Positions 1-64,000 of a DNA stretch of 64,000 nucleotides are shown here, piece after piece (within the stretch, counting starts at the first letter, position 1; the number at the start of each line of letters is the position of its first letter). Source of the stretch: Opitutaceae bacterium. GTDB lineage: Bacteria > Verrucomicrobiota > Verrucomicrobiia > Opitutales > Opitutaceae. The notes beneath the pieces were generated by a model, which was given only the letters and a program-made list of their open reading frames with translations, was not told the DNA's origin and searched no databases. The stretch covers positions 62,001 through 126,000 of the forward strand of contig JAEUHC010000006.1 in the NCBI GenBank assembly GCA_016794785.1, written 5' to 3'. Both the position numbers and the translations under genes were made by a program.

Positions 1-819
1 CATATCCACGCGCATGCCGGCGGCACCTTCCCAACCTATCAGACTGCTGCAAATTTTCTGACGTTACGCGAGAAACCGGTGCGTTGGTCCGCCGAACATC
101 TCGAGCGTTGTGTTATTTCCGCGTGCGGAGAGATCAATTGGGGCCGGCTGTTCCTAGGCGACACGAAAGAACGAGATCGGTTGGAAACACATCTTGAAAA
201 CCTCACGCGTGAAGAGACGACCATCAAGCGCAAGCTGGCCAATGCCGCGCAGGCTGTGCTCGAAGGTGGCGCATTTGGCGAGGCGGTGAAGGCTCAAGTG
301 CAGCAGCTCGAACAGAGGCTTCAGGAACTGCGAAAGGAGCGTGACGACGCACACGATCAGTTGGACGGCTTGCGGCGCGCGAGCGCTTCAACGCCGACCA
401 TGTTCACTCGCGAAATCCCGTCGGACCCGGCATTGCGCGAAAAGCTTCGCGCCGAGCTTCGCGCTGTTCTCACCAAAATCAAGGTGTGGCCGGATGGCCG
501 GACTCCCGACTCCTTCTGGAAACTGCCTCTCGAATACGCGACGGAATCCGCACCCAAGACCGCGAAGCTTTCGATCTCGCAAGGGAGAGTTATGGGAGCC
601 GTGCGTCTCTTCTTCAAGAATGGGCGCGCCATTACCGCCTATGTCACCTTTGTCCGGGTCGGAAAGAATCGAGCCGCAAATATCATCGCTTTCGCCAATC
701 CCCTTGGAATGACGATCGACGAATGGGACCGGATTTGCTCGTTCGCGGGAATGTATGCCGAAGATAAGGAATCAGCGTCTCATGTTCCCACAACGGGTCG
801 CTCGGCCTCGACGAAGTAA
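1..819 (+). CDS. Large serine recombinase, C-terminal part (5' end outside window)
   Basis: The frame is open from base 1, so the gene starts upstream; the GTG at 79 is probably not the real start. The visible protein has a D-W/N-W segment (EINWGRLFL) followed by a long charged coiled coil with many L-E-x-R/K repeats, then a basic beta-rich tail. In large serine recombinases this arrangement follows the recombinase and zinc-ribbon domains, and the coiled coil regulates integration direction. The catalytic N-terminal domain is not in the window. The gene converges on the methylase/helicase remnant and may mark an insertion beside it. An unrelated coiled-coil protein is possible but less likely. 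Confidence 0.6.
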   Translation, partial: HIHAHAGGTFPTYQTAANFLTLREKPVRWSAEHLERCVISACGEINWGRLFLGDTKERDRLETHLENLTREETTIKRKLANAAQAVLEGGAFGEAVKAQVQQLEQRLQELRKERDDAHDQLDGLRRASASTPTMFTREIPSDPALREKLRAELRAVLTKIKVWPDGRTPDSFWKLPLEYATESAPKTAKLSISQGRVMGAVRLFFKNGRAITAYVTFVRVGKNRAANIIAFANPLGMTIDEWDRICSFAGMYAEDKESASHVPTTGRSASTK

Positions 820-949
820 ACACCCGCACACCGTCCCTACCTCGCAGCATCATCACAATCTCATGTCCGACTGGAATGGCCGCCTTTAGCTCTGCGATGC
901 GCGACGTGGCAATTCGCTCGTCGCCGGCTAATGCAGAGGTGGCAGACAC
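820..949 (-). pseudogene. Possible 5' fragment of a small gene cut by the recombinase insertion
   Basis: A GTG start lies 16 bases after the stop of the methylase/helicase remnant, on the same strand. The first ~45 codons (containing ELKAAIPVGHEIVMMLRG) look protein-like. After that the frame runs into sequence antisense to the serine recombinase and loses coding character. The simplest reading is a downstream operon member truncated where the recombinase gene now ends. I do not recognise the family. Confidence 0.25.
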
Positions 950-965
950 GATCTACGGCGTGGCT

Positions 966-2425
966 CTAGGCGGACAGTTTCATTGCCGCCTTACGCCGCA
1001 CGATGCGAGCGGGCGCGGGACACCTCGCAGTTCCGATCGTCTCGCCTTCCGGCGGGATCACTGGCGGCCTTGCCGCCACTGCCGGTTTTGCGTCGTGTGG
1101 CACGAACACATCGCCCTCCCGTCGATAGCCTCGCGGGACGGCGTGCTTGAGATTGTATTCGTCGACCGCGAGCGCCGATACGGGTTTGCGGGCGCGCAGT
1201 GCTTCGAGGACCAGGGCATCGTTGGCCGGTCCGAGCCCGGCGGCGCGATACTCCTTCGGCGACATCAGCTCTGCCGGCTTTTGCGAAACAGTCTCGGCGG
1301 AAGCTTCCGCCTCGCTCTCTACCTCCGTGGGTGCCGGCTGCTCCGTTGCCGTGGCATCGACTTCGGTGCTGGCGTCGGCCGCCTGTAGGCTCGATGCCTG
1401 ATTTTTCGTGAGATCGAGCTGTTTCACGAGTTCGGCCTGCCGGGCCGACAATTCCCGGTAGCGCTCCTCGTGCTCGAAGACGCCACCGACAGCTTTGGTC
1501 AGGCTAGCGAGGTCAGTTTTCGTCCGGGCCAGCTCCTCCCGCGTGCGAACCAAATGATCATCGATGCTGCGGGCGGCGTGCTCCAGCGAACTCACGATCC
1601 CGACGGGCGACGGCGACACGTTGGCCGGATATTCCATCGCACCGGCGAGGTTAACCTTTTCGGGATTGGTGGAGCGGAACGTGACCTTGAAACCGGCCAA
1701 ATCGCCGAGCACGGCGTTGGCGGGACGCCCGTGCGGGTGATCTGTGCGGTGATCCTCGATCGCGAGGACAAGCGCGCCGCCCGCCTTCACGCGCTCGGTG
1801 AACGTCTGCTTCTCGACCGTCATCGTGAACTTCTCCCCGCTGGTATCGCGCCGCGTCTTCAAGTCCTGCTCCAGCCCCGCGACGTGTTTTTCGAGCCGCG
1901 TGGTATCGCTTTCGAGCATGCGGATGCGGTTACGGTGTGAGAACTGTGTCTCCTGATGCTCGGAACGCAGGCGGGACAACCGCATCACCTCCGAATCCAC
2001 CTTCGCCTTTTCGATGACGAGCGGATTGCCGGATGCGATCGCCTTCACCTCGGCGTAGGTGAGCGCGGGCGAGTCGAGATCCTCGATGCGGCGCGCGGTC
2101 GAGTGCCCTGTCATCACCTGCGCGATGAATTTCGCCTTGGTTTCGAGGAGTTGCCACGAATAGGCATCGAAGCTGCCCTCGGTCACGTAGCGGAGGATGC
2201 GCACCGTGGCATTGGTATTGCCCTGCCGCCGGATGCGCCCCTCGCGTTGCTCGATGTCCGCGGGGCGCCAAGGGGCGTCGAGATGATGGAGCGCGACGAG
2301 CTTGGCCTGCACGTTGGTGCCAGCTCCCATTTTCTGCGTGGAGCCGATGAGCACGCGCACTTTGCCGGCCCGAACATCTTTGAAAAGCGCAGCCTTCGCT
2401 GCGTCTGAATCGTGATCCTGAACTA
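966..2425 (-). pseudogene. C-terminal half of split N6-methylase/SNF2 helicase
   Basis: This is the second RecA-like helicase domain and tail of the protein whose N-terminal part lies at 5970-10025. It carries the helicase motif V/VI region: VLIGSTQKMGAGTNVQ and QREGRIRRQGN (Q-x2-GR-x-x-R). A coiled coil and a conserved tail follow. The gene is interrupted by the 3.5-kb recombinase element. At the element border the open frame continues into the inverted repeat, which supplies an in-frame ATG with a good Shine-Dalgarno. Separate translation of this half is therefore possible. Intact relatives on plasmids and ICEs are single very long proteins. Confidence 0.8.
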
Positions 2426-2488
2426 ATGTGGAGGCGGCAAAAATGTGGAATGGACGGACAGTGGTCATGTTTCTCCTCTGGGAACGGT
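2424..2488 (+). repeat. Left 65-bp terminal inverted repeat of the RIT-like element
   Basis: The 65 bases are identical to the reverse complement of 5903-5967. The match decays just inside (about 14 of 22 bases) and is near-perfect for a few bases outside (CTGAA). ATGTGG occurs twice in the arm, so it may be a recombinase-binding half-site. On the outward (minus) strand it holds AGAGGAGAAAC directly before an ATG. Confidence 0.95.
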
Positions 2489-2541
2489 TCTCTTCACTTA
2501 ACATTACTGAAGCCTTTCCGATCGGGCCGTGGAGTGGCGGG

Positions 2542-4848
2542 GTGAATACCACCCCGCTCATCAATCGATTGTTCGTTCGTCGTGCCGGCCATCATTTGGC
2601 CCGGCCGATTTTTGGCTCCGTGTTGGAGAGTTTCGCTCAGCGGCTCGTAGCCCAAGGATACCCCCCGCAAACCATCCAACGGGTAATCGGACGTCTGTGG
2701 CGCGTAGAGCAGTGGCTGCAACAACGACAACGGATAACCTCGTTGCGTGATTTGTTGCCAGAAACGTTGGCAGCGGCCGTGGCGCACTTTCGTCCCCGCG
2801 ACGCAGACATGCCGGCGGCCGTGCGGGCGATGGGCCGGTTTCTCCAAGAACGGGGGCTCATTCCGCAGGCCAAACCCGGCCCGTCTTCGCGCTCGCACTT
2901 GGAAGCGCAACGATTCGGCGCCTACTTGGTTGAGGTTCGGGGCCTGGCGGGGAGCACGGTCGATACGCACATCCGCCGCGCAATTCGGTTCCTGGAGTTC
3001 ATGCACTTCAACCGGCGACCAAGGGCGCTGTGCGGGTTGCGCCGCGCGTCGATCGAGGAGTTCGTGCGACAACTCGCGCGCACGAACACTCGTTTCAGTT
3101 TGGCGCAGGCACTCGCGTCGCTGCGCGGATTTCTGCGGTTCGAGTTTTCTCAAGGCAAGCTGGCTTTGCCACTGCACGAGCAAATCGACCGACCGCGGCT
3201 GTATCTGGGCGAACGGCTCCCGCGTGCGGCCGCCCGAACGGATGTGACGCGGTTGCTGCGCTCGATCGACCGATCGCGACCCGCGGGTATGCGCGACTTC
3301 ACGATCTTGTATCTGGCCGCCACCTACGGTCTGCGCAGCGACGAACTGCGACAGATGCGCGTGGAGGATATCGATTGGCGCAACGCCGTGCTGAACGTCC
3401 AACAGGCAAAGACACGGCAAGTGCTCCGCTTGCCGTTGCTCGACGAGGCGGGTGAGGTGCTGGCGCGGTATCTCCGGCTCGGCAGACCGCGGACTGGGTT
3501 GCGGCAACTTTTCTTTCTCGCCCGCGCACCGATGAAGCCCCTTGGGCGCAGCTCGGTCGGTGCCATGCTTCGCCGCCGGCTCCGGCGCAGCGGTTTGTCC
3601 TCGCCGAACTTTAGCATGCATGGGCTGCGCCACTCGGTGGCAGTGCATCTGGTGCGCCGCGGAGTGCCGATAAAATCGATCGGCGACGTGTTGGGCCATC
3701 GCGACCTGACGAGCACCGCGGTGTATCTCAGGCTCAACGTGGATGATTTGCGCACGGTGGGCCTGCCGGTCCCCCGCGCAGAGCAAGCGGCGAGGTTGTT
3801 GGGCCGCGATTGGGGAGATCGCTTCCCGCGTATCCGTAATTTGGATGGGCCTCGACCACGCGTCGTGACCTGCTTCCGCAGCGGCTTTGCTCGGAGTCTC
3901 AATCGCTACTTGGAGAACCGTCGCACGCTGGGCCGCGGCTGTCGGGTCATCGAGTCGGTGTTGCGCCTGTGGGACACCTTCTTGCACGACCGCCAAGGCG
4001 ATGCTCCGAAGGTTTCGCACGAACAACTCGATGCTTGGTTGAAGTCGCAGGCGGCATTGGCCCCAGTCACCCGCCGCCAACGCCTGCTGATCGTGCGCAG
4101 GTTTCTCGTCTATCATCGTCGCGAACACCCGCGCACCTTCGTGCCGGATTGGGCTACCTTCCCGAAAGCGACACCGCCACGGCACCCGCGACTGGTCTCT
4201 CCGAAAGAGATGGGCGTATTGCTGGCGACCGCGACGCAGTTGGGAAGAACCAACGCCAATCCGTTGCGCGCTGGGACAATCCGCCTCGGCCTGCTGCTGC
4301 TGTTCTGCTGCGGGCTGCGGCAGCAAGAGCTGTTGCGCCTGCAAATTCGGCATTACGACCGGGTGGAACGACTCCTCCGAATCGAGGCGACGAAGTTTCA
4401 TAAATCCCGCCTGGTGCCGTTGCCGACGTCGGCCGCAAAAGCACTCGAAACGTTTCTCGCGCTCAGGCGCGCGCGCGGTCTTCCGTATGCGCCCGGCAGC
4501 TTCCTGCTGTGGAGCGGCGAAAGGCGGCCCGAGGCTGGCTACACCGGCACCGGCCTCACCAGATCGTGGCAACAGCTCTGCCTCAGTGCCGGTGTCTTGG
4601 ACGAGAGAGGCCGTGCGCCCCGATTGCACGACCTGCGCCACAGCTTCGCCGTCGAAGCCCTCCATCGCTGGTATGCCGCGGGGATCAATCCTCAAGCACG
4701 GCTCGTTCATCTCGCGACGTATCTCGGGCACGTTAATCCATCCTCCTCGCACTACTATTTGCAGTTCACGCCGGCGCTTCGTGCAGCCGCGAGTGAACGG
4801 TTCGAGCGATCGTTCGGAATCCTTGCTTCGAACGGAGGTGCCCGATGA
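2542..4848 (+). CDS. Double tyrosine recombinase (RitA-RitB-like fusion)
   Basis: The 768-residue protein contains two full tyrosine-recombinase units. Unit 1 has Arg265 (YGLRSDEL), His360-x2-Arg363 (HGLRH), His386 (GHRDLTS) and Tyr395. Unit 2 has Arg593 (CGLRQQEL), His696-x2-Arg699 (HDLRH), His730 (GHVNPSS) and Tyr738/739. Each unit has its own SAM-like core-binding domain. I chose the GTG at 2542, which has GGAG 7 bases upstream; the longer open frame from 2428 only reads through the terminal repeat. The 3' end overlaps the next recombinase gene by ATGA. RIT elements normally encode RitA and RitB separately (about 400 and 330 residues), so this is a fusion with both active sites intact. Confidence 0.9.
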   Translation: MNTTPLINRLFVRRAGHHLARPIFGSVLESFAQRLVAQGYPPQTIQRVIGRLWRVEQWLQQRQRITSLRDLLPETLAAAVAHFRPRDADMPAAVRAMGRFLQERGLIPQAKPGPSSRSHLEAQRFGAYLVEVRGLAGSTVDTHIRRAIRFLEFMHFNRRPRALCGLRRASIEEFVRQLARTNTRFSLAQALASLRGFLRFEFSQGKLALPLHEQIDRPRLYLGERLPRAAARTDVTRLLRSIDRSRPAGMRDFTILYLAATYGLRSDELRQMRVEDIDWRNAVLNVQQAKTRQVLRLPLLDEAGEVLARYLRLGRPRTGLRQLFFLARAPMKPLGRSSVGAMLRRRLRRSGLSSPNFSMHGLRHSVAVHLVRRGVPIKSIGDVLGHRDLTSTAVYLRLNVDDLRTVGLPVPRAEQAARLLGRDWGDRFPRIRNLDGPRPRVVTCFRSGFARSLNRYLENRRTLGRGCRVIESVLRLWDTFLHDRQGDAPKVSHEQLDAWLKSQAALAPVTRRQRLLIVRRFLVYHRREHPRTFVPDWATFPKATPPRHPRLVSPKEMGVLLATATQLGRTNANPLRAGTIRLGLLLLFCCGLRQQELLRLQIRHYDRVERLLRIEATKFHKSRLVPLPTSAAKALETFLALRRARGLPYAPGSFLLWSGERRPEAGYTGTGLTRSWQQLCLSAGVLDERGRAPRLHDLRHSFAVEALHRWYAAGINPQARLVHLATYLGHVNPSSSHYYLQFTPALRAAASERFERSFGILASNGGAR

Positions 4849-5861
4849 ACACCGATCGTCGCTCTATATTGGCGCACTCTCTGCACGTTTTCCTCGTCGA
4901 GTATTTGCCCCGCCAACGCGCGATCAGCCCGCACACGGTTCACAGCTATCGCGACAGCCTCAAACTGCTTCTCCAGTTCGTCGCCGGGAAGAAGGGCGAC
5001 GTGAGCGCGCTGAAGCTCGAAAATCTTTCCGTCGATCGCGTCACGGCGTTCCTGCTGCATCTGGAAAAAGTCCGGAAGAATCGCGCGAGCACGCGCAACG
5101 TCCGGCTGAGCGCCATCCACAGTTTCTTTCGCTATGTCGGAACGCAGCATCCGGAGTATGTCGAGCAGACGCAGCGCGTGCTGGGCATCCCGTTCAAGCG
5201 CGTGGAAACCCGAGCCATCCAGCACGTGGAGTTTTCCGAGTTGCAGACCATGCTCGACGGCATCGACCGCTCGCGGGCCGACGGCCGCCGTGACTTTGCT
5301 CTCTTGAACGTGTTGTTCAACACCGGCGCCCGGGTGAGCGAGATCGTCGGGCTGATGGCGGCGGATCTGCGGCTGGCGGGACCGCCGAGCGTGCTGCTGC
5401 GGGGCAAAGGTCGCAAGGAACGCGTTTGCCCCTTGTGGCCCGCCACCGCGCGATTGCTCCGCGAACACCTGGAAGAACGCGGCATCACACCGGATCGACC
5501 CGAAACGGTTTTCCGCAATCATCGCGGTGCTCCGCTGACGCGGTTTGGCATTCGCGTTATCTTGCGAAAGCACGTCCAACGAACTGCCGTCGCTATGCCG
5601 AGCCTGGCGCACAAACGAATCCATCCCCACAGCCTCCGACATGGCACCGCTGTCCACCTCCTGCGCGCCGGCGTTGATTTGAGCTCGATTGCGCACTGGC
5701 TCGGTCACGCGAGTCTCAACACCACGAACAAGTATCTGGCTATGGATCTCGAAACCAAACGGGAGGCCTTGGCAAAAACCGAGCCGCTGCTGAACCGTCG
5801 GAAACATCCGGCCGCGTGGCGACGGGATCCTGGTCTCATCAAATGGCTGGAGAGCCTGTAA
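4845..5861 (+). CDS. Tyrosine recombinase, third member of the RIT-like set (RitC-like)
   Basis: The 338-residue protein has a SAM-like N-terminal core-binding domain and a catalytic domain with GARVSEI (Arg), HSLRH (His/Arg), GHASLNTTNKY (His and nucleophilic Tyr). It is XerC/D-like in length and motif spacing. The start ATG overlaps the TGA of the fused recombinase gene, so translation is probably coupled. It ends about 40 bases before the right inverted repeat. It presumably acts with the two domains of the upstream protein on the terminal repeats. Confidence 0.93.
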   Translation: MNTDRRSILAHSLHVFLVEYLPRQRAISPHTVHSYRDSLKLLLQFVAGKKGDVSALKLENLSVDRVTAFLLHLEKVRKNRASTRNVRLSAIHSFFRYVGTQHPEYVEQTQRVLGIPFKRVETRAIQHVEFSELQTMLDGIDRSRADGRRDFALLNVLFNTGARVSEIVGLMAADLRLAGPPSVLLRGKGRKERVCPLWPATARLLREHLEERGITPDRPETVFRNHRGAPLTRFGIRVILRKHVQRTAVAMPSLAHKRIHPHSLRHGTAVHLLRAGVDLSSIAHWLGHASLNTTNKYLAMDLETKREALAKTEPLLNRRKHPAAWRRDPGLIKWLESL

Positions 5862-5902
5862 TACACGCGAAGAAATGAGGCCAATAATGTGGAATGAAGC
5901 AG

Positions 5903-5967
5903 ACCGTTCCCAGAGGAGAAACATGACCACTGTCCGTCCATTCCACATTTTTGCCGCCTCCACATTA
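5903..5967 (-). repeat. Right 65-bp terminal inverted repeat of the RIT-like element
   Basis: It is identical in inverted orientation to 2424-2488. Just inside it, a further inverted copy of ATGTGGAATG (5887-5896) faces the copy within the repeat. Outward on the plus strand it carries AGAGGAGAAAC and an ATG that opens a short frame (about 27 codons) into the flank. Confidence 0.95.
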
Positions 5968-5974
5968 ATTCAGC

Positions 5975-5992
5975 TATGTGTAGCTACACATA
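5975..5992. repeat. 18-bp perfect palindrome outside the right repeat
   Basis: TATGTGTAGCTACACATA is a perfect palindrome between the right inverted repeat and the resumed host coding sequence. No counterpart is seen at the left end. It could be part of the element end, a binding site, or remains of an earlier insertion. Confidence 0.85.
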
Positions 5993-8900
5993 ATTGGATA
6001 AACTGAACCTCCGCCGCGGGGACACCCTGCGTGACAAGCTTCGTTTTGATGTCGTGATACACGGACAATCCGTCGCGCAGCTTGTGCGGCGTGGAGAGAT
6101 CGCAGAAGACGAGTTGAGTGAGACGCTGCGCACTGGTCTCGCGCCAGACGGAAAGGATTTCCCGGACGGCTTGGTTGGTTTTACTTTCCGGGTGATCGGG
6201 GGCGCGCGGCACCATCAGCCGGAGATCGAGCGCGGCTTTGCGGCCCTCGCCGGTGATCTTGAGCATGTTGTCGTCCCGCGGATCGACCTTGCTGTTTTTT
6301 ATTTTCTCGGCCCGGGCGGCGAGCGATGACACAAACTTCCTCAATTCAGGCGTGGTCGGCGCCTGCACGATGCGGGGCTTGCCGCCTTCGAGCGCCGGCA
6401 CCGGGAGTTTGAGCATGTCGGCCGTCTGAATGTCGGCGACCTGCCGAAACGTCTGCATGAGCTCCGGCACATTGACGAACCGCGCGAAGCGCGTGTTTAG
6501 CCGGTAGCCGGCGCCGTCGGGGGCGAGTTCCATCGCCGTCACCGTCTCGCCGTAGGTTGCCGCCCACGAATCGAAGTGCACGAGTTTCTGTCGCCGCAGC
6601 GTCTCCATCTGGAGGTAGCGCTGCATGGTGAACATTTCGGCCATCGTGTTCGTGATGGGTGTGCCCGTGGCGAACACGACCCCGCCGCCGCCATTCACGC
6701 GCTGCACGTGCTGCACTTTCAGAAACATGTCGAAGGCTCGCTCGGAGGCCGCCTGTGGCAGCCCGGCGACGCGCGTCATTTTTGTAACGTAGAAGAGATT
6801 CTTGAACGCCTGCGCCTCGTCGACGAACAGCCGGTCGATGCCGAGTTCCTCGAAGGTCAGGGTGATGTCCTTCTTGTGCGCGGCTGAGAGGCCGAGGATT
6901 TTCGATTCGAGCCGTTTCTTCGCGCGTTCGAGTTCCTTGACCATGCGGCTTCCGCGCGAGCCGTCCGACTGCTCGCGGATGCACTGCTCCAGTTCCCCGA
7001 GCTCGCCGGTGAGGAAGTCTTTTTGCGCCTTTTCGGAAAGCGGCAGCCGCTCGAATCCAGAATGGGTAACGATTACCGCATCCCAATTTCCCGTCGCAAT
7101 GCGTCCCATCAGTTCTCGTCGTCGCGAGCTTTCAAAATCCGCTTTGCCCGCGACGAGGATGTTGGCCCCGGGATACAGCATCAGTAACTCGGACGAGAAC
7201 TGCCCGAGCATGTGATTCGGGACGACGTAGAGCGGCTTCCGGGCGAGCCCGAGGCGCTTCAATTCCATCCCGGCGGCGGCCATCGTAAAGGTCTTGCCTG
7301 CGCCGACGACGTGGCCGAGGAGCACGTTGGGCGACTGGACGATGCGCCACACCCCCGCTTTCTGATGCGTGCGCAACGTGATGTTGGGACTCGCGCCGGG
7401 GAGCGTGAGATGATCGCCGGAAAAGGTGCGCAGCCGGTGGTGGTTGAATTCCCGGTTGTAGAAACCCACGAGCCGTTCACGCCGGGCGTCGTCCTCCCAC
7501 ACCCACTCGGCGAAGCGGTCTTTGATCTTCTGTTGCTTCTCCCGCGCGCTCTCGGTGGCACCGGGGTTGATGACGGGTTTCCCCTCGGCGTCGGCATCGT
7601 AGACGGTCGGTGTGCGGAGGTTGAGCGCGTCCTCAATCAACTCGTGTGCAGGCGCGCGTTCCGTGCCCCATTCGGATAGGTTGGCGGCGTGGCTTTTGAC
7701 CCCTGGCCCGGCCTCGACCGACCAGAGCCCGAGCGTCGGCACATGGCGGACGTCGAGTTCGCGTGCGGCGCGCGGTGGTAGGCGAAGCAGCTCCCGCGCG
7801 AAACGCCCCACGTCGTCCACCGGAATCCACACCGCGCCAAGCCGCGCGTCGATTTCGGTGGCCTTGAGTTCGTCGGGCTGCACGCCCCGCAGCGCCTCGA
7901 CGTTCACGCGAAATGTAGGATCCGCCTCGGCGGCGCGTTCGGCGATCGTGAGTTTCTCGCGCACGTTGCCGGAGAGATACTCGTCGTCGGTCTCCCACCG
8001 GCGCGTCACGGGGTTCAGGTAGATCGTGCCCGCCAGTTCCGCCAAAAACTCCGACTCTGGTTTTCCGAGCAGCGTCCCGATGTGCTCCAAATCGACTCGG
8101 CCTTTCTCGCTCAACGTCACGAGGAGCGCCTCTTTGGCGGTGCCGGCCTGAACCACCGGCGCCCGCGGCTGGATGGTCCGCTCCCGAAAGATTGCGGTCT
8201 TCGCCGCGGTGCCGGTGTCCTCGCTATAGTTTTCGAGCGAGAGCAGCAGCGGCAGATCGGGATCGCCGGCGAACGCACGCAGGTTGGTTGACTCGGAGAT
8301 CGGACCGAATTGCCCGACGAAGTAATCGTAGTCCTGGTTGAGCCGGAAGCGCGCCGCGGCGATTTCCTGGTCGCTGCGATTCTCGACCTGCTTGCGCAGG
8401 CACTCGCGCGCGGCGTCGCGCACGTAGATCAGGCGGCGAATGCGTCGCGCGGTCTGCGCGGAAACATCCGTGAGCAGGACCAGCTCCTCGCCCTCCCGGC
8501 GCGCGACGCCGCCCCCGCCTTCCTCGGTGAGCACGTAGGCGTTGGGCTTCACGCCGGGCGGCACGGGAATCGAGCGACGAATTTTGGCCGACTCCTCAGC
8601 TGAAAGCGGCTGGTAGATTCCGACGGGCAGCGTGCCGACGACCGCGGCGAGCGCCTCGCCGAGATCGCGGCCGTCGTCGGCGAGCCTGACGGACTCGCGA
8701 CCATACATGCCGTGCTCCGTTTGCTCCATGCGGCCGAGGAGCATCGCGGGATGGGCGTGAAAGTATTCGTTGAGGAAGATCGGTGTTTCCTCGGAGATGG
8801 GCCGGCTCTCGGCCCACGCGGGCCCGGACGGAGCTTCCCGCGGGTCGCGCTTCCGCAGGATCACGATGTCGGCGGTGACCTCCGTGTTGGCGTTCTTCTT

Positions 8901-9706
8901 GAACGCCGTGCACGGCAGACGAATGGCGGCCACGAGGTTCGCCGACTTCGCGACGGTTTCGCGGAAATACGGATATTGTTTATCCATCGTTCCGCGCGAC
9001 GTGATGAATGCCAGCAGCCCGCCCGGCCGCACTCGCTCCAGCGCCGCGACGAAAAAGTAGTCGTGGATATGAAACTTCCTTGGATTGAGTTTCGGATCGT
9101 GAGGCGCGTAGTCGCCGAACGGCACGTTGGAAATCGCGAGGTCGAACGAGTTGGTCGGCAACGAGGCGTCCTCGAACGGCGTCGTGCGGATCAGCGCGTC
9201 CGGATACAGCATCCGCGCCAGCCGCGCTGTGACCGGATCGATTTCGATGCCGGTGAGATCGGAGCCCGTCCGCATCCCGTCGGGCATCAGACCAAAAAAG
9301 TGCCCGAGACCGCAGGCAGGCTCGAGCACGCGCCCTTGCTTGAAACCGAGCCGCTCGACCGCCGTATACATCGCGCGGACGACTGTCGGCGACGTGTAGT
9401 GGGCGTTGAGCACCGTGGCCTGCGCGGAGCGGTATTCGTCGGGGAGCAGGAGTTCTTTTAGCGTCGCCTGCTCCGACTTCCATTTCGGAGCTTCCGCGGC
9501 CGTGGCAAAAACCTGCGGCAGGCCGCCCCAGCCGGTGTATTTGACGAGCGCGGCCTTTTGCTCGGGCGTAGCGATGCGCGCGTTGCCCTCGATCTCGCGC
9601 AGCAGTCGGATGGCTGCGACGTTTTGCTCGAACTTCCGGCGCAGTGAACCCTCGCCAAGTTCGTCGGCGTCGGTGATCCGGTAGTTGGACTGATTCCGCG
9701 CAGGCG

Positions 9707-9967
9707 CTACGACGCCGCCGTTTCCGGCGGGATCAGGATGTAGCGCTCCCGCACCATTTCCCAAGCCTGGTCGTGGGCCTGCTGCGGGTCGAGTCCCTGT
9801 TGACGGAAATCCCGCATCAGTTGCTCCATTTCGTCCAGCGTCCGATTCTGGGCTTCCAAAAGAGACCCATTCAGCGTCCCTGTCCGCTCCAGGTCCCGCA
9901 CCCGCCGCGGGCAGTGCTCCCGCCAGTGGGCTTCCGCCATCCGGGCGTAGGTCAGCAGTTCGTTCAT
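9707..9967 (-). CDS. Small conserved-looking mobile-element protein nested in the methylase 5' end
   Basis: The 86-residue frame starts with MNELLTYARMAEAHWREH and ends with QAWEMVRERYILIPPE, an amphipathic, soluble-looking protein. Its codons have strong G/C preference at position 3, while the overlapping methylase frame there gives low-complexity G/A/P sequence. It therefore looks like the genuine coding frame of this stretch. It resembles small proteins I know from mobile elements ending in a W-E-x-V-x-E-R-Y-x-x-P pattern; function unknown. Only the methylase downstream and the 122-residue gene upstream give context. Confidence 0.55.
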   Translation of the reverse strand: MNELLTYARMAEAHWREHCPRRVRDLERTGTLNGSLLEAQNRTLDEMEQLMRDFRQQGLDPQQAHDQAWEMVRERYILIPPETAAS

Positions 9968-10028
9968 GAGAGGAAGGCCCGAAGAGATCGAGTTGGGCCG
10001 GATGATCGGTGGTTCTCTTGGCCATCGT

Positions 10029-10397
10029 TCATTCGGACGCAACGGTGAAGGCGATGCCGGTGACGACCGTTTCGCCCGGTGCGGCGGCGACTGTCGTGCG
10101 TCCGGGCTTCACCCGCAGCACGCGCAACGCGCCGGCGTCGAGCGCGTCGCGGACGGAAGCGAGCCCGTGGCCCTGCACGACGATACGCTCGGCGTCGGCT
10201 TGGATGGCGAGCGTGTCGGTTGCGCCGGGGTTCAACTCCCAGCGTTTCAAAGTGTGCACGGGGAACGAAACGCTGCGTTCGCCGACAACGAATCGGACCG
10301 CGAGGGCCGCTTCGTCTTCGTCGGCCAGCACACCCCACGCGCGCTCCGGCGACAGCGGTGCGGTCGGTTTCGTGGTCGGGTGATCCTTGAGCGCCAT
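10029..10397 (-). CDS. Hypothetical protein of the relaxase operon
   Basis: The 122-residue protein starts 1 base after the relaxase stop codon and ends 3 bases before the methylase ATG, so it is in the relaxase transcript. It is predicted soluble and beta-rich (runs such as ALAVRFVVGERSVSFPV and ERIVVQGHGLASV). No catalytic motif or signal is visible and I do not recognise the family. A DNA-binding or accessory role in transfer is only a guess from position. Confidence 0.7.
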   Translation of the reverse strand: MALKDHPTTKPTAPLSPERAWGVLADEDEAALAVRFVVGERSVSFPVHTLKRWELNPGATDTLAIQADAERIVVQGHGLASVRDALDAGALRVLRVKPGRTTVAAAPGETVVTGIAFTVASE

Positions 10398-10398
10398 A

Positions 10399-13101
10399 TT
10401 AGTTGCGGCCCATGGCCGTCTTGGCCGGCGGAACGGGGAGCGGATCAGGCGTGCCCCGCAGCATCGCCTTCGCGCTCGGGCGAACGCGGCCACGATAGAG
10501 TCGTGAAAGAAAGAAACGCCGGGACGAAGAGTCCGGCGCCGGGCGCGGCACCAGCTCCGACGCGAGCATCCGGTCGCCGGGCCGCTGCATCGCCTCGCGC
10601 GCGGCGTGCAAGTCGGTCGTGTAGATCATCTGGCTCTCGCGGAAGCGGGAGTTGGACACGTAAGCCTGCTTGAGATTGCCGGCCGCGATGCCCTCATCGG
10701 CCATGATGAGGATGCCGCGATCCACGGTCTTGCCCTGCGCGCTGTGGGAAGTGGACGCGTAGCCGTGGGTAAACTGGCGGAAACATGCGGGGATCGCGCG
10801 ACCGTCCTTGAGTTGAATTCCGCCGTCCGTCGCAAAACCCGCGACATCCACCAAGTCGCCGTTCCTCAAACCGGCAGTTTTGAGGTTGGCTCGCACCATC
10901 AAGCGATCACCCACCGCCACATCCAAATCCATGGGAATGCCGACTTCAAAACCGGTCGTCTTCCGTGGATTGAGACGACGCTCTGATCCGTCGCCGCGCC
11001 GGACGAGCAATTGATCGTCCTCACGACGGACGACCACCACGTGCTCATGTTGTTCGTAGCCGTGGCCGGAACGGTTAAAGGCGAGCACATCACCGGCGCG
11101 GTAGTTGTCAGCCCGGCGTCGCTCCTCGGCGGTCCACTTCATGAGCGAAACGGTCGGCATTCGCTGATCGGCTGCTGCGACTACACCGGCGGCCTTCAAT
11201 CTCGACCGGACCTCAGCGCTAAAGCGGTGAATCTCCGACCAGACCGGGGAAATCGCCAGACACGACTGACCTGCGCGCACGGTGCGCACGTAGTCGTCCG
11301 CGGCTTGGCCTAGAAGGCTCGCAACATCTCTGGTTTCCCGAACCGCGCCCAGACGACCGAAGCGCTCCAACGCGCCGACGGCATCGTTGCGGGCGAGACA
11401 GGCGACCGCCGCTCGATACTCCGGATTTTTCTGCCGGCGAATCTGCGTGAGACGGACGACCGGAACCTGCGCGAATTTTTGGAGGCAGCGCACCGCGTCG
11501 CCGGCCTCGACGGAATTGTGCTGCTTGATGTCGCCGACGAGCAGCAGCCGATTGTCGTTCGCGGCCGCTAGGCGACAAAGATCGCGCATCTCGCGCACCG
11601 ACACGAGGCCAGCCTCATCCACGATCAGGACGCGCCCGCGCGTCGCTTCCTGCAACTTTGGATTCACGAGCAACTGCTTCAGCGTATCGGCCTCGGCGGT
11701 GAGTTCGTGCCGGAGCACGTCGGTTGCGCCCGCCGATGGCGCGCAACCGAACGCCCGCCCTCCGGCCCGCTCGATTCCGGCCACGATCTGCTTCAAGGAG
11801 GTAGTCTTGCCGCTGCCGGCGTCGCCTTGGAAAATCACGACACGGGAGCGCGCCTTCAACACGCCCTGCACGGCCGTCGCTTGATCTTCTGCCAGGCCGA
11901 CATCTGCAGCAAATCGACCCAACGGCGGGCAAGCCTTCGTCACGGACGCAGCCCAGGTGACAAACTCATCCTCCGCCCGTAGCGCATCGCGCGAGGCAAC
12001 ATCGACGCCGTGCCGCAGCAATTCACCCGACGCGAGCCGGCGCTCCTTGGCGAGCTTGAGGCCATCGAGTGCCACATGCCCACGTGCGGCGACAAGCGCC
12101 TCGCGCAATAACACCCGTTCGTCGACCACGGAGCGGCGCTCGAACACGTGGGCCTCTGCGGAGACAATCGCAGCCGTCGCATCCATGTTCGGCCGGGTGC
12201 GTGGCGTTCCGCTGGCCGCGGCAATTACCCGCCGAGCCGCCTCGAGAACATCCCCGGCCTCGGCCTCCCAACCTGCCCGCAACTCGGCCGCCGTCGCCTT
12301 CGTCTTGGCGGCGCGGCTGCGCGCGGTGATCACTTGCAGCTCGTCCTGGGAGGTCGCGCCGGCCGCTACCGCCTGTCGGAGGATTTCCTTTCGGCGCTTA
12401 CTGAAACGGTCGCGGAGTTCGGGCGGGAATCCAGCGATATGGAATCCGATGCCGCGAGCTCGCTCCAATTCATAGCCCGCACCGACCATGCGCGCCGCGA
12501 GCTTGTTGTAGCAGACCTCCCGGAGGTAGCCTTGGTGCCGGTAGAAGGCCGAGGGTTGCACGCTCTTCCAGCGACTCTCCGTCTCATCAAACGTGAGATT
12601 CATGATACACACGTGCGTGTGCAGTTGCGGGTCGAGTGCGCGGTTGGCGTCGTGCGTTACGACGGCCGCGATCATGTTTCCGGTCGCCCGATCTTCGTTG
12701 ACCCCGCCTCGCCGGACGCGGGTCGCCGCCATTGCCTCGATTTCGGATAGGGTCTCGCGCACCGCCTCATTCCACCAGCCGGCGATACGTTGGTCGCCGC
12801 CCACCAAATGGGCCACGGAAACATCCTTGGGTGCGGAAATCTGCGCGAAAAAGCAGACCCGCCGGTGCGCGCCCTTGTCGCGCACCATCAGCTTGTCGCC
12901 TGTCGCCGGGTGTCGGCCCGAACAAAGCGCCTCGAAATCTGGTAACCGACAGGCACCGCTCAGTCCTAATCGAGCCGCGCCGACACCATGCCACGTCATC
13001 TCAGCCTGACCACTTTCGGTCAGATAGTCGCCGACCATGTGCTCGCGGAAATACTCTACGGCACCACCAACCTTCATACAGGGCTTGTCGAATCGAACCA
13101 C
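10399..13101 (-). CDS. MobF-family relaxase (TrwC/TraI type) with RecD-like helicase
   Basis: The 900-residue protein nicks and unwinds DNA at oriT. N-terminal TrwC relaxase domain: candidate Tyr17 and Tyr26, and the three-His metal site His150, His161, His163 (THDANRALDPQLHTH closely matches TrwC). Central/C-terminal AAA_30 helicase: QGDAGSGKTTS (Walker A) and VLIVDEAGLV (Walker B), with a RecD2/TraA-like C-terminal part (FTHGYASTSHSAQGKT). The start is GTG at 13101, or the ATG at 13077. The dyad TTGCATACGTTTGCAA is 18 bases upstream of the GTG, suggesting repression or autoregulation. It heads a leftward operon with the 122-residue gene and the methylase. Confidence 0.95.
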   Translation of the reverse strand: MVRFDKPCMKVGGAVEYFREHMVGDYLTESGQAEMTWHGVGAARLGLSGACRLPDFEALCSGRHPATGDKLMVRDKGAHRRVCFFAQISAPKDVSVAHLVGGDQRIAGWWNEAVRETLSEIEAMAATRVRRGGVNEDRATGNMIAAVVTHDANRALDPQLHTHVCIMNLTFDETESRWKSVQPSAFYRHQGYLREVCYNKLAARMVGAGYELERARGIGFHIAGFPPELRDRFSKRRKEILRQAVAAGATSQDELQVITARSRAAKTKATAAELRAGWEAEAGDVLEAARRVIAAASGTPRTRPNMDATAAIVSAEAHVFERRSVVDERVLLREALVAARGHVALDGLKLAKERRLASGELLRHGVDVASRDALRAEDEFVTWAASVTKACPPLGRFAADVGLAEDQATAVQGVLKARSRVVIFQGDAGSGKTTSLKQIVAGIERAGGRAFGCAPSAGATDVLRHELTAEADTLKQLLVNPKLQEATRGRVLIVDEAGLVSVREMRDLCRLAAANDNRLLLVGDIKQHNSVEAGDAVRCLQKFAQVPVVRLTQIRRQKNPEYRAAVACLARNDAVGALERFGRLGAVRETRDVASLLGQAADDYVRTVRAGQSCLAISPVWSEIHRFSAEVRSRLKAAGVVAAADQRMPTVSLMKWTAEERRRADNYRAGDVLAFNRSGHGYEQHEHVVVVRREDDQLLVRRGDGSERRLNPRKTTGFEVGIPMDLDVAVGDRLMVRANLKTAGLRNGDLVDVAGFATDGGIQLKDGRAIPACFRQFTHGYASTSHSAQGKTVDRGILIMADEGIAAGNLKQAYVSNSRFRESQMIYTTDLHAAREAMQRPGDRMLASELVPRPAPDSSSRRFFLSRLYRGRVRPSAKAMLRGTPDPLPVPPAKTAMGRN

Positions 13102-13118
13102 ACTTTAGGCTAGCCTGT

Positions 13119-13134
13119 TTGCATACGTTTGCAA
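13119..13134. promoter_or_regulatory. GCATACG dyad upstream of the relaxase gene
   Basis: TTGCATACGTTTGCAA is a 16-bp palindrome apart from one symmetric pair. It lies 18-33 bases from the relaxase start codon, where a repressor would block transcription or initiation. The same core recurs at 13383, 13416 and 63751/63782. Confidence 0.6.
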
Positions 13135-13415
13135 CCCGTTCGCCGCCTTTCAGTGTTGCTGGACTTAATGTTTCACCGAGCTCTGACAATTCCACCGGGC
13201 TCCGATTTACCTTTTTCCCGCCCCATGCTGCCACCAACGCACAGCCATTCGGCTGCACGCCTTTGATTCATGCAATCAGGGACACGCTACCCCTAACTGC
13301 GTTAGGCGGGAATCGCCGGTCGCCACCGGATCGCCGGTGGTCAGCCGGCGGCATTACCGCCGAGATTGCCAGCGGTGCGATGGCATACGAAATCGCCACC
13401 CAGCGCTTTTCTTCT
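13135..13415. other. Relaxase-adjacent intergenic region, candidate oriT
   Basis: There is no gene between the divergent relaxase and HTH genes. The region holds two tight hairpins: CCTAAC-TGC-GTTAGG (13292-13306) and CCACCGG-ATCG-CCGGTGG (13323-13340), plus one GCATACG (13383-13389). MobF oriTs usually lie next to the relaxase gene and carry such inverted repeats beside nic. The nic site itself cannot be placed from sequence alone. Confidence 0.4.
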
Positions 13416-13428
13416 GCATACGTTATGC
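13416..13428. promoter_or_regulatory. GCATACGTTATGC dyad upstream of the HTH/ParA/coupling-protein operon
   Basis: GCATA-CGT-TATGC is a dyad with 5-bp perfect arms, centred about 20 bases before the ATG at 13442. TATGCT (13424-13429) resembles a -10 box, so the site would overlap the promoter. It shares its left half with the relaxase and RHH/Clp sites. Confidence 0.55.
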
Positions 13429-13441
13429 TAGCTTTATCGGG

Positions 13442-13810
13442 ATGAAGCCCGACTTGCCCGAACGCCTGCTTATCTTCGCACGGCAGCACGCGCCGGTGTC
13501 GCCGGAACGGAGCCGGCTCATGCCTCTGCGCGAGGCCATTCTGATGTTTCGCGTGAAGCGCCTCAGTTACGCTAAGATCGCCGTTGCCCTACGCAGCCAC
13601 GGCGTGATGATTCGCGCCTCCGCCGTCGGCGACTTCTGCCGTGTTCATTGCGCTGACTCAGACGTGGAACGCGCACGTCATCACCTCTTCGCGAACGTGG
13701 CTACTGCGCCGGCCTTGACCGGCGCTCCGGCGGCCGCCTTAGCTCCCGCGTCTTCACCGTCCGACCCGGCGAAACGCCGCGGTCCGCGAATCGCCCGTGA
13801 TGACCTCTGA
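13442..13810 (+). CDS. Small helix-turn-helix-like DNA-binding protein
   Basis: The 122-residue protein has a basic N-terminal half with LREAILMFRVKRLSYAKIAV then ALRSHGVMIRASAVGDFCR. This is the KGLSY-x-E-I-A...HGV-x-V-x-x-x-T-V pattern of many plasmid helix-turn-helix proteins (residues ~28-66). The tail is Ala/Pro-rich and basic. The ATG at 13442 follows the GCATACG dyad directly. It overlaps the ParA-like gene by 11 bases. It is one of two candidate regulators for the GCATACG sites (the other is the 63268-63735 protein). Confidence 0.65.
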   Translation: MKPDLPERLLIFARQHAPVSPERSRLMPLREAILMFRVKRLSYAKIAVALRSHGVMIRASAVGDFCRVHCADSDVERARHHLFANVATAPALTGAPAAALAPASSPSDPAKRRGPRIARDDL

Positions 13811-14528
13811 TTCCTCAGCATCAGCCTTGCCGAGGAAACGGCTTATCCTCTTCGCCCAAGACAAGGGCGGAATCGGCAAAAGTTTCGTCGCGACGCTGCT
13901 CCATGACTTCCTGTCGGGACGGGTAAGCGGCCTGAAGGCGTTCGACCTCGACCACGCCAACTCGACGTTCCAGCGATACGTCCCCGACGCCGAATTCATC
14001 GACACCGACGTGGACGCCGACAAACTCGCCGTGCTCGATCGGCTGGTCGAGGCCCTGCAGGAGCATGATGTCGTGCTTGCCGACAATCGTGCCGCCGGCG
14101 GCGCCAAGGTGCAGCAGTATCTTGAGGAGAGCCGGCTGACTGCATTGCAGGGCGAACTCGGCTTCGCCCTCGTGTTCGTCGTCATCGCCGTGGACGACAA
14201 GGATGCCGTGTCTCAAATCGCCGACTTGGTGGACACCCACGGCGAACAGGTGCAATGGCTCGTCGTGCGCAACCTGCGCGATGGCGCCGAGCCCAGCGTC
14301 TTCATGGCTAGCAAGACGCGCCAGCGATTGCTCGCGCTCGGCGCGATCGAGATCGCCGTGCCGGGATTGGCCGAAGTAACGCGCAATCGTCTCCAGCAAG
14401 CAAACCTCACAGTCGGTCGGGGTCGGAGTGCGCCCGAACTCCATTTGCTGGATCGCTCCCGGTGCGTGCGGTTCCACGAGCGCATGGCCGAGGAGTTCGG
14501 CAAGGCGGCATCGCTCATCCTGCCGTGA
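13800..14528 (+). CDS. ParA/MinD-type P-loop ATPase of the transfer operon
   Basis: The 242-residue protein has the deviant Walker A KGGIGKS (residues 22-28) and an FDLDHAN stretch at the Walker A' position (AFDLDHANSTFQRY). It matches the ParA/TraL-StbB type often encoded beside coupling proteins, where it helps plasmid localisation or transfer. The start is ATG 13800 (GTG 13797 is alternative), overlapping the HTH gene. Its TGA overlaps the GTG start of the next gene (GTGA), indicating tight coupling. Confidence 0.8.
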   Translation: MTSDSSASALPRKRLILFAQDKGGIGKSFVATLLHDFLSGRVSGLKAFDLDHANSTFQRYVPDAEFIDTDVDADKLAVLDRLVEALQEHDVVLADNRAAGGAKVQQYLEESRLTALQGELGFALVFVVIAVDDKDAVSQIADLVDTHGEQVQWLVVRNLRDGAEPSVFMASKTRQRLLALGAIEIAVPGLAEVTRNRLQQANLTVGRGRSAPELHLLDRSRCVRFHERMAEEFGKAASLILP

Positions 14529-14998
14529 AGCTCGAATCACTGCTCGATCCCGAGACACTGCCGGACGATCTCCGCTGGTTGGCGTCGGAATTCAAGCTCG
14601 CGCCCAAGGATCCGGTTTTCGTGCTCATCGCGTGGCATTGGCACCGCGTAAAGGCCGCAGAGGACTCTCTCCGCGCCGCCACCGTGGAGTTCACTTCGGC
14701 TGTGGACGCGAGGGTCGACGTTCTTGCCGGTGCCGCCGAATCCACGGCGGCGTTGAGCGAACTGCTCGTGCAGGTGCAATCTTCGCTGGAGCAGAAGCCC
14801 GCCCTCCTCTCAGCGGAGGTCGAGGCGGAGCTGGCCGCGCCGCTCGCCAAGATCGCGGCCGTTGAAAAATCCCTGGAAGCCACGCTGCAGAACGTGCGCG
14901 CGACGGCGGACCGAACACGACGAAGGGAGATATTCGCCGCGCTGCTCACCGGTGTCGCACTCGGCCTCTTGGGCGCGTTTGCGGTTTGGAGTGCATGA
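14525..14998 (+). CDS. Coiled-coil protein with C-terminal membrane anchor
   Basis: The 157-residue protein starts with a GTG overlapping the stop of the ParA-like gene, and its stop overlaps the coupling-protein ATG (ATGA). Residues ~40-130 are an Ala/Glu/Leu-rich coiled coil; the last ~20 residues (FAALLTGVALGLLGAFAVW) form one membrane helix. The orientation implies a cytoplasmic coil tethered to the inner membrane. Its place between ParA-like and T4CP genes suggests a partner of the coupling protein. I do not recognise the family. Confidence 0.7.
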   Translation: MKLESLLDPETLPDDLRWLASEFKLAPKDPVFVLIAWHWHRVKAAEDSLRAATVEFTSAVDARVDVLAGAAESTAALSELLVQVQSSLEQKPALLSAEVEAELAAPLAKIAAVEKSLEATLQNVRATADRTRRREIFAALLTGVALGLLGAFAVWSA

Positions 14999-16527
14999 AG
15001 ACTGCCGGTTTCCTGCCGGTGGTTGTTGCTCTGTCTGTCGCTGCTGCGGCCCGCCATGCGCTACCGGAAACCAGCGGATACTGGCTGGCGCTTACGCTTT
15101 TTGCCGGCAGCGTGGTCTCTGCCTACCTCGCACTCGTTGCCACCCCTGACCCGCGCGGGGTCCGCGTGTTGCGTCTCTGGGGGCTCGATTGGACGCGTGA
15201 TGAAGCGTGCTGCCATTTCTTCGTCACCGGTGCCACCGGGACCGGAAAAACTGCACGTGCGATCGTGCCCATCGTCCACGGCCTGCGTCGCGCGCTGCCA
15301 TCCACCGGCATCATGGCCATCGACTCCAAGGGAGCACTATGGAAGCCCCTCGGGGAGATCGCTCGCGCGCTGGGACATGAGGACAGCCTGCGTCTGATTC
15401 GCGTGCGGCCGGAGCACATCCCGGTGAATGATTGGAAGGCTCCGCTCCGACTGAACCTGCTCTCCGATCGCAGCGTGCCGTGGACGACCTACGCCAAAAT
15501 TATCGTCGATACGGCTTCGGCGTCGGGCCAGCGGGGCGGGCAAAGTTTCTTCAAGGAAAGCGCCCGCGACGTGATCACCCATGCGATGCAGGCCCTCGAA
15601 ATCGCGGGCTATCTCGTGAGCTTGGACAACGTCCACAACGTCATCTGCAATTCGGCGGATACGCTGTCGCTCGTTGAACGACTGGAAAAGTCTGAGCGTC
15701 GCGACGCCGCCGATGAGGTTCAGTTTTTCAAAGACTTCGCCGCGCAGCCGCCGGAGCAGCGCAGTGGCACGGTCGGCACGGTCGCCAACTATCTCCGGCC
15801 CTACACGCCGCCGGACATTGCCGAAGTTTTCTGTGCGCCGAAACCCAATTTTGCACTCGATGAAATCGACCTCGGCCGGCTCATCTGCCTGTCAGTCCCG
15901 CAGACCTATCAGGTCGAGCGCAAGTATCTCAATTTTCTCTGCAAGCAGCTTTTGTTTCTCCACGCATTCCGACGCTTCGATCTCGATCCGGGAGAGCGTC
16001 AACGGCGCAACATGATCGTGCTCATTCTCGATGAAGGGCAAAAGACCACGCTGGTTTCGGAGGACGGCTTTTCAGATCACGGCACCGTCGATGAGCTGCG
16101 CGAGGCGGGGATGTGCGTGATTTCAGCGACGCAGACCCCGCTATCGTTTTATGCGGCCTTCGCGAACGAGGTGAAGGCCGATGTCTTCATGGCAAACCTT
16201 AGAACGCAAATTCACTTTCGCTCCGCCGATGAAAAAGGCGCGACGATTCTGGCCGCCAAACTCGGTGGGCGCGAGGCGCGCAAATATAGCGGCGGCGTGA
16301 GCGGTGGTCGCACGTCGCGCAGTTGGCAGTTGGTGGATGAGGCATGGTTCAAGCCGCTCCGACTGCTCGCGCTGCCCGCGGGGATGGCTGTAATAAAACA
16401 TCCGCGGATTGTCGGCCGACCGTTGCTGCGGCGATTGCCCTTTACCGCTTTTACCTGCAATGAACCCCGCGGCGCCGAAGCGAGCGCCCACGGGAGAGTG
16501 TCGCGCAATGGCGCGCGCGAACCCTAG
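14995..16527 (+). CDS. Type IV coupling protein (TraD/TraG/VirD4-like ATPase)
   Basis: The 510-residue protein has two N-terminal membrane helices (residues ~5-20 and 29-48), then a hexameric motor domain with GATGTGKT (79-86, Walker A), the IDSKG element typical of T4CPs, MIVLILDEGQKT (Walker B) and SATQTP (sensor-like). It delivers the relaxase-DNA complex to a type IV secretion channel. The start is ATG 14995, overlapping the previous stop; the longer in-frame start (14986) is less likely. It is the last gene of the rightward transfer set. No T4SS channel genes are in the window. Confidence 0.92.
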   Translation: MKTAGFLPVVVALSVAAAARHALPETSGYWLALTLFAGSVVSAYLALVATPDPRGVRVLRLWGLDWTRDEACCHFFVTGATGTGKTARAIVPIVHGLRRALPSTGIMAIDSKGALWKPLGEIARALGHEDSLRLIRVRPEHIPVNDWKAPLRLNLLSDRSVPWTTYAKIIVDTASASGQRGGQSFFKESARDVITHAMQALEIAGYLVSLDNVHNVICNSADTLSLVERLEKSERRDAADEVQFFKDFAAQPPEQRSGTVGTVANYLRPYTPPDIAEVFCAPKPNFALDEIDLGRLICLSVPQTYQVERKYLNFLCKQLLFLHAFRRFDLDPGERQRRNMIVLILDEGQKTTLVSEDGFSDHGTVDELREAGMCVISATQTPLSFYAAFANEVKADVFMANLRTQIHFRSADEKGATILAAKLGGREARKYSGGVSGGRTSRSWQLVDEAWFKPLRLLALPAGMAVIKHPRIVGRPLLRRLPFTAFTCNEPRGAEASAHGRVSRNGAREP

Positions 16528-16829
16528 TTTCGAGTTACGTCGTTGGGGCGGACGACGGCGGCGAGCGATTTGGCTAGAGCGCCGTCACCCGCGAATTTCC
16601 GCTTTTCTCGTTGGTCGGCTGGGCGCGCCGCGCCGCACGAGATGAAGTAGAGATATTCCGCCGCTATCGATGAAGCGCGACGGCAGGACAGCTCGTGCAA
16701 GACCAGTTCGACAGGCGTGGGTGCAAAGCGGCCGATTTTGGCCGCGAGTATCTGTGAGGCCCGGCGAAAAACGCGGGCATCGCGAATCGGGACACTTACA
16801 ATCAACGTGGATAATCGAGCATGGCGCAT
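16524..16829 (-). CDS. Possible small hypothetical protein at the backbone/cargo junction
   Basis: The 101-residue frame (STLIVSVPIRDARVFRRASQ onward) is convergent with, and just overlaps the end of, the coupling-protein gene. Its composition is protein-like, but there is no clear ribosome site or known motif. It may be a remnant. The rest of 16530-16915 shows no other convincing gene. Confidence 0.3.
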   Translation of the reverse strand: MRHARLSTLIVSVPIRDARVFRRASQILAAKIGRFAPTPVELVLHELSCRRASSIAAEYLYFISCGAARPADQREKRKFAGDGALAKSLAAVVRPNDVTRN

Positions 16830-16915
16830 GGTTCGATGACTGACTGGCGGTGGTCGGCAATTTTCTCCGACGAACGCGGCGTGCCGGATTCGCCGCGGCT
16901 CCTATACGCATTACA

Positions 16916-17866
16916 TTAGCAGAATCGCCATCGGACTCGCTTCCGTGCGCTCGTGATTTCAGCACGATATTTCTCTCCGTCGGGGAGGTAGTCGCTTGGC
17001 AGTGTGCCAAGGAGGCGGCGGAACGAGGTTGTCATCAGTTGCTGGCTGGAAAATCCCGCGATATGCGCGACCTCAGTGGCCGAGTGTTTTCCAGCGCGAA
17101 GTAACTCCCGAGCCCGCCGGACACGCGCCCCGATGACGTAGGCAGCAGGCGGCAGTCCGACGGCCGCTCGGAAGACTTGACCGAAATAGCTTGGGCTCAA
17201 TCCGGCTACCGCCGCCAGCGCGTCCAATGACAGATCGTCATCGAGGTGAGCTTCTACGTGCTCGCGCACTTTTGCGATGTGCCCACGCATCATGCGCCAT
17301 TGTTGCGGCTCGCTCCGATCACGGAAGGTGCGGTGTGCGCGCAAGACGTGCCCCGCCAAAGCCTGAGCCATGCCACCGGCCGTCAGCCGATCCGCCGGTC
17401 CCGGGAGGCGGCATTCCTCCCAGATATTTGCGCACAGTTCCCCGATCAATGGCACTGCGGCCGAGTAATGGTCCAAGGGAGCGACCGTCGGATTGCCCAG
17501 AGGCTCCGGAAGAAATTTGCGCTCAATTTGCGCCCCGACCTGAATCGCAATGATTCCCGCCGCGCGATGCCAGTCCGCTCCATGCCAAGTCCCGCCCGGC
17601 ACCAGCCAGACGTGACTGCCGTCCAAGTTCGCGTGCCCGCGGCGACCATCCGGCATGCGCCACCGGGTTTCGATCCGCGCGTCTTCCCCGGAGATCACGA
17701 TTTGCAAGCGCCGGTGCCGATGCTCCCGCACTACGGTCGGACGCTGCCACGTGAAGGAGATTTCGCAGCCTCCGGCCAAAATGATCGGCGATGGCAGAAG
17801 CGACTCGCCCGGATGATGGGACGGCGGCCCATAGTGGGTGTGAATTCCCGAAAGGTCATCACCCAT
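16916..17866 (-). CDS. AraC-family transcriptional regulator
   Basis: The 316-residue protein has an N-terminal cupin-like sensor (~1-190) and a C-terminal AraC DNA-binding domain. The first HTH is around DDDLSLDALAAVAGLSPSYF and the second around SATEVAHIAGFSSQQLMTT, followed by FRRLLGTLPSDYL. The ATG at 17866 has GGAGG 8 bases upstream. It follows the racemase-like gene on the same strand (63-base gap) and is the last cargo gene before the transfer genes. It probably controls genes of the leftward cluster; its ligand is unknown. Confidence 0.9.
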   Translation of the reverse strand: MGDDLSGIHTHYGPPSHHPGESLLPSPIILAGGCEISFTWQRPTVVREHRHRRLQIVISGEDARIETRWRMPDGRRGHANLDGSHVWLVPGGTWHGADWHRAAGIIAIQVGAQIERKFLPEPLGNPTVAPLDHYSAAVPLIGELCANIWEECRLPGPADRLTAGGMAQALAGHVLRAHRTFRDRSEPQQWRMMRGHIAKVREHVEAHLDDDLSLDALAAVAGLSPSYFGQVFRAAVGLPPAAYVIGARVRRARELLRAGKHSATEVAHIAGFSSQQLMTTSFRRLLGTLPSDYLPDGEKYRAEITSARKRVRWRFC

Positions 17867-17929
17867 TGATTCTGCCTCCGGTTTGGATACGCGAAATGTG
17901 CATATCGAAAACCGAAAGTGTGACAGATT

Positions 17930-18646
17930 TCAAAGATGGGTGCTTTCGTGGCCTCTCGATTGGGCAAGGGTTTTTCTCGGCGGCTTACCCGAACGGAGTG
18001 AATCGGTTGAAACGGTCATCCAGTCGACAGCCGCCAGCGCGTGATGCTCGCATACGTCGAAAACCGGCAGCACGGGCACGGAATCGTGAAGGACCTCAGT
18101 CAATTCCGGGGCGATTACGACCACTGCCCGTGCGCCAGCCTGTTTCAAAGAGTGAACGATACGCACTACGTCGGCTCGCGCGGCTTCAGTGACCAGGCCG
18201 CCGCTGAATTCCCGATCGCAAATCTCCACGAGATGCCGTCGGTCCGAAGATACTGGCAGCAAGACATCGGGAATCCCCGCCGCACATAGCGCCGCCTGCC
18301 ATGAATTTTCTTCCGAGGCCTCACGCGTGCCGATCAGACCAACCCGCCGGAGCGCCGATGCGCGCAGCGCGCGCGTGATCGGCAAGTAAACCGAGAGTGC
18401 AGGGAGAATTACCTCGGTCGCCGACGAACACGTGAAATTCGAGCAGAGAATCACGGCCTCTGCCCCGAGAGCCCGCACGGAGCGAAGTGACTCCGCCAGA
18501 GCAATGTGAGCTGTCGGCAACGTAAGGGTAATCAGATTCGGTTGGTGTCGGTGCCCGAAACGATGGCGCACTTCCTCCGCAATCAACCGTGAATAGTGCG
18601 TGGTCAATTCTGCGCTGCCAAACCCGACTGCCGCGAGACGCCTCAT
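17930..18646 (-). CDS. Aspartate/glutamate racemase-superfamily protein
   Basis: The 238-residue protein has the Asp/Glu racemase fold pattern, with MRRLAAVGFGSAELTTHYSR in place of the usual IGLIGG start. Cys68 sits in ILCSNFT, equivalent to the first catalytic Cys (family A-C-N-T). The second motif, normally L-G-C-T-E, reads VIAPELTE and lacks the Cys. Amino-acid racemisation by the two-Cys mechanism is therefore doubtful; a maleate-isomerase, hydantoin or isomerase-like role or a decayed gene is possible. It lies between the giant cytochrome gene (100-base gap) and the AraC regulator. Confidence 0.75.
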   Translation of the reverse strand: MRRLAAVGFGSAELTTHYSRLIAEEVRHRFGHRHQPNLITLTLPTAHIALAESLRSVRALGAEAVILCSNFTCSSATEVILPALSVYLPITRALRASALRRVGLIGTREASEENSWQAALCAAGIPDVLLPVSSDRRHLVEICDREFSGGLVTEAARADVVRIVHSLKQAGARAVVVIAPELTEVLHDSVPVLPVFDVCEHHALAAVDWMTVSTDSLRSGKPPRKTLAQSRGHESTHL

Positions 18647-18745
18647 GCCTTCACCTCCGCATTGACGTCGATGGAATGCTTTGAGGTCCGATAGGGAGGA
18701 AAGTAAACCAACCTCAAAATTGGCGCCGAGTAGAAGGCCATTTGC

Positions 18746-21700
18746 TCACGGTGTCCGATTGAAATCTTCGAAGGCCCCTGCGAGGTCGGGCAGCTTCTCG
18801 GCGTCGAACAGCAGCAGGCCGTAGCGCAGTGTGAGTGCGCCTCCGGCCGACACGGTTAACCTGCCGGCGGTGTTAGCCGGCAACACGCGCGGGCCGAAAG
18901 CATTGGCGACCACGAGACCGTAGTCGCGCGTATGCCACCAGGTGCGCACGGGATTATTCGTCGCGGCCAGGACCGCCGCGCCGCGGACCCGGCCGTCGAG
19001 CGTGTGCGAGGCGACGACCCAATCGGAAACCTGCCCCCATATTTCCTTGGCGTCCGAATGGCCGGCGGAATCGGCGAGGCGGCCGCCGTTTTTCTCGATC
19101 AATGCCGTGGCGAGGCGCAGTCCGAAGCCCATCTCTTCCTGCTCGCCGAACACGAGCTCGCCGGTCTCCGGCTTGAGCGTCGTCGTGCAATCTAACAGGT
19201 AGGCCGTGCCTTGCCGAGAGACGGCCACCGCGAGAGATTGACGGCCGAGTGTGCGACCGTCCCGCGCCACGAGGCGGCTTTCCGTTGCGAAACGCAGCAC
19301 GCCGTCGCGCGCCGTCGGAACCTGCGTGAACTGCACGTGCTCGATGCGGCCCTTGTTGCGCCAGAAATCTTCCCCGTTCACATTGCCGAAGCCAAACCAC
19401 ACTCCGGGATGCATCGCCGGGTGATCGGCCAGATCGTCGGGTCCGGGCGGCTGGGGGCGAGTGAGGCGGTAGCCGCCCGGAGCACGCAGATCCTGGAAGT
19501 GCGGTCGCAGCACATGCGCGTCGCGAAATACGTAGTGCGCCACGGGCTGCCCGCCGTCGGTGATCGCTAATCGGTCGTCGCGCAGCTCGAACGCGAATCC
19601 GGGCCCGCTCGGTGGACTTGCAGCCGACGAGGGCGCCTGAAGCCACGCCACCAAGGCGGCGAGATCGGACGCGTCGAGCACGTTCGCGTAGGCCGGCATC
19701 GCCGAGACGGCGGCCGTCTCGCTGCGCGCAATGTCGGCGCGCGGGACGCGCATCGTCGTGCCGTCGGCCTGCATGAACACGACGGCTGCGCCCGACTCCT
19801 CCACCAGCCGCCCTGCCACGGAGCCGCCGCTGCGACGCTCCACGATGTGCAAGGCAAACCCCTCGACGATTTCCGCGCTCGGTTCGAGAATCGCGCGAAC
19901 CGCGCGCTCGGGCTGGCCGCGTTCGCCGAGTCCGGTGAGATCGGGTCCGAAAGCGCCGCCTTCAGCTCCGACGCGGTGACAGACCACACACCCGGCGGCG
20001 TGAAACACCGCCCGCCCGCGTCCGGCATCGGCCGCAGCGAGCAGCGGCAGGACGTCGGCGGCCACCGTCGGCTGTGCCGGCGGGCGCAGCGTGATCTCCG
20101 CTGGTCGGAGCGGCGCCGGCCGTTTCGAATACGTGGCCGTGGCCGTGTTGCCGACTTTCTTGCCGTCGACAAACAACGCGGCCTTGAGCGTCGTCGTGTC
20201 GGCGAGTTGCACCGCCTCCCGAACGTTGCCTTCGGCATAGGTCGGTTCGGATCCGTCGCGCGTCACCCGCACAATACCCGGCTGGATACCCGCGATCGCC
20301 ACGACGCGGAGCTGGTCGGCAAACTCGCGAGGGGCCGGCTCGAAGATCACGAGCGGGTTGCCGTCCTGCTGCGCGAGCCAGAGGCCGGCGAGGCCCGCGG
20401 TCGCGGGATCGGGATCGGCGATCCGCGCGCGCACCGCGGTCACGTCGAGCGCACCGCGGTCCAACAACGCGAGCAGGGTGGCGCGGCGCACACCTGCCCG
20501 GGGATCATCCGCCAGGGAACGCAACGCCTCCGGCCGGGCCAGCGCAGCGAGCGCTTGCCAACCCGCGTAGTAAACCAAGCGGTCGCTTTCGGTCGCGAGC
20601 GTGTCCGCGATGAGCCGGTCCGACGCCGTGCTGCGGGCCTGCTGCAAGGCTTGGAGCGCAGCGAAACGCACCCGCGCCGAAGGATCCCGCAGTGCGGCCG
20701 TGACGAAGGCCGGCGGCGGCGCGGCCCGGCGCGTCTCCCGCGCGCGGTGCGCGACGATGCGCAGCGCCTGCAGCCGCGCGTTCTCCGAGAGCGCGGCGCC
20801 TATCCGCTCGAACCAGCCGTCGAGCGTCGGATCGGGCAGCGCGATCCGCCCGAGCGTCCACAGCGCCCAGGTCTCGTGCGCGACGGCGAGATCGCGGGCG
20901 ACAAGCCGCGCCTGCAATGCCGCGACCGTGGCGGCACCGCGGCGCACGAGTTCGTCGGCGGCATCGGTGCGCCAAGCGGGAATCGGCGCGGCGAGATCGG
21001 CGAACAGTTCGGCGAACTTGCGGACCGCGGCAGGTTGCAGGCTGCGCCCGCGCAAGCGCGCCGGGTTGTCCGCCGCCGTCAGGCGAAAAATCCTTCCCTC
21101 GTTGGTCTGATGCCCGTCGCGAAACACGGCGCCGAGATGCGCGCCCCAGCCGCTGATGTAGAGTGAGCCGTCCGGCCCCGGCTCGATATCGACGGGATTG
21201 AAAAGGGCGTCGCCACCGCGGATGAGCGGCTCCCACGCGCCGCCGGACGGCTGCACCAGCGCGCCATCCCAGACCGGCCGATACACGAAGGTTGTGCGCC
21301 GAAGGAAATCGTTGATCAACCATACGCCGCGCAACTTCGCAGGCAGCGACGCATGGTCGAGATACGCCACGCCCGTGCCGGAACCCGGGAACACCGGCCC
21401 GCTCACGGGGACCGTGGGCAGATGGTTTTCGCCGGTCCAATGCGAACCCCAGGCATGCGCCCAGCCGAAGTGCGCGCCGAAAAAAGGCATGACGATGCGG
21501 TCGCCCTCGCTCTGATCGTTGTCGGTGCCGAGCCAGTTGAACCCGCTGTCGTAACCGATATCCCACGGGTTGCGCAGGCCGCGGGATACGATTTCAAGGT
21601 TGGCGCCGAGGTCGTCGCAGCGGAGCACGCCGCCCATGCGGCCCCAGTCGTCGGCGGGGTCGTGGTAGGATTTCCGATACGTTGCCTCGGTAAACGTGCG

Positions 21701-22324
21701 CGACGCAGGCAGGTCGGCGGCGCCGGCCGGCGAGGGCAGATCCCAGAGTTCGCGAAAGGCGCGCGGGGCGTAACGGCCGGGGCGGTTGAGGCCCTTGGAG
21801 TTGCCCTTACTCATGTAGAGTTTGCCGTCGGGTGCCCAGTTGAGGCCGTGCAACCCGTGCTCGAGATTGCCGAGATCGGTATAGATGAGAACGTATTCGT
21901 CGGCCACGTCGTCGCCGTCGACGTCGCGGCAGACCGTGAGGTCGGGAGCGTTGGCGATCCAGAGATCGCGCCCGCGCCAGGCGAGGCCCTGGATGCAGTT
22001 GAGTCCGCGTGCGAAGGTTTTGGCCGTATCGGCGGTGCCGTCGCCGTCGGTGTCGAGCAGCAGCTCGACCGTGTCGCCGGGGGTATCCGGTTTCGGGTTA
22101 CGGTATTGCGGCCCCTGGCCGACGAAGAGCCGGCCGCGGGCGTCGAAGGCGAGCGCGCAGGGGTTGCGCACGAGCGGCTCGCGCGCGAAAAGCGAGACCG
22201 AGAAGTTGTCGGGGACTTGCGGTAGCAGGGCCATGCCGGCGCCGGTCGATTTGCCGGCGGGCGCGGCGCAGACGATCAGCGGGAGAAGTAGCGAGCAAAA
22301 CGGAAGAAGGCGGCAGCGCGGCAT
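18746..22324 (-). CDS. PVC-type heme-binding dehydrogenase with HEAT repeats, cytochrome c and PmoA-like domain
   Basis: The 1192-residue protein has a signal peptide. Residues ~30-430 form the PVC-type membrane-bound dehydrogenase beta-propeller domain (VPDNFSVSLFAREPLVRNP, FDARGRLFVGQGPQYRNP). Then come HEAT-like alpha repeats to ~640, a c-type cytochrome with CVVCH at ~779-783, and a C-terminal PmoA-like (DUF6807) region from ~915 (HPGVWFGFGNVNGEDFW, LDCTTTLKP). It probably oxidises sugars or alditols in the periplasm and passes electrons to heme. It is 12 bases downstream of the sulfatase gene and probably cotranscribed. I usually know the PmoA-like part as a separate gene or paired with GFO/IDH or ThuA proteins, so the fusion is notable. 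Confidence 0.85.
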   Translation of the reverse strand: MPRCRLLPFCSLLLPLIVCAAPAGKSTGAGMALLPQVPDNFSVSLFAREPLVRNPCALAFDARGRLFVGQGPQYRNPKPDTPGDTVELLLDTDGDGTADTAKTFARGLNCIQGLAWRGRDLWIANAPDLTVCRDVDGDDVADEYVLIYTDLGNLEHGLHGLNWAPDGKLYMSKGNSKGLNRPGRYAPRAFRELWDLPSPAGAADLPASRTFTEATYRKSYHDPADDWGRMGGVLRCDDLGANLEIVSRGLRNPWDIGYDSGFNWLGTDNDQSEGDRIVMPFFGAHFGWAHAWGSHWTGENHLPTVPVSGPVFPGSGTGVAYLDHASLPAKLRGVWLINDFLRRTTFVYRPVWDGALVQPSGGAWEPLIRGGDALFNPVDIEPGPDGSLYISGWGAHLGAVFRDGHQTNEGRIFRLTAADNPARLRGRSLQPAAVRKFAELFADLAAPIPAWRTDAADELVRRGAATVAALQARLVARDLAVAHETWALWTLGRIALPDPTLDGWFERIGAALSENARLQALRIVAHRARETRRAAPPPAFVTAALRDPSARVRFAALQALQQARSTASDRLIADTLATESDRLVYYAGWQALAALARPEALRSLADDPRAGVRRATLLALLDRGALDVTAVRARIADPDPATAGLAGLWLAQQDGNPLVIFEPAPREFADQLRVVAIAGIQPGIVRVTRDGSEPTYAEGNVREAVQLADTTTLKAALFVDGKKVGNTATATYSKRPAPLRPAEITLRPPAQPTVAADVLPLLAAADAGRGRAVFHAAGCVVCHRVGAEGGAFGPDLTGLGERGQPERAVRAILEPSAEIVEGFALHIVERRSGGSVAGRLVEESGAAVVFMQADGTTMRVPRADIARSETAAVSAMPAYANVLDASDLAALVAWLQAPSSAASPPSGPGFAFELRDDRLAITDGGQPVAHYVFRDAHVLRPHFQDLRAPGGYRLTRPQPPGPDDLADHPAMHPGVWFGFGNVNGEDFWRNKGRIEHVQFTQVPTARDGVLRFATESRLVARDGRTLGRQSLAVAVSRQGTAYLLDCTTTLKPETGELVFGEQEEMGFGLRLATALIEKNGGRLADSAGHSDAKEIWGQVSDWVVASHTLDGRVRGAAVLAATNNPVRTWWHTRDYGLVVANAFGPRVLPANTAGRLTVSAGGALTLRYGLLLFDAEKLPDLAGAFEDFNRTP

Positions 22325-22336
22325 GACGGGAAAGTT

Positions 22337-23695
22337 TCAGGGAGAGCTCGGCCAGTGCGGCGACGGAGTGTGGGCGGCGGTGAAGTGCGCGCGGAACTCG
22401 TTGACCAAATCCGGATGGGCCGCGGCGAGATCGCGCGTCTCGCCGGGGTCAGTGTCGAGACGGTAGAGTTCGAGCGGCGCCTGCGGGTGGGCGCGCACGG
22501 CTTTCCACGGGCCGCGGCGAGCGGCCTGCGCGAGTTCGCGGGCCGGATTCTCCCAATACAGAGTGCGCGCCCGGAGCGCAGGCTGATCGCCGCCGATCAG
22601 AGTCGGGAGCAGGTTAAAGCCGTCGAGGGCAGCGTCCGGCGCGGTGTCGCCTGCGACCGCCAGCATGGTGGGGAACATATCTGCAAACCAGCCAACCGCG
22701 TCGCTGATGCGGCCGGCGGGGACAGTGCCGGGCCAACGCACGAGCATCGGCACTCGCAAGCCGCCTTCGTAGTGCGAGCCCTTGGTGCCGCGCCACGGGC
22801 CGTGGGAGCGGAACACAGGGTCGAAAGCTTTCCGTTCACCGCCGTTATCCGAGGTAAAAAACAACGCCGTGTTCGCGGCGAGTCCGCGCTCGCCAAGTGT
22901 ATCGAGCACGCGGCCGACATCGCGATCGAGCCGCGTGACCATCGCCGCATAGATTTTTGCCTCGTCGGGCCAGGATTCGCCGGAGTAGGCGCCGAGCGCC
23001 GGCACTTCGAACCGGCGGTGCGGGATCGTGAAGGCCAGATAGAGGAAAAACGGCTTCTCGTGTTTCCGACGTAGAAAGGCCACTGCTTCGTCGGCGAACA
23101 GGTCGTGAGTATAGCGACTGCGTCGGCCGCCGGCATTTTCAGGGATCGGTTCTTTCCGGTCGTCGCGCCAGAGATAGTCGGTATAGTAATAGGCGGCGTG
23201 GTTCTGGTTGAGATAGCCGAACCACAAGTCAAAGCCCCGGCGGTTGGGCGTGCCGGGAGTGCTGGGCTCGCCGAGACCCCATTTGCCGATCGCGGCGGTG
23301 GCGTAGCCGCTGGCGCGCAAAGCTTCGGCGACCGTGCGGTCTTCATCTGTGAGGGAAAGGCGCATCGCGCCTTCCCCGAAGTATTCCGTCTGCCCGCCGA
23401 CGCGAGGGCCGTTGGCGCGGATGCGCGCGTGTCCGGTGTGCTTGCCGGTGAGCAGCACGCAGCGCGACGGGGCGCACACGCTCGCCCCCGCGTAGAACTG
23501 GGTGAAGCGCGTGCCTTCCGAGGCGAGACGGTCGAGATTCGGCGTGCGAATTTTCGTCTGCCCGTAGCAGCCGAGGTCGGCATATCCAAGATCGTCAGCC
23601 AGAATAAAAACGATGTTGGGCCTCGTTGGCACGGTCGCCACAGCGGCGGTGGCAAGGGCGAAGACGAACAGAAGACTCAAGCGGACGTGCATCAT
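22337..23695 (-). CDS. Arylsulfatase (S1 family), left operon
   Basis: The 452-residue protein starts MMHVRLSLLF with a secretion signal cut near residue 20. NIVFILADDLGYADLGCYG gives the metal-binding Asp pair. Cys74 in CAPSR is the formylglycine precursor, followed by LLTGKH. KWGLGE and DNGGERKAF are further family motifs. It should hydrolyse sulfate esters of a glycan in the periplasm. The frame continues far upstream of 23695, but that part is antisense to the MFS gene and is excluded. No sulfatase-maturing enzyme is in the window. Confidence 0.92.
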   Translation of the reverse strand: MMHVRLSLLFVFALATAAVATVPTRPNIVFILADDLGYADLGCYGQTKIRTPNLDRLASEGTRFTQFYAGASVCAPSRCVLLTGKHTGHARIRANGPRVGGQTEYFGEGAMRLSLTDEDRTVAEALRASGYATAAIGKWGLGEPSTPGTPNRRGFDLWFGYLNQNHAAYYYTDYLWRDDRKEPIPENAGGRRSRYTHDLFADEAVAFLRRKHEKPFFLYLAFTIPHRRFEVPALGAYSGESWPDEAKIYAAMVTRLDRDVGRVLDTLGERGLAANTALFFTSDNGGERKAFDPVFRSHGPWRGTKGSHYEGGLRVPMLVRWPGTVPAGRISDAVGWFADMFPTMLAVAGDTAPDAALDGFNLLPTLIGGDQPALRARTLYWENPARELAQAARRGPWKAVRAHPQAPLELYRLDTDPGETRDLAAAHPDLVNEFRAHFTAAHTPSPHWPSSP

Positions 23696-23721
23696 GAAAA
23701 GCGGGAAAACACCTGCCGGCC

Positions 23722-24981
23722 TCAGTCGTCGAGCGTGCGCCGGCTCGTGTCGGGCGCCCACCAGATCACCACCATGCCGAGCGCGTAGACGAGGCCGCTG
23801 ATCACGCCGACGCGGGCGTAGTCGCCGCCCGACCACGCCATGAGTGCACCGGCACCGAGCACACCCGCGGCTGACGCGAACCGGCCGGTGTTGTAGGCGA
23901 TGCCGGTGCCGGTCGCGCGCACCGCCGTTGGAAAGAGTTCGGGCAGGCAAAGCGGTAGCCAGCCGAAGAAAAGCGTTGTCACGAGCCCTTGCACGAAGAC
24001 CAGAGGCAGAAACGACGTTGCGAGCGGCCGCGACCAGAGAAATATCCCGCAGGTCAGCACGACCGAACCGAGGCTGATGCAGAAATAAGCCGTGCGTCGC
24101 CCGAGCAAGTGCGCGAGGTGGCTGCCAAAGAAACTGCCGAGGATCGCGCCGACGGCCCACCAGCCTTGGGTCGAGGCCTTGTATCCCGCTTGGCTCGCGC
24201 CGCCGACCGCATCGGCCCATGGAATCATCCATTTGCTTGCGCCCCACGCTCCGATGAGCGGGATAGCCCCGAGGCAAATGCCGACCACGGTAATGCGCAG
24301 CAGCGGTGGCCGGAACAGTTCCCGCAACGGCGCGTTGGTTTTCGCGGTTTGCTTTCCGCGGCTCGCCAACCAGCGGGGCGACTCCGGCAACACCGCGAGC
24401 GCCGCCAGCCCCACGACCGCAGCGACCGCGCCCAACTCGACCAGCCAGCGCCACGAGTCGGCGGTGACGGCCTGCATCCGGCCGAGTTGAGAAACGCAGA
24501 GGATGCCGACGTTGAGGCCGGTGCCGATCACGCCTGCGACCATCGGACGGGTGGCGTTGGTCCAGCATTCGGAGACGAGCGCGACCCCGTTGGGCCACAT
24601 GCCGCCGACGCCAAGGCCGGCGAGAAATCGCAACGCGAGCAACTGTTCCTGCGAGGTAACGAACGCTCCGGCCGCGCCGAACACCGAATAACATAGCACG
24701 CACACGCCGGTGGCGCGGGCGCGTCCGATGCGATCGCCGAGGGATCCGAAAGCAATCCCGCCTACCGCGGCGCCGAGCATGATCGCCGCTGTGTAACGCG
24801 CGAACCAGTCGCCGGCGGAGCCCGGTGAAAATGCGTTACCCATAAGGTCACGCGAGACCGAGAGCGAAGCGAGCGGCATGAGCCCAAGTTGGAAGCCTGC
24901 ACCCACCAGACCGAGAAAGGCCACGAGCAGCACAAGACCGCGCTGCGCTGGCCGAAGAACTCCGGGGGCGGTGCTGCTCAT
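23722..24981 (-). CDS. MFS sugar/sugar-acid transporter, left operon
   Basis: The 419-residue inner-membrane protein has about 12 hydrophobic segments, GDRIGRARA after TM2 and LPESPRWLASRGK at the end of the first half, the sugar-porter signature. ELFPTAVRATGTG matches sugar-porter and sialate/aromatic-acid transporters. Its ATG overlaps the stop of the dehydrogenase gene (ATGA). It probably imports a monosaccharide or sugar acid released by the left-hand sulfatase system. The substrate cannot be named. Confidence 0.88.
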   Translation of the reverse strand: MSSTAPGVLRPAQRGLVLLVAFLGLVGAGFQLGLMPLASLSVSRDLMGNAFSPGSAGDWFARYTAAIMLGAAVGGIAFGSLGDRIGRARATGVCVLCYSVFGAAGAFVTSQEQLLALRFLAGLGVGGMWPNGVALVSECWTNATRPMVAGVIGTGLNVGILCVSQLGRMQAVTADSWRWLVELGAVAAVVGLAALAVLPESPRWLASRGKQTAKTNAPLRELFRPPLLRITVVGICLGAIPLIGAWGASKWMIPWADAVGGASQAGYKASTQGWWAVGAILGSFFGSHLAHLLGRRTAYFCISLGSVVLTCGIFLWSRPLATSFLPLVFVQGLVTTLFFGWLPLCLPELFPTAVRATGTGIAYNTGRFASAAGVLGAGALMAWSGGDYARVGVISGLVYALGMVVIWWAPDTSRRTLDD

Positions 24982-25877
24982 GGACGCTCCGCTTTCGCCG
25001 CCAGGCCGCGCATCACTTGAATAATCGCGCTGTTGTCGAGCGCACCGAGGCCGGCAGCCTCCGCTTGTTCGAGCACGGCGCCGTGCGCTTCGCTCAACGC
25101 CATTGGCAATCCCGCCTGGGTGCCGATCGCGATCATCAGCCGCACGTCCTTGAGATGCTGCGCCAGCCGGGCCTCGGGTGCAAAATCGGAAGCGAGCATT
25201 TTTTCGCCTTTCGCGTCCATCGCACGCGAGTAGGCCGGGCTGCGACGCATGACCGCGAGGGTGAGCGCGGGGTCGAGTCCGATCGCCTCACCGAGGGCGA
25301 GGCCCTCGGCCAAGGCTGCCCGGTTCAGCCCGAGCACCAAGTTGGTGACGAGTTTCATTTTTGCGCCCGAGCCCGAAGTGCCGGTGTGAAACGCCGCGCA
25401 GCCCAGCCGGTCCAGCACATCGCGGCAGGCGGCGAAAGCGGCGGCGTCGCCGCCGACCATAATCACCGCATCGCCGCTGCGCACCAGCGCGCTGCTGCCG
25501 GAAACAGTGGCATCCAGATAGATGACGCCGCGGGCCGAAAGCTCCGCCGCGCGTGCTTCGCTATGCTCGGGATCGCCGGTCGTCGTATCGATGACGACTT
25601 GGCCGGGCCGCAGAAACTGGGCACCCGCGGCCAGCACGTGGCCGACTTCGCGGTGCGAGGGCAGGCTCAGCACGATGCGTTCGCAGCGGCGCCACACGTC
25701 GGCAATGGTCGGCGCCGCCTCGCCGCCCTCGGCGACGAGGTCGGCAAGCCGGGCGGATTCGAGATCGGAGCCCAGCACCGCAAAGCCACCGCGCAAAAGC
25801 CGCGCAGCGAACGCGCTGCCCATTAGACCAATGCCGACGAGACCGATCGGCGAAACCAGCGGGACAGAGTTAGACAT
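24978..25877 (-). CDS. NAD(P)-dependent 3-hydroxyisobutyrate-dehydrogenase-family enzyme
   Basis: The 299-residue protein has the Rossmann motif GLVGIGLMGSAFA (12-24), the substrate loop DATVSGS (122-128), and the catalytic GTSGSGAKMKLVTN with Lys175 and Asn179. Length and motifs match beta-hydroxyacid dehydrogenases such as tartronate-semialdehyde or 2-hydroxy-3-oxopropionate reductases. It would oxidise or reduce a short hydroxy acid from sugar or sugar-acid breakdown. It starts 12 bases after the receptor stop and is coupled to the MFS gene. Confidence 0.9.
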   Translation of the reverse strand: MSNSVPLVSPIGLVGIGLMGSAFAARLLRGGFAVLGSDLESARLADLVAEGGEAAPTIADVWRRCERIVLSLPSHREVGHVLAAGAQFLRPGQVVIDTTTGDPEHSEARAAELSARGVIYLDATVSGSSALVRSGDAVIMVGGDAAAFAACRDVLDRLGCAAFHTGTSGSGAKMKLVTNLVLGLNRAALAEGLALGEAIGLDPALTLAVMRRSPAYSRAMDAKGEKMLASDFAPEARLAQHLKDVRLMIAIGTQAGLPMALSEAHGAVLEQAEAAGLGALDNSAIIQVMRGLAAKAERP

Positions 25878-25889
25878 GGAAAAGGCGGT

Positions 25890-28769
25890 TCAGAAGCGGC
25901 CGGACAGACCTGCGCTCAGGCGGGTGCCATAATACTGCGAGTTCACCGGGCGGGTGCCGAGCCCTTGGTAGCGGAAATTCTTTTCGTTAAAGACATTGAA
26001 CGCATCGAGGTATACTCCGAGCCGCGGGCCGAACGCGAACTTCATGCTCATATCCACCGTGGAACGCGCCTCTTCGAACACCCACTGCCCGGGGTTGGCG
26101 TTGTAGGAAGTAAGCCGCTCGGCAACGTGGTTGAGTTGCGCCCGCAGGGTGATCCGACCGCGGATATAGGAGAACCCGCCGTTCGCGGTGAGGGGCGTCA
26201 AGTTGGCGAGCTTGTCCACGACCGTTGTGCCGGCAAACGTGCCGCGGGTGAGCAGGCGCGTATAGTTCGCGAAGACCCCGAAACCACCCAGCCAACCCGG
26301 CAGAAAAGTGAGTTGCTGCTGATATCCGACTTCGAGCCCGCGCACTCGCGCCCAACCGCCGTTGGTCTTGGTGTTGTAGTCGTAGCCCTCATACAGACCG
26401 CCGAAGCCGTTGTCGGCCCCGCCGGGCACGGTCGTGCGAAGGTTGAAGATGTAGTCCTCGATCTCCTTCTGGAAAAGACCGATGGAGAGCAGGCCGACCG
26501 GTTTCAGATAGCGCTCGATGCTGAGGTCGTAGCCGATGGAGCGCTGAGGTTTCAGCCCGGTATTGTTCTGGGTGATACTTCCGGCCGCCGTGTCGATCGT
26601 CGTGATGGGCATGAGGTCGGTGAACGAAGGACGGCCAATACCCGTGGATACGCTCGCCCGCACGAGTGTATCGCGCCATGGCTCGTAGCGCAGATGCAGG
26701 CTTGGAAATGTGTCTGTGTAGTTGCCTTGGCGCCTGGTCTTTCCCCCGAATCGCAGTTCCGGCTGGGTGGCGGCGCTGTAGCGCGCATCGGTCACGGGTC
26801 CGGTGCCGGAAACACGGGTGTGCTCCACCCTCGCACCGCCCAAGAGGGAGATTCGCCCGGCTTTGAGTTGGCCTTGGAGGTAACCGGCATAGACGTCTTC
26901 ACGGGCTTTGCCGTCGTTCACCAGCGCATTTTGCACGGATGCGGAGCGGTTGTAGGCAAAAGGGGTGGGGTTGACGGCGAGTTCACGGTGTATGGCGCGC
27001 CAGTCCGGCCAGACAGCAAGTTCGCGGTAAAAGCCGTCGATCGCCCGATGGCGGTGCCCATCATCGCGAAACCGGTTGAGATTGTCGTCGTTCACGCCGG
27101 TAACGGGGTTGGGTCCGGCGACGGCGTCCGGGCCGACGTAGCGCCACACGTCCTGGCTGCGATCCTGACTTTTTTCCTGGCCGCGATAGCGCACGCCGGC
27201 CTTCGCGTAAGAGGGCAGGGCGAACGGCAGCGACCGTCTGAGGTTGAATTGGGCCGACACGATCTCGTCGCTTGCGTGAAAATCCTTCTTGTTGATCGAA
27301 TCGGTGAAACCGTTGTCGTAGTTGGCCGGATCGGCTCCACCGGTGCGCGTGATCGAGGGAAAATGCAGGCGGTTAGTGCGGTCCACGACGTAGTTCACGC
27401 CGTTGATGCGAAAAATGACATCTTGCCGCTGCTCGGAACCGGACGAGGGCGCAACGGAGGCGTCGAAGTCGATCTGGTTTCCGCGCCAGTCGAGTTTTCC
27501 GCCGGCGCGCACCCGGAGCGTTTTCACAGTGCGCACGCGCGATTCCATTTCGTAGGCAAATTGGCCGTTGGTGATCGTAGTGACAACATCGTCCGGAGTG
27601 ACCGCGATGCCGGTCGCGCGAACAACCCTTTGCCGGTGCTGCTCCATGACGTCTCGAAAATTGTTATACATCAGGCTGAGGAACACCGAAGCGCGCTCGT
27701 TCAGTTTATAGTCGGCCTTGAGGCCGACACCTGCCCGATCCAGGCGAATGTCATCCTCGGATATTTGAAAATCCGTCATCGGTGCGGGTGCATCCAAGCG
27801 CGGCGCGGTGTAGCCGGCACGAAAGGCAGACCGCGGCGCGATCGTGCGATTGAAACTGCCCGAGAGCACGATCCCGAGCCGGCGATCCGGACCATATACA
27901 TCGGCGTAGGAAAAACTCGCCGACGGCATCGCCGAGCCGCGCTGCGCGTAGATGTTGGTGCCGACCGTATAGTCGAAACTGCGGCCCGCGCGGTCGAAGG
28001 AACTCTTCGTTTTCAAATTGATGGATCCGCCGATGGAATCTCCGTCCATGTCGGGTGTGGCGGCCTTCACGACTTCAACCGCCTCGATCGAGGCCGTCGA
28101 AACTTTGTCGATTTCGAAGGCCCGGCCCGAACCGCGCGTGGTTGCGCCAGAGAGACGCGTGCCGTCCACAGTGACCGAATTGAGGTCGGCGCCCATGCCG
28201 CGCACCGAGACCTGATAGACGTCGCCCTCGTCGCGCTCCCCGCCGATGCCGGCGAGTTTGACGAGCAAGTTGCCGAGGTTGCCGTCGGCGACATTGCCAA
28301 AGGCATCGGTGGCGACACTCGTTTTGATGTTGTCCGCCGCGCGCTGGCTGCTGATCGCGGCAGCTTGGCCTTCGCGCACTGAGGAGACCTCGAATGCGGC
28401 GAGTTGGTAAATCCCCGAACTCAACCGTGCTTCGGTGGCGATAACCGCGCCCGGCTGCACCATCACCGGCACGCGGGCGCGGTCGAGGCCCGTGTAGTCG
28501 ACCAATAGGGTTTGCGGCCCGGGCGGAACACGCTCGAGGCGGAACGAGCCATCGGTGTCGGAAAATGTCGCGACGCGCGCATCGGCTTCGAGCGCCACGG
28601 TCGCGCCGCCAAGCGCCGTGCGTGTCGTGGCATGAATGACGCGGCCGGCGATGGAACCGGAACTGGCCGCCGGAGCTTGAGCGTGGATCTGCGAGTCTGC
28701 GAGCAGCAGCCCGGCCACCGCAGTCAGCGAGTGCCAAGTCCGGCAACGGAGGAACAGGTGGGGAATCAT
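25890..28769 (-). CDS. TonB-dependent receptor with carboxypeptidase-regulatory-like domain, left operon
   Basis: The ~959-residue outer-membrane receptor has a signal peptide (LLLADSQIHA), a CarboxypepD_reg-like Ig domain (~35-115: GSIAGRVIHATTRTALGG), a plug (~130-270, GNVADGNLGNLLVKLAGIG, VSVRGMGADLNSVTVDG) and a 22-strand barrel ending YGTRLSAGLSGRF. It would bind and import glycan fragments. I chose ATG 28769 because the signal peptide begins there. The promoter 56-83 bases upstream has a consensus TTGACA and a LacI-type dyad between -35 and -10. It heads the leftward cargo operon. Confidence 0.93.
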   Translation of the reverse strand: MIPHLFLRCRTWHSLTAVAGLLLADSQIHAQAPAASSGSIAGRVIHATTRTALGGATVALEADARVATFSDTDGSFRLERVPPGPQTLLVDYTGLDRARVPVMVQPGAVIATEARLSSGIYQLAAFEVSSVREGQAAAISSQRAADNIKTSVATDAFGNVADGNLGNLLVKLAGIGGERDEGDVYQVSVRGMGADLNSVTVDGTRLSGATTRGSGRAFEIDKVSTASIEAVEVVKAATPDMDGDSIGGSINLKTKSSFDRAGRSFDYTVGTNIYAQRGSAMPSASFSYADVYGPDRRLGIVLSGSFNRTIAPRSAFRAGYTAPRLDAPAPMTDFQISEDDIRLDRAGVGLKADYKLNERASVFLSLMYNNFRDVMEQHRQRVVRATGIAVTPDDVVTTITNGQFAYEMESRVRTVKTLRVRAGGKLDWRGNQIDFDASVAPSSGSEQRQDVIFRINGVNYVVDRTNRLHFPSITRTGGADPANYDNGFTDSINKKDFHASDEIVSAQFNLRRSLPFALPSYAKAGVRYRGQEKSQDRSQDVWRYVGPDAVAGPNPVTGVNDDNLNRFRDDGHRHRAIDGFYRELAVWPDWRAIHRELAVNPTPFAYNRSASVQNALVNDGKAREDVYAGYLQGQLKAGRISLLGGARVEHTRVSGTGPVTDARYSAATQPELRFGGKTRRQGNYTDTFPSLHLRYEPWRDTLVRASVSTGIGRPSFTDLMPITTIDTAAGSITQNNTGLKPQRSIGYDLSIERYLKPVGLLSIGLFQKEIEDYIFNLRTTVPGGADNGFGGLYEGYDYNTKTNGGWARVRGLEVGYQQQLTFLPGWLGGFGVFANYTRLLTRGTFAGTTVVDKLANLTPLTANGGFSYIRGRITLRAQLNHVAERLTSYNANPGQWVFEEARSTVDMSMKFAFGPRLGVYLDAFNVFNEKNFRYQGLGTRPVNSQYYGTRLSAGLSGRF

Positions 28770-28822
28770 GGGGTTTTGAACAAATGCTGCCATGAACAGG
28801 CAGTCGATTGTCGATGAATGAA

Positions 28823-28852
28823 AGTAAGTTCAAATGAACTTATGACTGTCAA
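28823..28852 (-). promoter_or_regulatory. Promoter with LacI-type operator before the left receptor operon
   Basis: On the minus strand a perfect -35 TTGACA (28847-28852) is followed after 18 bases by CTTACT (28823-28828). Between and over them lies TAAGTTCAAATGAACTTA (28825-28842), an 18-bp dyad around two central bases. Bound repressor would exclude polymerase. It shares GTTCA-NN-TGAAC with the site near the lacI-type gene. Confidence 0.65.
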
Positions 28853-29073
28853 ACCTCAAAAACTCGTCCGCGCCCACTTTATCTTCCGGGCGTTCGCGCG
28901 ACAAAAAACGTCAAATGACTTCACTTTGCTGCCCAGGCGCCCACGACGAAATACTCCCGTGGCTACAGCGACTCGCTTGAGCTCTGAGCGAGATTCACGC
29001 GCCGCCTTTGCTCCTCTTCTCTTGGCGCAGAGCCGCGAGGTCCTCCGGAGCGCGGAGCGTCGTGGTTGTAGGC

Positions 29074-30159
29074 CTAAAGGGCGGGCACGGATTCCCGTTC
29101 GACCAACACCGGCTCTACCAGGATTTTGGCGGGAGCTGTCGCTCCACTTTGCCGCGCTTGCCACAGCAACCGTGCCAAGGCATTCCGGCCGATCGCGTCG
29201 GCGCGCACGTCAAGCGTCGAAAGACCCGGGTTAAGCCCGGCCGTGAGCGATCGCTCGTCGTTGCACGACACGATACCGACATCGCGCCCCGCGGCGACGC
29301 CGATCCGGCCCAACGAGTGATAAAGTTGAACCGCGGTCATGTCGGCGCCGACCATAATGGCGGTGGCACGGCGGGATTTGGGGGTCGCGTGCCACTGACG
29401 CGCGAGTTCCTCCACGCGTTCGGGCGAGGTCATGCCCGGCAGAGGCCACGCGAGCGGCGCGGCAGTGGCATGCTCCAGCACCTCGGCCTCGGCGCCAAGC
29501 GCGCGGCTGCGCTCGCAGAAGGCGCGCTTCATGTGCTCGAACTGGGCGTGGCCAGGCTTCGGGTTGAGAAACGCCACCCGCCGGTGCCCTCGTGCGGTCA
29601 CATGCTCGGCGGCGAGCCGGCCAGCCATCTCGGCGTCGAAATTGCAGTGGTCGCCCAGCGCGTTTGGCAACCGGCCCATCATCCAGACATGCGGCACCCG
29701 GTAAATGGCGCGGAGCAGCTCATTGTCTGCCGGCGCCGGTAGTTCGCCTTGATTGGGGCCCTTCACGATCACGCCTGCCACCCGGCCTTCAGCCAGAAAG
29801 GCCGGCACGCGGTCGCCACGCGGAATACTGGCGAACATAAACATCCCGCCCTCGGCCGAGACCGCTTCCTCCACCGCATGGATCGCGGTGCTGACGGAAG
29901 GCAATTGCACCAGGGCGTCCTCCATGCCGAAGCACACGACGGCGACATTTGCCGCGACTGTCCCATGGCCGTTGACCGGGCGCACCGAGCGTCGGCGCAG
30001 CCGGGTGTAATTCAACGCACGCGCGGCAGAGAGGATCCGTTCGCGAATTTCCGGCGTAACGTCCGCGGCATTGTTGAGCGCCCGTGACGCGGAGCCCACG
30101 GCCACTCCTGCCGCTTTGGCCACATCGTGAATCGTCACAGGTTTTTTGTTCTTCGTCAT
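29074..30159 (-). CDS. LacI-family transcriptional regulator
   Basis: The 361-residue protein has the LacI HTH at ~8-28 (VTIHDVAKAAGVAVGSASRA) with the hinge helix after it, then a periplasmic-binding-protein-like sensor domain to the end (GVIVKGPN, RRVAFLNPKPGH, GIVSCNDE). It lies between the leftward receptor operon and the long rightward operon. Matching GTTCA-NN-TGAAC dyads occur before both, so it is the obvious repressor of both. A site 112 bases upstream of its own start suggests autoregulation. The inducer is probably a sugar or oligosaccharide of the pathway. The stretch 28853-29073 downstream of it holds no gene I can support. Confidence 0.93.
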   Translation of the reverse strand: MTKNKKPVTIHDVAKAAGVAVGSASRALNNAADVTPEIRERILSAARALNYTRLRRRSVRPVNGHGTVAANVAVVCFGMEDALVQLPSVSTAIHAVEEAVSAEGGMFMFASIPRGDRVPAFLAEGRVAGVIVKGPNQGELPAPADNELLRAIYRVPHVWMMGRLPNALGDHCNFDAEMAGRLAAEHVTARGHRRVAFLNPKPGHAQFEHMKRAFCERSRALGAEAEVLEHATAAPLAWPLPGMTSPERVEELARQWHATPKSRRATAIMVGADMTAVQLYHSLGRIGVAAGRDVGIVSCNDERSLTAGLNPGLSTLDVRADAIGRNALARLLWQARQSGATAPAKILVEPVLVERESVPAL

Positions 30160-30259
30160 GTTCTGGGATCGGACGCTAGTTCAAGCCATATGAGAAAATC
30201 GACATATTCCCGGCGAAAGTAGGCGTGCTTGAAAAATGCCCTGAGCCTAAATTTTCTAC

Positions 30260-30288
30260 TTGAACATTAGTTAGTTCACGTGAACAAA
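30260..30288 (+). promoter_or_regulatory. LacI-type operator and candidate promoter of the rightward operon
   Basis: GTTCACGTGAAC (30274-30285) is a perfect 12-bp palindrome extended by flanking pairs to 30271-30288. On the plus strand TTGAAC (30260-30265) and AACAAA (30283-30288), 17 bases apart, could be -35 and -10, with the operator over them. A loose TGAACTTA half-site follows at 30293-30300. It would serve the lacI-type gene and the receptor operon on opposite strands. Confidence 0.6.
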
Positions 30289-30675
30289 GCGATGAACTTA
30301 TCACGACCCCATGAGATTGCAGCCTCCCTCGGCGAGCGAGCGACAGGTAGCTTGCTCGGCCGGACCATTGCCATTTTCGGCCCGTCGAGGGCTTGATTTT
30401 TTGGACATTCAAGGGGGCGGACCTGTCATGGCATACGCGGCAGATTTCTTCGCGGCAGCGGTCGATGTCCTCAGCGAGTCTCATCGACCGGAAAATCTCA
30501 GGAGAATTCCCGCAGGCGGTCTTGGCCGAACGCATACCAGATTCGTCTCTTTGGATCTATGCATGACCCCCGAGGCGAGACTCTCGGCGAACGGCGGCGC
30601 AGGCGCTTCATCAGACTTCAGCCACCTCGGGCAACAGCTGCCCATCTTTACGTGATACCCAATCCCAACCCGACC
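30289..30675 (+). other. Long leader without a supported gene
   Basis: About 390 bases separate the operator from the receptor ATG. Open frames here look non-protein-like and lack ribosome sites. I see no riboswitch or tRNA. A long untranslated leader or a second promoter nearer the gene is possible. Confidence 0.4.
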
Positions 30676-33534
30676 ATGAAAACCCCTCGCACACTGCCCA
30701 CTCTGTTGCTCCAGCTTGCGCTGCTGGCGACGCCGTTTGCCGTTGCTAGATCTGCCGTCCCTTTGCCCGTCGCTTCTCGTCCCGTTGACCCTGCTGCGCA
30801 AACCGACGCAACGATCGAGCTATCGCCCTTCGAGGTGCGGAGCGACAAGGACTATGGCTACGCCGCCTCGCAATCGCTCTCCGGCAGCCGGCTCGCGCAG
30901 GAACTGAAGACGACACCGGTCGCCGTCACGGTCATCACCCGCGAGCTGCTCGACGACATCGCGGCCTTCAGCGTGCAGGAGGCGATGGCATGGAGCACGA
31001 ACAGTTTTGCGAGCAACGACTCCGACCCCAACGGCGGTTCCTACGTGCTCGGCGGCGCGCTGCTCGCCTCGCAGAACACCGCGGTCGCGACCCGCGGCGG
31101 TGCGGGGCAGCTCACCACGGCCAGGAACTTCTTCCGCTGGTCGATCAACTCCGACTCGTTCAACATCGAGCGCATCGATCAGGCCCGCGGGCCGAACGCC
31201 CTCCTCTTCGGCGACTCGGCGCTCTCGGGCTCGATGAACGTCACCACGAAGCGCGCGCAGTTCACCCGTGCGCGGTCGCTGCAACTGCTGGCCTCGAGCT
31301 TCGGCGGCGGCCGGGCCGTGGCGGATATCAACGAGCCGCTGGCCGGCAAAGCGCTCGCCGTGCGCGCCGGTGCCTTCCTCCAGCGCACCGATACGTGGCG
31401 CGATTTCGGCAAGACCGACCAGCAGGGCGCGTATCTGACCGCCACGTGGCGCCCGCGCCCCGGCTGGGAAATCCGGGTCGAGGGCGAGGCCGGCCAGCGC
31501 GACGACCGGTTGCCCGCGACCTCGCTCCGCTCTGCCGTCTCGGCGTGGAACCGCACCACCGTCTTCGACACGCCGGGCTCGCTCACCGCCGCGCAGGCCA
31601 CCGCCGCGGGTTTGCGCCGATCCGGCGCCGTCAACGTCCTCACCTTCGGCCGCGAGCAGGATGGCATCGTCAACTGGATCAACACCGGCGATACCTTCAG
31701 CGCCAGCGGCACCGCCGGCACCGCCGAGCCGCGGCTCGCCGCGCATCCGCTGCGCGGCACGACGCTCCCGTCCGTCTCCGTGCTGGAGCCGGTCCGGCTC
31801 GACGGTCGGCCGGTCGAATTGCTGACGCCCAACTACGCCTATTCGCTGGCGGCAGGCCTAAGCCGCGTGACCGGGCACTACCACACCGGCTCAATCTTCG
31901 TAGAGCGGCGCATCGGGCAAAATCTCTTCCTCGAGGCGGCGGCCAACCTCCAGGCCGAGTCGCGGCTGAACTATGTGCGGGCCGGCAACGCCGTGCGCAT
32001 CGCGGTCGATGTCAACCGCCAGCTGCCGGCCGGTCACACAATCAACGGTTCCTCCGCCAATCCGAACTTCCTGAAGTATTTCACGCAGACCGGCGACATC
32101 ACGCTCTACGACGACTACCAGCGCACCGCTGAGGCCCGCGTGCTCGGCGTCTATCGGTTGCAGACGCGTTTCGCCGAGCAGAACTTCGGCGTGCTCGCGA
32201 GCACGCGGCGGGCGGATTCCGGCCAATCGCGCTTTCGGCTCACCCGGGTCAACGGCCCCGATGCCAATCTCGCGGGCGCGACCAACGTGGTCGAGTTCCG
32301 CAGCTATCTCGACGACCGCACCCGCGGCGTCTTCGAGTTCGAGCGCGGCCCCACCTACATGTTCAACGGCACGGTGCTCGACTATGTGCAGCACAGCAGC
32401 GCCGGCCCGAATCAGCACACGGACGCCACGGTCGATTCCCTGCAAGCCTTCGTGAGCGGTTCGTGGTTCGCCTCGAAGCGCCTGCACACGACGCTCGGCA
32501 TCCGCCGCGATGCCGTCGAATCGACGCTCTACAACAGCGCGACCACCGGCACCTTCGATGCGACGACGCGCCGGCTCGTGCGGGTCGGCCGGACGAGCAG
32601 CGTGGACAACACGCTGAAATCACCCTCGACCGGCGCGGTGCTCACGGTGCTGCCGTGGCTGAGCCTGTATGCCAACGCCAGCAAATCGTTCGTCGTGATC
32701 ACGGACGCGCGGCTCGACTACCAGGGCAACACCCTGCCGCCGCCGCGGGGCGAGACCGTGGAGTTGGGCGCGAAGTTCGAGTTCTTCGGCGGCCGCGTGG
32801 CCGGCTCCCTCAGCCGCTACAAGTCCGAGCAGACGTTCAATAGTCTCCGCATCAACGAACTCAATTCCGGCATCAACGCCATCGCCACCGCGCTCAACCT
32901 GCCGGCCTTCGGCGCGCCTTTCGATTCCAACAGCATCGACGCCCGGGGCTGGGAATTCGAGGTCACCGCGAACCCGACGCGCAACTGGACGCTCACCGTG
33001 AACGCCGCCCGGCCGCGTTCGTCGACGACCGGGAGTTTCAAGTCCTTCCGGCCGTTCTTCGCCGAGCGCGAGAGCGGCTGGCGAGCGATCGCCACCAACG
33101 TGAACAACCCGGCGTCCACCGCGGTCGCCGTCGGCCTCGGTCGCATCGACGAGGTATTCCGCTCGAACAGCGACGGCGAGGAAACCAACGGTAATTTCAA
33201 GCTGCTCGGCAACGCGATCACCCGCTACCGTTTCACCGAGGGTCGGCTCAAAGGCTTCAGCCTCGGCGGCGGCATGAATTACTTCGGCGAAAGCAAGATC
33301 GGCCGGCTGGCCAACGGCACGCTCGTGCATGTGTCGCCCTATGCGCTCTTCACCGCGTTCGGCGGCTACCGCCACAAGGTCTTCGGCCACGATCTCGATT
33401 GGCGGCTCAACGTCAGCAATCTCTTCGACGATCTCGCGTTTCGCTACGTGGCCGTGACGACCACGGGCTTCTACCCCGGCTTCCGCACCGCGACCCCGCG
33501 CGAGGTCCGGCTCAGCGCGACCGTCAGCTTCTGA
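30676..33534 (+). CDS. TonB-dependent receptor, first gene of the rightward operon
   Basis: The 952-residue outer-membrane receptor has a signal peptide (LLLQLALLATPFAVARS). It has no regulatory Ig domain; the plug begins near IELSPFEVRSDKDYGY and contains TPVAVTVITRELLDD and IERIDQARGPNALLFGDSAL. The barrel ends TPREVRLSATVSF. This plug form resembles the siderophore-type receptors expanded in Verrucomicrobiota. I chose ATG 30676 for the signal peptide; the frame extends upstream without support. It begins a run of 14 codirectional genes and probably takes up oligosaccharide released outside the cell. Confidence 0.92.
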   Translation: MKTPRTLPTLLLQLALLATPFAVARSAVPLPVASRPVDPAAQTDATIELSPFEVRSDKDYGYAASQSLSGSRLAQELKTTPVAVTVITRELLDDIAAFSVQEAMAWSTNSFASNDSDPNGGSYVLGGALLASQNTAVATRGGAGQLTTARNFFRWSINSDSFNIERIDQARGPNALLFGDSALSGSMNVTTKRAQFTRARSLQLLASSFGGGRAVADINEPLAGKALAVRAGAFLQRTDTWRDFGKTDQQGAYLTATWRPRPGWEIRVEGEAGQRDDRLPATSLRSAVSAWNRTTVFDTPGSLTAAQATAAGLRRSGAVNVLTFGREQDGIVNWINTGDTFSASGTAGTAEPRLAAHPLRGTTLPSVSVLEPVRLDGRPVELLTPNYAYSLAAGLSRVTGHYHTGSIFVERRIGQNLFLEAAANLQAESRLNYVRAGNAVRIAVDVNRQLPAGHTINGSSANPNFLKYFTQTGDITLYDDYQRTAEARVLGVYRLQTRFAEQNFGVLASTRRADSGQSRFRLTRVNGPDANLAGATNVVEFRSYLDDRTRGVFEFERGPTYMFNGTVLDYVQHSSAGPNQHTDATVDSLQAFVSGSWFASKRLHTTLGIRRDAVESTLYNSATTGTFDATTRRLVRVGRTSSVDNTLKSPSTGAVLTVLPWLSLYANASKSFVVITDARLDYQGNTLPPPRGETVELGAKFEFFGGRVAGSLSRYKSEQTFNSLRINELNSGINAIATALNLPAFGAPFDSNSIDARGWEFEVTANPTRNWTLTVNAARPRSSTTGSFKSFRPFFAERESGWRAIATNVNNPASTAVAVGLGRIDEVFRSNSDGEETNGNFKLLGNAITRYRFTEGRLKGFSLGGGMNYFGESKIGRLANGTLVHVSPYALFTAFGGYRHKVFGHDLDWRLNVSNLFDDLAFRYVAVTTTGFYPGFRTATPREVRLSATVSF

Positions 33535-33546
33535 TCCCGCTCAGCC

Positions 33547-34830
33547 GTGACCACATTTCTGTCCGCATCGAGTCGCGCACCCGGCGCCGAGCGGCTCGGA
33601 AAATTCGGGGCCGCCGCCGCCGGAGCGTTGCTCTGTTGCCTCCCGGGCTTTGCGGTGACGCCGCCCTTGGAGATGGTCGCTTTGAATCGACCCGTCGATG
33701 CAGCCGGTGCAGCCATGCCCCGTTGGGCGTGGGGACCGTCTATCGTCGAGCTGGCCGACGGACAGTTGCTCGTGGCCTACACCGCGTCGGCAAAGACTGC
33801 GGGATCGGCCACCATCGAAAAGTCCGACTTTACCGCCCTGTATTTCACCCAACGCAACGCTGCGGGCGGAGAGTGGACTCCCCCGCGTCGGGCCCCGTTT
33901 GATCGGCCTGAAGTAGGCGAAGGCAACCCGCTCCTTTTTCTCCATGGCGAAGAACTCTGGCTCTTCTACTTCGGCGTGCCGCGCGCGCCCAACGGCACCT
34001 GGCCCGGCGGCGAACAGTCCGCGGAACTTTATTGGCGCCGGAGTGCGGACCAAGGCGCAACATGGAGCGAGGCGACGCTGCTGCGCGCTCCGGTCACGGT
34101 GTCGGCCACTAAACCGGTCCGGCTCGCCAACGGCGACATCGTGTTGCCGTTTTCCAGTTCCCCCAGCGGCGTGCTGATCACCTCCGATTCCGGCAAGACG
34201 TGGCGGGAATCTCTCTTTCCCGCCACCGGCCGCGAAGCCGCGGCGTCGATGCCGAGTGTGCAACCGCTGCCCGACGGGCGCCTTTTGGCGATGCTGCGCA
34301 CGAGCCGCGTCAACCACGATCCCGCGCGCCAATTGCTCCACCGCAGCCTGTCCGCGGACGGCGGCCGCACCTGGTCGGTGCCCGAACCGCTTCCCGCCAT
34401 CCGCAATCCCAATTCGCGGCTCGACCTCGTGCAGCTCCCCTCGGGCGAACTACTCGTGGTCGGCAACGATACCGTGCGTTTGCCGCAACGCGACGGCGCG
34501 TCCGGCCGCAAGGAAATCAACCTGCTCCTCACGGCCGACCTCGGCCGGACCGTGTCGCACCGCAAGACTGTCGCGAAGCGCTACGACCAGACAGTCGCCA
34601 AGCCCAATGGCGTCATCGAGTGGGGCTATCCGTCGGCGATTTTGGGACGCGACGGCCGCACGATCCACTTCGTCTTCGGCAGCCGGAACGACAAACGCCA
34701 GGAGCAACTCGGCCAGATTTATTATTGCCGGGTCGATCGCCCTTGGTTCGAGCGGCCCGCGACGCTCGCCGAATTCGACCCTGACGAGGCGCTCGCTCCG
34801 CGGAACTTGCCGCGCACTGCCGCGCCCTGA
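33547..34830 (+). CDS. Secreted BNR-repeat (sialidase-like propeller) protein 1
   Basis: The 427-residue protein begins with a GTG 12 bases after the receptor stop. It has an N-terminal hydrophobic segment and a six-bladed sialidase-like propeller with Asp boxes SADQGATW, TSDSGKTW and SADGGRTW (S-x-D-x-G-x-T-W). WGPSIVELADGQLLVAY opens the first blade. Such proteins are often called exo-alpha-sialidases, but in sulfatase clusters many act on other sugars. No sialate-specific neighbours are present, so I only predict a glycoside hydrolase or lyase of this fold. Confidence 0.85.
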   Translation: MTTFLSASSRAPGAERLGKFGAAAAGALLCCLPGFAVTPPLEMVALNRPVDAAGAAMPRWAWGPSIVELADGQLLVAYTASAKTAGSATIEKSDFTALYFTQRNAAGGEWTPPRRAPFDRPEVGEGNPLLFLHGEELWLFYFGVPRAPNGTWPGGEQSAELYWRRSADQGATWSEATLLRAPVTVSATKPVRLANGDIVLPFSSSPSGVLITSDSGKTWRESLFPATGREAAASMPSVQPLPDGRLLAMLRTSRVNHDPARQLLHRSLSADGGRTWSVPEPLPAIRNPNSRLDLVQLPSGELLVVGNDTVRLPQRDGASGRKEINLLLTADLGRTVSHRKTVAKRYDQTVAKPNGVIEWGYPSAILGRDGRTIHFVFGSRNDKRQEQLGQIYYCRVDRPWFERPATLAEFDPDEALAPRNLPRTAAP

Positions 34831-34907
34831 TCGCCGATATCTCCCTCCGACCATATCCGAAACCTCGAACCCCTAGACACGAGCGCGCCACCGCTCCGTT
34901 AAATCCC

Positions 34908-37847
34908 ATGAACCTTCGACACCTTCGTTCCACCCCGCGGACCGCGCGACTGCTCGCGGCTTTCCTCTGCCTCGCCGCCGTCCGACTATCCGCAGCCGAA
35001 TCCTCAGGCACCATCACAGGCACCGTGCGCAACGAACGCACTGGCGCCTACCTCGAAGGGGCGGTCGTCACGGTCGTCGGCACGGGTCTCTCGACCATCA
35101 GCGCCCGCACCGGCAGCTTCACGCTCACCGGCGTGCCGACCGGCGCCCGGACGGTCGAGGCCACCTATACCGGCCTGTCGCCGACGCGGACCGCCATCAC
35201 CGTTGCGCCGGGCATCAATGCCCCGGTCGACATTGCGCTCACCTCCGACGTCTATCAACTCGAGGCCTTCACCGTCGCGGGCGAGCGCGAGGGCAACGCC
35301 GTCGCGCTCACGAAGCAGCGCAACGCCGAGAACATCGTGAACGTTATCGCCACCGATGCCCACGGAAACATCGCCGACGGCAACATCGGCTCTTTCATGC
35401 AACGGCTGCCGGGCGTCGCCGCCATCTACGCCGAGGGCGACATCATCGGGGTCGGCCTCCGCGGCAGTCCGCCCGACCAAAGTTCGCTCTCGATCGATGG
35501 CACGATCATGACAGCCGCCGTCGCCGGCTCAGCCGCCGGTGTCATCGGCGACCGCGCGCCGCAGCTCGACCGTCTCCCCGCCGAACTCATCAAGGAGATC
35601 GAAGTCTTTAAGGCGCTCATGCCGGACCGCGATGCCGATGGTCTCGGCGGCGCCGCCAATCTGGTCACGAAATCGGGGTTCGATTTCAAGAATCGGGTGG
35701 TCAGCTACAAATTCGCCTACAATCAGAATCAGTATCGCAGCGGCCAGCCGTTCACGCCAACCGGTTCGTTTTCGCTGATGGATACGATCGGCCGGGATCG
35801 CAAGATCGCCATCGCACTCAGCGCCAGCTATACGCAGACGGTCAACACTCGCGATCGGGTGCAGGGTCAGCGGCAGGAGGCCGACGGCCGCAATACCCAG
35901 GCCCGCCTCCTCGACGACACCTACGACCGCGTCCGCTGGGGTTATAGCGCGAAGGTCGAATACAAGCTGAGCGATACCACCCTGCTGCACGCCAGCGCGC
36001 TCTACTCCAACTACTCTTCCGACACGCGCCGCTATCAGTTTCAGGTGAACGACACCGGCACCCGCCGCGTCGCCGACTACAACGTCGTCTCGCGCGCCGC
36101 GATCGAGGCCGGCGCCGTGCCGCGCACGACCGCCGGTTTGCAGGCCGGCGTAGCCCCCGGTTTCACCGACACTGTCACCGAGATGCTCAACGCCACCTCA
36201 ACGCGCCAGTCCGCCATCGAGGTGCGGCGCGGTTCGCAATACAAGTTCGGCGTCGGTGGCGAGTCGAAGCTCGGCGAGTTGAAGCTGAAGGCGTCGGCCA
36301 ACTATAGCCCCGCCGACTACGACAACCGCTTCGTGACCTTCGGACTCGGCATCCCCGGCATCGGAATGCTGATCGACGGCACCGCCGATCTCGAACGGCC
36401 GGTTTTCCGCCAGACCTATGGCCCCGATGTCACCCGCAATACTGACTTCACCCGCGTCAACAATGCCACGTTCACCGATGAACCCGCGCGGACCGAAGAG
36501 GAAATTTCGACGGCGCAAATTGACGCCGAACGCGGCTTCGCGACCACTTGGCCGATCTCCCTAAAGACCGGGCTGAAATGGCGCGAGCAGCACCGTATCA
36601 CGTCGAATTCAGCGCCCTCGTGGTTCTATCGGGGCGCCGACCGGGTCGCCGGCACCAATCCCGCCACCGGCCTCAACGACGACAACTTCGCGCAATTCCT
36701 CGAGCCGACCGCCGGCTACGGCCTGTTCAACGGGAGCTACTTTCCGTTTCAGCGGATGGATATCGGCAAGGTGCAAGCGGCCTTCCGCACCAACCCGAAT
36801 CACTTTGTGCCCAACAACACCAACCTCCCTCCGCCCACCGAGATCACCGAGAGCGTCACCGCGGCCTACGGCATGGGCCGCGTGAAAATCGGCCGCGCGC
36901 AGTTTGTCGGCGGCGTGCGGGTCGAGCAAACGGAGGTCGAGGCCACCGGCAGCCTCCGCGATCCGGGCGCCCCCGCGCAGCCGCTCATCACGGTCGAGCG
37001 CGATTACCGGAAGTATTTCCCGAGCGTGCACGCCCGCTACGAACCCATCCGAGGCTTGCTCCTGCGCGCTTCGTATTCAACCAGCATGGCGCGCCCCGGC
37101 ATCGGCCAGATTACGCCCAACACCACGGTCACGCTCTCCGCGGTGGAAGGCGGCCTGGGTTCCGTCAGCCAAAACAACCCGGGCCTGAAGCCGCAGTTCT
37201 CGAAAAACTACGACATTTCCGCAGAATACTATTTCGAGCCGGTGGGCGTGCTCTCCGTCGGAGCGTTTCGCAAACGGATTAAGGACTACATTTTCGCCGC
37301 CACCGGTTTTGTGCCGGGCGGAGCGAACAACGGCTTCGACGGCCGCTACGAAGGCTTCAATCTGCTGACCAACGGCAACGCCGGCTCCGCCGAGGTCGAG
37401 GGCTTCGAGTTCAACTACTCGCAGCAGCTTCGCTTTTTGCCCGGCGCGCTCAAGGGGCTCTCCGTCTTCGCCAACTATACGAAAATCGATGCGGTCGGCC
37501 AGTTTGAAGGCGGGGCGTCGGAATTGCGCAACTTTATCCCTGTGACGGCGAATGCCGGCTTCTCCTACCGCCACCGCGCGTGGGAGGGCCGCGCCTCGTG
37601 GAACTACACCGATTCGTTCCTTTTCGCCTTCAATGCCAATCCGCTGCTCCGCCAATACAAGGAGGCCGGCCGCACCCTCGATCTCAACCTGCAGTATCGT
37701 TTCCGCCCGTGGCTCGCGGTGTTTGTGGATGCGGTCAACGTCTTCAACGAAACGCCGAGTGTCTATATGGCGAAGAATCCGCAGCGCATGTTCTTCTCCG
37801 AAGTGTTCGGCGCCCGCCTGACCTTCGGCCTCAGCGGAAGGTTCTGA
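34908..37847 (+). CDS. TonB-dependent receptor with carboxypeptidase-regulatory-like domain
   Basis: The 979-residue protein has a signal peptide (LLAAFLCLAAVRLSAAE), a CarboxypepD_reg-like domain (~34-115, SGTITGTVRNERTGAYLEGA), a plug (NIADGNIGSFMQRLPGVA) and a long barrel ending FGARLTFGLSGRF, the outer-membrane C-terminal Phe. The domain order matches the left-operon receptor. It probably imports a second or larger glycan product. A 77-base gap separates it from the BNR gene. Confidence 0.93.
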   Translation: MNLRHLRSTPRTARLLAAFLCLAAVRLSAAESSGTITGTVRNERTGAYLEGAVVTVVGTGLSTISARTGSFTLTGVPTGARTVEATYTGLSPTRTAITVAPGINAPVDIALTSDVYQLEAFTVAGEREGNAVALTKQRNAENIVNVIATDAHGNIADGNIGSFMQRLPGVAAIYAEGDIIGVGLRGSPPDQSSLSIDGTIMTAAVAGSAAGVIGDRAPQLDRLPAELIKEIEVFKALMPDRDADGLGGAANLVTKSGFDFKNRVVSYKFAYNQNQYRSGQPFTPTGSFSLMDTIGRDRKIAIALSASYTQTVNTRDRVQGQRQEADGRNTQARLLDDTYDRVRWGYSAKVEYKLSDTTLLHASALYSNYSSDTRRYQFQVNDTGTRRVADYNVVSRAAIEAGAVPRTTAGLQAGVAPGFTDTVTEMLNATSTRQSAIEVRRGSQYKFGVGGESKLGELKLKASANYSPADYDNRFVTFGLGIPGIGMLIDGTADLERPVFRQTYGPDVTRNTDFTRVNNATFTDEPARTEEEISTAQIDAERGFATTWPISLKTGLKWREQHRITSNSAPSWFYRGADRVAGTNPATGLNDDNFAQFLEPTAGYGLFNGSYFPFQRMDIGKVQAAFRTNPNHFVPNNTNLPPPTEITESVTAAYGMGRVKIGRAQFVGGVRVEQTEVEATGSLRDPGAPAQPLITVERDYRKYFPSVHARYEPIRGLLLRASYSTSMARPGIGQITPNTTVTLSAVEGGLGSVSQNNPGLKPQFSKNYDISAEYYFEPVGVLSVGAFRKRIKDYIFAATGFVPGGANNGFDGRYEGFNLLTNGNAGSAEVEGFEFNYSQQLRFLPGALKGLSVFANYTKIDAVGQFEGGASELRNFIPVTANAGFSYRHRAWEGRASWNYTDSFLFAFNANPLLRQYKEAGRTLDLNLQYRFRPWLAVFVDAVNVFNETPSVYMAKNPQRMFFSEVFGARLTFGLSGRF

Positions 37848-37970
37848 TTTCCCGGCGCCGCTCGCTGCCAGTTTCACTTCTGCTCCGGCGCACGTTTCCG
37901 CGTGCCGCCTTGGCTCTGCCTTACCTATCCGGACCGGCCGCTCTTCCTTTCCTCCCACCCCTCAAGAAAA

Positions 37971-40814
37971 ATGAACTCCCTGTTCAAAACCCTCGCTGTC
38001 GGCGCTTTTGCGCTGGCGGTCTCCGCGATGCCGGCCCGGGCCGACCGCGTCTACTTCGTCGATGCTCTCAACGGTGCCGATACCAACAACGGCCTCTCGA
38101 CCGGCGCGGCCTTCCGAACTCTGACCAAAGCGCGCGACGCTGTGCGCACGCACATTTCCGGCGGCATGACGGAGCCGGTGTTCGTTAACCTGCGTGGCAA
38201 CGCCCCGCATGTCTTGGCCGCGACCTTGGCGCTGACACCGGCCGACTCTGGCCGCAACGGCTACACCGTCACGTGGCGGGCGCATCCGGGAGAGGTGCCG
38301 ATCATCAGCGGCGCGGCCACCGTCACGGGTTGGACGCTCCACGACGCGACGAACAACATCTGGCGCGCTGCGTTTAACCCACCCGGCGGCCAAACCGACG
38401 TGCGCTGGATCGACGTCAACGGTGTGCGCCGCCGCATGGCCGTTTCGAGTTCGTGGCGAACCGGCGTCGATTGGGATACGACCGGCCCCAAGACCGCGGC
38501 CTCTTGGTATCCAGACGACATCAATCCCACGAGTCTGGTCGTGGCCGACAGTGCGCTCGGTTACTGGGCCAACCCGGCGGATATGGAGCTCCGCTGGGAC
38601 ATTCGCTGGAAATCCCATCGTATCCCGGTCGTCGACATTGTCGCCGGTCCGATCGCCAACACCAAGCGGATCATCCTTCAATCCGAACCGATGAGTTGGC
38701 TGCCATCCGCCGGTTTCGAAGGTGCGCGCCCGAGGCCGGACCGCCGCTTCTACCTCCATAACGCCTACGAACTGCTCACGCAAACGGAGGGAACCTGCTA
38801 CTACAACAGCGGCACCGATTTCCTCTATTACCGTCCCGCCAGCGGCGAGAATATGGGAGCCGCCGACATCAAAGTGCCGGTCATCGACGGCAGCCTTCTC
38901 ACGCTTTTCGGCACGTCGTCCACCGACCGGATTCGCGATCTGTCTTTCGACGGGTTGACGTTCCGGCACACCCGACTTGCGCGGGCCAGCGCCCTCGGAT
39001 CCCTCTGCGGCCAAGCCGGAAAATGGGTCGATGGCACCGGCTTCCAAGGGGCCGATGAGAACGAAGGCTACCTTGTGCGAGCCGCGCTCGAACTCCGCGA
39101 CGCCACCGCCGTGCGCGTCGAAAACTGCGAATTCTCCCGCCTCGGCGGTGCCGGCCTTACGATGATTTCCGGTGTGTCCCAGGTGACGATCGATCGCAAT
39201 TTCTTCGCCGACATTTCCGAGAGCGCGATTGTCGGCGGAACGTGGGAACTCCTAAATCTCGACCCCGGCGAAGCAAAGGTCGAGTTCATCACCGTCACGA
39301 ACAACACCGTCGACACGGTAGCGGTGGAGTTCTCCGGCGCGCCCGGCATGACGTTCTACTATGTTCAGGATTGTGTGATCGACCACAACGAGATCGCCAA
39401 CGTGCCTTATTCCGGGATGAACGTCGGCTGGGGCTGGGCCGACTCGGCCGCCGGCACCAACAAGACCGCCCGTAATAAGGTCCGAAACAATTACATCCAC
39501 GACTACATGAACGTTCTCGAAGACGGCGGCGCCGTTTACTGTCTGGGCGAGCGATTGGACGCCGCGAATCGTGATGAGTTGAGCGGGAACTACATCGTAG
39601 TCGCGCCTCCGGCCGGGCCGAAAAACGGCCACTCCGGCTTCTACTTCGATCAAGGCACCAAATACGCCCTATGCGCGAACAACGTGTTCAATGTGCCTTC
39701 AAACATCGAGAAAGGGTGGCTAAACTTGGCGTTCGATGGAAACGCCGTCGGCATCACAGCCGATGTCGGAAACTTTACCACATTGAGCAAGCTCGGCAAC
39801 GAAGCGCTCTACGAGAATCCGGATGTGATCGACGGCATAATTTCGAACACCGCCAAGCAGGTGTTCGTCAGCAATGCCGGTGTCTATCCAACTGCCGCTT
39901 GGCCCGCCGCCGCCCAGACCATCATCCAGAATGCCGGCCCGACGACCGTGGCTGCGCCGCCGGCCCCAACGGGCCTTGCCGCCACCTCCGGGGACCAGCA
40001 GGTATCGCTGGCTTGGAACGCCGCGGCCGGCGCGACGGGTTACAACATGAAGTTCGCCACGGTGAGCGGCGGCCCCTACACGGTCGCGGCGTCCGGTCTG
40101 ACCGCCACGGCTTACACTCATACAGGCCGCACCAACGGCGTGACATATTACTACGTTGTCACTGCGACTGGCAGTGGCGGCGAGAGCGGCAATTCCAACC
40201 AAGCCTCGGCCACGCCATCCGGCGGCGGCGGTTCCACGACCGTCACCTTCACGTCGGTGGCAGCGCAAGACGGGCGCATTCTTGAATCTGGCGAAAACAC
40301 AGGCGTCGGCGGCACAACGTTGAGCGCCACCGACGGTGGCAACACCGGTCTGCGCGCCGGCGACAACGCCTCGCGCAGCCAGTGGCGCACCGTCGTATCG
40401 TTCGACACTGCGGCACTGCCCGACGGCGCGACGATCACCTCCGCCGTGCTCCGGCTGCGCCGCGGCACCGTGGTGGGCACGAATCCGTTCACCACCTTCG
40501 GGACCTGCCACGTGGACATCAAGAGTGGGACCGGATTCGGCGGCGCCGTGGCGCTGGCGGGTGCCGATTTCCAGGCGAGTGCCGATGCGACGCAGGTCTC
40601 GTCGCTCAGCAACGCGGCGGCCAATGGCGATTGGTCGTCCGGCACGCTCAACGGCACGGGTCTCGGCTTCGTCAACAAGACCGGCACAACTCAGTTCCGC
40701 GTTTATTTCGCGACGGATGACAACAACAACTCCGTGGAAGACTATATCGGTTGGTATGCGGCCGATAACGGCACCGCGGCCAACCGCCCCGTGCTCGAGA
40801 TCACTTATCAATAA
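37971..40814 (+). CDS. GH141-like right-handed beta-helix glycosidase with Fn3 and DNRLRE-type modules
   Basis: The 947-residue secreted protein has a signal peptide ending SAMPARA. The N-terminal part has the GH141 layout: FRTLTKARDAV, VNLRGNAPHVLA, LTPADSGRNGYTVTWRAHPG, then VISGAATVTGW. A parallel beta-helix follows (VENCEFSRLGGAGLTMISG, VTIDRNFF). Then come an Fn3 domain (~661-751, APTGLAATSGDQQVSLAWN) and a DNRLRE/CBM96-like jelly roll (~752-947, FDTAALPDGATITSAVLRLR). Characterised GH141 members include an alpha-L-fucosidase and a xylanase, and the family is common in fucoidan-degrading Verrucomicrobiota. Fucosidase action is inferred. The ATG is 124 bases after the receptor stop. Confidence 0.8.
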   Translation: MNSLFKTLAVGAFALAVSAMPARADRVYFVDALNGADTNNGLSTGAAFRTLTKARDAVRTHISGGMTEPVFVNLRGNAPHVLAATLALTPADSGRNGYTVTWRAHPGEVPIISGAATVTGWTLHDATNNIWRAAFNPPGGQTDVRWIDVNGVRRRMAVSSSWRTGVDWDTTGPKTAASWYPDDINPTSLVVADSALGYWANPADMELRWDIRWKSHRIPVVDIVAGPIANTKRIILQSEPMSWLPSAGFEGARPRPDRRFYLHNAYELLTQTEGTCYYNSGTDFLYYRPASGENMGAADIKVPVIDGSLLTLFGTSSTDRIRDLSFDGLTFRHTRLARASALGSLCGQAGKWVDGTGFQGADENEGYLVRAALELRDATAVRVENCEFSRLGGAGLTMISGVSQVTIDRNFFADISESAIVGGTWELLNLDPGEAKVEFITVTNNTVDTVAVEFSGAPGMTFYYVQDCVIDHNEIANVPYSGMNVGWGWADSAAGTNKTARNKVRNNYIHDYMNVLEDGGAVYCLGERLDAANRDELSGNYIVVAPPAGPKNGHSGFYFDQGTKYALCANNVFNVPSNIEKGWLNLAFDGNAVGITADVGNFTTLSKLGNEALYENPDVIDGIISNTAKQVFVSNAGVYPTAAWPAAAQTIIQNAGPTTVAAPPAPTGLAATSGDQQVSLAWNAAAGATGYNMKFATVSGGPYTVAASGLTATAYTHTGRTNGVTYYYVVTATGSGGESGNSNQASATPSGGGGSTTVTFTSVAAQDGRILESGENTGVGGTTLSATDGGNTGLRAGDNASRSQWRTVVSFDTAALPDGATITSAVLRLRRGTVVGTNPFTTFGTCHVDIKSGTGFGGAVALAGADFQASADATQVSSLSNAAANGDWSSGTLNGTGLGFVNKTGTTQFRVYFATDDNNNSVEDYIGWYAADNGTAANRPVLEITYQ

Positions 40815-40823
40815 ACTCCCGTC

Positions 40824-42242
40824 ATGCTTTGCCGCCCGTTCGCACTCTCTCTGCTCGTTCGCCCGCGGGCGGCTTGGTTTCTCCGCGTCGCCTCGACCAT
40901 CTTGGCCGGGGTCGGCGCGGTTTCCCTTTCCGGAGCCACTCTCCGTCAACCGAACTTCATCGTCATTCTCGCCGACGATCTCGGCTACGCGGACCTCGCT
41001 TGCTACGGCAACACCCGTGTCGCCACCCCGCACCTCGACCGCCTCGCGGCCGAAGGCGTGCGCTTCACCGATTTCCACGCCAACGGCCCCATGTGCTCGC
41101 CCACGCGCGCGGCCTTGCTCACCGGCCGCTACCCTCAGCGCGTTGGCATCGAGACCGCGTTGCCGCTGATGGCTTTTCCCGCGAAGCGCGAGGGTTTGCC
41201 GGCCGGCACCGTCACGGTCGCGAAGCGCCTTGCCGAGGCCGGCTATGCCACCGGGCTGTTCGGCAAGTGGCATCTCGGCCATCACCCCGACGAGAATCCC
41301 GTGCGCTTCGGCTTCGCTGAGTTTCGCGGTCTCCTCTGCGGTGACGGCGATTTCGCCGCCCAGATCAGCCGCAATGGCCTGCCCGACTGGTGGGATAACG
41401 AAACGCTCCGGCCCGAGCCCGCTGCGAAAAACACAACCGCCGCCATCACCGACCACGCGATCGGCTTTCTCGAACGCCACCGAGAGAAACCCTTTTTCCT
41501 CTACGTCGCGCATCTCGCGATCCATTTTCCGTGGATGCGGCCCGACGATCCGGCGCATCGCCGCCTCGGCACGCGCTACCCCGGTGTCGCTGATCCCGCG
41601 AACAGCAAGCTCGGCCCGCACGTCGGCTCGGCCCAAATGCAGGAGGTCGTCCATGCCATGATCGCCGACCTTGACCACGAGGTTGGCCGGCTCGTGGCTG
41701 CACTACACAAACTCGGCCTCGACGAAAACACACTCGTCGTCTTTACCTCCGACAACGGCGGCTACGTCCACTACGAGGGTCTGCATCGCGGCGAGATTTC
41801 CGACAACGGACCTTTCCGCGACGGCAAGACCTCCGTTTATGAAGGCGGCCACCGCGTTCCGGCGATCGCGCGCTGGCCCGGCCGCATCGCCGCCGGCACG
41901 GTGTCGCCCGCGACGACCGCGACCTTTGACCTCGCGCCCACGTTCCTCGCCCTTGCCGGCGTCGCCGCCGAATCCCCGGCCGCGTTCGACGGAATCGATC
42001 TCTCGGCGCATCTGTTGCGCGGCGCGCCGTTGCCCGAGCGCCCGATTTTCTGGCGCATCCGCGGCGCACGCGCAGTCCGTTCGGGTGACTGGAAACTCGT
42101 CGCCCCGCGTGCGGCCGCGGGCGAACTCTACCATCTGACCGACGATCCAGGCGAATCGCGCAACCTCGCGGCGACTGAGCCCGAGCGAGTCGCCACACTG
42201 ACGGCGGCTTTGGCGGCGTGGGAAGCGGATGTCCGTCGCTGA
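40824..42242 (+). CDS. Arylsulfatase (S1 family), right operon 1
   Basis: The 472-residue protein has a signal segment (~residues 18-38), NFIVILADDLGYADLACYG (metal Asp pair), Cys91 in CSPTR (formylglycine precursor), LLTGRYPQRVG, GKWHLGH and FTSDNGGYVHY. It begins 9 bases after the beta-helix gene. It removes sulfate from glycan fragments, probably in the periplasm. The C-terminal GDWKLVAPR and DDPGESRNLA are typical of this class. Confidence 0.93.
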   Translation: MLCRPFALSLLVRPRAAWFLRVASTILAGVGAVSLSGATLRQPNFIVILADDLGYADLACYGNTRVATPHLDRLAAEGVRFTDFHANGPMCSPTRAALLTGRYPQRVGIETALPLMAFPAKREGLPAGTVTVAKRLAEAGYATGLFGKWHLGHHPDENPVRFGFAEFRGLLCGDGDFAAQISRNGLPDWWDNETLRPEPAAKNTTAAITDHAIGFLERHREKPFFLYVAHLAIHFPWMRPDDPAHRRLGTRYPGVADPANSKLGPHVGSAQMQEVVHAMIADLDHEVGRLVAALHKLGLDENTLVVFTSDNGGYVHYEGLHRGEISDNGPFRDGKTSVYEGGHRVPAIARWPGRIAAGTVSPATTATFDLAPTFLALAGVAAESPAAFDGIDLSAHLLRGAPLPERPIFWRIRGARAVRSGDWKLVAPRAAAGELYHLTDDPGESRNLAATEPERVATLTAALAAWEADVRR

Positions 42243-42271
42243 ACATTTCCTCCCGCCACGACCTTGTCTCC

Positions 42272-43666
42272 ATGAAAACGCTGCTCCGGTTGATCCTCGT
42301 CGTTTCGCTCCCGTCCTTCGCTTTGGCCGATCCGCCCGTCGTGCGTGTCACCGCTCCTTTGCCGTCCGACTCGCTCGCGCCCTCAGCCAAGTTCACCGCC
42401 CGCGCCGACGCGACCGCCGCCGCCGGCCGGACCATCGCCAAGGTCGAGTTTTTCGTCTGGTCCTCCAACCTCCGCGTCGGCATCGCCACGACCGCACCCT
42501 ACACGGTCGAGGTCACGCCGCGCGAACTCTTCGCGCGCTCTCGTTTTTCGCTCATCGCGCGCGCCACGGACGACCGCGGCGCAGCGACCGACTCGGAACC
42601 GGTCTGGCTCACCATGGCCGATACCGAAACCTTCCCCACGCTGGTCGCGCCGCGCGCGACACGTTGGCTCTCGCGTCACATTCCCGGCAGCGGCCACGAG
42701 GGTATTCCCGCGCTCGTCGAGCTGCCCAATGGCGACCTCCTCTCCGTCTTCTACGCCGGCCGCTACGAACTCTCCGACGACAATGCCATCTACCTGGCGC
42801 GGCTCCAGCGCGGCGCGGCCGAGTGGGAAACACCACGCATCATCGTGCCGGGCGCCGGTGTTCCGCGCGTCAACCCGGTCTTGATGCTCGGCCGCGACGG
42901 CACGCTCACGTGTTTTTACAGCAACATCGAAAGCGCGCGGAATTTCGAGTATGCTCGCCCGTGCTACCGCATCTCGCGCGACGGCGGCGCGACGTGGGGA
43001 GTCGAACAACGGATGCCGGAGCCGCGTTTCGACGAGCCCACCGGCACCATCTTCGCGATCAAACCGCTCCATCTCGCCGACGGCACGATCCTCCTCCCGG
43101 CCAACCGAGAGTCTAACAACACCGATCCGCTGCGCGGTTGGACGTCGCTCTTCTATCGCTCGACCGACGACGGCCGCACCTGGACCGAGACGCCCGAGCT
43201 GCGCTCAGCGCCGGGCAACATCCAGCCGACCGCCCAGCAGCTCGCCGACGGTTCGCTCGTCGCCTTCTTCCGCCCGCGCGGCCGCAACGCGAAGCTCTGG
43301 CGCTCCACCTCCACCGACGGCGGTGCGACCTGGGCACCGCTGGAGAAAACACCACTCGACAATCCCAGCACGCGCTCCGATTTCGTCGTCCTGTCCGACG
43401 GCTCCCTCGTCCTCGCCTGCAACCCCTCGCCGCAACGCCGCGCGCCCGTCTCGCTCCTGCTCTCGCGCGACGGGGGCAAGACGTGGCCCGTGCGCCGCGA
43501 CCTCGAAACCGGTCCCGGGCCGGCCGGTTACACCGCCGTGCTGCTCGCACGCGACGGCAACATCCACGTTGCCTACGATGTCGACCGCTACGCGATCAAG
43601 CACGTCGTCGTGGACCGCGCGTGGTTCGACGAACCGCCCATCGCCGCCCAACCGAGCCGGCTGTGA
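42272..43666 (+). CDS. Secreted BNR-repeat protein 2 with N-terminal Ig-like domain
   Basis: The 464-residue protein has a signal peptide (MKTLLRLILVVSLPSFALA), an Ig-like domain (~22-115: VRVTAPLPSDSLAPSAKFTA) and a sialidase-like propeller with Asp boxes such as SRDGGATW, STDDGRTW, STDGGATW and SRDGGKTW. HEGIPALVELPNGDLLSVFY opens the propeller. It differs from the first BNR protein in its Ig module and in having more Asp boxes. It is expected to cleave or bind sulfated glycan; the sialidase label is not supported by context. Confidence 0.85.
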   Translation: MKTLLRLILVVSLPSFALADPPVVRVTAPLPSDSLAPSAKFTARADATAAAGRTIAKVEFFVWSSNLRVGIATTAPYTVEVTPRELFARSRFSLIARATDDRGAATDSEPVWLTMADTETFPTLVAPRATRWLSRHIPGSGHEGIPALVELPNGDLLSVFYAGRYELSDDNAIYLARLQRGAAEWETPRIIVPGAGVPRVNPVLMLGRDGTLTCFYSNIESARNFEYARPCYRISRDGGATWGVEQRMPEPRFDEPTGTIFAIKPLHLADGTILLPANRESNNTDPLRGWTSLFYRSTDDGRTWTETPELRSAPGNIQPTAQQLADGSLVAFFRPRGRNAKLWRSTSTDGGATWAPLEKTPLDNPSTRSDFVVLSDGSLVLACNPSPQRRAPVSLLLSRDGGKTWPVRRDLETGPGPAGYTAVLLARDGNIHVAYDVDRYAIKHVVVDRAWFDEPPIAAQPSRL

Positions 43667-43677
43667 CGTTTTCACCG

Positions 43678-45105
43678 ATGCACCTGCCAAATCACGTTTC
43701 TTTTCGGTGCGGCCTTCCGGTCGCCCTCCTGGCGATACTTGTCACCGCCATCAGCCACGCCCGTCCGCCAAACATCGTCGTAATTCTGGCCGACGATCTC
43801 GGTTGGGCCGACACCGGCTTTGCCGGTTCCGACTTTTATGAGACGCCGCACCTCGACCGGCTCCGCGCCCAAGGCATGGCCTTCACTCAGGCCTACGCCG
43901 GTGCGGGCAATTGCGCTCCGAGTCGCGCCTCCCTTTGGTCCGGGCAATACTCCCCTCGCCACGGGGTTTACGCGGTGGGCAGCACGGTCCGCGGCCCGCG
44001 GGAATTGATGCGGCTAGACGCGGTGCCCAATCGTCCCGATCTCGCGCCGGAAATCGAAACGTTGGCCGAGGCGCTGCGCGGTTCGGGTTACGCTACCGGC
44101 CTGTTTGGCAAATGGCACCTTGCGAACTCCGACGATCCCTCCCGCGTGAACCCCGCGACGCTACCGGCTGCCCAAGGCTTCGACACCTTTGTCGATACCC
44201 GCGCCGACCGCCCCAACCGCCGCCGCGACGATGCACCCGACGATCCCAAGGGCGCTTTCTCCCTCACCGCCGCCGCGGTCGATTTTATCACGGCCCACCG
44301 CGCGCGGCCGTTCTTCGCTTTCGTCTCGCACCACGCGCCGCACAGCGATCTCGAGTCGCGGCCCGCGAGTCTCGCCCGTTTCAGCGCAAAACCGCCGGGA
44401 AAAATCCACCGCGATCCTCTCTACGCCGCGTGCATCTACGATCTTGATGCCGCCGTCGGCCGGCTCCTCGCGCATCTCGATACGCTTGGTCTCTCGGAGA
44501 AAACTATCGTCATCTTTACCTCGGACAACGGCGGTGGCGACAGCCGCTCGCAGGCTCCGCTCCGTGGCACCAAGGGCACCTACTACGAGGGTGGTCTCCG
44601 GGTGCCGCTCATCATGCGCTGGCCGGGCGTTGTCGCGCCCGATTCGGCCTCGGCCGTTCCGGTCATCCAGCTCGACCTTTTTCCCACGTTTCTCGCCTTG
44701 GCCGGTGCGGCCAAGATTCCGTCCCGCCTCGATGGCGCGGACCTCACCCCGTTGTTGAAAGGTGCGCCGGAAGCCGCCTTGAACGACCGACCGCTCTTCT
44801 GGCATTTCCCGGGCTATCTTGACGGCTCCGATCCGAAAGACCCGGCGAAAGCGTTTCGCGCCCGGCCTACGAGCGTGATCCGCCGGGGCGATTGGAAACT
44901 GCACCTGCACCATGAGCCGTGGCTGTTGGACGGGGGCGCAGCGGGACTGCCCAGCAACGGCGCGACGGAACTTTTCCACCTCGCCGACGATGTCGGTGAA
45001 CTTCAGGACCTGAGTGCTGACCGTCCGGCGGAACGCGATGCGCTGCTGAAGACTCTGCTGGAGTGGCTTCGCACCACGGGCGCGCCGCTTCCGCGCACCC
45101 GATGA
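43678..45105 (+). CDS. Arylsulfatase (S1 family), right operon 2
   Basis: The 475-residue secreted protein has NIVVILADDLGWADTGFAG, Cys79 in CAPSR, LWSGQYSPRHGVYAV, GKWHLAN and FTSDNGGGDSR with GTKGTYYEGGLRVP. The last motif is typical of sulfatases acting on exo-positions of polysaccharides. It starts 11 bases after the BNR gene. Its TGA overlaps the ATG of the next sulfatase. Confidence 0.93.
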   Translation: MHLPNHVSFRCGLPVALLAILVTAISHARPPNIVVILADDLGWADTGFAGSDFYETPHLDRLRAQGMAFTQAYAGAGNCAPSRASLWSGQYSPRHGVYAVGSTVRGPRELMRLDAVPNRPDLAPEIETLAEALRGSGYATGLFGKWHLANSDDPSRVNPATLPAAQGFDTFVDTRADRPNRRRDDAPDDPKGAFSLTAAAVDFITAHRARPFFAFVSHHAPHSDLESRPASLARFSAKPPGKIHRDPLYAACIYDLDAAVGRLLAHLDTLGLSEKTIVIFTSDNGGGDSRSQAPLRGTKGTYYEGGLRVPLIMRWPGVVAPDSASAVPVIQLDLFPTFLALAGAAKIPSRLDGADLTPLLKGAPEAALNDRPLFWHFPGYLDGSDPKDPAKAFRARPTSVIRRGDWKLHLHHEPWLLDGGAAGLPSNGATELFHLADDVGELQDLSADRPAERDALLKTLLEWLRTTGAPLPRTR

Positions 45106-46661
45106 AATCACGCTCGGTTTTCATTCTCACCCCGATGTTCACCTGGCGCGGCCTGCTTCTCCTCGGTGCAGGTCTTCTCTGTTCGGAGGCGGTTGCGGAG
45201 CCCAGCCGCCCGCGCGCCATCGTGATCATTTATGCCGACGATATCGGCTACGGCGATCTGGGCGCCTATGGCGCGCACCGAGTCAAGACGCCCCACGTGG
45301 ATCGGCTGGCCCGCGAGGGTCTGCGTTTCACGTCGGCCTATGCCACCTCCGCCACTTGCACGCCCTCCCGGTTTGCACTCATGTCCGGCGAGTATCCATG
45401 GCGCCGCGCGGGCACGGGAATTTTGCCCGGCGATGCACCGCTGATCGTCGACTTGGATCGCGCGACGTTGCCGTCCGTGCTCAGGAGCGCCGGCTACTCG
45501 ACCGCCATTGTCGGCAAGTGGCATCTTGGTCTGGGAGCGCACGGTCAAACGCTCGATTGGAACGAGCCGGTCGCACCGGGACCGCGTGAGGTCGGTTTCG
45601 ACTATAGCTTCATCATGGCGGCCACCGCGGATCGGGTGCCGTGTGTCTATCTGGAAAACCAACGGGTTGTAGGCCTCGATCCGCGGGATCGCTTGCGCAC
45701 GAGCTACGCCGACCCGTTTCCCGGGGAGCCGACCGGTGTGAGCATCCGGTCGCAGCTCAAGCTCGATTGGTCCCACGGCCACAATCAAGCCGTCGTCAAC
45801 GGCATTGGCCGTATCGGTTACCACACTGGCGGACGCGCGGCGCAGTGGATCGACGAGGACATGGCCGACACCTTCACCGCCCGTGCCCTTCAATTCATCG
45901 AGCGCGAGCGAGCCCGCCCGTTTTTTCTGTTTTTCGCGGCGCACGACATCCACGTCCCGCGCGTGCCTCACCCCCGCTTCGCCGGCCAAACGGGAATGGG
46001 CGCACGCGGCGATGCTATCGTTCAGTTCGATTGGGCTGTCGGCGAGATTCTTGCCGCGCTGGAACGGCACGGCCTCACCCGCGACACCGTCGTGATTCTC
46101 ACCAGCGATAACGGCCCCGTGCGCGACGACGGCTACAAGGATCGCGCGGTCGAACTTCTCGGCGACCACCGGCCCGCCGGTCCGCTCCGCGGCGGAAAAA
46201 ACAGCCGCTTCGAGGGCGGCACTCGCGTGCCCTTCATCGTGCGTTGGCCGGCGCGTATGCGGCCCGGCGTGTCGGATGCGTTGGTGAGCCAGGTCGATGT
46301 CGTCGCGACCTTCGCCGCACTCACCGGACAGAAACTCACGCCCCGCGACGCGCCCGACAGCCTCGATGTCGGCTCCGCCCTCTTGGGCGAATCACCTGTG
46401 GGCCGGCCCTATGTGATCCAGCACAACGGCCAGCTCGCCCTGCGGGAGGGACGGTGGAAATTCATCGAGACATCATCCGCCAGCCCGTTTCAAGAAACAA
46501 CCGCCACGGAAACCGCCAACGCCCCCGAGCCCCAGCTCTACGATCTGGAAACAGATATCGGGGAAACCCGCAATCTGGCCTCGGCCCAGCCCGAACGAGC
46601 CCAGGCGATGGCGGAGAAGCTCGATGCGATGCGCCGGGCCGGACGAACCCGCACTCCATGA
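45102..46661 (+). CDS. Arylsulfatase (S1 family), right operon 3
   Basis: The 519-residue protein starts with an ATG overlapping the previous stop. It has a signal peptide (LLLLGAGLLCSEAVA), AIVIIYADDIGYGDLGAYG, Cys86 in CTPSR, LMSGEYPWR, GKWHLGLG, AAHDIHVPRVPHPRFAG and TSDNGPV. The last two recall sulfatases of the GlcNAc-6-sulfatase/S1_15-like branch, though I cannot assign a subfamily. Its TGA overlaps the next small gene. Confidence 0.93.
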   Translation: MKSRSVFILTPMFTWRGLLLLGAGLLCSEAVAEPSRPRAIVIIYADDIGYGDLGAYGAHRVKTPHVDRLAREGLRFTSAYATSATCTPSRFALMSGEYPWRRAGTGILPGDAPLIVDLDRATLPSVLRSAGYSTAIVGKWHLGLGAHGQTLDWNEPVAPGPREVGFDYSFIMAATADRVPCVYLENQRVVGLDPRDRLRTSYADPFPGEPTGVSIRSQLKLDWSHGHNQAVVNGIGRIGYHTGGRAAQWIDEDMADTFTARALQFIERERARPFFLFFAAHDIHVPRVPHPRFAGQTGMGARGDAIVQFDWAVGEILAALERHGLTRDTVVILTSDNGPVRDDGYKDRAVELLGDHRPAGPLRGGKNSRFEGGTRVPFIVRWPARMRPGVSDALVSQVDVVATFAALTGQKLTPRDAPDSLDVGSALLGESPVGRPYVIQHNGQLALREGRWKFIETSSASPFQETTATETANAPEPQLYDLETDIGETRNLASAQPERAQAMAEKLDAMRRAGRTRTP

Positions 46662-47113
46662 ACGCATACCGTTGCGCACACTCACTTCCCGTTTGGTGCG
46701 CACCGATGCCACATCCACCCGCGCGTTCGCCTATTCCGGTCGTTCTTGCACGGTTCTTTTTTTCCAGATCGCTCTCGCTCGGGAGGCTAATCTTGGTCGC
46801 GACCAGCGCCACCGGCTTTGCTCAACCGCTCTTGGTGCGCGAAGACTCCACGGCCGCCAAAATCTCCGTCGACCGCGCCGGCGGCCTGACCGCGCTCCTC
46901 GTGCAGAATGCCGCCGCCGAAGACGACCAGCAACTCACGTTGCGCCTGATCGGGCAGGATACGGTGATCCCGAAATCGGGAATCCTTTCGCGTGAAAAAT
47001 CGCCGGTTTCGATGATGCCCGAGGGGCTGCTGAAGCACTGCTCGAACGACGAAGTTCGCGACTTGATCGCGTATCTGCGCACGACGCAGCAGGTGCCGCT
47101 GCTGCAGCCTTAG
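46658..47113 (+). CDS. Small exported protein resembling the tail of a PVC-type cytochrome, without CxxCH
   Basis: The 151-residue protein starts with an ATG overlapping the sulfatase stop. A hydrophobic segment (~residues 25-55) could be a signal. The C-terminal ~60 residues (SMMPEGLLKHCSNDEVRDLIAYLRTT) match the end of PVC heme-binding CxxCH domains, where S-x-M-P-E-G-L and D-x-I-A-Y-L are conserved. No CxxCH is present, so it cannot hold heme c covalently. It is either the residue of a larger deleted cytochrome gene or a small partner protein. Confidence 0.6.
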   Translation: MNAYRCAHSLPVWCAPMPHPPARSPIPVVLARFFFSRSLSLGRLILVATSATGFAQPLLVREDSTAAKISVDRAGGLTALLVQNAAAEDDQQLTLRLIGQDTVIPKSGILSREKSPVSMMPEGLLKHCSNDEVRDLIAYLRTTQQVPLLQP

Positions 47114-47137
47114 CCCGTCTGGCTTCCCGCTTTTTTC

Positions 47138-47908
47138 ATGACTACCACCGCTCGACCCAACATCAGCCTCGCGCATGGCGACCTGCTCAAACTCAAACGC
47201 TGGAACTCCTGCACCATCGCCAACGCGTTGGAACAAGTCTCTACCGCCGATCCGCTGTCGCTCGTCAACCGCGACGAGACCCGAGACTTCATGCCCGAGA
47301 TGGGGCCGATGGTCGGCTACGCGGTCACCGTTCAGATCACCGGCAGCGATCCACGCATCAAGCAGACGCAACCCGACAATTTCCGTCTCTACCGCGAGTA
47401 TCTCGCGGCGCAGCTTGGCCCGAAAATCGTCGTCGTCGAAGACCTCGATGCGCCTGCCTGCTACGGTTCTATCTGGGGCGAGGTTGGTGCCAATGTCGCG
47501 CGCACGCTTGGCTGCGTCGGCACGATCACCGACGGCGCCATCCGCGATCTCGACGAAATGAAAAACGCGGGCTTCAAGGCTCTCGCCCGCCGGCTCGCCG
47601 TGTCGCACGCCTACACGTGGCCTGTGCGCTGGGGCGTGGACGTGGCCGTGTTCGGCACACGCATCAAACCCGGGCAGTTGATCCACGCCGACAAACACGG
47701 ATTCATCGTCATCCCCGATGACGCAAGCGGCCGAGTGCTGGAGGCCGCCCGCTTCATGGACGACAACGAGTGCGACACCGTGATTCCCTCGGCGCGGCAA
47801 CAGCAGGGCGTGCCCCTCCCGCAAGTGCTGGAGGGCATGAATACCGCGGGTGTTCGTTTCGCGGCGAACGCGCGCGCCCGCTACGACCGAGCGGGCGAGT
47901 GGAAATAA
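47138..47908 (+). CDS. RraA-like / 4-hydroxy-4-methyl-2-oxoglutarate aldolase-family protein
   Basis: The 256-residue protein has the RraA-like fold motifs: GEVGANVARTLGCVGTITDG, with Asp132-Gly and Arg136-Asp137 (T-D-G-x-x-R-D) for metal and pyruvate-enolate binding, and HADKHGFIVIP later. In such sugar clusters these enzymes can act as class II pyruvate aldolases or as dehydratase/decarboxylase-like proteins. It begins 24 bases after the cytochrome-like gene. It is a possible aldolase for a keto-deoxy acid. Confidence 0.85.
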   Translation: MTTTARPNISLAHGDLLKLKRWNSCTIANALEQVSTADPLSLVNRDETRDFMPEMGPMVGYAVTVQITGSDPRIKQTQPDNFRLYREYLAAQLGPKIVVVEDLDAPACYGSIWGEVGANVARTLGCVGTITDGAIRDLDEMKNAGFKALARRLAVSHAYTWPVRWGVDVAVFGTRIKPGQLIHADKHGFIVIPDDASGRVLEAARFMDDNECDTVIPSARQQQGVPLPQVLEGMNTAGVRFAANARARYDRAGEWK

Positions 47909-47923
47909 TCCGACCAGTTTCAT

Positions 47924-48847
47924 ATGCATTCTTCACAGCTCCCCCAAGGCATCTTCTCCGCCCAATGGATTCCGACTGACGGCGACGGCATCGTTGATCG
48001 TGCCGCTCTCGCCGCGCATTTGGCGTTCGAGCGCCAAGCCGGTGTTGCCGGTGTGCTTGCGCTCGGCAGCACGGGCGAGTTTCCGTTCTTCAGTGTGGAG
48101 GAGCGCACCGACGTGCTCGCGCTCGTTGCCAAACTGGCGGGTCAGCTCACGCTCTACGCCAACGTCTCCGACGTGCGGCCGCGAGCGGCGATCGAGGTCG
48201 GCCGGCGGGCAAAGGCGCTCGGCTACACCGCGATTGCTCTCATGCCGCCGATGTTTTTCCCGGTTTCGCAGGCGGACGTGCTGGCATATTTTCTCCATGT
48301 CGCGGATGCCGTTGGGCTCCCCGTGATGCTCTACAATTTTCCGGAACTCACCGGGAAACGCATCGACCTGCCGACGGTGGCGGCGTTTGCCGACCGTGCG
48401 CCGATGATCGCGATCAAGCAAAGCGGCGGCGAGTTTGCCTATCACCGCGACCTCATCGCGCTCGGCCGGGAGAAGGGCTTCGCCGTGATGTCGGGCTCCG
48501 ATACCCGCTTGCCCGAAGTTTTTTCGCTCGGCGCAGCGGGAGCGATCGGCGGCCTTGTCAATATCGTGCCCGAACTGATGGTCGAAATTCACCGGTGCTG
48601 CACTGCGGGGCGGCCGGGCGACGCGGCACTGGCGGCGGAGCGCATGGCGGAAGTCGGCCGCGTGATCGACCGACTCGCGTTTCCGCCGAATGTCGGCGCA
48701 GGCCTTGCGGCGCGCGGCTTCTCGCCCGGCGCGCCGAAGTCGATTCTCTCCCCGGCCTCGAGGGCACTCGCCGCCGGCATTGAAGCCGATCTCGGGGCTC
48801 TCTTCGACGCCTGGGGACTCGCCCCCGGGCCCGCGGCCGCTGCGTGA
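47924..48847 (+). CDS. DapA/NAL-family (class I pyruvate-dependent aldolase or dehydratase)
   Basis: The 307-residue TIM barrel has GSTGEFPF (48-55), Tyr137 in MLYNFPE and Schiff-base Lys165 in IAIKQSGG. The family covers dihydrodipicolinate synthase, N-acetylneuraminate lyase, KDG aldolase and keto-deoxy sugar acid dehydratases. Within this operon a sugar-acid aldolase is more likely than lysine biosynthesis. It lies 15 bases after the RraA-like gene. Confidence 0.88.
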   Translation: MHSSQLPQGIFSAQWIPTDGDGIVDRAALAAHLAFERQAGVAGVLALGSTGEFPFFSVEERTDVLALVAKLAGQLTLYANVSDVRPRAAIEVGRRAKALGYTAIALMPPMFFPVSQADVLAYFLHVADAVGLPVMLYNFPELTGKRIDLPTVAAFADRAPMIAIKQSGGEFAYHRDLIALGREKGFAVMSGSDTRLPEVFSLGAAGAIGGLVNIVPELMVEIHRCCTAGRPGDAALAAERMAEVGRVIDRLAFPPNVGAGLAARGFSPGAPKSILSPASRALAAGIEADLGALFDAWGLAPGPAAAA

Positions 48848-48890
48848 ACCGGCCGCCACGCGTTCTTCCCTCCGAACTTCCTTTTCCCGC

Positions 48891-50474
48891 GTGAAAGCCG
48901 CCCTTGGTCTCGATTTCGGCACCGAAAGCGTCCGCGCGGTGCTCGTGGATTTGCGCGGGCGCGAGCTGGCTTCCGTCGCGGCCCGGTATCCGCACGGGCA
49001 GATCGTCGACGCGCTCCCCGGTTCGAAACGGCCGCTGCCGCCGCATTACGCGCTGCAACATCCGCTCGATTGGCCGGGCGCCGCCGCGCGGGCGGTGCGC
49101 GCGGCGCTGCGGCAGGCCGGCCTCGGCGCCGCGGAGGTGGTCGGGATCGGCGTGGATTTCACGAGCTGCACGATGTTGCCGACGACGCGCGACGGCACCC
49201 CGCTGTGTTTGCTGGATGAGTTTGCGGCCGAGCCGCTCGCCTGGCCGAAGCTCTGGAAGCACCACGGCGCGCAACGGCAGACGGATCGGATCAACGCCGT
49301 CGCGCGCCGCCGCGGGGAAAAATTTCTCGCGCGCTACGGCGGAGCGATCGGGCTCGAGTGGTTTTTCCCTAAAATGATGGAGACGCTCGAACTCGCCCCG
49401 CGGGCCTACGCGGCCGCGGAGGTGTGGCTCGAAGCCGGGGATTGGTTCGTGTGGCAACTCGTCGGAGGCCCCGCGGAGACGCTGCCGCGCTCGACGTGCC
49501 AGGCCGGCTACAAGGGTCTGTGGAGCGCGGCGGACGGTTATCCGTCGGAGGCGTTTCTGCGGGCCGTGCATCCGAAGTTTGCACGGGTCGTGCAGGACAA
49601 AATGCCGGGGCGCCTGCTGGCCCCGGGCGTCGCGGCCGGCGGCCTCGTGCCGGCGATGGCAAAGCGGTTCGGGCTGCGCGCCGGCACGCCCGTCAGCACC
49701 GCCGTCATCGACGCGCACGCCGGCGTGCCCGGGGCCGGGGCCGCCGAGCCGGGCACGCTCGTCATGGTGATGGGCACGAGTTCGTGCCACATGCTGAACA
49801 GCCGGGTCGGGCGCAGCGTGCCCGGCATCGCGGGCGTGGTGCGCGACGGAATTCTGCCGGGCTTCTTCGGCTATGAGACGGGGCAGGCCGCCGTCGGCGA
49901 TGCGTTCGACTGGCTGCGCAAACTCACCGGCCGCCGCGATCTCGCCGCACTCGGCCGCGAGGCCGCCGCATTGCCGCCGGGCGCGGACGGCGTGCGGTGC
50001 GTGGATTGGTTCAACGGCTGCCGCACACCGCTGATGGACGGTGCGCTCAAGGGCGCGTTTGCCGGGCTCGGGTTGCACCATCGGCCCGCTCATCTTTACC
50101 GCGCGTTGCTCGAGGCCTCGGCTTGCGGGGTGCGCTGGATCGTCGAACTGCTCTGTGACGGCGGTGTGCCGGTGAAGCGCTTCATCGCGACGGGCGGTTT
50201 GCCGCATCACGATCCGTTCATCGTGCAAGTCTATGCGGACGTGCTCGGCGAACCCATCACCGTCCATCCGAGCAAGCAAGGCCCCGCGCTCGGCGCGGCG
50301 ATTCTCGGGGCGCTGGCCGCCGGGGCGTTTACCTCGCCCGCCGACGCTATCCGCGCGATGGCGGTGCGCCCCGGAGCGGCCGTCTTCGAGCCGAACCGCG
50401 CCCACCGCGCCCGCTACCGTGCGCTTTACGCCGAGTATCGGCGGCTCGGCGATTTCCTCGCGGCGCGGAAATGA
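48891..50474 (+). CDS. FGGY carbohydrate kinase, L-ribulokinase (AraB)-like
   Basis: The 527-residue protein starts at GTG 48891 ([19 protein letters not shown], the phosphate 1 motif). [39 protein letters not shown] and [10 protein letters not shown] match ribulokinases closely. [23 protein letters not shown] forms the adenosine region. It would phosphorylate a ketopentose or 6-deoxyketose made by the following isomerase. The frame runs open upstream, but that overlaps the aldolase gene. Its TGA overlaps the isomerase ATG. Confidence 0.9.
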
Positions 50475-52114
50475 TTTCCAAATCCATGTCCACGAAACAC
50501 CCCGCGAAACCCCGCGTCCAACTTGTCGCCAGCGGCGACCTCCGGCTTTCCGCCAACCAAGTGTGCTGGTCGGCGCAGGCCGCGATGGAGACCGCGCTCG
50601 GCGCCGCGCTCGCCGCCGAGGGTTGGAGCGTCGTCCGCGCGCATCCGTTCAAGCCGAAGGAGCAGCACGGCTTCATTGCCGGGCAGCGCGAGGGACTGGA
50701 CGTGTTTCGCGCGGTGGACCCCGACGCGCCGCTCATCGTCGCGGAGGCGGTGTGGCAGTATTCGCACCACGTCCTGCCCGGACTCACGACCCATCGGGCG
50801 CCGATTCTCACGGTGGCCAACTGGAGCGGGCAATGGCCGGGCTTGGTCGGAATGCTCAATCTCAACGGCTCGCTCACGAAGGCCGGCGTGCGCTACTCCT
50901 CCTTGTGGAGCGAAGATTTCACCGATGTTTTTTTCCGCACCAAGCTGCGGCAATGGCTGAAGACCGGACGCATCTCGCACGACACGTCGCATGCGCGGCC
51001 GCTGGAGAAAATCGCCGTGCCCGCCCGCGCGACCCGGCTAGGCGAGAGGCTCGCCGCGGAGCTCCGCCGCGACAAAGCCATCCTCGGCGTCTTCGACGAA
51101 GGCTGCATGGGCATGTTCAACGCGATCATTCCCGACCACGCGCTGCACGCCTGCGGCGTCTTCAAAGAGCGCCTCAGCCAGTCTGCGCTCTACGCCGAGA
51201 CGATGCGTGTGCCCAACGCCGAAGCCGATGCGGTGCGCGCGTGGTTGGAAGAGCGGGGGATGAAGTTTCATACCGGCCCGAGGCACGCGACCGATCTCAC
51301 CGGCGCGCAGCTCCGCCTCCAGTGCAAGATGTATGTCGCCGCGGTGCGCCTCGCGGATGATTTCGGCTGCGACGCCATCGGCATCCAATACCAACAAGGT
51401 TTGAAAGACTTGCTGCCCGCCAGCGACCTCGTCGAGGGCACGCTCAACAATTCCGACCGACCCCCGGTTAAGTCGCGCGACGGCAAGCGGGTGCTCTACG
51501 CGGGGCGGCCTGTCACGCATTTTAATGAAGTGGATGAGTGCGCCGGGCTCGACGGCCTGCTGACCCAACGCGTCCACGCGGCGCTCGGCCAGCCCGTCGA
51601 AAACACGCTGCACGATGTGCGCTGGGGCGCGCCGTATGGCGGCGACTACGTGTGGGTTTTCCTCATCAGCGGCGCCGCGCCGCCGGCCCATTTTGTCGGC
51701 GGCTGGAAGGGCGCGGAAGGCTTCCGCCAGCCCGCGATGTATTTCCCCAATGGCGGCTCAACGTTGCGCGGCATCAGCAAGCAGGGCGAGATCGTCTGGT
51801 CGCGTATCTACGTCGAGGGCGAGTCGCTCCGGATGGATCTCGGCCGCGGCGGGGTGGTGACTCTCCCGGCGGAGGAAACCGAGCGTCGCTGGCAAGGCAC
51901 GACGCCGCAATGGCCGATCATGCATGCGGTCACCTACGGCGTGGGGCGGGACCAGCTCATGGCGAAGCACCAGGCCAACCACATCCAAGTCGCGTATGCG
52001 CGGGACGCGCGGGCGGCGGACGCGTGTCTCTTCGCCAAAGCGGCCTTCGCGCGCGCGTTGGGCGTGACCGTCAACGTTTGCGGCACGCGGAGCCGAACGA
52101 CCGATTGGCGATAA
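50471..52114 (+). CDS. L-fucose/L-arabinose isomerase-superfamily protein (FucI-like)
   Basis: The 547-residue protein is close to FucI in length. LYVGFLPE-type motifs of AraA are absent, while FAVW-like [43 protein letters not shown] and the C-terminal [11 protein letters not shown] fit the FucI/AraA fold and metal site. It interconverts an aldose and a ketose. Together with the ribulokinase-like gene (ATGA overlap) it makes an isomerase-kinase pair. An in-frame ATG at 50486 is an alternative start. Fucose, arabinose or a related sugar cannot be told apart here. Confidence 0.8.
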
Positions 52115-52132
52115 CCTTCGACGCCAGCCCCC

Positions 52133-53377
52133 ATGTCCACACCTCCCAACGCCCTGCGCTACGCCTGGTTCGCCGTGGCGCTGCTGTTTCCCGTGGCGCT
52201 GCTGAACTACCTCGACCGACAGATGCTCGCCACGATGAAGGCGTCGATGGTGGGCGACATCCCGACCATCGCGAACAAGGCCGACTGGGGCCTCGTGCTC
52301 GGTAGTTTCAAGTGGACCTATGCGTTTCTGAGTCCGTTCGGCGGCTACATCGCCGATCGGTTCAGCAAACGGTGGGTGATCTGCGGCAGCCTCTTTGTGT
52401 GGTCGTTCGTGACGTGGTGGACGGGGCATGTGACGACTTTCAACGAGCTCCTCACTGCGCGGGCTCTGATGGGCATCAGCGAGGCGTTCTACATTCCCTG
52501 CGCGCTGGCGCTCATCACGAGTTATCATCCCGGCGATACGCGCTCGCGCGCGGTCGGCGTTCACCAGACCGGGATCTATATCGGCCAAATCCTCGGGGGC
52601 TTTGCGGGCTATGTGGCGGATTCGCCGGACCACGGGTGGCAATGGGCGTTCTCGACCTGCGGCATGATCGGCGTGATCTACGCCATTCCGCTGCTCGCGC
52701 TGCTGCGCGATCCGGTGCCGGTCCGCGAAGCGACGTCGGCTCCGGCAGGCGATACTACGGGGGTGTGGCGCGGTTTGCTGACAAACCGTAATTTTCTGCT
52801 GCTTGTGCTCTACTTCACGCTGCCCGCGATCGCTGGCTGGGTAGTCCGAGATTGGATGCCCGAAATCCTGCGCGAGAAATTTTCTCTCGGCCAGGGCAAG
52901 GCGGGCGTGAGCGCGATCCTCTACGTGCAACTTGCCTCGCTCGTCGGCGCGCTCCTCGGCGGCACACTCGCCGACCGCTGGATGCGACGCACCTCGCGCG
53001 GACGCATCTTCGCCAGCGCGCTCGGCATGGTGCTGTTTCTCCCCGCGCTCTTCGGCGTGGGCAACGCTGGCACGCTGGGCTTCGCCATCGCGGGCCTGAT
53101 CGTCTTCGGCCTCGGCTGGGGTTTCTTCGACTGCAACAACATGCCCATCCTCTGCCAGATCGTGCGGCCCGAGTGGCGCGCGACCGGCTACGGCATCATG
53201 AATCTTGTGAGCATCAGTTGCGGCGGCTTTGGCGACTGGGGTTTCGGCTACCTACGAGACCGCGATGTCCCGCTCAACCTCATCTTCGGTGCGTTCGCGG
53301 GCCTCGCACTGCTGTCGGTGTTCGTTGTGCTCCTAATCCGACCTCACCCTGAAAAAACTTCCGAATCCGGAGGATGA
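52133..53377 (+). CDS. MFS transporter, anion:cation symporter-like, last gene of the rightward operon
   Basis: The 414-residue protein has 12 predicted membrane helices. LNYLDRQMLATMKASM in TM1 and GYIADRFSKRWV after TM2 match the ACS subfamily (hexuronate, glucarate, sugar-acid transporters), as does SEAFYIPCALALI in TM4. It starts 18 bases after the isomerase stop and closes the 14-gene run. It probably brings the released monosaccharide or uronate across the inner membrane. Confidence 0.9.
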   Translation: MSTPPNALRYAWFAVALLFPVALLNYLDRQMLATMKASMVGDIPTIANKADWGLVLGSFKWTYAFLSPFGGYIADRFSKRWVICGSLFVWSFVTWWTGHVTTFNELLTARALMGISEAFYIPCALALITSYHPGDTRSRAVGVHQTGIYIGQILGGFAGYVADSPDHGWQWAFSTCGMIGVIYAIPLLALLRDPVPVREATSAPAGDTTGVWRGLLTNRNFLLLVLYFTLPAIAGWVVRDWMPEILREKFSLGQGKAGVSAILYVQLASLVGALLGGTLADRWMRRTSRGRIFASALGMVLFLPALFGVGNAGTLGFAIAGLIVFGLGWGFFDCNNMPILCQIVRPEWRATGYGIMNLVSISCGGFGDWGFGYLRDRDVPLNLIFGAFAGLALLSVFVVLLIRPHPEKTSESGG

Positions 53378-53429
53378 CTCGCTGCCGAGCAGTTCTCGGC
53401 GAGCTGGACTGGATAGCGGAGAGTGGCAG

Positions 53430-53453
53430 CCGGGACCTCTAGCGAGGCCCGGG
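53430..53453 (+). terminator. Stem-loop after the rightward operon
   Basis: CCGGGACCTC-TAGC-GAGGCCCGGG forms a long GC-rich hairpin with one mismatch, 53 bases after the MFS stop. It lies between convergent genes. There is no T-run, so intrinsic termination is uncertain. A weaker hairpin (GCCGAG-CAGTT-CTCGGC) sits nearer the stop. Confidence 0.45.
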
Positions 53454-53759
53454 CGTGCGGGATACGTGCACTTCAAGCGCTTGGCCCGCGGCGAGCAGGC
53501 GAGCGCGGAGCGCGGCGTAGTCCACGGCCTGCACGCTCGTGCCGCGCGCGAGCGCGAGGTCGGCGGCGAGCGCGGCGGATTGCGCGATCGCCATGAACGT
53601 CCACTCCAAGCGCAGCGCGCCGTAGGCGACGTAGCTCGACGACACGCACGTGGGCGCGAGCAGGTTCGTGCATTCGGCGGCGCGCGGGTGCAGCGAGCGG
53701 TAGGCGATGCCGAAGGGAATCCAGTCGGTGCCGCCGAAGACGGCACCCTCATTCCACAC
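53439..53759 (-). pseudogene. C-terminal fragment of an FAD-dependent oxidoreductase
   Basis: About 100 residues (PFGIAYRSLHPRAAECTNLL, VAYGALRLEWTFMAIAQSAA) match the C terminus of the FAD_oxidored family and align with the end of the intact gene at 55067-56728. The FAD-binding N terminus is missing. Its upstream side joins directly to a receptor fragment in another frame. It is a decayed paralogue. Confidence 0.85.
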
Positions 53760-54731
53760 CGCGCCAGAGCATCTGTGCGAGCGGCTCGGGCGAGAAGTTC
53801 GTCGAGGTGCCGCCGGAGAGGGTGAATCCGAATTTCTTGTTCACCGGCACGATCGAGGTGAAGTCGAAGCCGGGGCTGACCTTGCGCGACGGCGACTCGC
53901 GCGGGCCGGGCGTGCGGTCGAAGGAGTATTCATTGGGCCGGCGGATGAGGTAGGTGTTGAACGCGAGCTGCGGCCGCGCGCGCTCGAACGCGCTGCGCGG
54001 CACCATGTTGATCGAGCCGGAGAGCGCCATGCCCTGCGACTCGGGCGTGGGCGAATACTCGACCTCGATGCGCGCGAGGGTGTTGACGGAGAGCATGTCC
54101 ATCGCGACGGCGCGGCCGGTGTTGGCCTCGACGCCGGCCCTTGCGACGGAGAAGCCGTCGAGGGTGATGGGGACATTGGTGGACGGCGCGCCATTGATGA
54201 GGATGTCGCGGGCGTTGCCGCCGGCGGACTCGATGGTGATGCCGGGGAGGAACTTGATGAACTCGGCGGCGTTGCCCTCGGGCACGAAGCCAAAGTCGTC
54301 GGTCGAGAGGATGTTTTTGATGTTGGGCGCGAAGCGCTGCTCGTTGATCGCGATCGCGGAGGCGGCCATTTCCCTCGAGGTGCTCACGACGAAGGCGGGG
54401 AGGGCCGCGACGCCGACTGAGTGATCGGCGTGCGACGGCGGCGCGACGAGGCTGATGTTGCGCGACACGGTCTGACCGGCGGGGACGCTGGCCGTCGTGG
54501 TCTGAGGAGGGAGACCGGTGAAAAATGCCGTCAATCGCACCGTGCCCGCAGAGACGCCGGTGAGCCGGTAATTGCCCTCGGCTCCGCTGAAGGTCTCGAG
54601 CACGGTGCCGTCGACGGTGAGCCGGGCCTTTTCGAGATACTCGCCGCTCGCGAGGTTGAGGACGCGGCCTTGCAGGGCGGCCTTGCTCGGCGTGTCGACG
54701 GCGCGGAGGGCGCAGGCGAGCAGGAAAAAGG
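53749..54731 (-). pseudogene. N-terminal fragment of a TonB-dependent receptor
   Basis: The fragment has the regulatory Ig domain (LQGRVLNLASGEYLEKARLT) and plug (NEQRFAPNIKNILSTDDFGF, AAEFIKFLPGITIESAGG) but ends after ~320 residues. At its 5' side the signal peptide is cut by the IS remnant. At its 3' side it fuses to the FAD-oxidoreductase fragment. It resembles the intact receptor at 56758-60198, suggesting deletion within a duplicated receptor/oxidoreductase pair. Confidence 0.85.
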
Positions 54732-54991
54732 GGCCACGCCGGTGTGCGCTACCGCGGTTTGAAGAAGAACACCGCCCGGCTGCACCTGCTCTTCGCCCTC
54801 TCCAATCTCTACCAAGCCCGCCGCTCCCTGCTCGCCCTCGCCTGAGCCGGGCGCAGCCCCGACCCTCTCCTCCATATCACGGAAAATGACCCGGCAAATG
54901 ACCGCTTCTTTCTTGGCTTACTCTTTTGCTTCCTCACAAAACCCCGTCGCACTCCTCGCCCGGCAATAACCGATCGTTTTTCAGAGGGTCC
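54732..54991 (+). mobile_element. 3' remnant of an IS5-like insertion sequence
   Basis: About 37 codons to the TGA at 54843-54845 encode VRYRGLKKNTARLHLLF then ALSNLYQARRSLLALA, matching the C terminus of IS5-family transposases (VRYRGL-x-KN-x...FAL-x-NLY-x-ARR-x-L). The terminal inverted repeat is probably GGACCCTCTGAAAAACG on the opposite strand (54975-54991). The rest of the IS is missing, so it is immobile. Confidence 0.7.
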
Positions 54992-55066
54992 TATACAGCA
55001 GACTGCATGCCTATCTATACACAAGGTTTTCGGATAGCCTCTAAACACCGTTCCTAAGTTCCTAAC

Positions 55067-56728
55067 TCACTTCTTTCCTCCCGTCACCGTGTCCAACCGC
55101 AGCCGTTGACCGCGAATCAGGAGGCGATCCTGCAGCGGCTGCACCGGCACATCCTGAACCGCGACATCGGCACGCACCGCCATCGCCGCGGCGACGCCAG
55201 CACTTTCCGACAGGATCATGAAAACCGGCTCCATGCGCACGGACGAGAAACCCATGTGCGAGGCCGAAACGCAAAAGGTCGCGAACAGATTGTCGGCGTC
55301 GTTTCGTTTGGGTGTCAGGCAGCGATAAGGAATCTCGTAGGCGATGTGACCGATCGCCCGATCATTGGGGTTGCCCTCGTTGCGGACAAAACCGTTTCGA
55401 TCCACGATACGTTGGATATGGTGGGAGTCGGCGTTGTAGGAACCCATCCCGACGGCATCGGGCTTGGTGCGGTTCCGCTGAATATCGTTTTGCGTCATCA
55501 CGTAGGCGCCGACCATCCGGCGGGCTTCGCGGATGTAGAGCTGCGGCGTCCAGTGTCCGTGATCGACAAATTCATCCTTCGGGTATCCCCAGCGTTGCAT
55601 CCGTTCCCTGATTCGCTCCGGCACGCGTTCGTCGTGGCCCAGAAAGTAGAGCAAGCCTTCGGTGTAATCCCGATGGTCCCGCAGTATCCGCTCACGCGTC
55701 TCCGGGCTGCCCTCGGGATAGGCCCAGTTTGCGCCGATGTAGTCGGTCGAAAACGGGGCGCCGTCGTTGATGTCGGTTTTCCGATTCGGCATCGGATCGA
55801 TTTTGAGCAGGCTCCCGCGCAAAGGTCCGGTGAGGTTGATCGCGTCGCCCTTTTTTCCGATGTAGAGCGCCAACAATTCGTAGCGACTGACGTCGTAGCT
55901 TGCGGGACGTCCAATCGGCAACCGATTCGCTGGCACATCGGTCAGGCAAATGCGGTAATTGTAGGCCTGCACTTTGGTGTCACCAGAGCCATCTTCCCCG
56001 CGCAAGGTCTCCTGCACTCCGAAAAGGAGCTTCCCGTCCGGGCCGTAGGGGCGAATATCGACATCCCACTGTTTGCGCGTGGACCAAGCCTCGGGCACCA
56101 CGCCCGCCAGCTCTTCGCCGAATTCAGCGCGGCTTTCGCGGCCCACGCGAAACGGCACGCCCGCCATCGCCAATAAATCCCCCTCATAAGTCGCGTCGAT
56201 GAACACCCGACCGCGAAACACTTCCCCTCCCGCAGTCGTAAGCGCCTCGATGTGCGAACCGGATTTGTGAACCGCTTTCAGGGGCTGGCCGGTGAGCACG
56301 GTCACCTTGGCGTCGGCGACCAGCTGGCGCAGCACCTGCGAAGCCACCGATGGCTCGACGGCCCACCATACGCGGTCCGCATGATCGACCATCCTCGGCA
56401 TGCGTCTAAGAAATTCCTCGCGCGTCTCAAACTTCCAGGCTTCCGGTCGTTCGTAGTGAGCGTAGATGCGCCGGTAGAAATCCCGGCTCATGCCGCCGAT
56501 CGATTGCTGGATGCCGATGTCAGTCCAGCCGAGTCCACCGGTGACCATCCCGCCGATGTGACGCGTGGGCTCGATAACCACTACGCTGGCGCCTTCCTGC
56601 GCGGCGGCCACGGCCGAGATGATCCCGCCGGCGGTGCCCCCGTAGATCACGACATCGAAACGCTGCTCAGCGGGGGCCGCGTGGGCCAGACTCAAGGTCG
56701 CAAGCAGGGAAATAAGAGAGCAGCGCAT
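55067..56728 (-). CDS. Secreted FAD-dependent oxidoreductase (FAD_oxidored family)
   Basis: The 553-residue protein has a signal peptide (MRCSLISLLATLSLAHAAPA), the dinucleotide motif YGGTAGGIISAVAAAQEG (residues ~29-46), then HIGGMVTGGLGWTDIG and a conserved C terminus FCVSASHMGFSSVRMEPVFM. The family is abundant in glycan-degrading Verrucomicrobiota and Bacteroidota clusters; the substrate is unknown, probably a sugar or polyol. An ATG at 56752 is an alternative start. It lies 29 bases after the STN-type receptor stop, so it belongs to the FecIR-controlled unit. The 54992-55066 gap holds nothing supported. Confidence 0.88.
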   Translation of the reverse strand: MRCSLISLLATLSLAHAAPAEQRFDVVIYGGTAGGIISAVAAAQEGASVVVIEPTRHIGGMVTGGLGWTDIGIQQSIGGMSRDFYRRIYAHYERPEAWKFETREEFLRRMPRMVDHADRVWWAVEPSVASQVLRQLVADAKVTVLTGQPLKAVHKSGSHIEALTTAGGEVFRGRVFIDATYEGDLLAMAGVPFRVGRESRAEFGEELAGVVPEAWSTRKQWDVDIRPYGPDGKLLFGVQETLRGEDGSGDTKVQAYNYRICLTDVPANRLPIGRPASYDVSRYELLALYIGKKGDAINLTGPLRGSLLKIDPMPNRKTDINDGAPFSTDYIGANWAYPEGSPETRERILRDHRDYTEGLLYFLGHDERVPERIRERMQRWGYPKDEFVDHGHWTPQLYIREARRMVGAYVMTQNDIQRNRTKPDAVGMGSYNADSHHIQRIVDRNGFVRNEGNPNDRAIGHIAYEIPYRCLTPKRNDADNLFATFCVSASHMGFSSVRMEPVFMILSESAGVAAAMAVRADVAVQDVPVQPLQDRLLIRGQRLRLDTVTGGKK

Positions 56729-56757
56729 GGCGGAAAAAATTAATGCGGCCATCGGGT

Positions 56758-59700
56758 TCAAAACGTGCCTTTCACTCCGAGGCCGACGGCAATCCCATAT
56801 TCCTTGGACACCGTGTATTTCGCATAGTCGGGCGTGGCGGAGCCGTATTGCAGCGTCCGTTCCGGCACATTGGAGAGATTGTTCACACTGCCCACGAGCG
56901 TGACCCGCCGCGAAATCTGATACGACAGGCTCAGGTCGAGCCGCGTGCTCGCCGGGAAATAGGCGAAGGCATCGGGCCCGGCGGCGGGCACGGCATTGCG
57001 CTTGTTTTCGCCGCGGTAGTTCCAACGCGCGCTGGCCACCATTCGTTTCCGGTGAAACGTAAGGCCCCAATTTGCCGAGCGCGGCGTGAAACTGGTGAAG
57101 TCCGCCAGAGGGCCGCCCGCGAGCCGGAGGTAGGTGCCATTGGCAAACACAGTGAAGTGCTGCCCCCAGCGGCCGAGCGCGCGGAGCGACTGGCGGAAGT
57201 CGAACTCGGCTCCGCTGATCCGCGCGTCGCCGGCGTTGAACTTGGTGTTCAGATTCCAATTGAGATACTGTGATCTCAACCCGAGCTCCTCGAGATCGGC
57301 CGCCGTGGCGACGCGCACGCCCGTGCCGAAGAAATCCTTGATTTCCTTCACGAACACGCCCCCGCTCACGATGCCGCCGCTCTGCGTGTAATATTCGGCC
57401 GAGAGATCGAAGTTGTCGGCCGTCCAAGGCTTCAACGCCGGGTTGCGCACGGTGAGCGTGCCGCGGATCAGGTCGGGATTGGCACTGATATCCTGCTCGG
57501 TGAGGTCGTTCTCGCTGATCACTGTGTTGGGGATAATGTCGCCGAAATTCGGCCGGGCATAGGTGCGGGCATAGGCTGCGCGCAAGAGCAGGTTTTCTTT
57601 CAGACTATATGTTAGGTGCAGGCTCGGATAGTAGCCGTCATAGGCTCGCTCCGCCTTGTAACCGCGCTCTTGGCGCGTAAGCCTCAATTCCTCGATCGAG
57701 CCCACCGCGCCGGCATCAGGCCGCCTGATGCGAGCACCCGCGGCAGTGCGGGCGAACGTGCCGTCGGCATTCCGCACGAATACGGCACCGGGATCGAAAA
57801 CCGGCCCCGCGCCGCGATCACGCGTCCGCTCGAAGCGCACGCCGGCCAGAACATTCAGGCGGTTGCGCAGCAGCTTGGCCTCGGATTGGAAATAACCGGC
57901 CGTGACCGTCTCCTCGATTCGCTCGGAAGCCGAGATGGTGTTGATCGCCTCCGTCACGGCCTGCGCTGGCGTCTGCACGAAGAGGGCGGGAGTGGCCGCG
58001 TAAGCGTTCCACGCGCGGTGCGCCGAATACCACGGAGCTCCGCGAAAGCCGAAGTGATCGTTCTGTCCGCGAAACGCCTGCGCCGCAAACGGCGCGACGG
58101 GATCGGGCGTGCCGGTGTTGCCGTCCGGTCCGGCATACGTCAGGGGCCGCGTTTCCGGCCTGCTGTCCACCGTGATCATTTTCTGAAATCCGCCGGCTTG
58201 CACCGCGGCGGGAAACGGGAAAAGCGAGAGCCGGCGCTTCACGTCGAAATTGCCACTGCGAACTTCCGAGCGGTTCACGTCTTTCACCAGCTGGGTCGCG
58301 GTGTTGAGCCGGTAATTGTTGAGATCGTAGAGATCGATCGGGCGTTCGCTGTTGTCGAAGACCTGAACGTTGCCCGGACTCATATCGTCGATCGAAGTGA
58401 GCGCCACGCGGATGGCCGGAGCGGCCGACAACGTGGCCGACATCGCCGAGAAGACGTTGGGCACACGCGAGCGCTCGGAATCTGCGCCGTTCACGCCGGC
58501 GTCGATTTTCCAGCGACCGTCGTCGTAGCGATAGGTCAGGTTGGCGCTGTCAATCGCCCGCTCGCGCACGACTGTCGCCGAGGTGAGCGTGACGGCACCG
58601 CGGCCGGTCGCGCCTTGCGTCGAGGTCGCGCCGAACGTCAGCGGCACGCCGCCCGCCACCGCCGGCGAGCCAGTGGTGCCGGCGTTGAAGACCCACGTGT
58701 TGGCGCCTTGATTGCTCGTGCTGCGGTTGCGCTGGAGCGAGAGCGAGAGCACGGAGTGCGGCGTGACGCGCCAGTCAGCCTTGAAGGTGAACGACGTGCG
58801 CGTGAGATTTTTCGGAGAATGCGCCAGCGTGAACTGCTGGAGAAACGGTCTGTCAAACGAAGCGCCCGTCTGCGTGCCACCGGAGTTGAACACCTTCGTT
58901 GCGATCGCCGTGTCGCTGTATTTGTCGCTGTGCAGCCCTGAAACGACGATACCAAAAGTCTTCCGGATGGGCAGCGTATAACTGAAATTTGCACCCGGAC
59001 GCGTTTTGTAGTCGCGGCTGTCGTCCACGGACTGCGGTGTCCTGCGCAGATGCAGGTGGTCGCCATTGCCGATGAGATTGATCCCATAATTGAATTGCGG
59101 CTTGCTCCGCTCGAAGGCGCTCTTGCTCACCATATTCACGGTCCCCGAGAGCGAGTCGGCCGGTGACGACGGCGTGGGCACCTTTGTGACTTCCAGCCGC
59201 GAGACGGCGTCGAGCGCCAGCATGACAATATCGGTGTTGCGCGAAGCCCCGTCGTTGGCTGTCGCGATCGGCGAGCCGTCGGTCAAGTAGGCCGTCCTGC
59301 TCCCGCCGGCGCCGCGAATCGAAACGCCCTGCACCTCGTTGCCATCCTCCTCAAGCGCGATGCCGGGGAGAAATTTGAGGAACTCACCCACGCTGCTGCC
59401 GAGCACGTCACCAAACGAGTCTGCGGCCATCACGTTCTTGAGGTTCGGCGCGAATCGCTGCTCGTTCAGCGCGAGCGCTTGATTGTCGGCTTCCTTTTCG
59501 GATGCGACCAAGAACGGGTCGAGCTTCATGACGTCACCACTCGCGCCGTAACGACCGGCGCTCGTAAGTTGGAAATCGCGAGCGAGCGCCTCGCCCGGCA
59601 TGAGTTGCACCGCGGCGGTCGCGGCGTCGAGTCCGGTGTAGAATACCTCGAGCACGATATTTCCGGAAGGCACGACGGGAAGCCGGTAGGTGCCGCTCTG

Positions 59701-60198
59701 ATCGGTGAACGCGACGAGGTCGGTGCCGCGCACGGCGACGCGGGCGTTGTTGAGGTATTGGCCGGTGGCGACGTTTTGCACGCGGCCGGAGACGCTGCCG
59801 GAACCCGTGGCGCGCGGAGCGGGAGCCGGCGGAGCCGATATAGCGTCACTACCGTTTGGGCCGGCGGTTTCTGGGCGGATGGCGAAGGCGCCGGTCGAAA
59901 CATCGTGCGTCACGGTGAGCCCTGTGCGGGCGACGAGCAGATCGAGGGCCGCGCGCGCGGTATGCTCGCCGGCGAGGACGTTAGTCCGCACGCCGCGGAC
60001 GGCCGCAGGGGAAAACACGATCTCGCGGTCGGCCTGTTCGGCGAAACGCGCTAGCGTCTGCGCAGCGTCGCCGGCCGGAATATCGAAATGACGCTTGATT
60101 TCGGTGGCGGCGAAAACCGTCACCACAACAGCGACGGACAGGAGGGCATAACGAACCAGTCGGGGGAAGTAGGATGAAGGCATGAATTTGGGGTTCAT
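56758..60198 (-). CDS. TonB-dependent transducer with N-terminal STN signalling domain
   Basis: The ~1146-residue receptor has a signal segment, a secretin/TonB N-terminal (STN) domain (~40-115: FDIPAGDAAQTLARFAEQAD, ALDLLVARTGLTV), a regulatory Ig domain (~135-215: GSVSGRVQNVATGQYLNNAR), a plug (NEQRFAPNLKNVM, VGEFLKFLPGIALEE) and a large barrel ending YGIAVGLGVKGTF. STN receptors pass ligand binding to an anti-sigma factor; FecR- and FecI-like genes lie directly upstream. Starts at 60198 or 60183 are both possible. It heads the pair with the FAD oxidoreductase. Confidence 0.93.
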   Translation of the reverse strand: MNPKFMPSSYFPRLVRYALLSVAVVVTVFAATEIKRHFDIPAGDAAQTLARFAEQADREIVFSPAAVRGVRTNVLAGEHTARAALDLLVARTGLTVTHDVSTGAFAIRPETAGPNGSDAISAPPAPAPRATGSGSVSGRVQNVATGQYLNNARVAVRGTDLVAFTDQSGTYRLPVVPSGNIVLEVFYTGLDAATAAVQLMPGEALARDFQLTSAGRYGASGDVMKLDPFLVASEKEADNQALALNEQRFAPNLKNVMAADSFGDVLGSSVGEFLKFLPGIALEEDGNEVQGVSIRGAGGSRTAYLTDGSPIATANDGASRNTDIVMLALDAVSRLEVTKVPTPSSPADSLSGTVNMVSKSAFERSKPQFNYGINLIGNGDHLHLRRTPQSVDDSRDYKTRPGANFSYTLPIRKTFGIVVSGLHSDKYSDTAIATKVFNSGGTQTGASFDRPFLQQFTLAHSPKNLTRTSFTFKADWRVTPHSVLSLSLQRNRSTSNQGANTWVFNAGTTGSPAVAGGVPLTFGATSTQGATGRGAVTLTSATVVRERAIDSANLTYRYDDGRWKIDAGVNGADSERSRVPNVFSAMSATLSAAPAIRVALTSIDDMSPGNVQVFDNSERPIDLYDLNNYRLNTATQLVKDVNRSEVRSGNFDVKRRLSLFPFPAAVQAGGFQKMITVDSRPETRPLTYAGPDGNTGTPDPVAPFAAQAFRGQNDHFGFRGAPWYSAHRAWNAYAATPALFVQTPAQAVTEAINTISASERIEETVTAGYFQSEAKLLRNRLNVLAGVRFERTRDRGAGPVFDPGAVFVRNADGTFARTAAGARIRRPDAGAVGSIEELRLTRQERGYKAERAYDGYYPSLHLTYSLKENLLLRAAYARTYARPNFGDIIPNTVISENDLTEQDISANPDLIRGTLTVRNPALKPWTADNFDLSAEYYTQSGGIVSGGVFVKEIKDFFGTGVRVATAADLEELGLRSQYLNWNLNTKFNAGDARISGAEFDFRQSLRALGRWGQHFTVFANGTYLRLAGGPLADFTSFTPRSANWGLTFHRKRMVASARWNYRGENKRNAVPAAGPDAFAYFPASTRLDLSLSYQISRRVTLVGSVNNLSNVPERTLQYGSATPDYAKYTVSKEYGIAVGLGVKGTF

Positions 60199-60292
60199 TC
60201 GGCAAGACACGCGGCGGTGGCGTTTCCATTAGCCGACAATGAACTATTTTCCCGAGCCCCTGATCCTGCGCTGAGGCTCCCGTCGCCCTACC

Positions 60293-61348
60293 CTAGCGGG
60301 ACAGCCTCAGGAGGACTTCGTCTTCGTTTCCCGGCTGAACCTTCACCCCGAAATCGGAAGCGAGCAGGCGCAGGAAGCCCTCGACGTTGTCGGAGCGAAA
60401 GCGCGCGGTGAGTCGCAGTCCTTGCAGCGCGGGTTCGCCGCCGAGGCGAAGCGTGATCGGGTTGTGCCGGTTAAACTCCTTGAGGATCGCCGCCAGCGGC
60501 TCGTCGCTGAACGAAAGCATGCGCGGCTGCCAAGCCAGCCGACGCGACAGATCATCGGGGGAAAGCGTGCTCACAGCCGGCCCACTGTCGCCGACGGTGA
60601 GCGGAACGACCGCGCGCTGGCCAGCATCGACGGTGGGCGGCAGCGTGTCGGGCGAGGCTTGGTCGCCCACGACGGCCACGCGGCCTTCCGTCACGATGAC
60701 TTCGACCGCGCTCTCGCCGAGGCGGACGTTGAACGCTGTGCCAACGGCGCGCACGGACACACCCGAGGAGACGACGACGAAGGGCCGAGTAGCATTCTTG
60801 GCCACATCGAAGGCGGCTTCGCCGCGTTCCAGTCGCACCCGACGTTCACCTGGCAGGAACTCCACGGTGACGACGGCCCCGCGATTGAGCCGCACGGTCG
60901 AGCCATCCGCCAGCACGCGCTCCTCGATGGGATTCACGAGGGCGAGGGCGGCGGAGACATTGGGCGGAATCTCGCGCGAGGCGGGCGGACCCGGCCGGAA
61001 AGACCAGATGGCGAACGCCACGGCCGCCGCCGCGGCGAGGGGCGCAGCGACCCAGGCAAAGCGCCACCGGGCGGGGCGTCGAGCGTGCGGGGCGGCGGGA
61101 GCCAGCAAATCCGGATCGGGCAGCGTTTGGACGGAGGATTGCAAGCCGGCGAGCCGGTCAAACGCCTCCCACGCGCGGCGCTGCCGGGACATTGCGACCG
61201 AATGGCGAGGATCGGTGGCCAGCCAGTGCAGAAAGGCGTCCTGTTCCTCGGGCGACAGGCCACGGTCCTGCCGCATCACCCATTCGGCGGCGGTGGCGGC
61301 GAGGGCTGTGCCCGGCGACGAAGCGGCGGAATCGGGCGACGGGTTCAT
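60293..61348 (-). CDS. FecR-family anti-sigma factor / sensor
   Basis: The 351-residue protein has an N-terminal cytoplasmic DUF4880 region (~18-60, AEWVMRQDRGLSPEEQDAF), one membrane helix (~98-116), a periplasmic FecR domain (~145-245, VLADGSTVRLNRGAVVTVEF) and a C-terminal STN-like DUF4974 segment (~275-345). It holds the sigma factor until the STN receptor signals. The ATG overlaps the sigma gene stop (ATGA). The 94-base gap to the receptor has no gene. Confidence 0.93.
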   Translation of the reverse strand: MNPSPDSAASSPGTALAATAAEWVMRQDRGLSPEEQDAFLHWLATDPRHSVAMSRQRRAWEAFDRLAGLQSSVQTLPDPDLLAPAAPHARRPARWRFAWVAAPLAAAAAVAFAIWSFRPGPPASREIPPNVSAALALVNPIEERVLADGSTVRLNRGAVVTVEFLPGERRVRLERGEAAFDVAKNATRPFVVVSSGVSVRAVGTAFNVRLGESAVEVIVTEGRVAVVGDQASPDTLPPTVDAGQRAVVPLTVGDSGPAVSTLSPDDLSRRLAWQPRMLSFSDEPLAAILKEFNRHNPITLRLGGEPALQGLRLTARFRSDNVEGFLRLLASDFGVKVQPGNEDEVLLRLSR

Positions 61349-61884
61349 GGCCGGCGGGAGGGCGCGTCGCCATGGCGCTGGAAATATTCGGCGCACTTGC
61401 GAATGCCGATGGCACCTTGGACCTCGACGGTGTTTTCGGAGATGCCGAGCCGGACGGCGATTTCCTTTTGGGCGAGACCGTAGATTTTCCGCAGGGTGAA
61501 AACCTGGCGGCAGCGTTCCGGCAGGGATTGGATGGCGGCAATGAGCAATTGGATGTCCTCAGCGTGGGCGACCGATTCCGGCACGCCGACGCCACCATCC
61601 AAGACACTCGAGACATCCGTTTCCGTTAACGATTCCGGGTGGGTGTAGCCGCGGTGGCGCAGCGCATTGAGCGCCAGATTGCGGGCGGTGTGAAAAAGAA
61701 ACGCGCGTGGGCAGACGACCGTGCCCTCGGCGTGGGCGCGCAGAAGACGCGCGTGAGCCTCCTGCACGAGGTCTTCGAGGTCGGGCAGCTTCGGAAATTT
61801 CCCGTGCAGCCACGCCCGCAGCACAGCCTCGTGCGGCTGCACGTGCTCGGCGAACCATCGGGCTTGGTCGGTGTGGGGTGGCAT
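61345..61884 (-). CDS. ECF sigma factor (FecI-like)
   Basis: The protein (~179 residues from ATG 61884; an upstream TTG adds 14) has sigma region 2 (FPKLPDLEDLVQEAHARLL, FLFHTARNLALNALR) and region 4 (LPERCRQVFTLRKIYGLAQK, EIAVRLGISENTVEV). It should direct polymerase to the downstream receptor/oxidoreductase genes when released by the FecR protein. Together they form a cell-surface signalling module. Confidence 0.93.
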   Translation of the reverse strand: MPPHTDQARWFAEHVQPHEAVLRAWLHGKFPKLPDLEDLVQEAHARLLRAHAEGTVVCPRAFLFHTARNLALNALRHRGYTHPESLTETDVSSVLDGGVGVPESVAHAEDIQLLIAAIQSLPERCRQVFTLRKIYGLAQKEIAVRLGISENTVEVQGAIGIRKCAEYFQRHGDAPSRRP

Positions 61885-61950
61885 TGCGACGCGGCGGATG
61901 GCAGGAGAAAGGAACAGAGAATTCAAGCCTGACTAGTGGTCACCGCTAGC

Positions 61951-62145
61951 TTAGAGCGCTTCCGTCGTCTGCAGCGCGCGGTCGTAAACGCGGAAATCGC
62001 ACAGCGCGCCCTGCAGTCGCGGCGCGAGGCGCAGGTGCTCGCCGAAGTGCGCCGCCAACTGCCTGCTCGCGCTCGCGGCGTCATGGGCCACTTGCATCGA
62101 GGTCAGCGCGGAGCACTCGGGCCCCGTCAGCGCCACGATGAACAC
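61951..62145 (-). pseudogene. C-terminal fragment of a LamG/concanavalin-like domain
   Basis: The stretch RLQGALCDFRVYDRALQTTE matches the last beta-strands of LamG domains (L-x-G-x-I-D-D-x-R-I-Y-x-R-A-L-x-x-x-E). The rest of the gene is absent. It lies next to the backbone boundary and is likely a leftover of a secreted glycan-active protein. Confidence 0.55.
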
Positions 62146-62156
62146 GATGGGGGCAG

Positions 62157-62315
62157 GTCGGCGGCATGCGGTCGCCCATCGTGCTGGCGTGGCTGGTCGA
62201 GCGCTCCGGCGCGGCAGGCAAATGGCTGTTGCCGCTGCAAATCATCGGCGTGCTCTACTTGCTCGCGGCGTTGTGCTGGCTCGTCATCAACCCGCGTCGA
62301 AAGCTGTCCGGATGA
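62157..62315 (+). pseudogene. C-terminal fragment of an MFS transporter
   Basis: About 52 codons up to the TGA at 62313 read PIVLAWLVERSGAAGKWLLP, then LQIIGVLYLLAALCWLVINP and a basic tail. This fits the last two helices of an ACS-type MFS protein. Upstream helices are missing. With the LamG fragment it shows rearrangement at the cargo/backbone junction. Confidence 0.6.
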
Positions 62316-62353
62316 AATGCCCGGCCGCCGTGTGGCATTTCTCCCGGATTCGA

Positions 62354-63271
62354 TCAGATTCTTCGAATATCCAACCCTCTTGCGCCTTGAGCCGTCGGCA
62401 CCAGCTCGCCGTTGGCCTCTCCCGAGGTGAACAACGCTCGCACCACAGCATCTTGCAGATGGCGTTCCACCGTTTGGCGCATGGGCCGGGCGCCGAGTTG
62501 AGGGTGAAAGCCCTCGCGGGCTAGAAACTCAAGCGCCGCAGCGGATACCCGCAGGTCGAAGCCCCCGCCGCGCAGTCGGGCGAGCTCCCGTTGCACTTCC
62601 AAGGCGCAGATTTCGCGCTGCACCGCCGGCGATAACCGCGCGAAGACCAACCTCTCGGCAATGCGTCCGATCAATTCTGGCCGCAGCTCCCGCTCAACGC
62701 AGCGCAGCACAGCTCGCTCGACGCCGGAGAGATTGGAGCGCTCCATGCGTATGGCATCCGCCGCGCCGATGTTGGACGTGAATCCGACGAAAAAGCGGCC
62801 GAAGCGCAGTGTCCGGCCGGTCGCAACAGTCGCGCGGCCGTGCCACAGAATTTGCAGGAAGACGTCCAGAACCAAGGGATGTGCTTTCTCGATCTCGTCG
62901 AAAATCACACTGCCTTCGGCGACCCCTGCCAATGCGTTGCCCAAAAGCCCGGGATCGTCGCGGTGCTCGCCGAGCAGCTTGTCGATGGCGGAGTCTCCCT
63001 GATACTCCGACATGTCGAACGAAACGAGATGGCCCGGACCGAACACATAGTCGGTGGCGCACGCAAACGTCTCGGTCTTGCCCGTTCCGGTCGGACCCAC
63101 CAACAGAAACGAGCCACGGGGACGGTCCGGAGACGTGACGCCTAGAGCGCCGCGCGCAAACGCCGCGGCAATCCGGGGCAGCACATGATCCTGCCCGCGG
63201 ATGTGGCGGCGCAGATGCGCCTCCAATCCGCGCAGGTGAGCGACAGGATCGATTGCGATTGCGTCGCTCAT
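62354..63271 (-). CDS. ClpA/ClpB D2-like single AAA+ ATPase of the transfer backbone
   Basis: The 305-residue protein matches only the second AAA+ ring of Clp/Hsp100 proteins: GPTGTGKT (59-66), FDMSEYQGDSAIDKLLG (pore-loop region), SVIFDEIEKAHP (Walker B, 121-132), and GARPMRQTVERHLQD (sensor 2). There is no N-domain or D1 ring, and no ClpP-binding loop that I can see. The ATG overlaps the stop of the RHH-like gene. A chaperone-like remodeller of relaxase, replication or DNA-bound complexes is inferred from context. Confidence 0.85.
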   Translation of the reverse strand: MSDAIAIDPVAHLRGLEAHLRRHIRGQDHVLPRIAAAFARGALGVTSPDRPRGSFLLVGPTGTGKTETFACATDYVFGPGHLVSFDMSEYQGDSAIDKLLGEHRDDPGLLGNALAGVAEGSVIFDEIEKAHPLVLDVFLQILWHGRATVATGRTLRFGRFFVGFTSNIGAADAIRMERSNLSGVERAVLRCVERELRPELIGRIAERLVFARLSPAVQREICALEVQRELARLRGGGFDLRVSAAALEFLAREGFHPQLGARPMRQTVERHLQDAVVRALFTSGEANGELVPTAQGARGLDIRRI

Positions 63272-63735
63272 CGGATCTTCGCTCTCCCGGCTTTTGATCG
63301 TCCGTCGGGGAATTCCTCCAGGTAACTTTCCACCAGCGGGGCCAGCGCCTCGATCGGCGGAAGTCGGCGCAGCACGGCGCGCAGAATGTAGCTTTCGTTT
63401 GCGCGGATGCCTTTCGTCGCGAGTTGGGCGACGACCCGATCCAACTTGGTCAGATCGGCCTCCGGTATGACGATCGTGACGCGCTCGGCAATATAGTCGT
63501 TCTCGCGCGGGCCGGCCTTGAGCGAGTCGTCTCGATGCTGGACGACTGCGAAGGCAAACAGATCCAGCTCCGACGAGACGTGGAGGAGGCAACGCACCAA
63601 CTTGGTCCGGTCCGATTGAACTTTCCGCTGCTCCAGGAGCGCGAGCGCATCGTTCATCACCTTCAGATCGGCGGGATAGAACGAGAAACTCGTGCGTGAC
63701 TCGCCTTGGCTGCGACGGGCCGGGGAAGACTTCAT
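63268..63735 (-). CDS. DNA-binding protein with two ribbon-helix-helix-like segments
   Basis: The 155-residue protein (from ATG 63735) has two similar units. TSFSFYPADLKVMNDALALL with LVRCLLHVSSEL (~18-60) and RVTIVIPEADLTKLDRVVAQ with NESYILRAVLRRL (~84-128) each fit a beta-strand, helix, turn, helix RHH layout. F-plasmid TraY is a known tandem-RHH regulator of transfer genes and oriT. The inverted TTGCATACG...CGTATGCAA pair lies 16-55 bases upstream of the ATG, so autoregulation is likely. It is coupled to the Clp-like ATPase gene. Confidence 0.65.
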   Translation of the reverse strand: MKSSPARRSQGESRTSFSFYPADLKVMNDALALLEQRKVQSDRTKLVRCLLHVSSELDLFAFAVVQHRDDSLKAGPRENDYIAERVTIVIPEADLTKLDRVVAQLATKGIRANESYILRAVLRRLPPIEALAPLVESYLEEFPDGRSKAGRAKIR

Positions 63736-63750
63736 GGTGCAAAGATGTAT

Positions 63751-63790
63751 TTGCATACGTTTTCTTGACAAGGCCGTTTTTCGTATGCAA
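63751..63790. promoter_or_regulatory. Inverted GCATACG pair between divergent genes
   Basis: TTGCATACG (63751-63759) and its inverse CGTATGCAA (63782-63790) flank a 22-base spacer. The spacer holds TTGACA on the plus strand (63765-63770) and TTGTCA on the minus strand, so both divergent promoters fall inside the pair. The motif recurs at the relaxase and HTH/ParA promoters. Confidence 0.6.
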
Positions 63791-63884
63791 TTGTAAGCCC
63801 AATGAAACGCACCGTCCTCGAAGCCCCTCTCGCGCACTTCCGGCTCAAAGCTCGCTGACCGGTCGACGTTCCCGCACCAATCGT

Positions 63885-64000
63885 ATGCTCATCCGCTTCA
63901 CATTCCCGCCCGTCGTTTGGCCCGCGCCGGTGCTGGCGCAGCTCCAAGCCCTGAAGGATGGCTTCGGCACCGCGCTCGCGCTCGTTTTCATGGTGGGCTT
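63885..64000 (+). CDS. Partial gene for a possible membrane protein, divergent from the RHH/Clp operon
   Basis: The ATG at 63885 opens a frame to the window end: a short N terminus with QLQALKDGFGTALALVF starting what looks like a membrane segment. It is transcribed away from the GCATACG pair. Its place suggests another transfer gene, but too little is visible to name it. A tiny frame at 63802-63858 upstream may be a leader or chance. Confidence 0.4.
   Translation, partial: MLIRFTFPPVVWPAPVLAQLQALKDGFGTALALVFMVG

Follow-up and report, generated by a model that had tools for sequence, protein, structure and literature searches.

The question raised by this locus is whether a run of sugar-use genes in an Opitutaceae bacterium, enclosed on either side by conjugation genes, belongs to a single mobile element, as an earlier note on the same DNA had proposed. 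The window, that is the whole stretch of 64,000 nucleotides analysed, corresponds to positions 62001-126000 of contig C16 (231 kb, chromosomal) of a genome that is 6.4% contaminated. Judging from sequence comparisons, we put at about 90% the probability that this DNA belongs to a chromosomal ICE (integrative and conjugative element) of about 123 kb with a swappable cargo slot, filled here by a sugar-use island with sulfatases, TonB-dependent receptors and a GH141-like protein.

Element boundaries and the clpB attachment site

The whole window (1..64000) falls within a single integrated element that extends over about 123.2 kb (C16:60943-184192; -1057 to 122192 in window coordinates) and makes up its left half, according to its position within the element, the attachment cores and an empty site in a congener. 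The 11-bp core TCCATGTATTC is found within clpB at both element ends (C16:60943 and 184182). The 3' end of clpB is present in two copies of 600 bp, 82.7% identical and both stopping at TCCATGTATTC; the displaced native end sits at the left junction and, since the element brings its own clpB 3' end, clpB remains whole. In the congener G054, a single contiguous clpB locus matches both flanks, the element is absent and the two alignments overlap across the core; identity to this locus is 93% for the left clpB remnant and 84.5% for the right, element-borne end. G054 also has a ~3.7-kb insert of its own near the empty site. Genes of the left flank lie downstream of clpB in six of the nine congeners examined and were not seen beside it in the three others (none within the stretch in G155, stacked clpB fragments in G162, contig end in G167). 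Chromosomal context on either side had been named as an observation that would count against a mobile element; it occurs only outside the element ends, and as the congener's flanks fall on one locus the proposal stands.

Conjugative backbone and recombinases

The left flank had been described as carrying a relaxase, a coupling protein, a ParA-like ATPase and a methylase/helicase, and all were recovered by Pfam and by comparison with related elements. A TrwC-type relaxase-helicase (10399..13101, minus strand; TrwC 4.1e-74, AAA_30 1.1e-46; homologues in related elements) is followed on the plus strand by a ParA/MipZ-like ATPase (13797..14528; MipZ 2.1e-4; homologues 61-69% identical in related elements), a small backbone gene (14525..14998) with homologues at the equivalent place in related elements, and a TrwB-type coupling protein (14986..16527; TrwB_AAD_bind 4.2e-10), the stop codon of which marks the left edge of the slot. 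On the right, the announced Clp-like ATPase was confirmed (AAA_2 3.6e-24, ClpB_D2-small 8.3e-13; homologues in related elements): its ORF spans 62354-63802 on the minus strand, its stop codon marks the right slot edge, and the pair that it makes with a small gene (63268-63657, minus strand) was delimited at 62354..63657. This small gene is present as claimed and has relatives in 23 of 36 related loci, adjoining or overlapping the ATPase match; its description as TraY-like was made by eye and not from a family match, the longer ORF at its place having no Pfam family. The type IV secretion system (T4SS) operon starts at 63885..64000 (plus strand) and runs to about 133.7 kb of C16, where type IV-pilus-like genes take over up to about 145.2 kb. 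TraG P-loop, TrbI, T2SSE, T2SSF and secretin domains are above the Pfam cut-off in this region, and in one set of ten proteins scanned there three have no Pfam family and four (DUF4141, TrbL, T2SSB, N_methyl) fall below the cut-off, with TraG P-loop, TrbI and T2SSF above it. By its content of relaxase, coupling protein and T4SS genes the element thus qualifies as an ICE, with attachment sequences at both ends of the chromosomal insertion, an empty site in a relative and an integrase gene at one end; together, the relaxase, the coupling protein and the T4SS would move it into new hosts.

The likely integrase is a large serine recombinase, of which the C-terminal part opens the window (1..819, plus strand; first ORF 79-819; Resolvase 7.9e-17, Recombinase 7e-16). 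The whole gene (C16:61014-62819) begins about 60 bp inward of the left attachment core and encodes 601 residues with an N-terminal Resolvase and a Recombinase domain, as in large serine recombinases; this enzyme would insert the element at the 11-bp core in clpB. In G095 and G087, which belong to two further genera, homologous recombinases stand next to remnants of the clpB 3' end. With at most eight candidates scored per genome, the recombinase has a match at E<=1e-40 in 11 of the 150 genomes of the family, counting the own one, and a close match in only two besides it; a VirB4-type gene was found in 40 of the 150, own included, and from these two counts the integration modules of the relatives probably differ. 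Those of the other elements were not found.

The methylase/helicase gene, also part of the backbone, is split on the minus strand by a ~3.5-kb insertion (2424..5967). Its N-terminal part (5970..10025; N6_Mtase 1.3e-4) shares 65% identity with residues 2-1339 of its homologue in G040, intact there with 1718 residues, and its severed C-terminal part (966..2417) aligns to residues 1337-1711. The ends of the insertion repeat each other in inverted orientation over at least 30 bp; it carries, on the plus strand, two tyrosine recombinase ORFs (2428-4848 and 4845-5861; Phage_integrase 1.9e-44 and 2.4e-31). We rejected this pair as the integrase of the ICE because the serine recombinase lies at the element end and the pair interrupts a gene of which G040 has an intact copy. 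Recombinase-in-trio (RIT) elements contain adjacent overlapping tyrosine recombinase genes inside inverted ends, and for this insertion alone the likeness extends to both features; it differs in having two ORFs, of which the first includes two stretches of catalytic domain. The serine recombinase identity of the first ORF, the tyrosine recombinase insertion and the T4SS genes right of the window had all been overlooked or misread in the earlier note.

Genes of the island

The left arm of the cargo (18746..28793, minus strand) encodes a DUF7133/cytochrome c/DUF6807 protein, a sulfatase (motif CAPSR), an MFS transporter, an NAD-binding dehydrogenase and a TonB-dependent receptor. A LacI-family regulator (29074..30159, minus strand; LacI 5.2e-12, Peripla_BP_3 5.2e-20) precedes a central block on the plus strand (30559..46661) with two TonB-dependent receptors, two BNR proteins that are weakly sialidase-like, a GH141-like beta-helix protein and three sulfatases. 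All four sulfatases of the island have both the Sulfatase domain and the C-x-[PA]-x-R activation motif of type S1, and one (40824-42242, plus strand) matches S1_16 with an E value of 2.8e-76; three FGE-family genes, likely sulfatase activators, were found, all outside the element. The GH141-like protein (37902-40814, plus strand) aligns over residues 95-553 to BT_1002 (GH141) with an E value of 1.9e-26 and keeps an aspartate close to the end of that alignment, the essential residues of GH141 being D523 and D564 in a numbering not matched to that of the chain. Sugar catabolism follows at 47138..53377 (plus strand) with an RraA-like aldolase, a DHDPS-family aldolase, an FGGY kinase, for which the nearest chain is named ribulokinase, an MFS transporter and a weakly assigned FucI-like isomerase, with FucI Pfam matches below the cut-off and no PDB match at E<=0.01. 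Set against a fucoidan degradation pathway, which would need an endo-fucanase or fucosidase and fucose catabolism, the island offers as possible parts the GH141-like protein, this weak isomerase candidate and the kinase. The right arm (55067..61926, minus strand) comprises an FAD oxidoreductase, a TonB-dependent receptor, FecR and an ECF sigma factor; the ECF-FecR pair adjoins the Clp-like gene in G095, G122, L120 and L122 as well. These genes look suited to the use of a sulfated sugar polymer, and recipients would become able to import and desulfate a sulfated glycan, possibly rich in deoxysugars, and to grow on it. The pathway had been called complete, a description not supported here, with no SusD-type protein and the FGE-family genes outside the element: TonB receptors are present and no SusD family member was found among the cargo proteins scanned with Pfam, so that the island does not class as a SusC/SusD-type polysaccharide utilisation locus.

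The island had also been credited with its own LacI, AraC and FecIR control. All these genes do lie between the flanks, and the AraC-family regulator (16916..17866, minus strand; HTH_18 9.7e-19) may be a gene of the ICE and not a catabolic regulator. It is paired with an Asp/Glu-racemase-like protein (17930..18646, minus strand; Asp_Glu_race 3e-6, below the cut-off), and a similar pair is found in the slots of L116, L119, L125 and G005. Of 14 further matches to the AraC gene, four fall within a slot (G005, G009, G040, G043); since the other ten, one of them in the own genome (C15), have no placement, we lowered this assignment from probable to possible. The resolved slots of G095 and G132 contain no AraC match at E<=1e-25.

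A decayed TonB receptor-FAD oxidoreductase pair lies between the catabolic genes and the right arm (53439..54603, minus strand); its remains are 35% and 38% identical to the neighbouring intact pair. This decay, together with the split methylase/helicase gene, would fit an old, now immobile ICE with a resident sugar-use cluster. We regard such a degenerate genomic island as unlikely, though worth some weight, because the recombinase, the relaxase, the coupling protein and the scanned T4SS genes are open frames, the backbone genes compared among these have near full-length homologues, and neither the element ends nor clpB is damaged. Few genomes of the family, moreover, have the GH141-like cargo gene: at E<=1e-60 it was found in four of 252 genomes, own included, the best three candidates per genome being scored. 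In the stretches fetched around the three other matches there was no comparable run of cargo genes that could indicate a source of the island.

A cargo slot shared by related elements

The VirB4-type gene identifies 36 named loci, 34 of them labelled MAG, all under Verrucomicrobia-type titles and with genus names that we take to belong to Verrucomicrobia. Its matches in PLSDB are only two records, both about 29% identical, and this bears on the reading that the island lies on a large conjugative plasmid, not integrated, like the Lentimonas fucoidan megaplasmid. The ParA-like ATPase and the conjugation backbone would suit a plasmid, and megaplasmid-borne fucoidan genes have been published for Verrucomicrobia isolates (PMC8857213, in the part available). 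The contig, however, includes an rRNA operon as well as three tRNAs and shows no terminal overlap; both element ends lie in clpB, and a congener has the site empty. On its contig ends, rRNA and tRNA content and the PLSDB search we rejected a plasmid origin of this copy; that reading, very improbable overall, could be kept for it only if both ends were misassembled. The plasmid precedent that had been invoked is thus unsupported as a model, the element being integrated.

Returning to the chromosomal ICE, we compared the interval between the coupling protein and the Clp-like ATPase, whose genes are convergent, in 14 elements: at one extreme the two genes overlap by 20 bp, at the other they lie 50.3 kb apart. 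In L142 the slot is empty and the two backbone halves are joined, with a 20-bp gene overlap, and contents differ between elements wherever they were looked at. From lengths of none to 50 kb and varied contents we conclude that this is a cargo slot and that the 45.8-kb sugar-use island is one of its fillings. Nothing convincing was found among repeats within each slot border region that might explain cargo entry. The convergence itself suggests why the slot tolerates cargo, as insertion between the 3' ends of the two halves would cut neither backbone operon. The earlier picture of an island of about 45 kb in a split transfer backbone, forming one mobile element, therefore holds well: extension of the contig gave the T4SS right of the window, the integrase and the attachment core, and in related genomes this backbone recurs, its slot either empty or otherwise filled.

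Each backbone half would be expressed from a divergent promoter region, and the two regions have a control motif in common. The proposed shared promoter motif was found again as TTTGCATACGTTT, exact at 13118 and 63750, with a two-mismatch copy at 13413; three matches compare with 0.50 expected, and three were reached in one of 100 shuffles. The copies at 13118 and 13413 (13118..13425, plus strand) lie in the divergent relaxase/ParA promoter region, and an inverted pair (63750..63788) stands in front of the T4SS operon, as it does in 14 of 21 T4SS control regions. The own 7-base version GCATACG is absent from the relatives' control regions (0/21 and 0/5); a common core CATACG, with another base in front, emerged only when each element's own two control regions were compared, and this core, in counts that ignore kinship of the elements, is missing from 8/23 T4SS and 4/10 relaxase-ParA regions. 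The longest word common to both regions was reached by none of 200 shuffles, which preserve base content only, in the own element, L114, L119 and G040, the word of G040 containing CATAAG and not CATACG; with a wider own right region, a word as long as the own one arose in two of 200 shuffles. The longest words do not exceed shuffles in L137 (115/200), L145 (37/200), L142 (9/200), G095 (6/200) and G043 (3/200). That mere chance has placed the sugar-use island next to conjugative genes of another, unrelated element, which the window alone could not exclude with the T4SS half mostly beyond it, is scarcely credible, given both halves on one contig inside one pair of attachment cores, their meeting in L142, the same slot flanked in 14 elements and the common motif.

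Relation to known systems and significance

Some of the mobile polysaccharide utilisation loci (PULs) of gut Bacteroidetes sit on ICEs. A survey reports 47 PULs on mobile elements of these bacteria (PMC6907783, in the part available), and the present case is alike in its mobile DNA, glycan-use cluster and TonB-dependent receptors; it differs in its Verrucomicrobia host, the lack of a SusD-type protein in the Pfam results, its clpB site, the defined slot between convergent backbone operons and its serine recombinase, a type that the same part of the survey reports from ICEs and prophages of Firmicutes alone. The Lentimonas-type fucoidan megaplasmids (PMC8857213) and other CAZyme plasmids (PMC6431674), as far as the accessible portions of these papers go, are likewise mobile glycan-degradation DNA, the former in the same phylum; here the element is integrated and its backbone has no close PLSDB plasmid relative. 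Elements of large serine recombinases (PMC10083194, available part) share the Resolvase and Recombinase domains and a short core common to both ends, whereas here the cargo is a whole ICE and the clpB 3' end is restored by the element. No pairing of clpB with integration of the large serine recombinase type was found among the literature matches listed.

We lean towards the view that an undescribed ICE family in Opitutaceae serves as a general carrier, with a neutral slot between two co-regulated divergent modules that would be repeatedly refilled with whole functional islands (sulfated-glycan use, metal efflux, surface polysaccharide synthesis, two-partner secretion), and that members with this serine recombinase enter clpB and replace its 3' end. 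The clpB site and the recombinase are sufficiently well defined for a trial as a genetic tool for this group of bacteria. A published mobile glycan-use case in Verrucomicrobia is a megaplasmid (PMC8857213, in the portion available), whereas the carrier here is integrated and apparently conjugative; its exact ends, the empty site, the uninterrupted backbone in a relative and the alternative fillings make the spread of such diets directly testable. If the view is true, this carrier family would be a route for glycan diets to spread through Verrucomicrobia.

Element boundaries and the clpB site

The element lies on C16, a contig of 231,153 bases in a host genome of 6.12 Mb and 27 contigs, of which the window covers positions 62001-126000; its rRNA operon at the left end, its three tRNA genes and the absence of terminal overlap when the contig ends were compared indicate that C16 is chromosomal. 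The last ~600 bp of clpB are present twice on this contig (C16:60361-60959 and 183601-184199, 82.7% identity), the left copy being a 220-aa remnant and the right one part of a full gene (C16:183497-186109, 870 aa). The sequence TCCATGTATTC is found at C16:60943 and 184182, and both clpB similarities stop just beyond this core. In the congener G054, both flanks of the element align to a single contiguous clpB locus, with alignments that overlap over the core; a separate insert of ~3.7 kb lies there between clpB and the following flank gene. Since the flanks fall on one locus and identity to G054 at clpB is 93% for the left remnant, against 84.5% for the right 3' end, we read the left remnant as the displaced native end of clpB and the right end as brought by the element. 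The left-flank genes adjoin clpB or sit a few kb away in six of nine congeners examined, and were not found near it in the other three, namely G155, G162 (stacked clpB fragments) and G167 (contig end).

A large serine recombinase of 601 aa with Resolvase and Recombinase domains, the likely integrase of the element, is encoded from C16:61014 onward, and window positions 79-819 correspond to its C-terminal part. Matches at E<=1e-40 were obtained in 11 of 150 family genomes, the host included, and the close relatives in G095 (69%) and G087 (63%) each adjoin a clpB 3' remnant bearing the same 11-bp core. The core is also found at a junction in G167, and additional clpB 3' pieces occur within the genus (G162:C93, G167:C187, G153:C270 and C283), so that the clpB 3' end looks, from these sequences, like a recurrent insertion site. 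The stretches examined in G162 and G167 gave no match to this serine recombinase, and as clpB 3' fragments are present there without it, other insertions seem to use the site too.

Transfer backbone and associated genes

The left half of the backbone comprises a methylase/helicase, a TrwC-type relaxase, a ParA-like ATPase and a TrwB-type coupling protein. The right half reaches ~C16:145 kb; its Clp-like ATPase and small TraY-like gene are accompanied by T4SS genes and by a set resembling type IV pilus genes. Among Pfam models, TraG P-loop and TrbI (T4SS) and secretin, T2SSE and T2SSF (pilus-like set) scored above cut-off, TrbL and the N-methylation motif below. A VirB4-type gene was found at E<=1e-20 in 40 of 150 family genomes, the host included, with up to five candidates per genome scored; the host carries two further VirB4-type genes (58% and 42%). 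The methylase/helicase gene, whole in the relative G040 (1718 aa), is split by a ~3.5 kb insertion (window 2424-5967, C16:64424-67967) that encodes tyrosine recombinases and is bounded by inverted repeats of at least 30 bp. Within the type IV-pilus-like cluster lies a 1340-aa protein with InlB-B-like repeats (C16:136558-140580), possibly an adhesin, whose homologues in relatives are variable.

Further right, at C16:152801-163018, the element carries a phospholipase-cyclase CBASS pair and Wadjet JetA, JetB, JetC and JetD, all matching PADLOC models, together with a helical-REase-like protein; beyond these are a KAP NTPase gene and an AbiV-like gene, the latter recognised by Pfam alone and with no PADLOC match. 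Outside the window, the element also encodes a second RNA polymerase alpha subunit (C16:167340-168548, 402 aa) that has an N-terminal extension and 78% identity to the chromosomal copy (C1:515359-516390).

The cargo slot and its contents

The coupling protein and the Clp-like gene (here with stop codons at window 16527 and 62354) are convergent in 14 elements with both edges readable, a set picked for reach and not as a census. The distance from stop to stop, or slot, is -20 bp in L142, 1.5 kb in G040, 2.0 kb in L114, 2.4 kb in L119, 3.0 kb in G009, 3.8 kb in L145, 5.8 kb in L126, 6.5 kb in L128, 6.8 kb in L116, 13.5 kb in G095, 30.7 kb in G005, 39.5 kb in G132, 45.8 kb here and 50.3 kb in G043. 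Among 36 named database loci with transfer-gene relatives, a set from which records of the host genome may be absent, the Clp-like gene is reversed relative to the T4SS in 26; in four it has the same direction and sits shortly after the coupling protein, with no such slot, and in six no match to it was found. Gene order differs in L135. All 36 bear titles of Verrucomicrobia type, with Opitutaceae or Opitutae in many, the genus names being ones that we take to belong to this phylum.

Cargo in the relatives was assigned by Pfam on 20 proteins from longer lists, the remainder being judged by eye. The G043 slot holds an RND efflux pump with a CusB/HlyD-type partner, DUF499 and DUF1156 genes, and three adjacent recombinase-like ORFs (C3:88981-91889) that match the tyrosine recombinase pair of our element at 44% and 31%. 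In G005 a 4130-aa ORF is accompanied by FecR, a porin and an FhaC/ShlB-type transporter, and G132 carries polysaccharide synthesis genes including a GDP-mannose dehydratase family gene. The slot of G122, which ends at a contig end and hence stands outside the 14, contains AraC, a TonB receptor and a DUF7133 protein, along with genes for an apiosidase-like enzyme and a xylose-isomerase-like TIM barrel.

In our element the slot is filled by a sugar-use island with four sulfatases, all bearing the activation motif, and four TonB receptors plus a partial fifth. It also encodes two BNR proteins weakly similar to sialidases and a GH141-like protein. Further genes specify two MFS transporters, an FGGY kinase, two aldolase-like proteins and one weakly resembling FucI. 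A decayed TonB receptor-FAD oxidoreductase pair (53439-54603) adjoins an intact pair of like composition. The top solved-structure match of the sulfatase at 40824-42242 is a carrageenan S1_16 enzyme. The host genome has three FGE-family genes, likely sulfatase activators; none lies within the element, and one is at C16:192039. According to PMC12786026, GH141 spans fucosidase, xylanase and endo-fucanase, and the GH141-like match therefore does not fix the substrate of the island. With the best three candidates per genome scored, this gene was found at E<=1e-60 in only four of 252 family genomes, the host and three outside its genus.

For the AraC gene at 16916 there are 14 further matches, of which four lie within the slot (G005, G009, G040 and G043) and ten were not placed; each genome that has a match and whose slot is resolved has the match inside it. 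An adjoining Asp/Glu-racemase-like gene (17930-18646) forms with it a pair whose like is found in the slots of L116, L119, L125 and G005, and is the sole matching content in L119. Given these slot-located matches and the recurring partner, AraC may be an accessory of the ICE and not a pathway regulator.

A shared control motif

The sequence TTTGCATACGTTT is found at window positions 13118 and 63750, in the regions 13101-13797 and 63640-63884, and variants centred on CATACG occur in many related elements (loci L113-L148 included). In 23 T4SS control regions, ours included, CATACG was observed 34 times where 5.3 were expected (present in 15), and in ten relaxase-ParA regions 14 times against 3.1 (present in six), as compared with 25 against 36.2 in the T4SS-side DNA of 11 loci; these counts ignore the kinship of the elements, some loci being near-copies. 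Of 21 T4SS control regions, 14 contain, in front of the T4SS genes, an inverted pair of the CTAAAA-S-CCATACG-like motif, 29-34 bases apart. With copies also in the relaxase-ParA region, it is a candidate control element of this ICE family.

Nature of the element

In the portions available of the open-access literature on Verrucomicrobia ICEs and conjugative glycan use, Opitutaceae conjugation and clpB-serine recombinase, no description of this ICE family was found, nor was there an account of it in those of PMC11104534, PMC6907783, PMC8857213 and PMC12872454. The earlier note had proposed that a glycan-use island between two halves of a conjugative backbone forms one mobile element, and its main point is borne out by the clpB ends, the empty site in G054 and the slot in 14 elements. 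On the strength of these sequence comparisons, we conclude that the element is genuine and has well-defined ends, is an ICE by its gene content, and carries a cargo slot whose filling is exchangeable.

Follow-up and report, generated by a model that had tools for sequence, protein, structure and literature searches.

The locus raises the question of whether a RIT element can carry two of its three tyrosine recombinases in a single polypeptide, and of what such a fusion would mean for the way in which the three enzymes share their work. It lies in a 64,000-nucleotide stretch of an Opitutaceae bacterium contig, hereafter the window. As described, RIT elements measure about 3.5 kb, are equipped with a palindrome as well as inverted repeats, and carry three genes with short overlaps (PMC3414803, PMC2864759). 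RitA has two sequential CB-type N-terminal domains and RitC an extra C-terminal helix (PMC8138268). The initial annotation had stated that RITs consist of three separate genes, in agreement with the first two of these sources. The known RITs of pHG1 from Cupriavidus necator, pNGR234a and Aromatoleum EbN1 (Van Houdt 2009/2012, Ricker 2013) share with the window element the RitA-RitB-RitC order, a length of about 3.5 kb without cargo, inverted ends, a palindrome at one flank, the ATGA overlap of ritB and ritC, and insertion into genes. Unlike them, this element has only two open reading frames: ritA and ritB form one gene, with no start codon or Shine-Dalgarno (SD) sequence for ritB, so that three separate adjacent genes are not found here. 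The element is a RIT-derived variant and not a canonical RIT, since A and B form one ORF, although the B-C overlap is present.

The fused gene, at 2542-4845 on the forward strand, runs for 768 codons without an internal stop and ends with a TGA at 4846-4848. Its product contains two Phage_integrase stretches (Pfam, E value 1.5e-44) and a SAM-like N-domain. The RitA half (residues 1-411, 2542-3774, forward strand) comprises an extra N-terminal helical domain, the SAM-like domain and a catalytic domain with R265/H360/R363/H386/Y395, as assigned from Pfam, the domain tree, the alignment and a structural model. The RitB half (residues 447-768 plus the stop codon, 3880-4848, forward strand), assigned from Pfam, the domain tree and the alignment, carries R593/H696/R699/H730/Y739. 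That one 768-codon frame holds two complete catalytic sets had been proposed from the letters alone; ORFs, Pfam and alignment confirm the exact coordinates and all ten residues. These residues are conserved in both halves across the aligned fused homologues, except for H360 and, in a single truncated copy, for the distal residues of the B half. H360 is replaced by Q in one fused member and by R in the truncated one. The two nucleophiles, Y395 and Y739, are found without exception in the full-length fused members.

Between the halves, alignment and model delimit a linker of about 35 residues (412-446, 3775-3879, forward strand), which is basic, proline-rich and of low pLDDT. A PRIR(P) motif (window 3823-3840, residues about 428-433) is present in this otherwise variable linker in most fused proteins, and P429 is invariant in 11 aligned rows. 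An AlphaFold2 model, computed from an alignment of fused rows alone, shows two recombinase folds joined by the low-confidence linker (mean pLDDT 82); its pTM of 0.57 gives no firm position of one head against the other. In the model, helical blocks 6-103 and 117-203 precede the RitA catalytic domain. The SAM-like profile matches the second block only, and the first has no CB-fold match on its own. Sequence and fold searches with the fused protein matched Xer, integron, lambda and Cre structures. The window recombinases are Xer-related, yet their domains score far under the NCBIfam equivalog cut-offs (192 bits against 329.6 for XerD; 166 and 179 bits against 335 for XerC).

The third recombinase gene, ritC (4845-5861, forward strand, 338 aa), was identified from ORFs, Pfam, the tree and a C-terminal alignment. 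Its product has one Phage_integrase and one SAM-like N-domain (Pfam). The extra C-terminal helix of RitC is represented by an (L/I)xxWLxxL-type segment, LIKWLESL in the window, which is common to nearly all RitC rows. The start of ritC overlaps the stop of the fused gene in an ATGA, and a GGAGG ribosome-binding site lies at 4834-4838 (forward strand), within the end of the fused gene, as indicated by comparison of the junctions of fused members. The ATGA coupling noted earlier for this third recombinase is confirmed.

A tree of 114 domains gathered the RitA rows in one group (support 95) and the RitB rows in another (support 100), while the RitC rows also clustered, taking in a single stray Xer row on a long branch. 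The RIT proteins of pHG1, NGR234 and EbN1 fall in the same groups. The three window domains were placed in the RitA, RitB and RitC groups in that order, as the initial annotation had expected. When A, B and C were concatenated for a tree, the ten fused rows included came out as one clade (support 100), whose sister is a clade of separate-gene proteobacterial plasmid RITs (Bradyrhizobium, Paraburkholderia, Rhizobium and Halioglobus). A single fused clade means that one fusion event suffices. As traced by these trees, ritA and ritB merged into one gene a single time, in an ancestor within a Verrucomicrobiota lineage, and have stayed fused. Closest by sequence among separate-gene RITs are L051, L052, L062, L060 and L054 (on Bradyrhizobium, Paraburkholderia, Rhizobium tumorigenes and Halioglobus plasmids), with about 35-42% identity in A and B and 44-48% in C. 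They share the end architecture of the window element but differ in having three genes, with A and B in different frames.

Fused relatives were found by a GTDB contig scan with the window protein, which is sensitive to close relatives, and by whole-genome searches. The scan gave locus L005, a fused ORF of 779 codons with 47% identity to the window in A, 54% in B and 66% in C. Within the class of its genome, fused loci were present in G769, G787 (two loci) and G1113; within the order of G1113, they were present in G1150, G1183, G1210, G1225 and G1285, with a truncated one in G1260. Altogether 12 fused loci occur in 11 genomes, window included, 11 of them full length and all from Verrucomicrobiota. 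Besides the window there are 11 loci (10 full length) in 10 other genomes, the full-length ones being 42-52% identical to the L005 reference. Outside Verrucomicrobiota, the distribution was covered by plasmids and by the same scan with its sensitivity to close relatives. Among the gene-annotated records of the best 60 plasmid records, no single gene spanned A and B. In the L005 and G787b contigs one and the same host flank stands on either side of the element, probably from collapsed copies. In G1260, the fused RIT with the truncated B half (L097) lies beside a complete separate-gene RIT on the opposite strand. In G1113 (L112, L113) and G1210 (L114), isolated 90-bp ends and a decayed element are signs of earlier insertions or of non-autonomous derivatives.

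Could the joined frame be a sequencing or assembly error, or the fusion of decayed genes? Most fused relatives come from draft or metagenome assemblies, and a real pseudo-fusion is known elsewhere: L039 (G071, 2297-4579), a 761-codon frame considered as a second type of fusion, is a frameshifted, decayed copy of the neighbouring L038 in which the A active site has been lost. L039 was rejected as a fusion, and this joining of RitA and RitB by frameshift is useful as a negative control. Counting the window, the fused clade is represented by 11 full-length loci from ten genomes that were assembled independently, and the frame is open in the ten full-length loci other than the window, which excludes a joining sequencing error in practice. 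Catalytic residues are kept in both halves. Moreover, codon comparison of the closest pairs shows both halves to be under purifying selection, at dN/dS of about 0.15-0.3 (0.17-0.30 in A and 0.15-0.17 in B). For G1225/G1210, dN was 0.07 and 0.04 with dS 0.23; for G787a/b, dN was 0.11 and 0.12 with dS 0.65 and 0.81. Error or decay is thus refuted in practice for the fused clade, and we regard it as having almost no chance of being correct.

The junctions show what was lost on fusion. In six separate-gene relatives inspected, the ritB frame differed from the ritA frame in every case; the A-B junction was an ATGA with a purine-rich SD in three of them and another short junction in the other three. 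A scan of the A-B junction in all fused members found no start codon or SD at a conserved place, and none of them had reverted by regaining a ritB start. The linker region of some members does hold start codons or SD-like stretches, at non-conserved places. An independent internal start for RitB was rejected on this basis, and RitB can be expected only as part of the fusion. The B-C junction has been kept as ATGA or GTGA in 11/11 full-length fused members, with GGAGG upstream of ritC in 10 and GGAAGG in the remaining one. A different arrangement is found in the Opitutus terrae-type RIT (L026-L029), which resembles the window element in being from the same phylum and in having A and B in one frame. 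Here, however, a TGA parts the two (AGG-TGA-NNN-ATG), and an "open frame 790" once counted as a fusion reads through this TGA. Origin of the fusion from this arrangement was rejected, as the concatenated tree places it in another clade, where it is not an intermediate. In that separate clade (L026, L030, L031, L032, L099, L100), ritA and ritB share a frame with one stop between them (AGG TGA NNN ATG in those read), possibly a readthrough or reinitiation junction.

The 3,576-bp element extends beyond its ORFs; with its 6-bp flanking repeats it runs from about 2418 to 5999. Like known RITs (PMC3414803), it is about 3.5 kb long without cargo, with terminal inverted repeats and a flank palindrome. 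The left repeat (2418-2509, forward strand), with repeated AATGTGG-type sites, and the right repeat (5882-5973, reverse strand), defined by comparison of the ends, form 92-nt inverted ends with 91% complementarity. Between the right repeat and the host lies a 20-bp near-palindrome, CTATGTGTAGCTACACATAA (5974-5993), made up of two abutting core half-sites. It is present on this side only. The element interrupts a host gene on the reverse strand, whose 5' part (N6-methylase/SNF2-like, 6000-10025) and 3' part (helicase C-terminal domain, 966-2417) were assigned from ORFs, Pfam and restoration of the ORF. Removing the 3,576 bp in silico while keeping one 6-bp overlap leaves the host ORF open for 1,827 codons, and at the insertion point the uninterrupted homologues on plasmids carry two codons exactly (6 nt), reading F-(I/V)-H-D. 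Judged by this comparison of sequences, insertion into the host gene is precise. The two flanking overlaps, CTGAAC (2418-2423) and TTGGAT (5994-5999), are not identical and form an imperfect target repeat, as would be expected if the overlap sequences of element and target differ. The element is present in a single copy in its genome.

The surroundings of the insertions show further features. A TrwC-type relaxase gene (window 10402-13101, reverse strand) lies next to the interrupted methylase/helicase gene, which gives the host region the look of an integrated mobilisable element. At several insertions (flanks of L051, L060, L052, L081, L088 and L005), the target codons encode a motif resembling Walker B, either LLILD (found in IS21 helper ATPases) or LFVDEA (in an SNF2-like helicase). 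A universal Walker B target rule was rejected, as it holds for several insertions and not for all. For the 6-bp overlap, (C/G)T(G/C)GAY is a frequent sequence; G1150, G769 and G1285 differ.

Exact ends were defined by the four identical O. terrae-type copies (L026-L029, G029), which occupy different sites and read GGTTGTGTTATGTG...CACATAACACAACC. An 18-bp palindrome, TATGTGCTGCAGCACATA, with a 7-bp repeat lies on the right in two of the four and on the left in the other two. Their unit of about 5.1 kb is longer than the usual 3.5 kb, possibly because of cargo. Together with the precise insertion in the window, these copies are indirect evidence that such elements move. A palindrome on one side, either left or right, is also found in most fused elements and separate-gene sisters with readable flanks. 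Dif-like cores and a palindrome at one flank suggest a circular intermediate with two inverted cores. The element would move via a circle, at whose junction two dif-like cores would stand in inverted orientation, each with a 10-bp arm, a 6-bp overlap and a 10-bp arm. These cores, CTCAACATTA-6bp-TTATGTTGAG and CTCAACATAA-6bp-TAATGTTGAG, would abut in the palindrome, and recombination of either one with the target would leave the palindrome on the left or on the right.

At dif, two different tyrosine recombinases, XerC and XerD, share a core that has a 6-bp overlap and act on its two arms. As each core of the circle junction is dif-like, it invites occupancy by A and B in the same manner. The fused protein would be an obligate RitA-RitB heterodimer whose two heads take the two arms of a single core, so that a pair of fused chains would bring four active sites to a synapse. 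RitC, made separately through coupled translation, would load on the other sites or set the order of strand exchange. XerC and XerD differ from this system in being separate host proteins that carry out no transposition. GInt/SE elements and Tn554 resemble it in that several tyrosine recombinases cooperate on a single element; they differ in having a fourth helper protein or TnpC, and cargo. No fusion is described for them in PMC5385486 and PMC10214605. No published fused RIT or tandem double tyrosine recombinase was found in the literature searched, a search outside which subscription papers such as Ricker 2013 lay. RITs themselves are already known; the RitA-RitB fusion is apparently new among them.

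That the fusion fixes the stoichiometry of A and B, as the initial annotation argued, follows from the gene structure; what it says about assembly on the ends is inferred. The fusion might be without mechanistic meaning, with A and B already made at about 1:1 by coupled translation, the join fixed by chance and the heads acting as if separate. Tight coupling of A and B in the separate-gene sisters is in line with this, as is a linker that is long, poorly conserved and predicted to be flexible. However, the fused state persists in every sampled clade member at synonymous divergence above 1 while B and C stayed separate, and the lack of any revertant among these members points the same way. We consider a meaningless fusion unlikely, though it is the most serious of the alternatives. 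With dN/dS from about 0.3 to above 1, the linker is fast-evolving and could be either a passive tether or a protease target. Its length, low pLDDT and basic, proline-rich composition would suit cutting after translation into ordinary RitA and RitB. The element, though, encodes no processing enzyme, and PRIR is the only conserved motif of the linker; release of separate enzymes seems improbable. The best explanation as a whole, to which we assign a probability of about 0.72, is a RIT with a once-fused ritA-ritB, moving via a circle with two cores and using an obligate A-B pair on one core. The single copy in the genome and the unequal 6-bp overlaps weigh against it. The most likely role of the fusion, by inference, is to make the RitA-RitB pair that loads on one core obligate.

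A natural RitA-RitB fusion that has been conserved forces A and B to be present at 1:1 and makes their adjacency the leading hypothesis, for which the fused protein is a single-chain reagent. Because the fusion is old and inherited throughout a whole element family, it offers a way of finding out how three enzymes share one job. Tentatively, and with somewhat less than even odds, the RitA-RitB heterodimer on one of two inverted circle cores may be the working unit of RIT transposition in general, with RitC as a third, differently placed partner; the division of labour among the three enzymes would then be fixed, and a symmetric two-core att site would integrate through either core. The one-sided palindrome and the dif-like cores provide a concrete model of the att site of RITs, elements whose ends had been described as departing from the usual core and arm sites.
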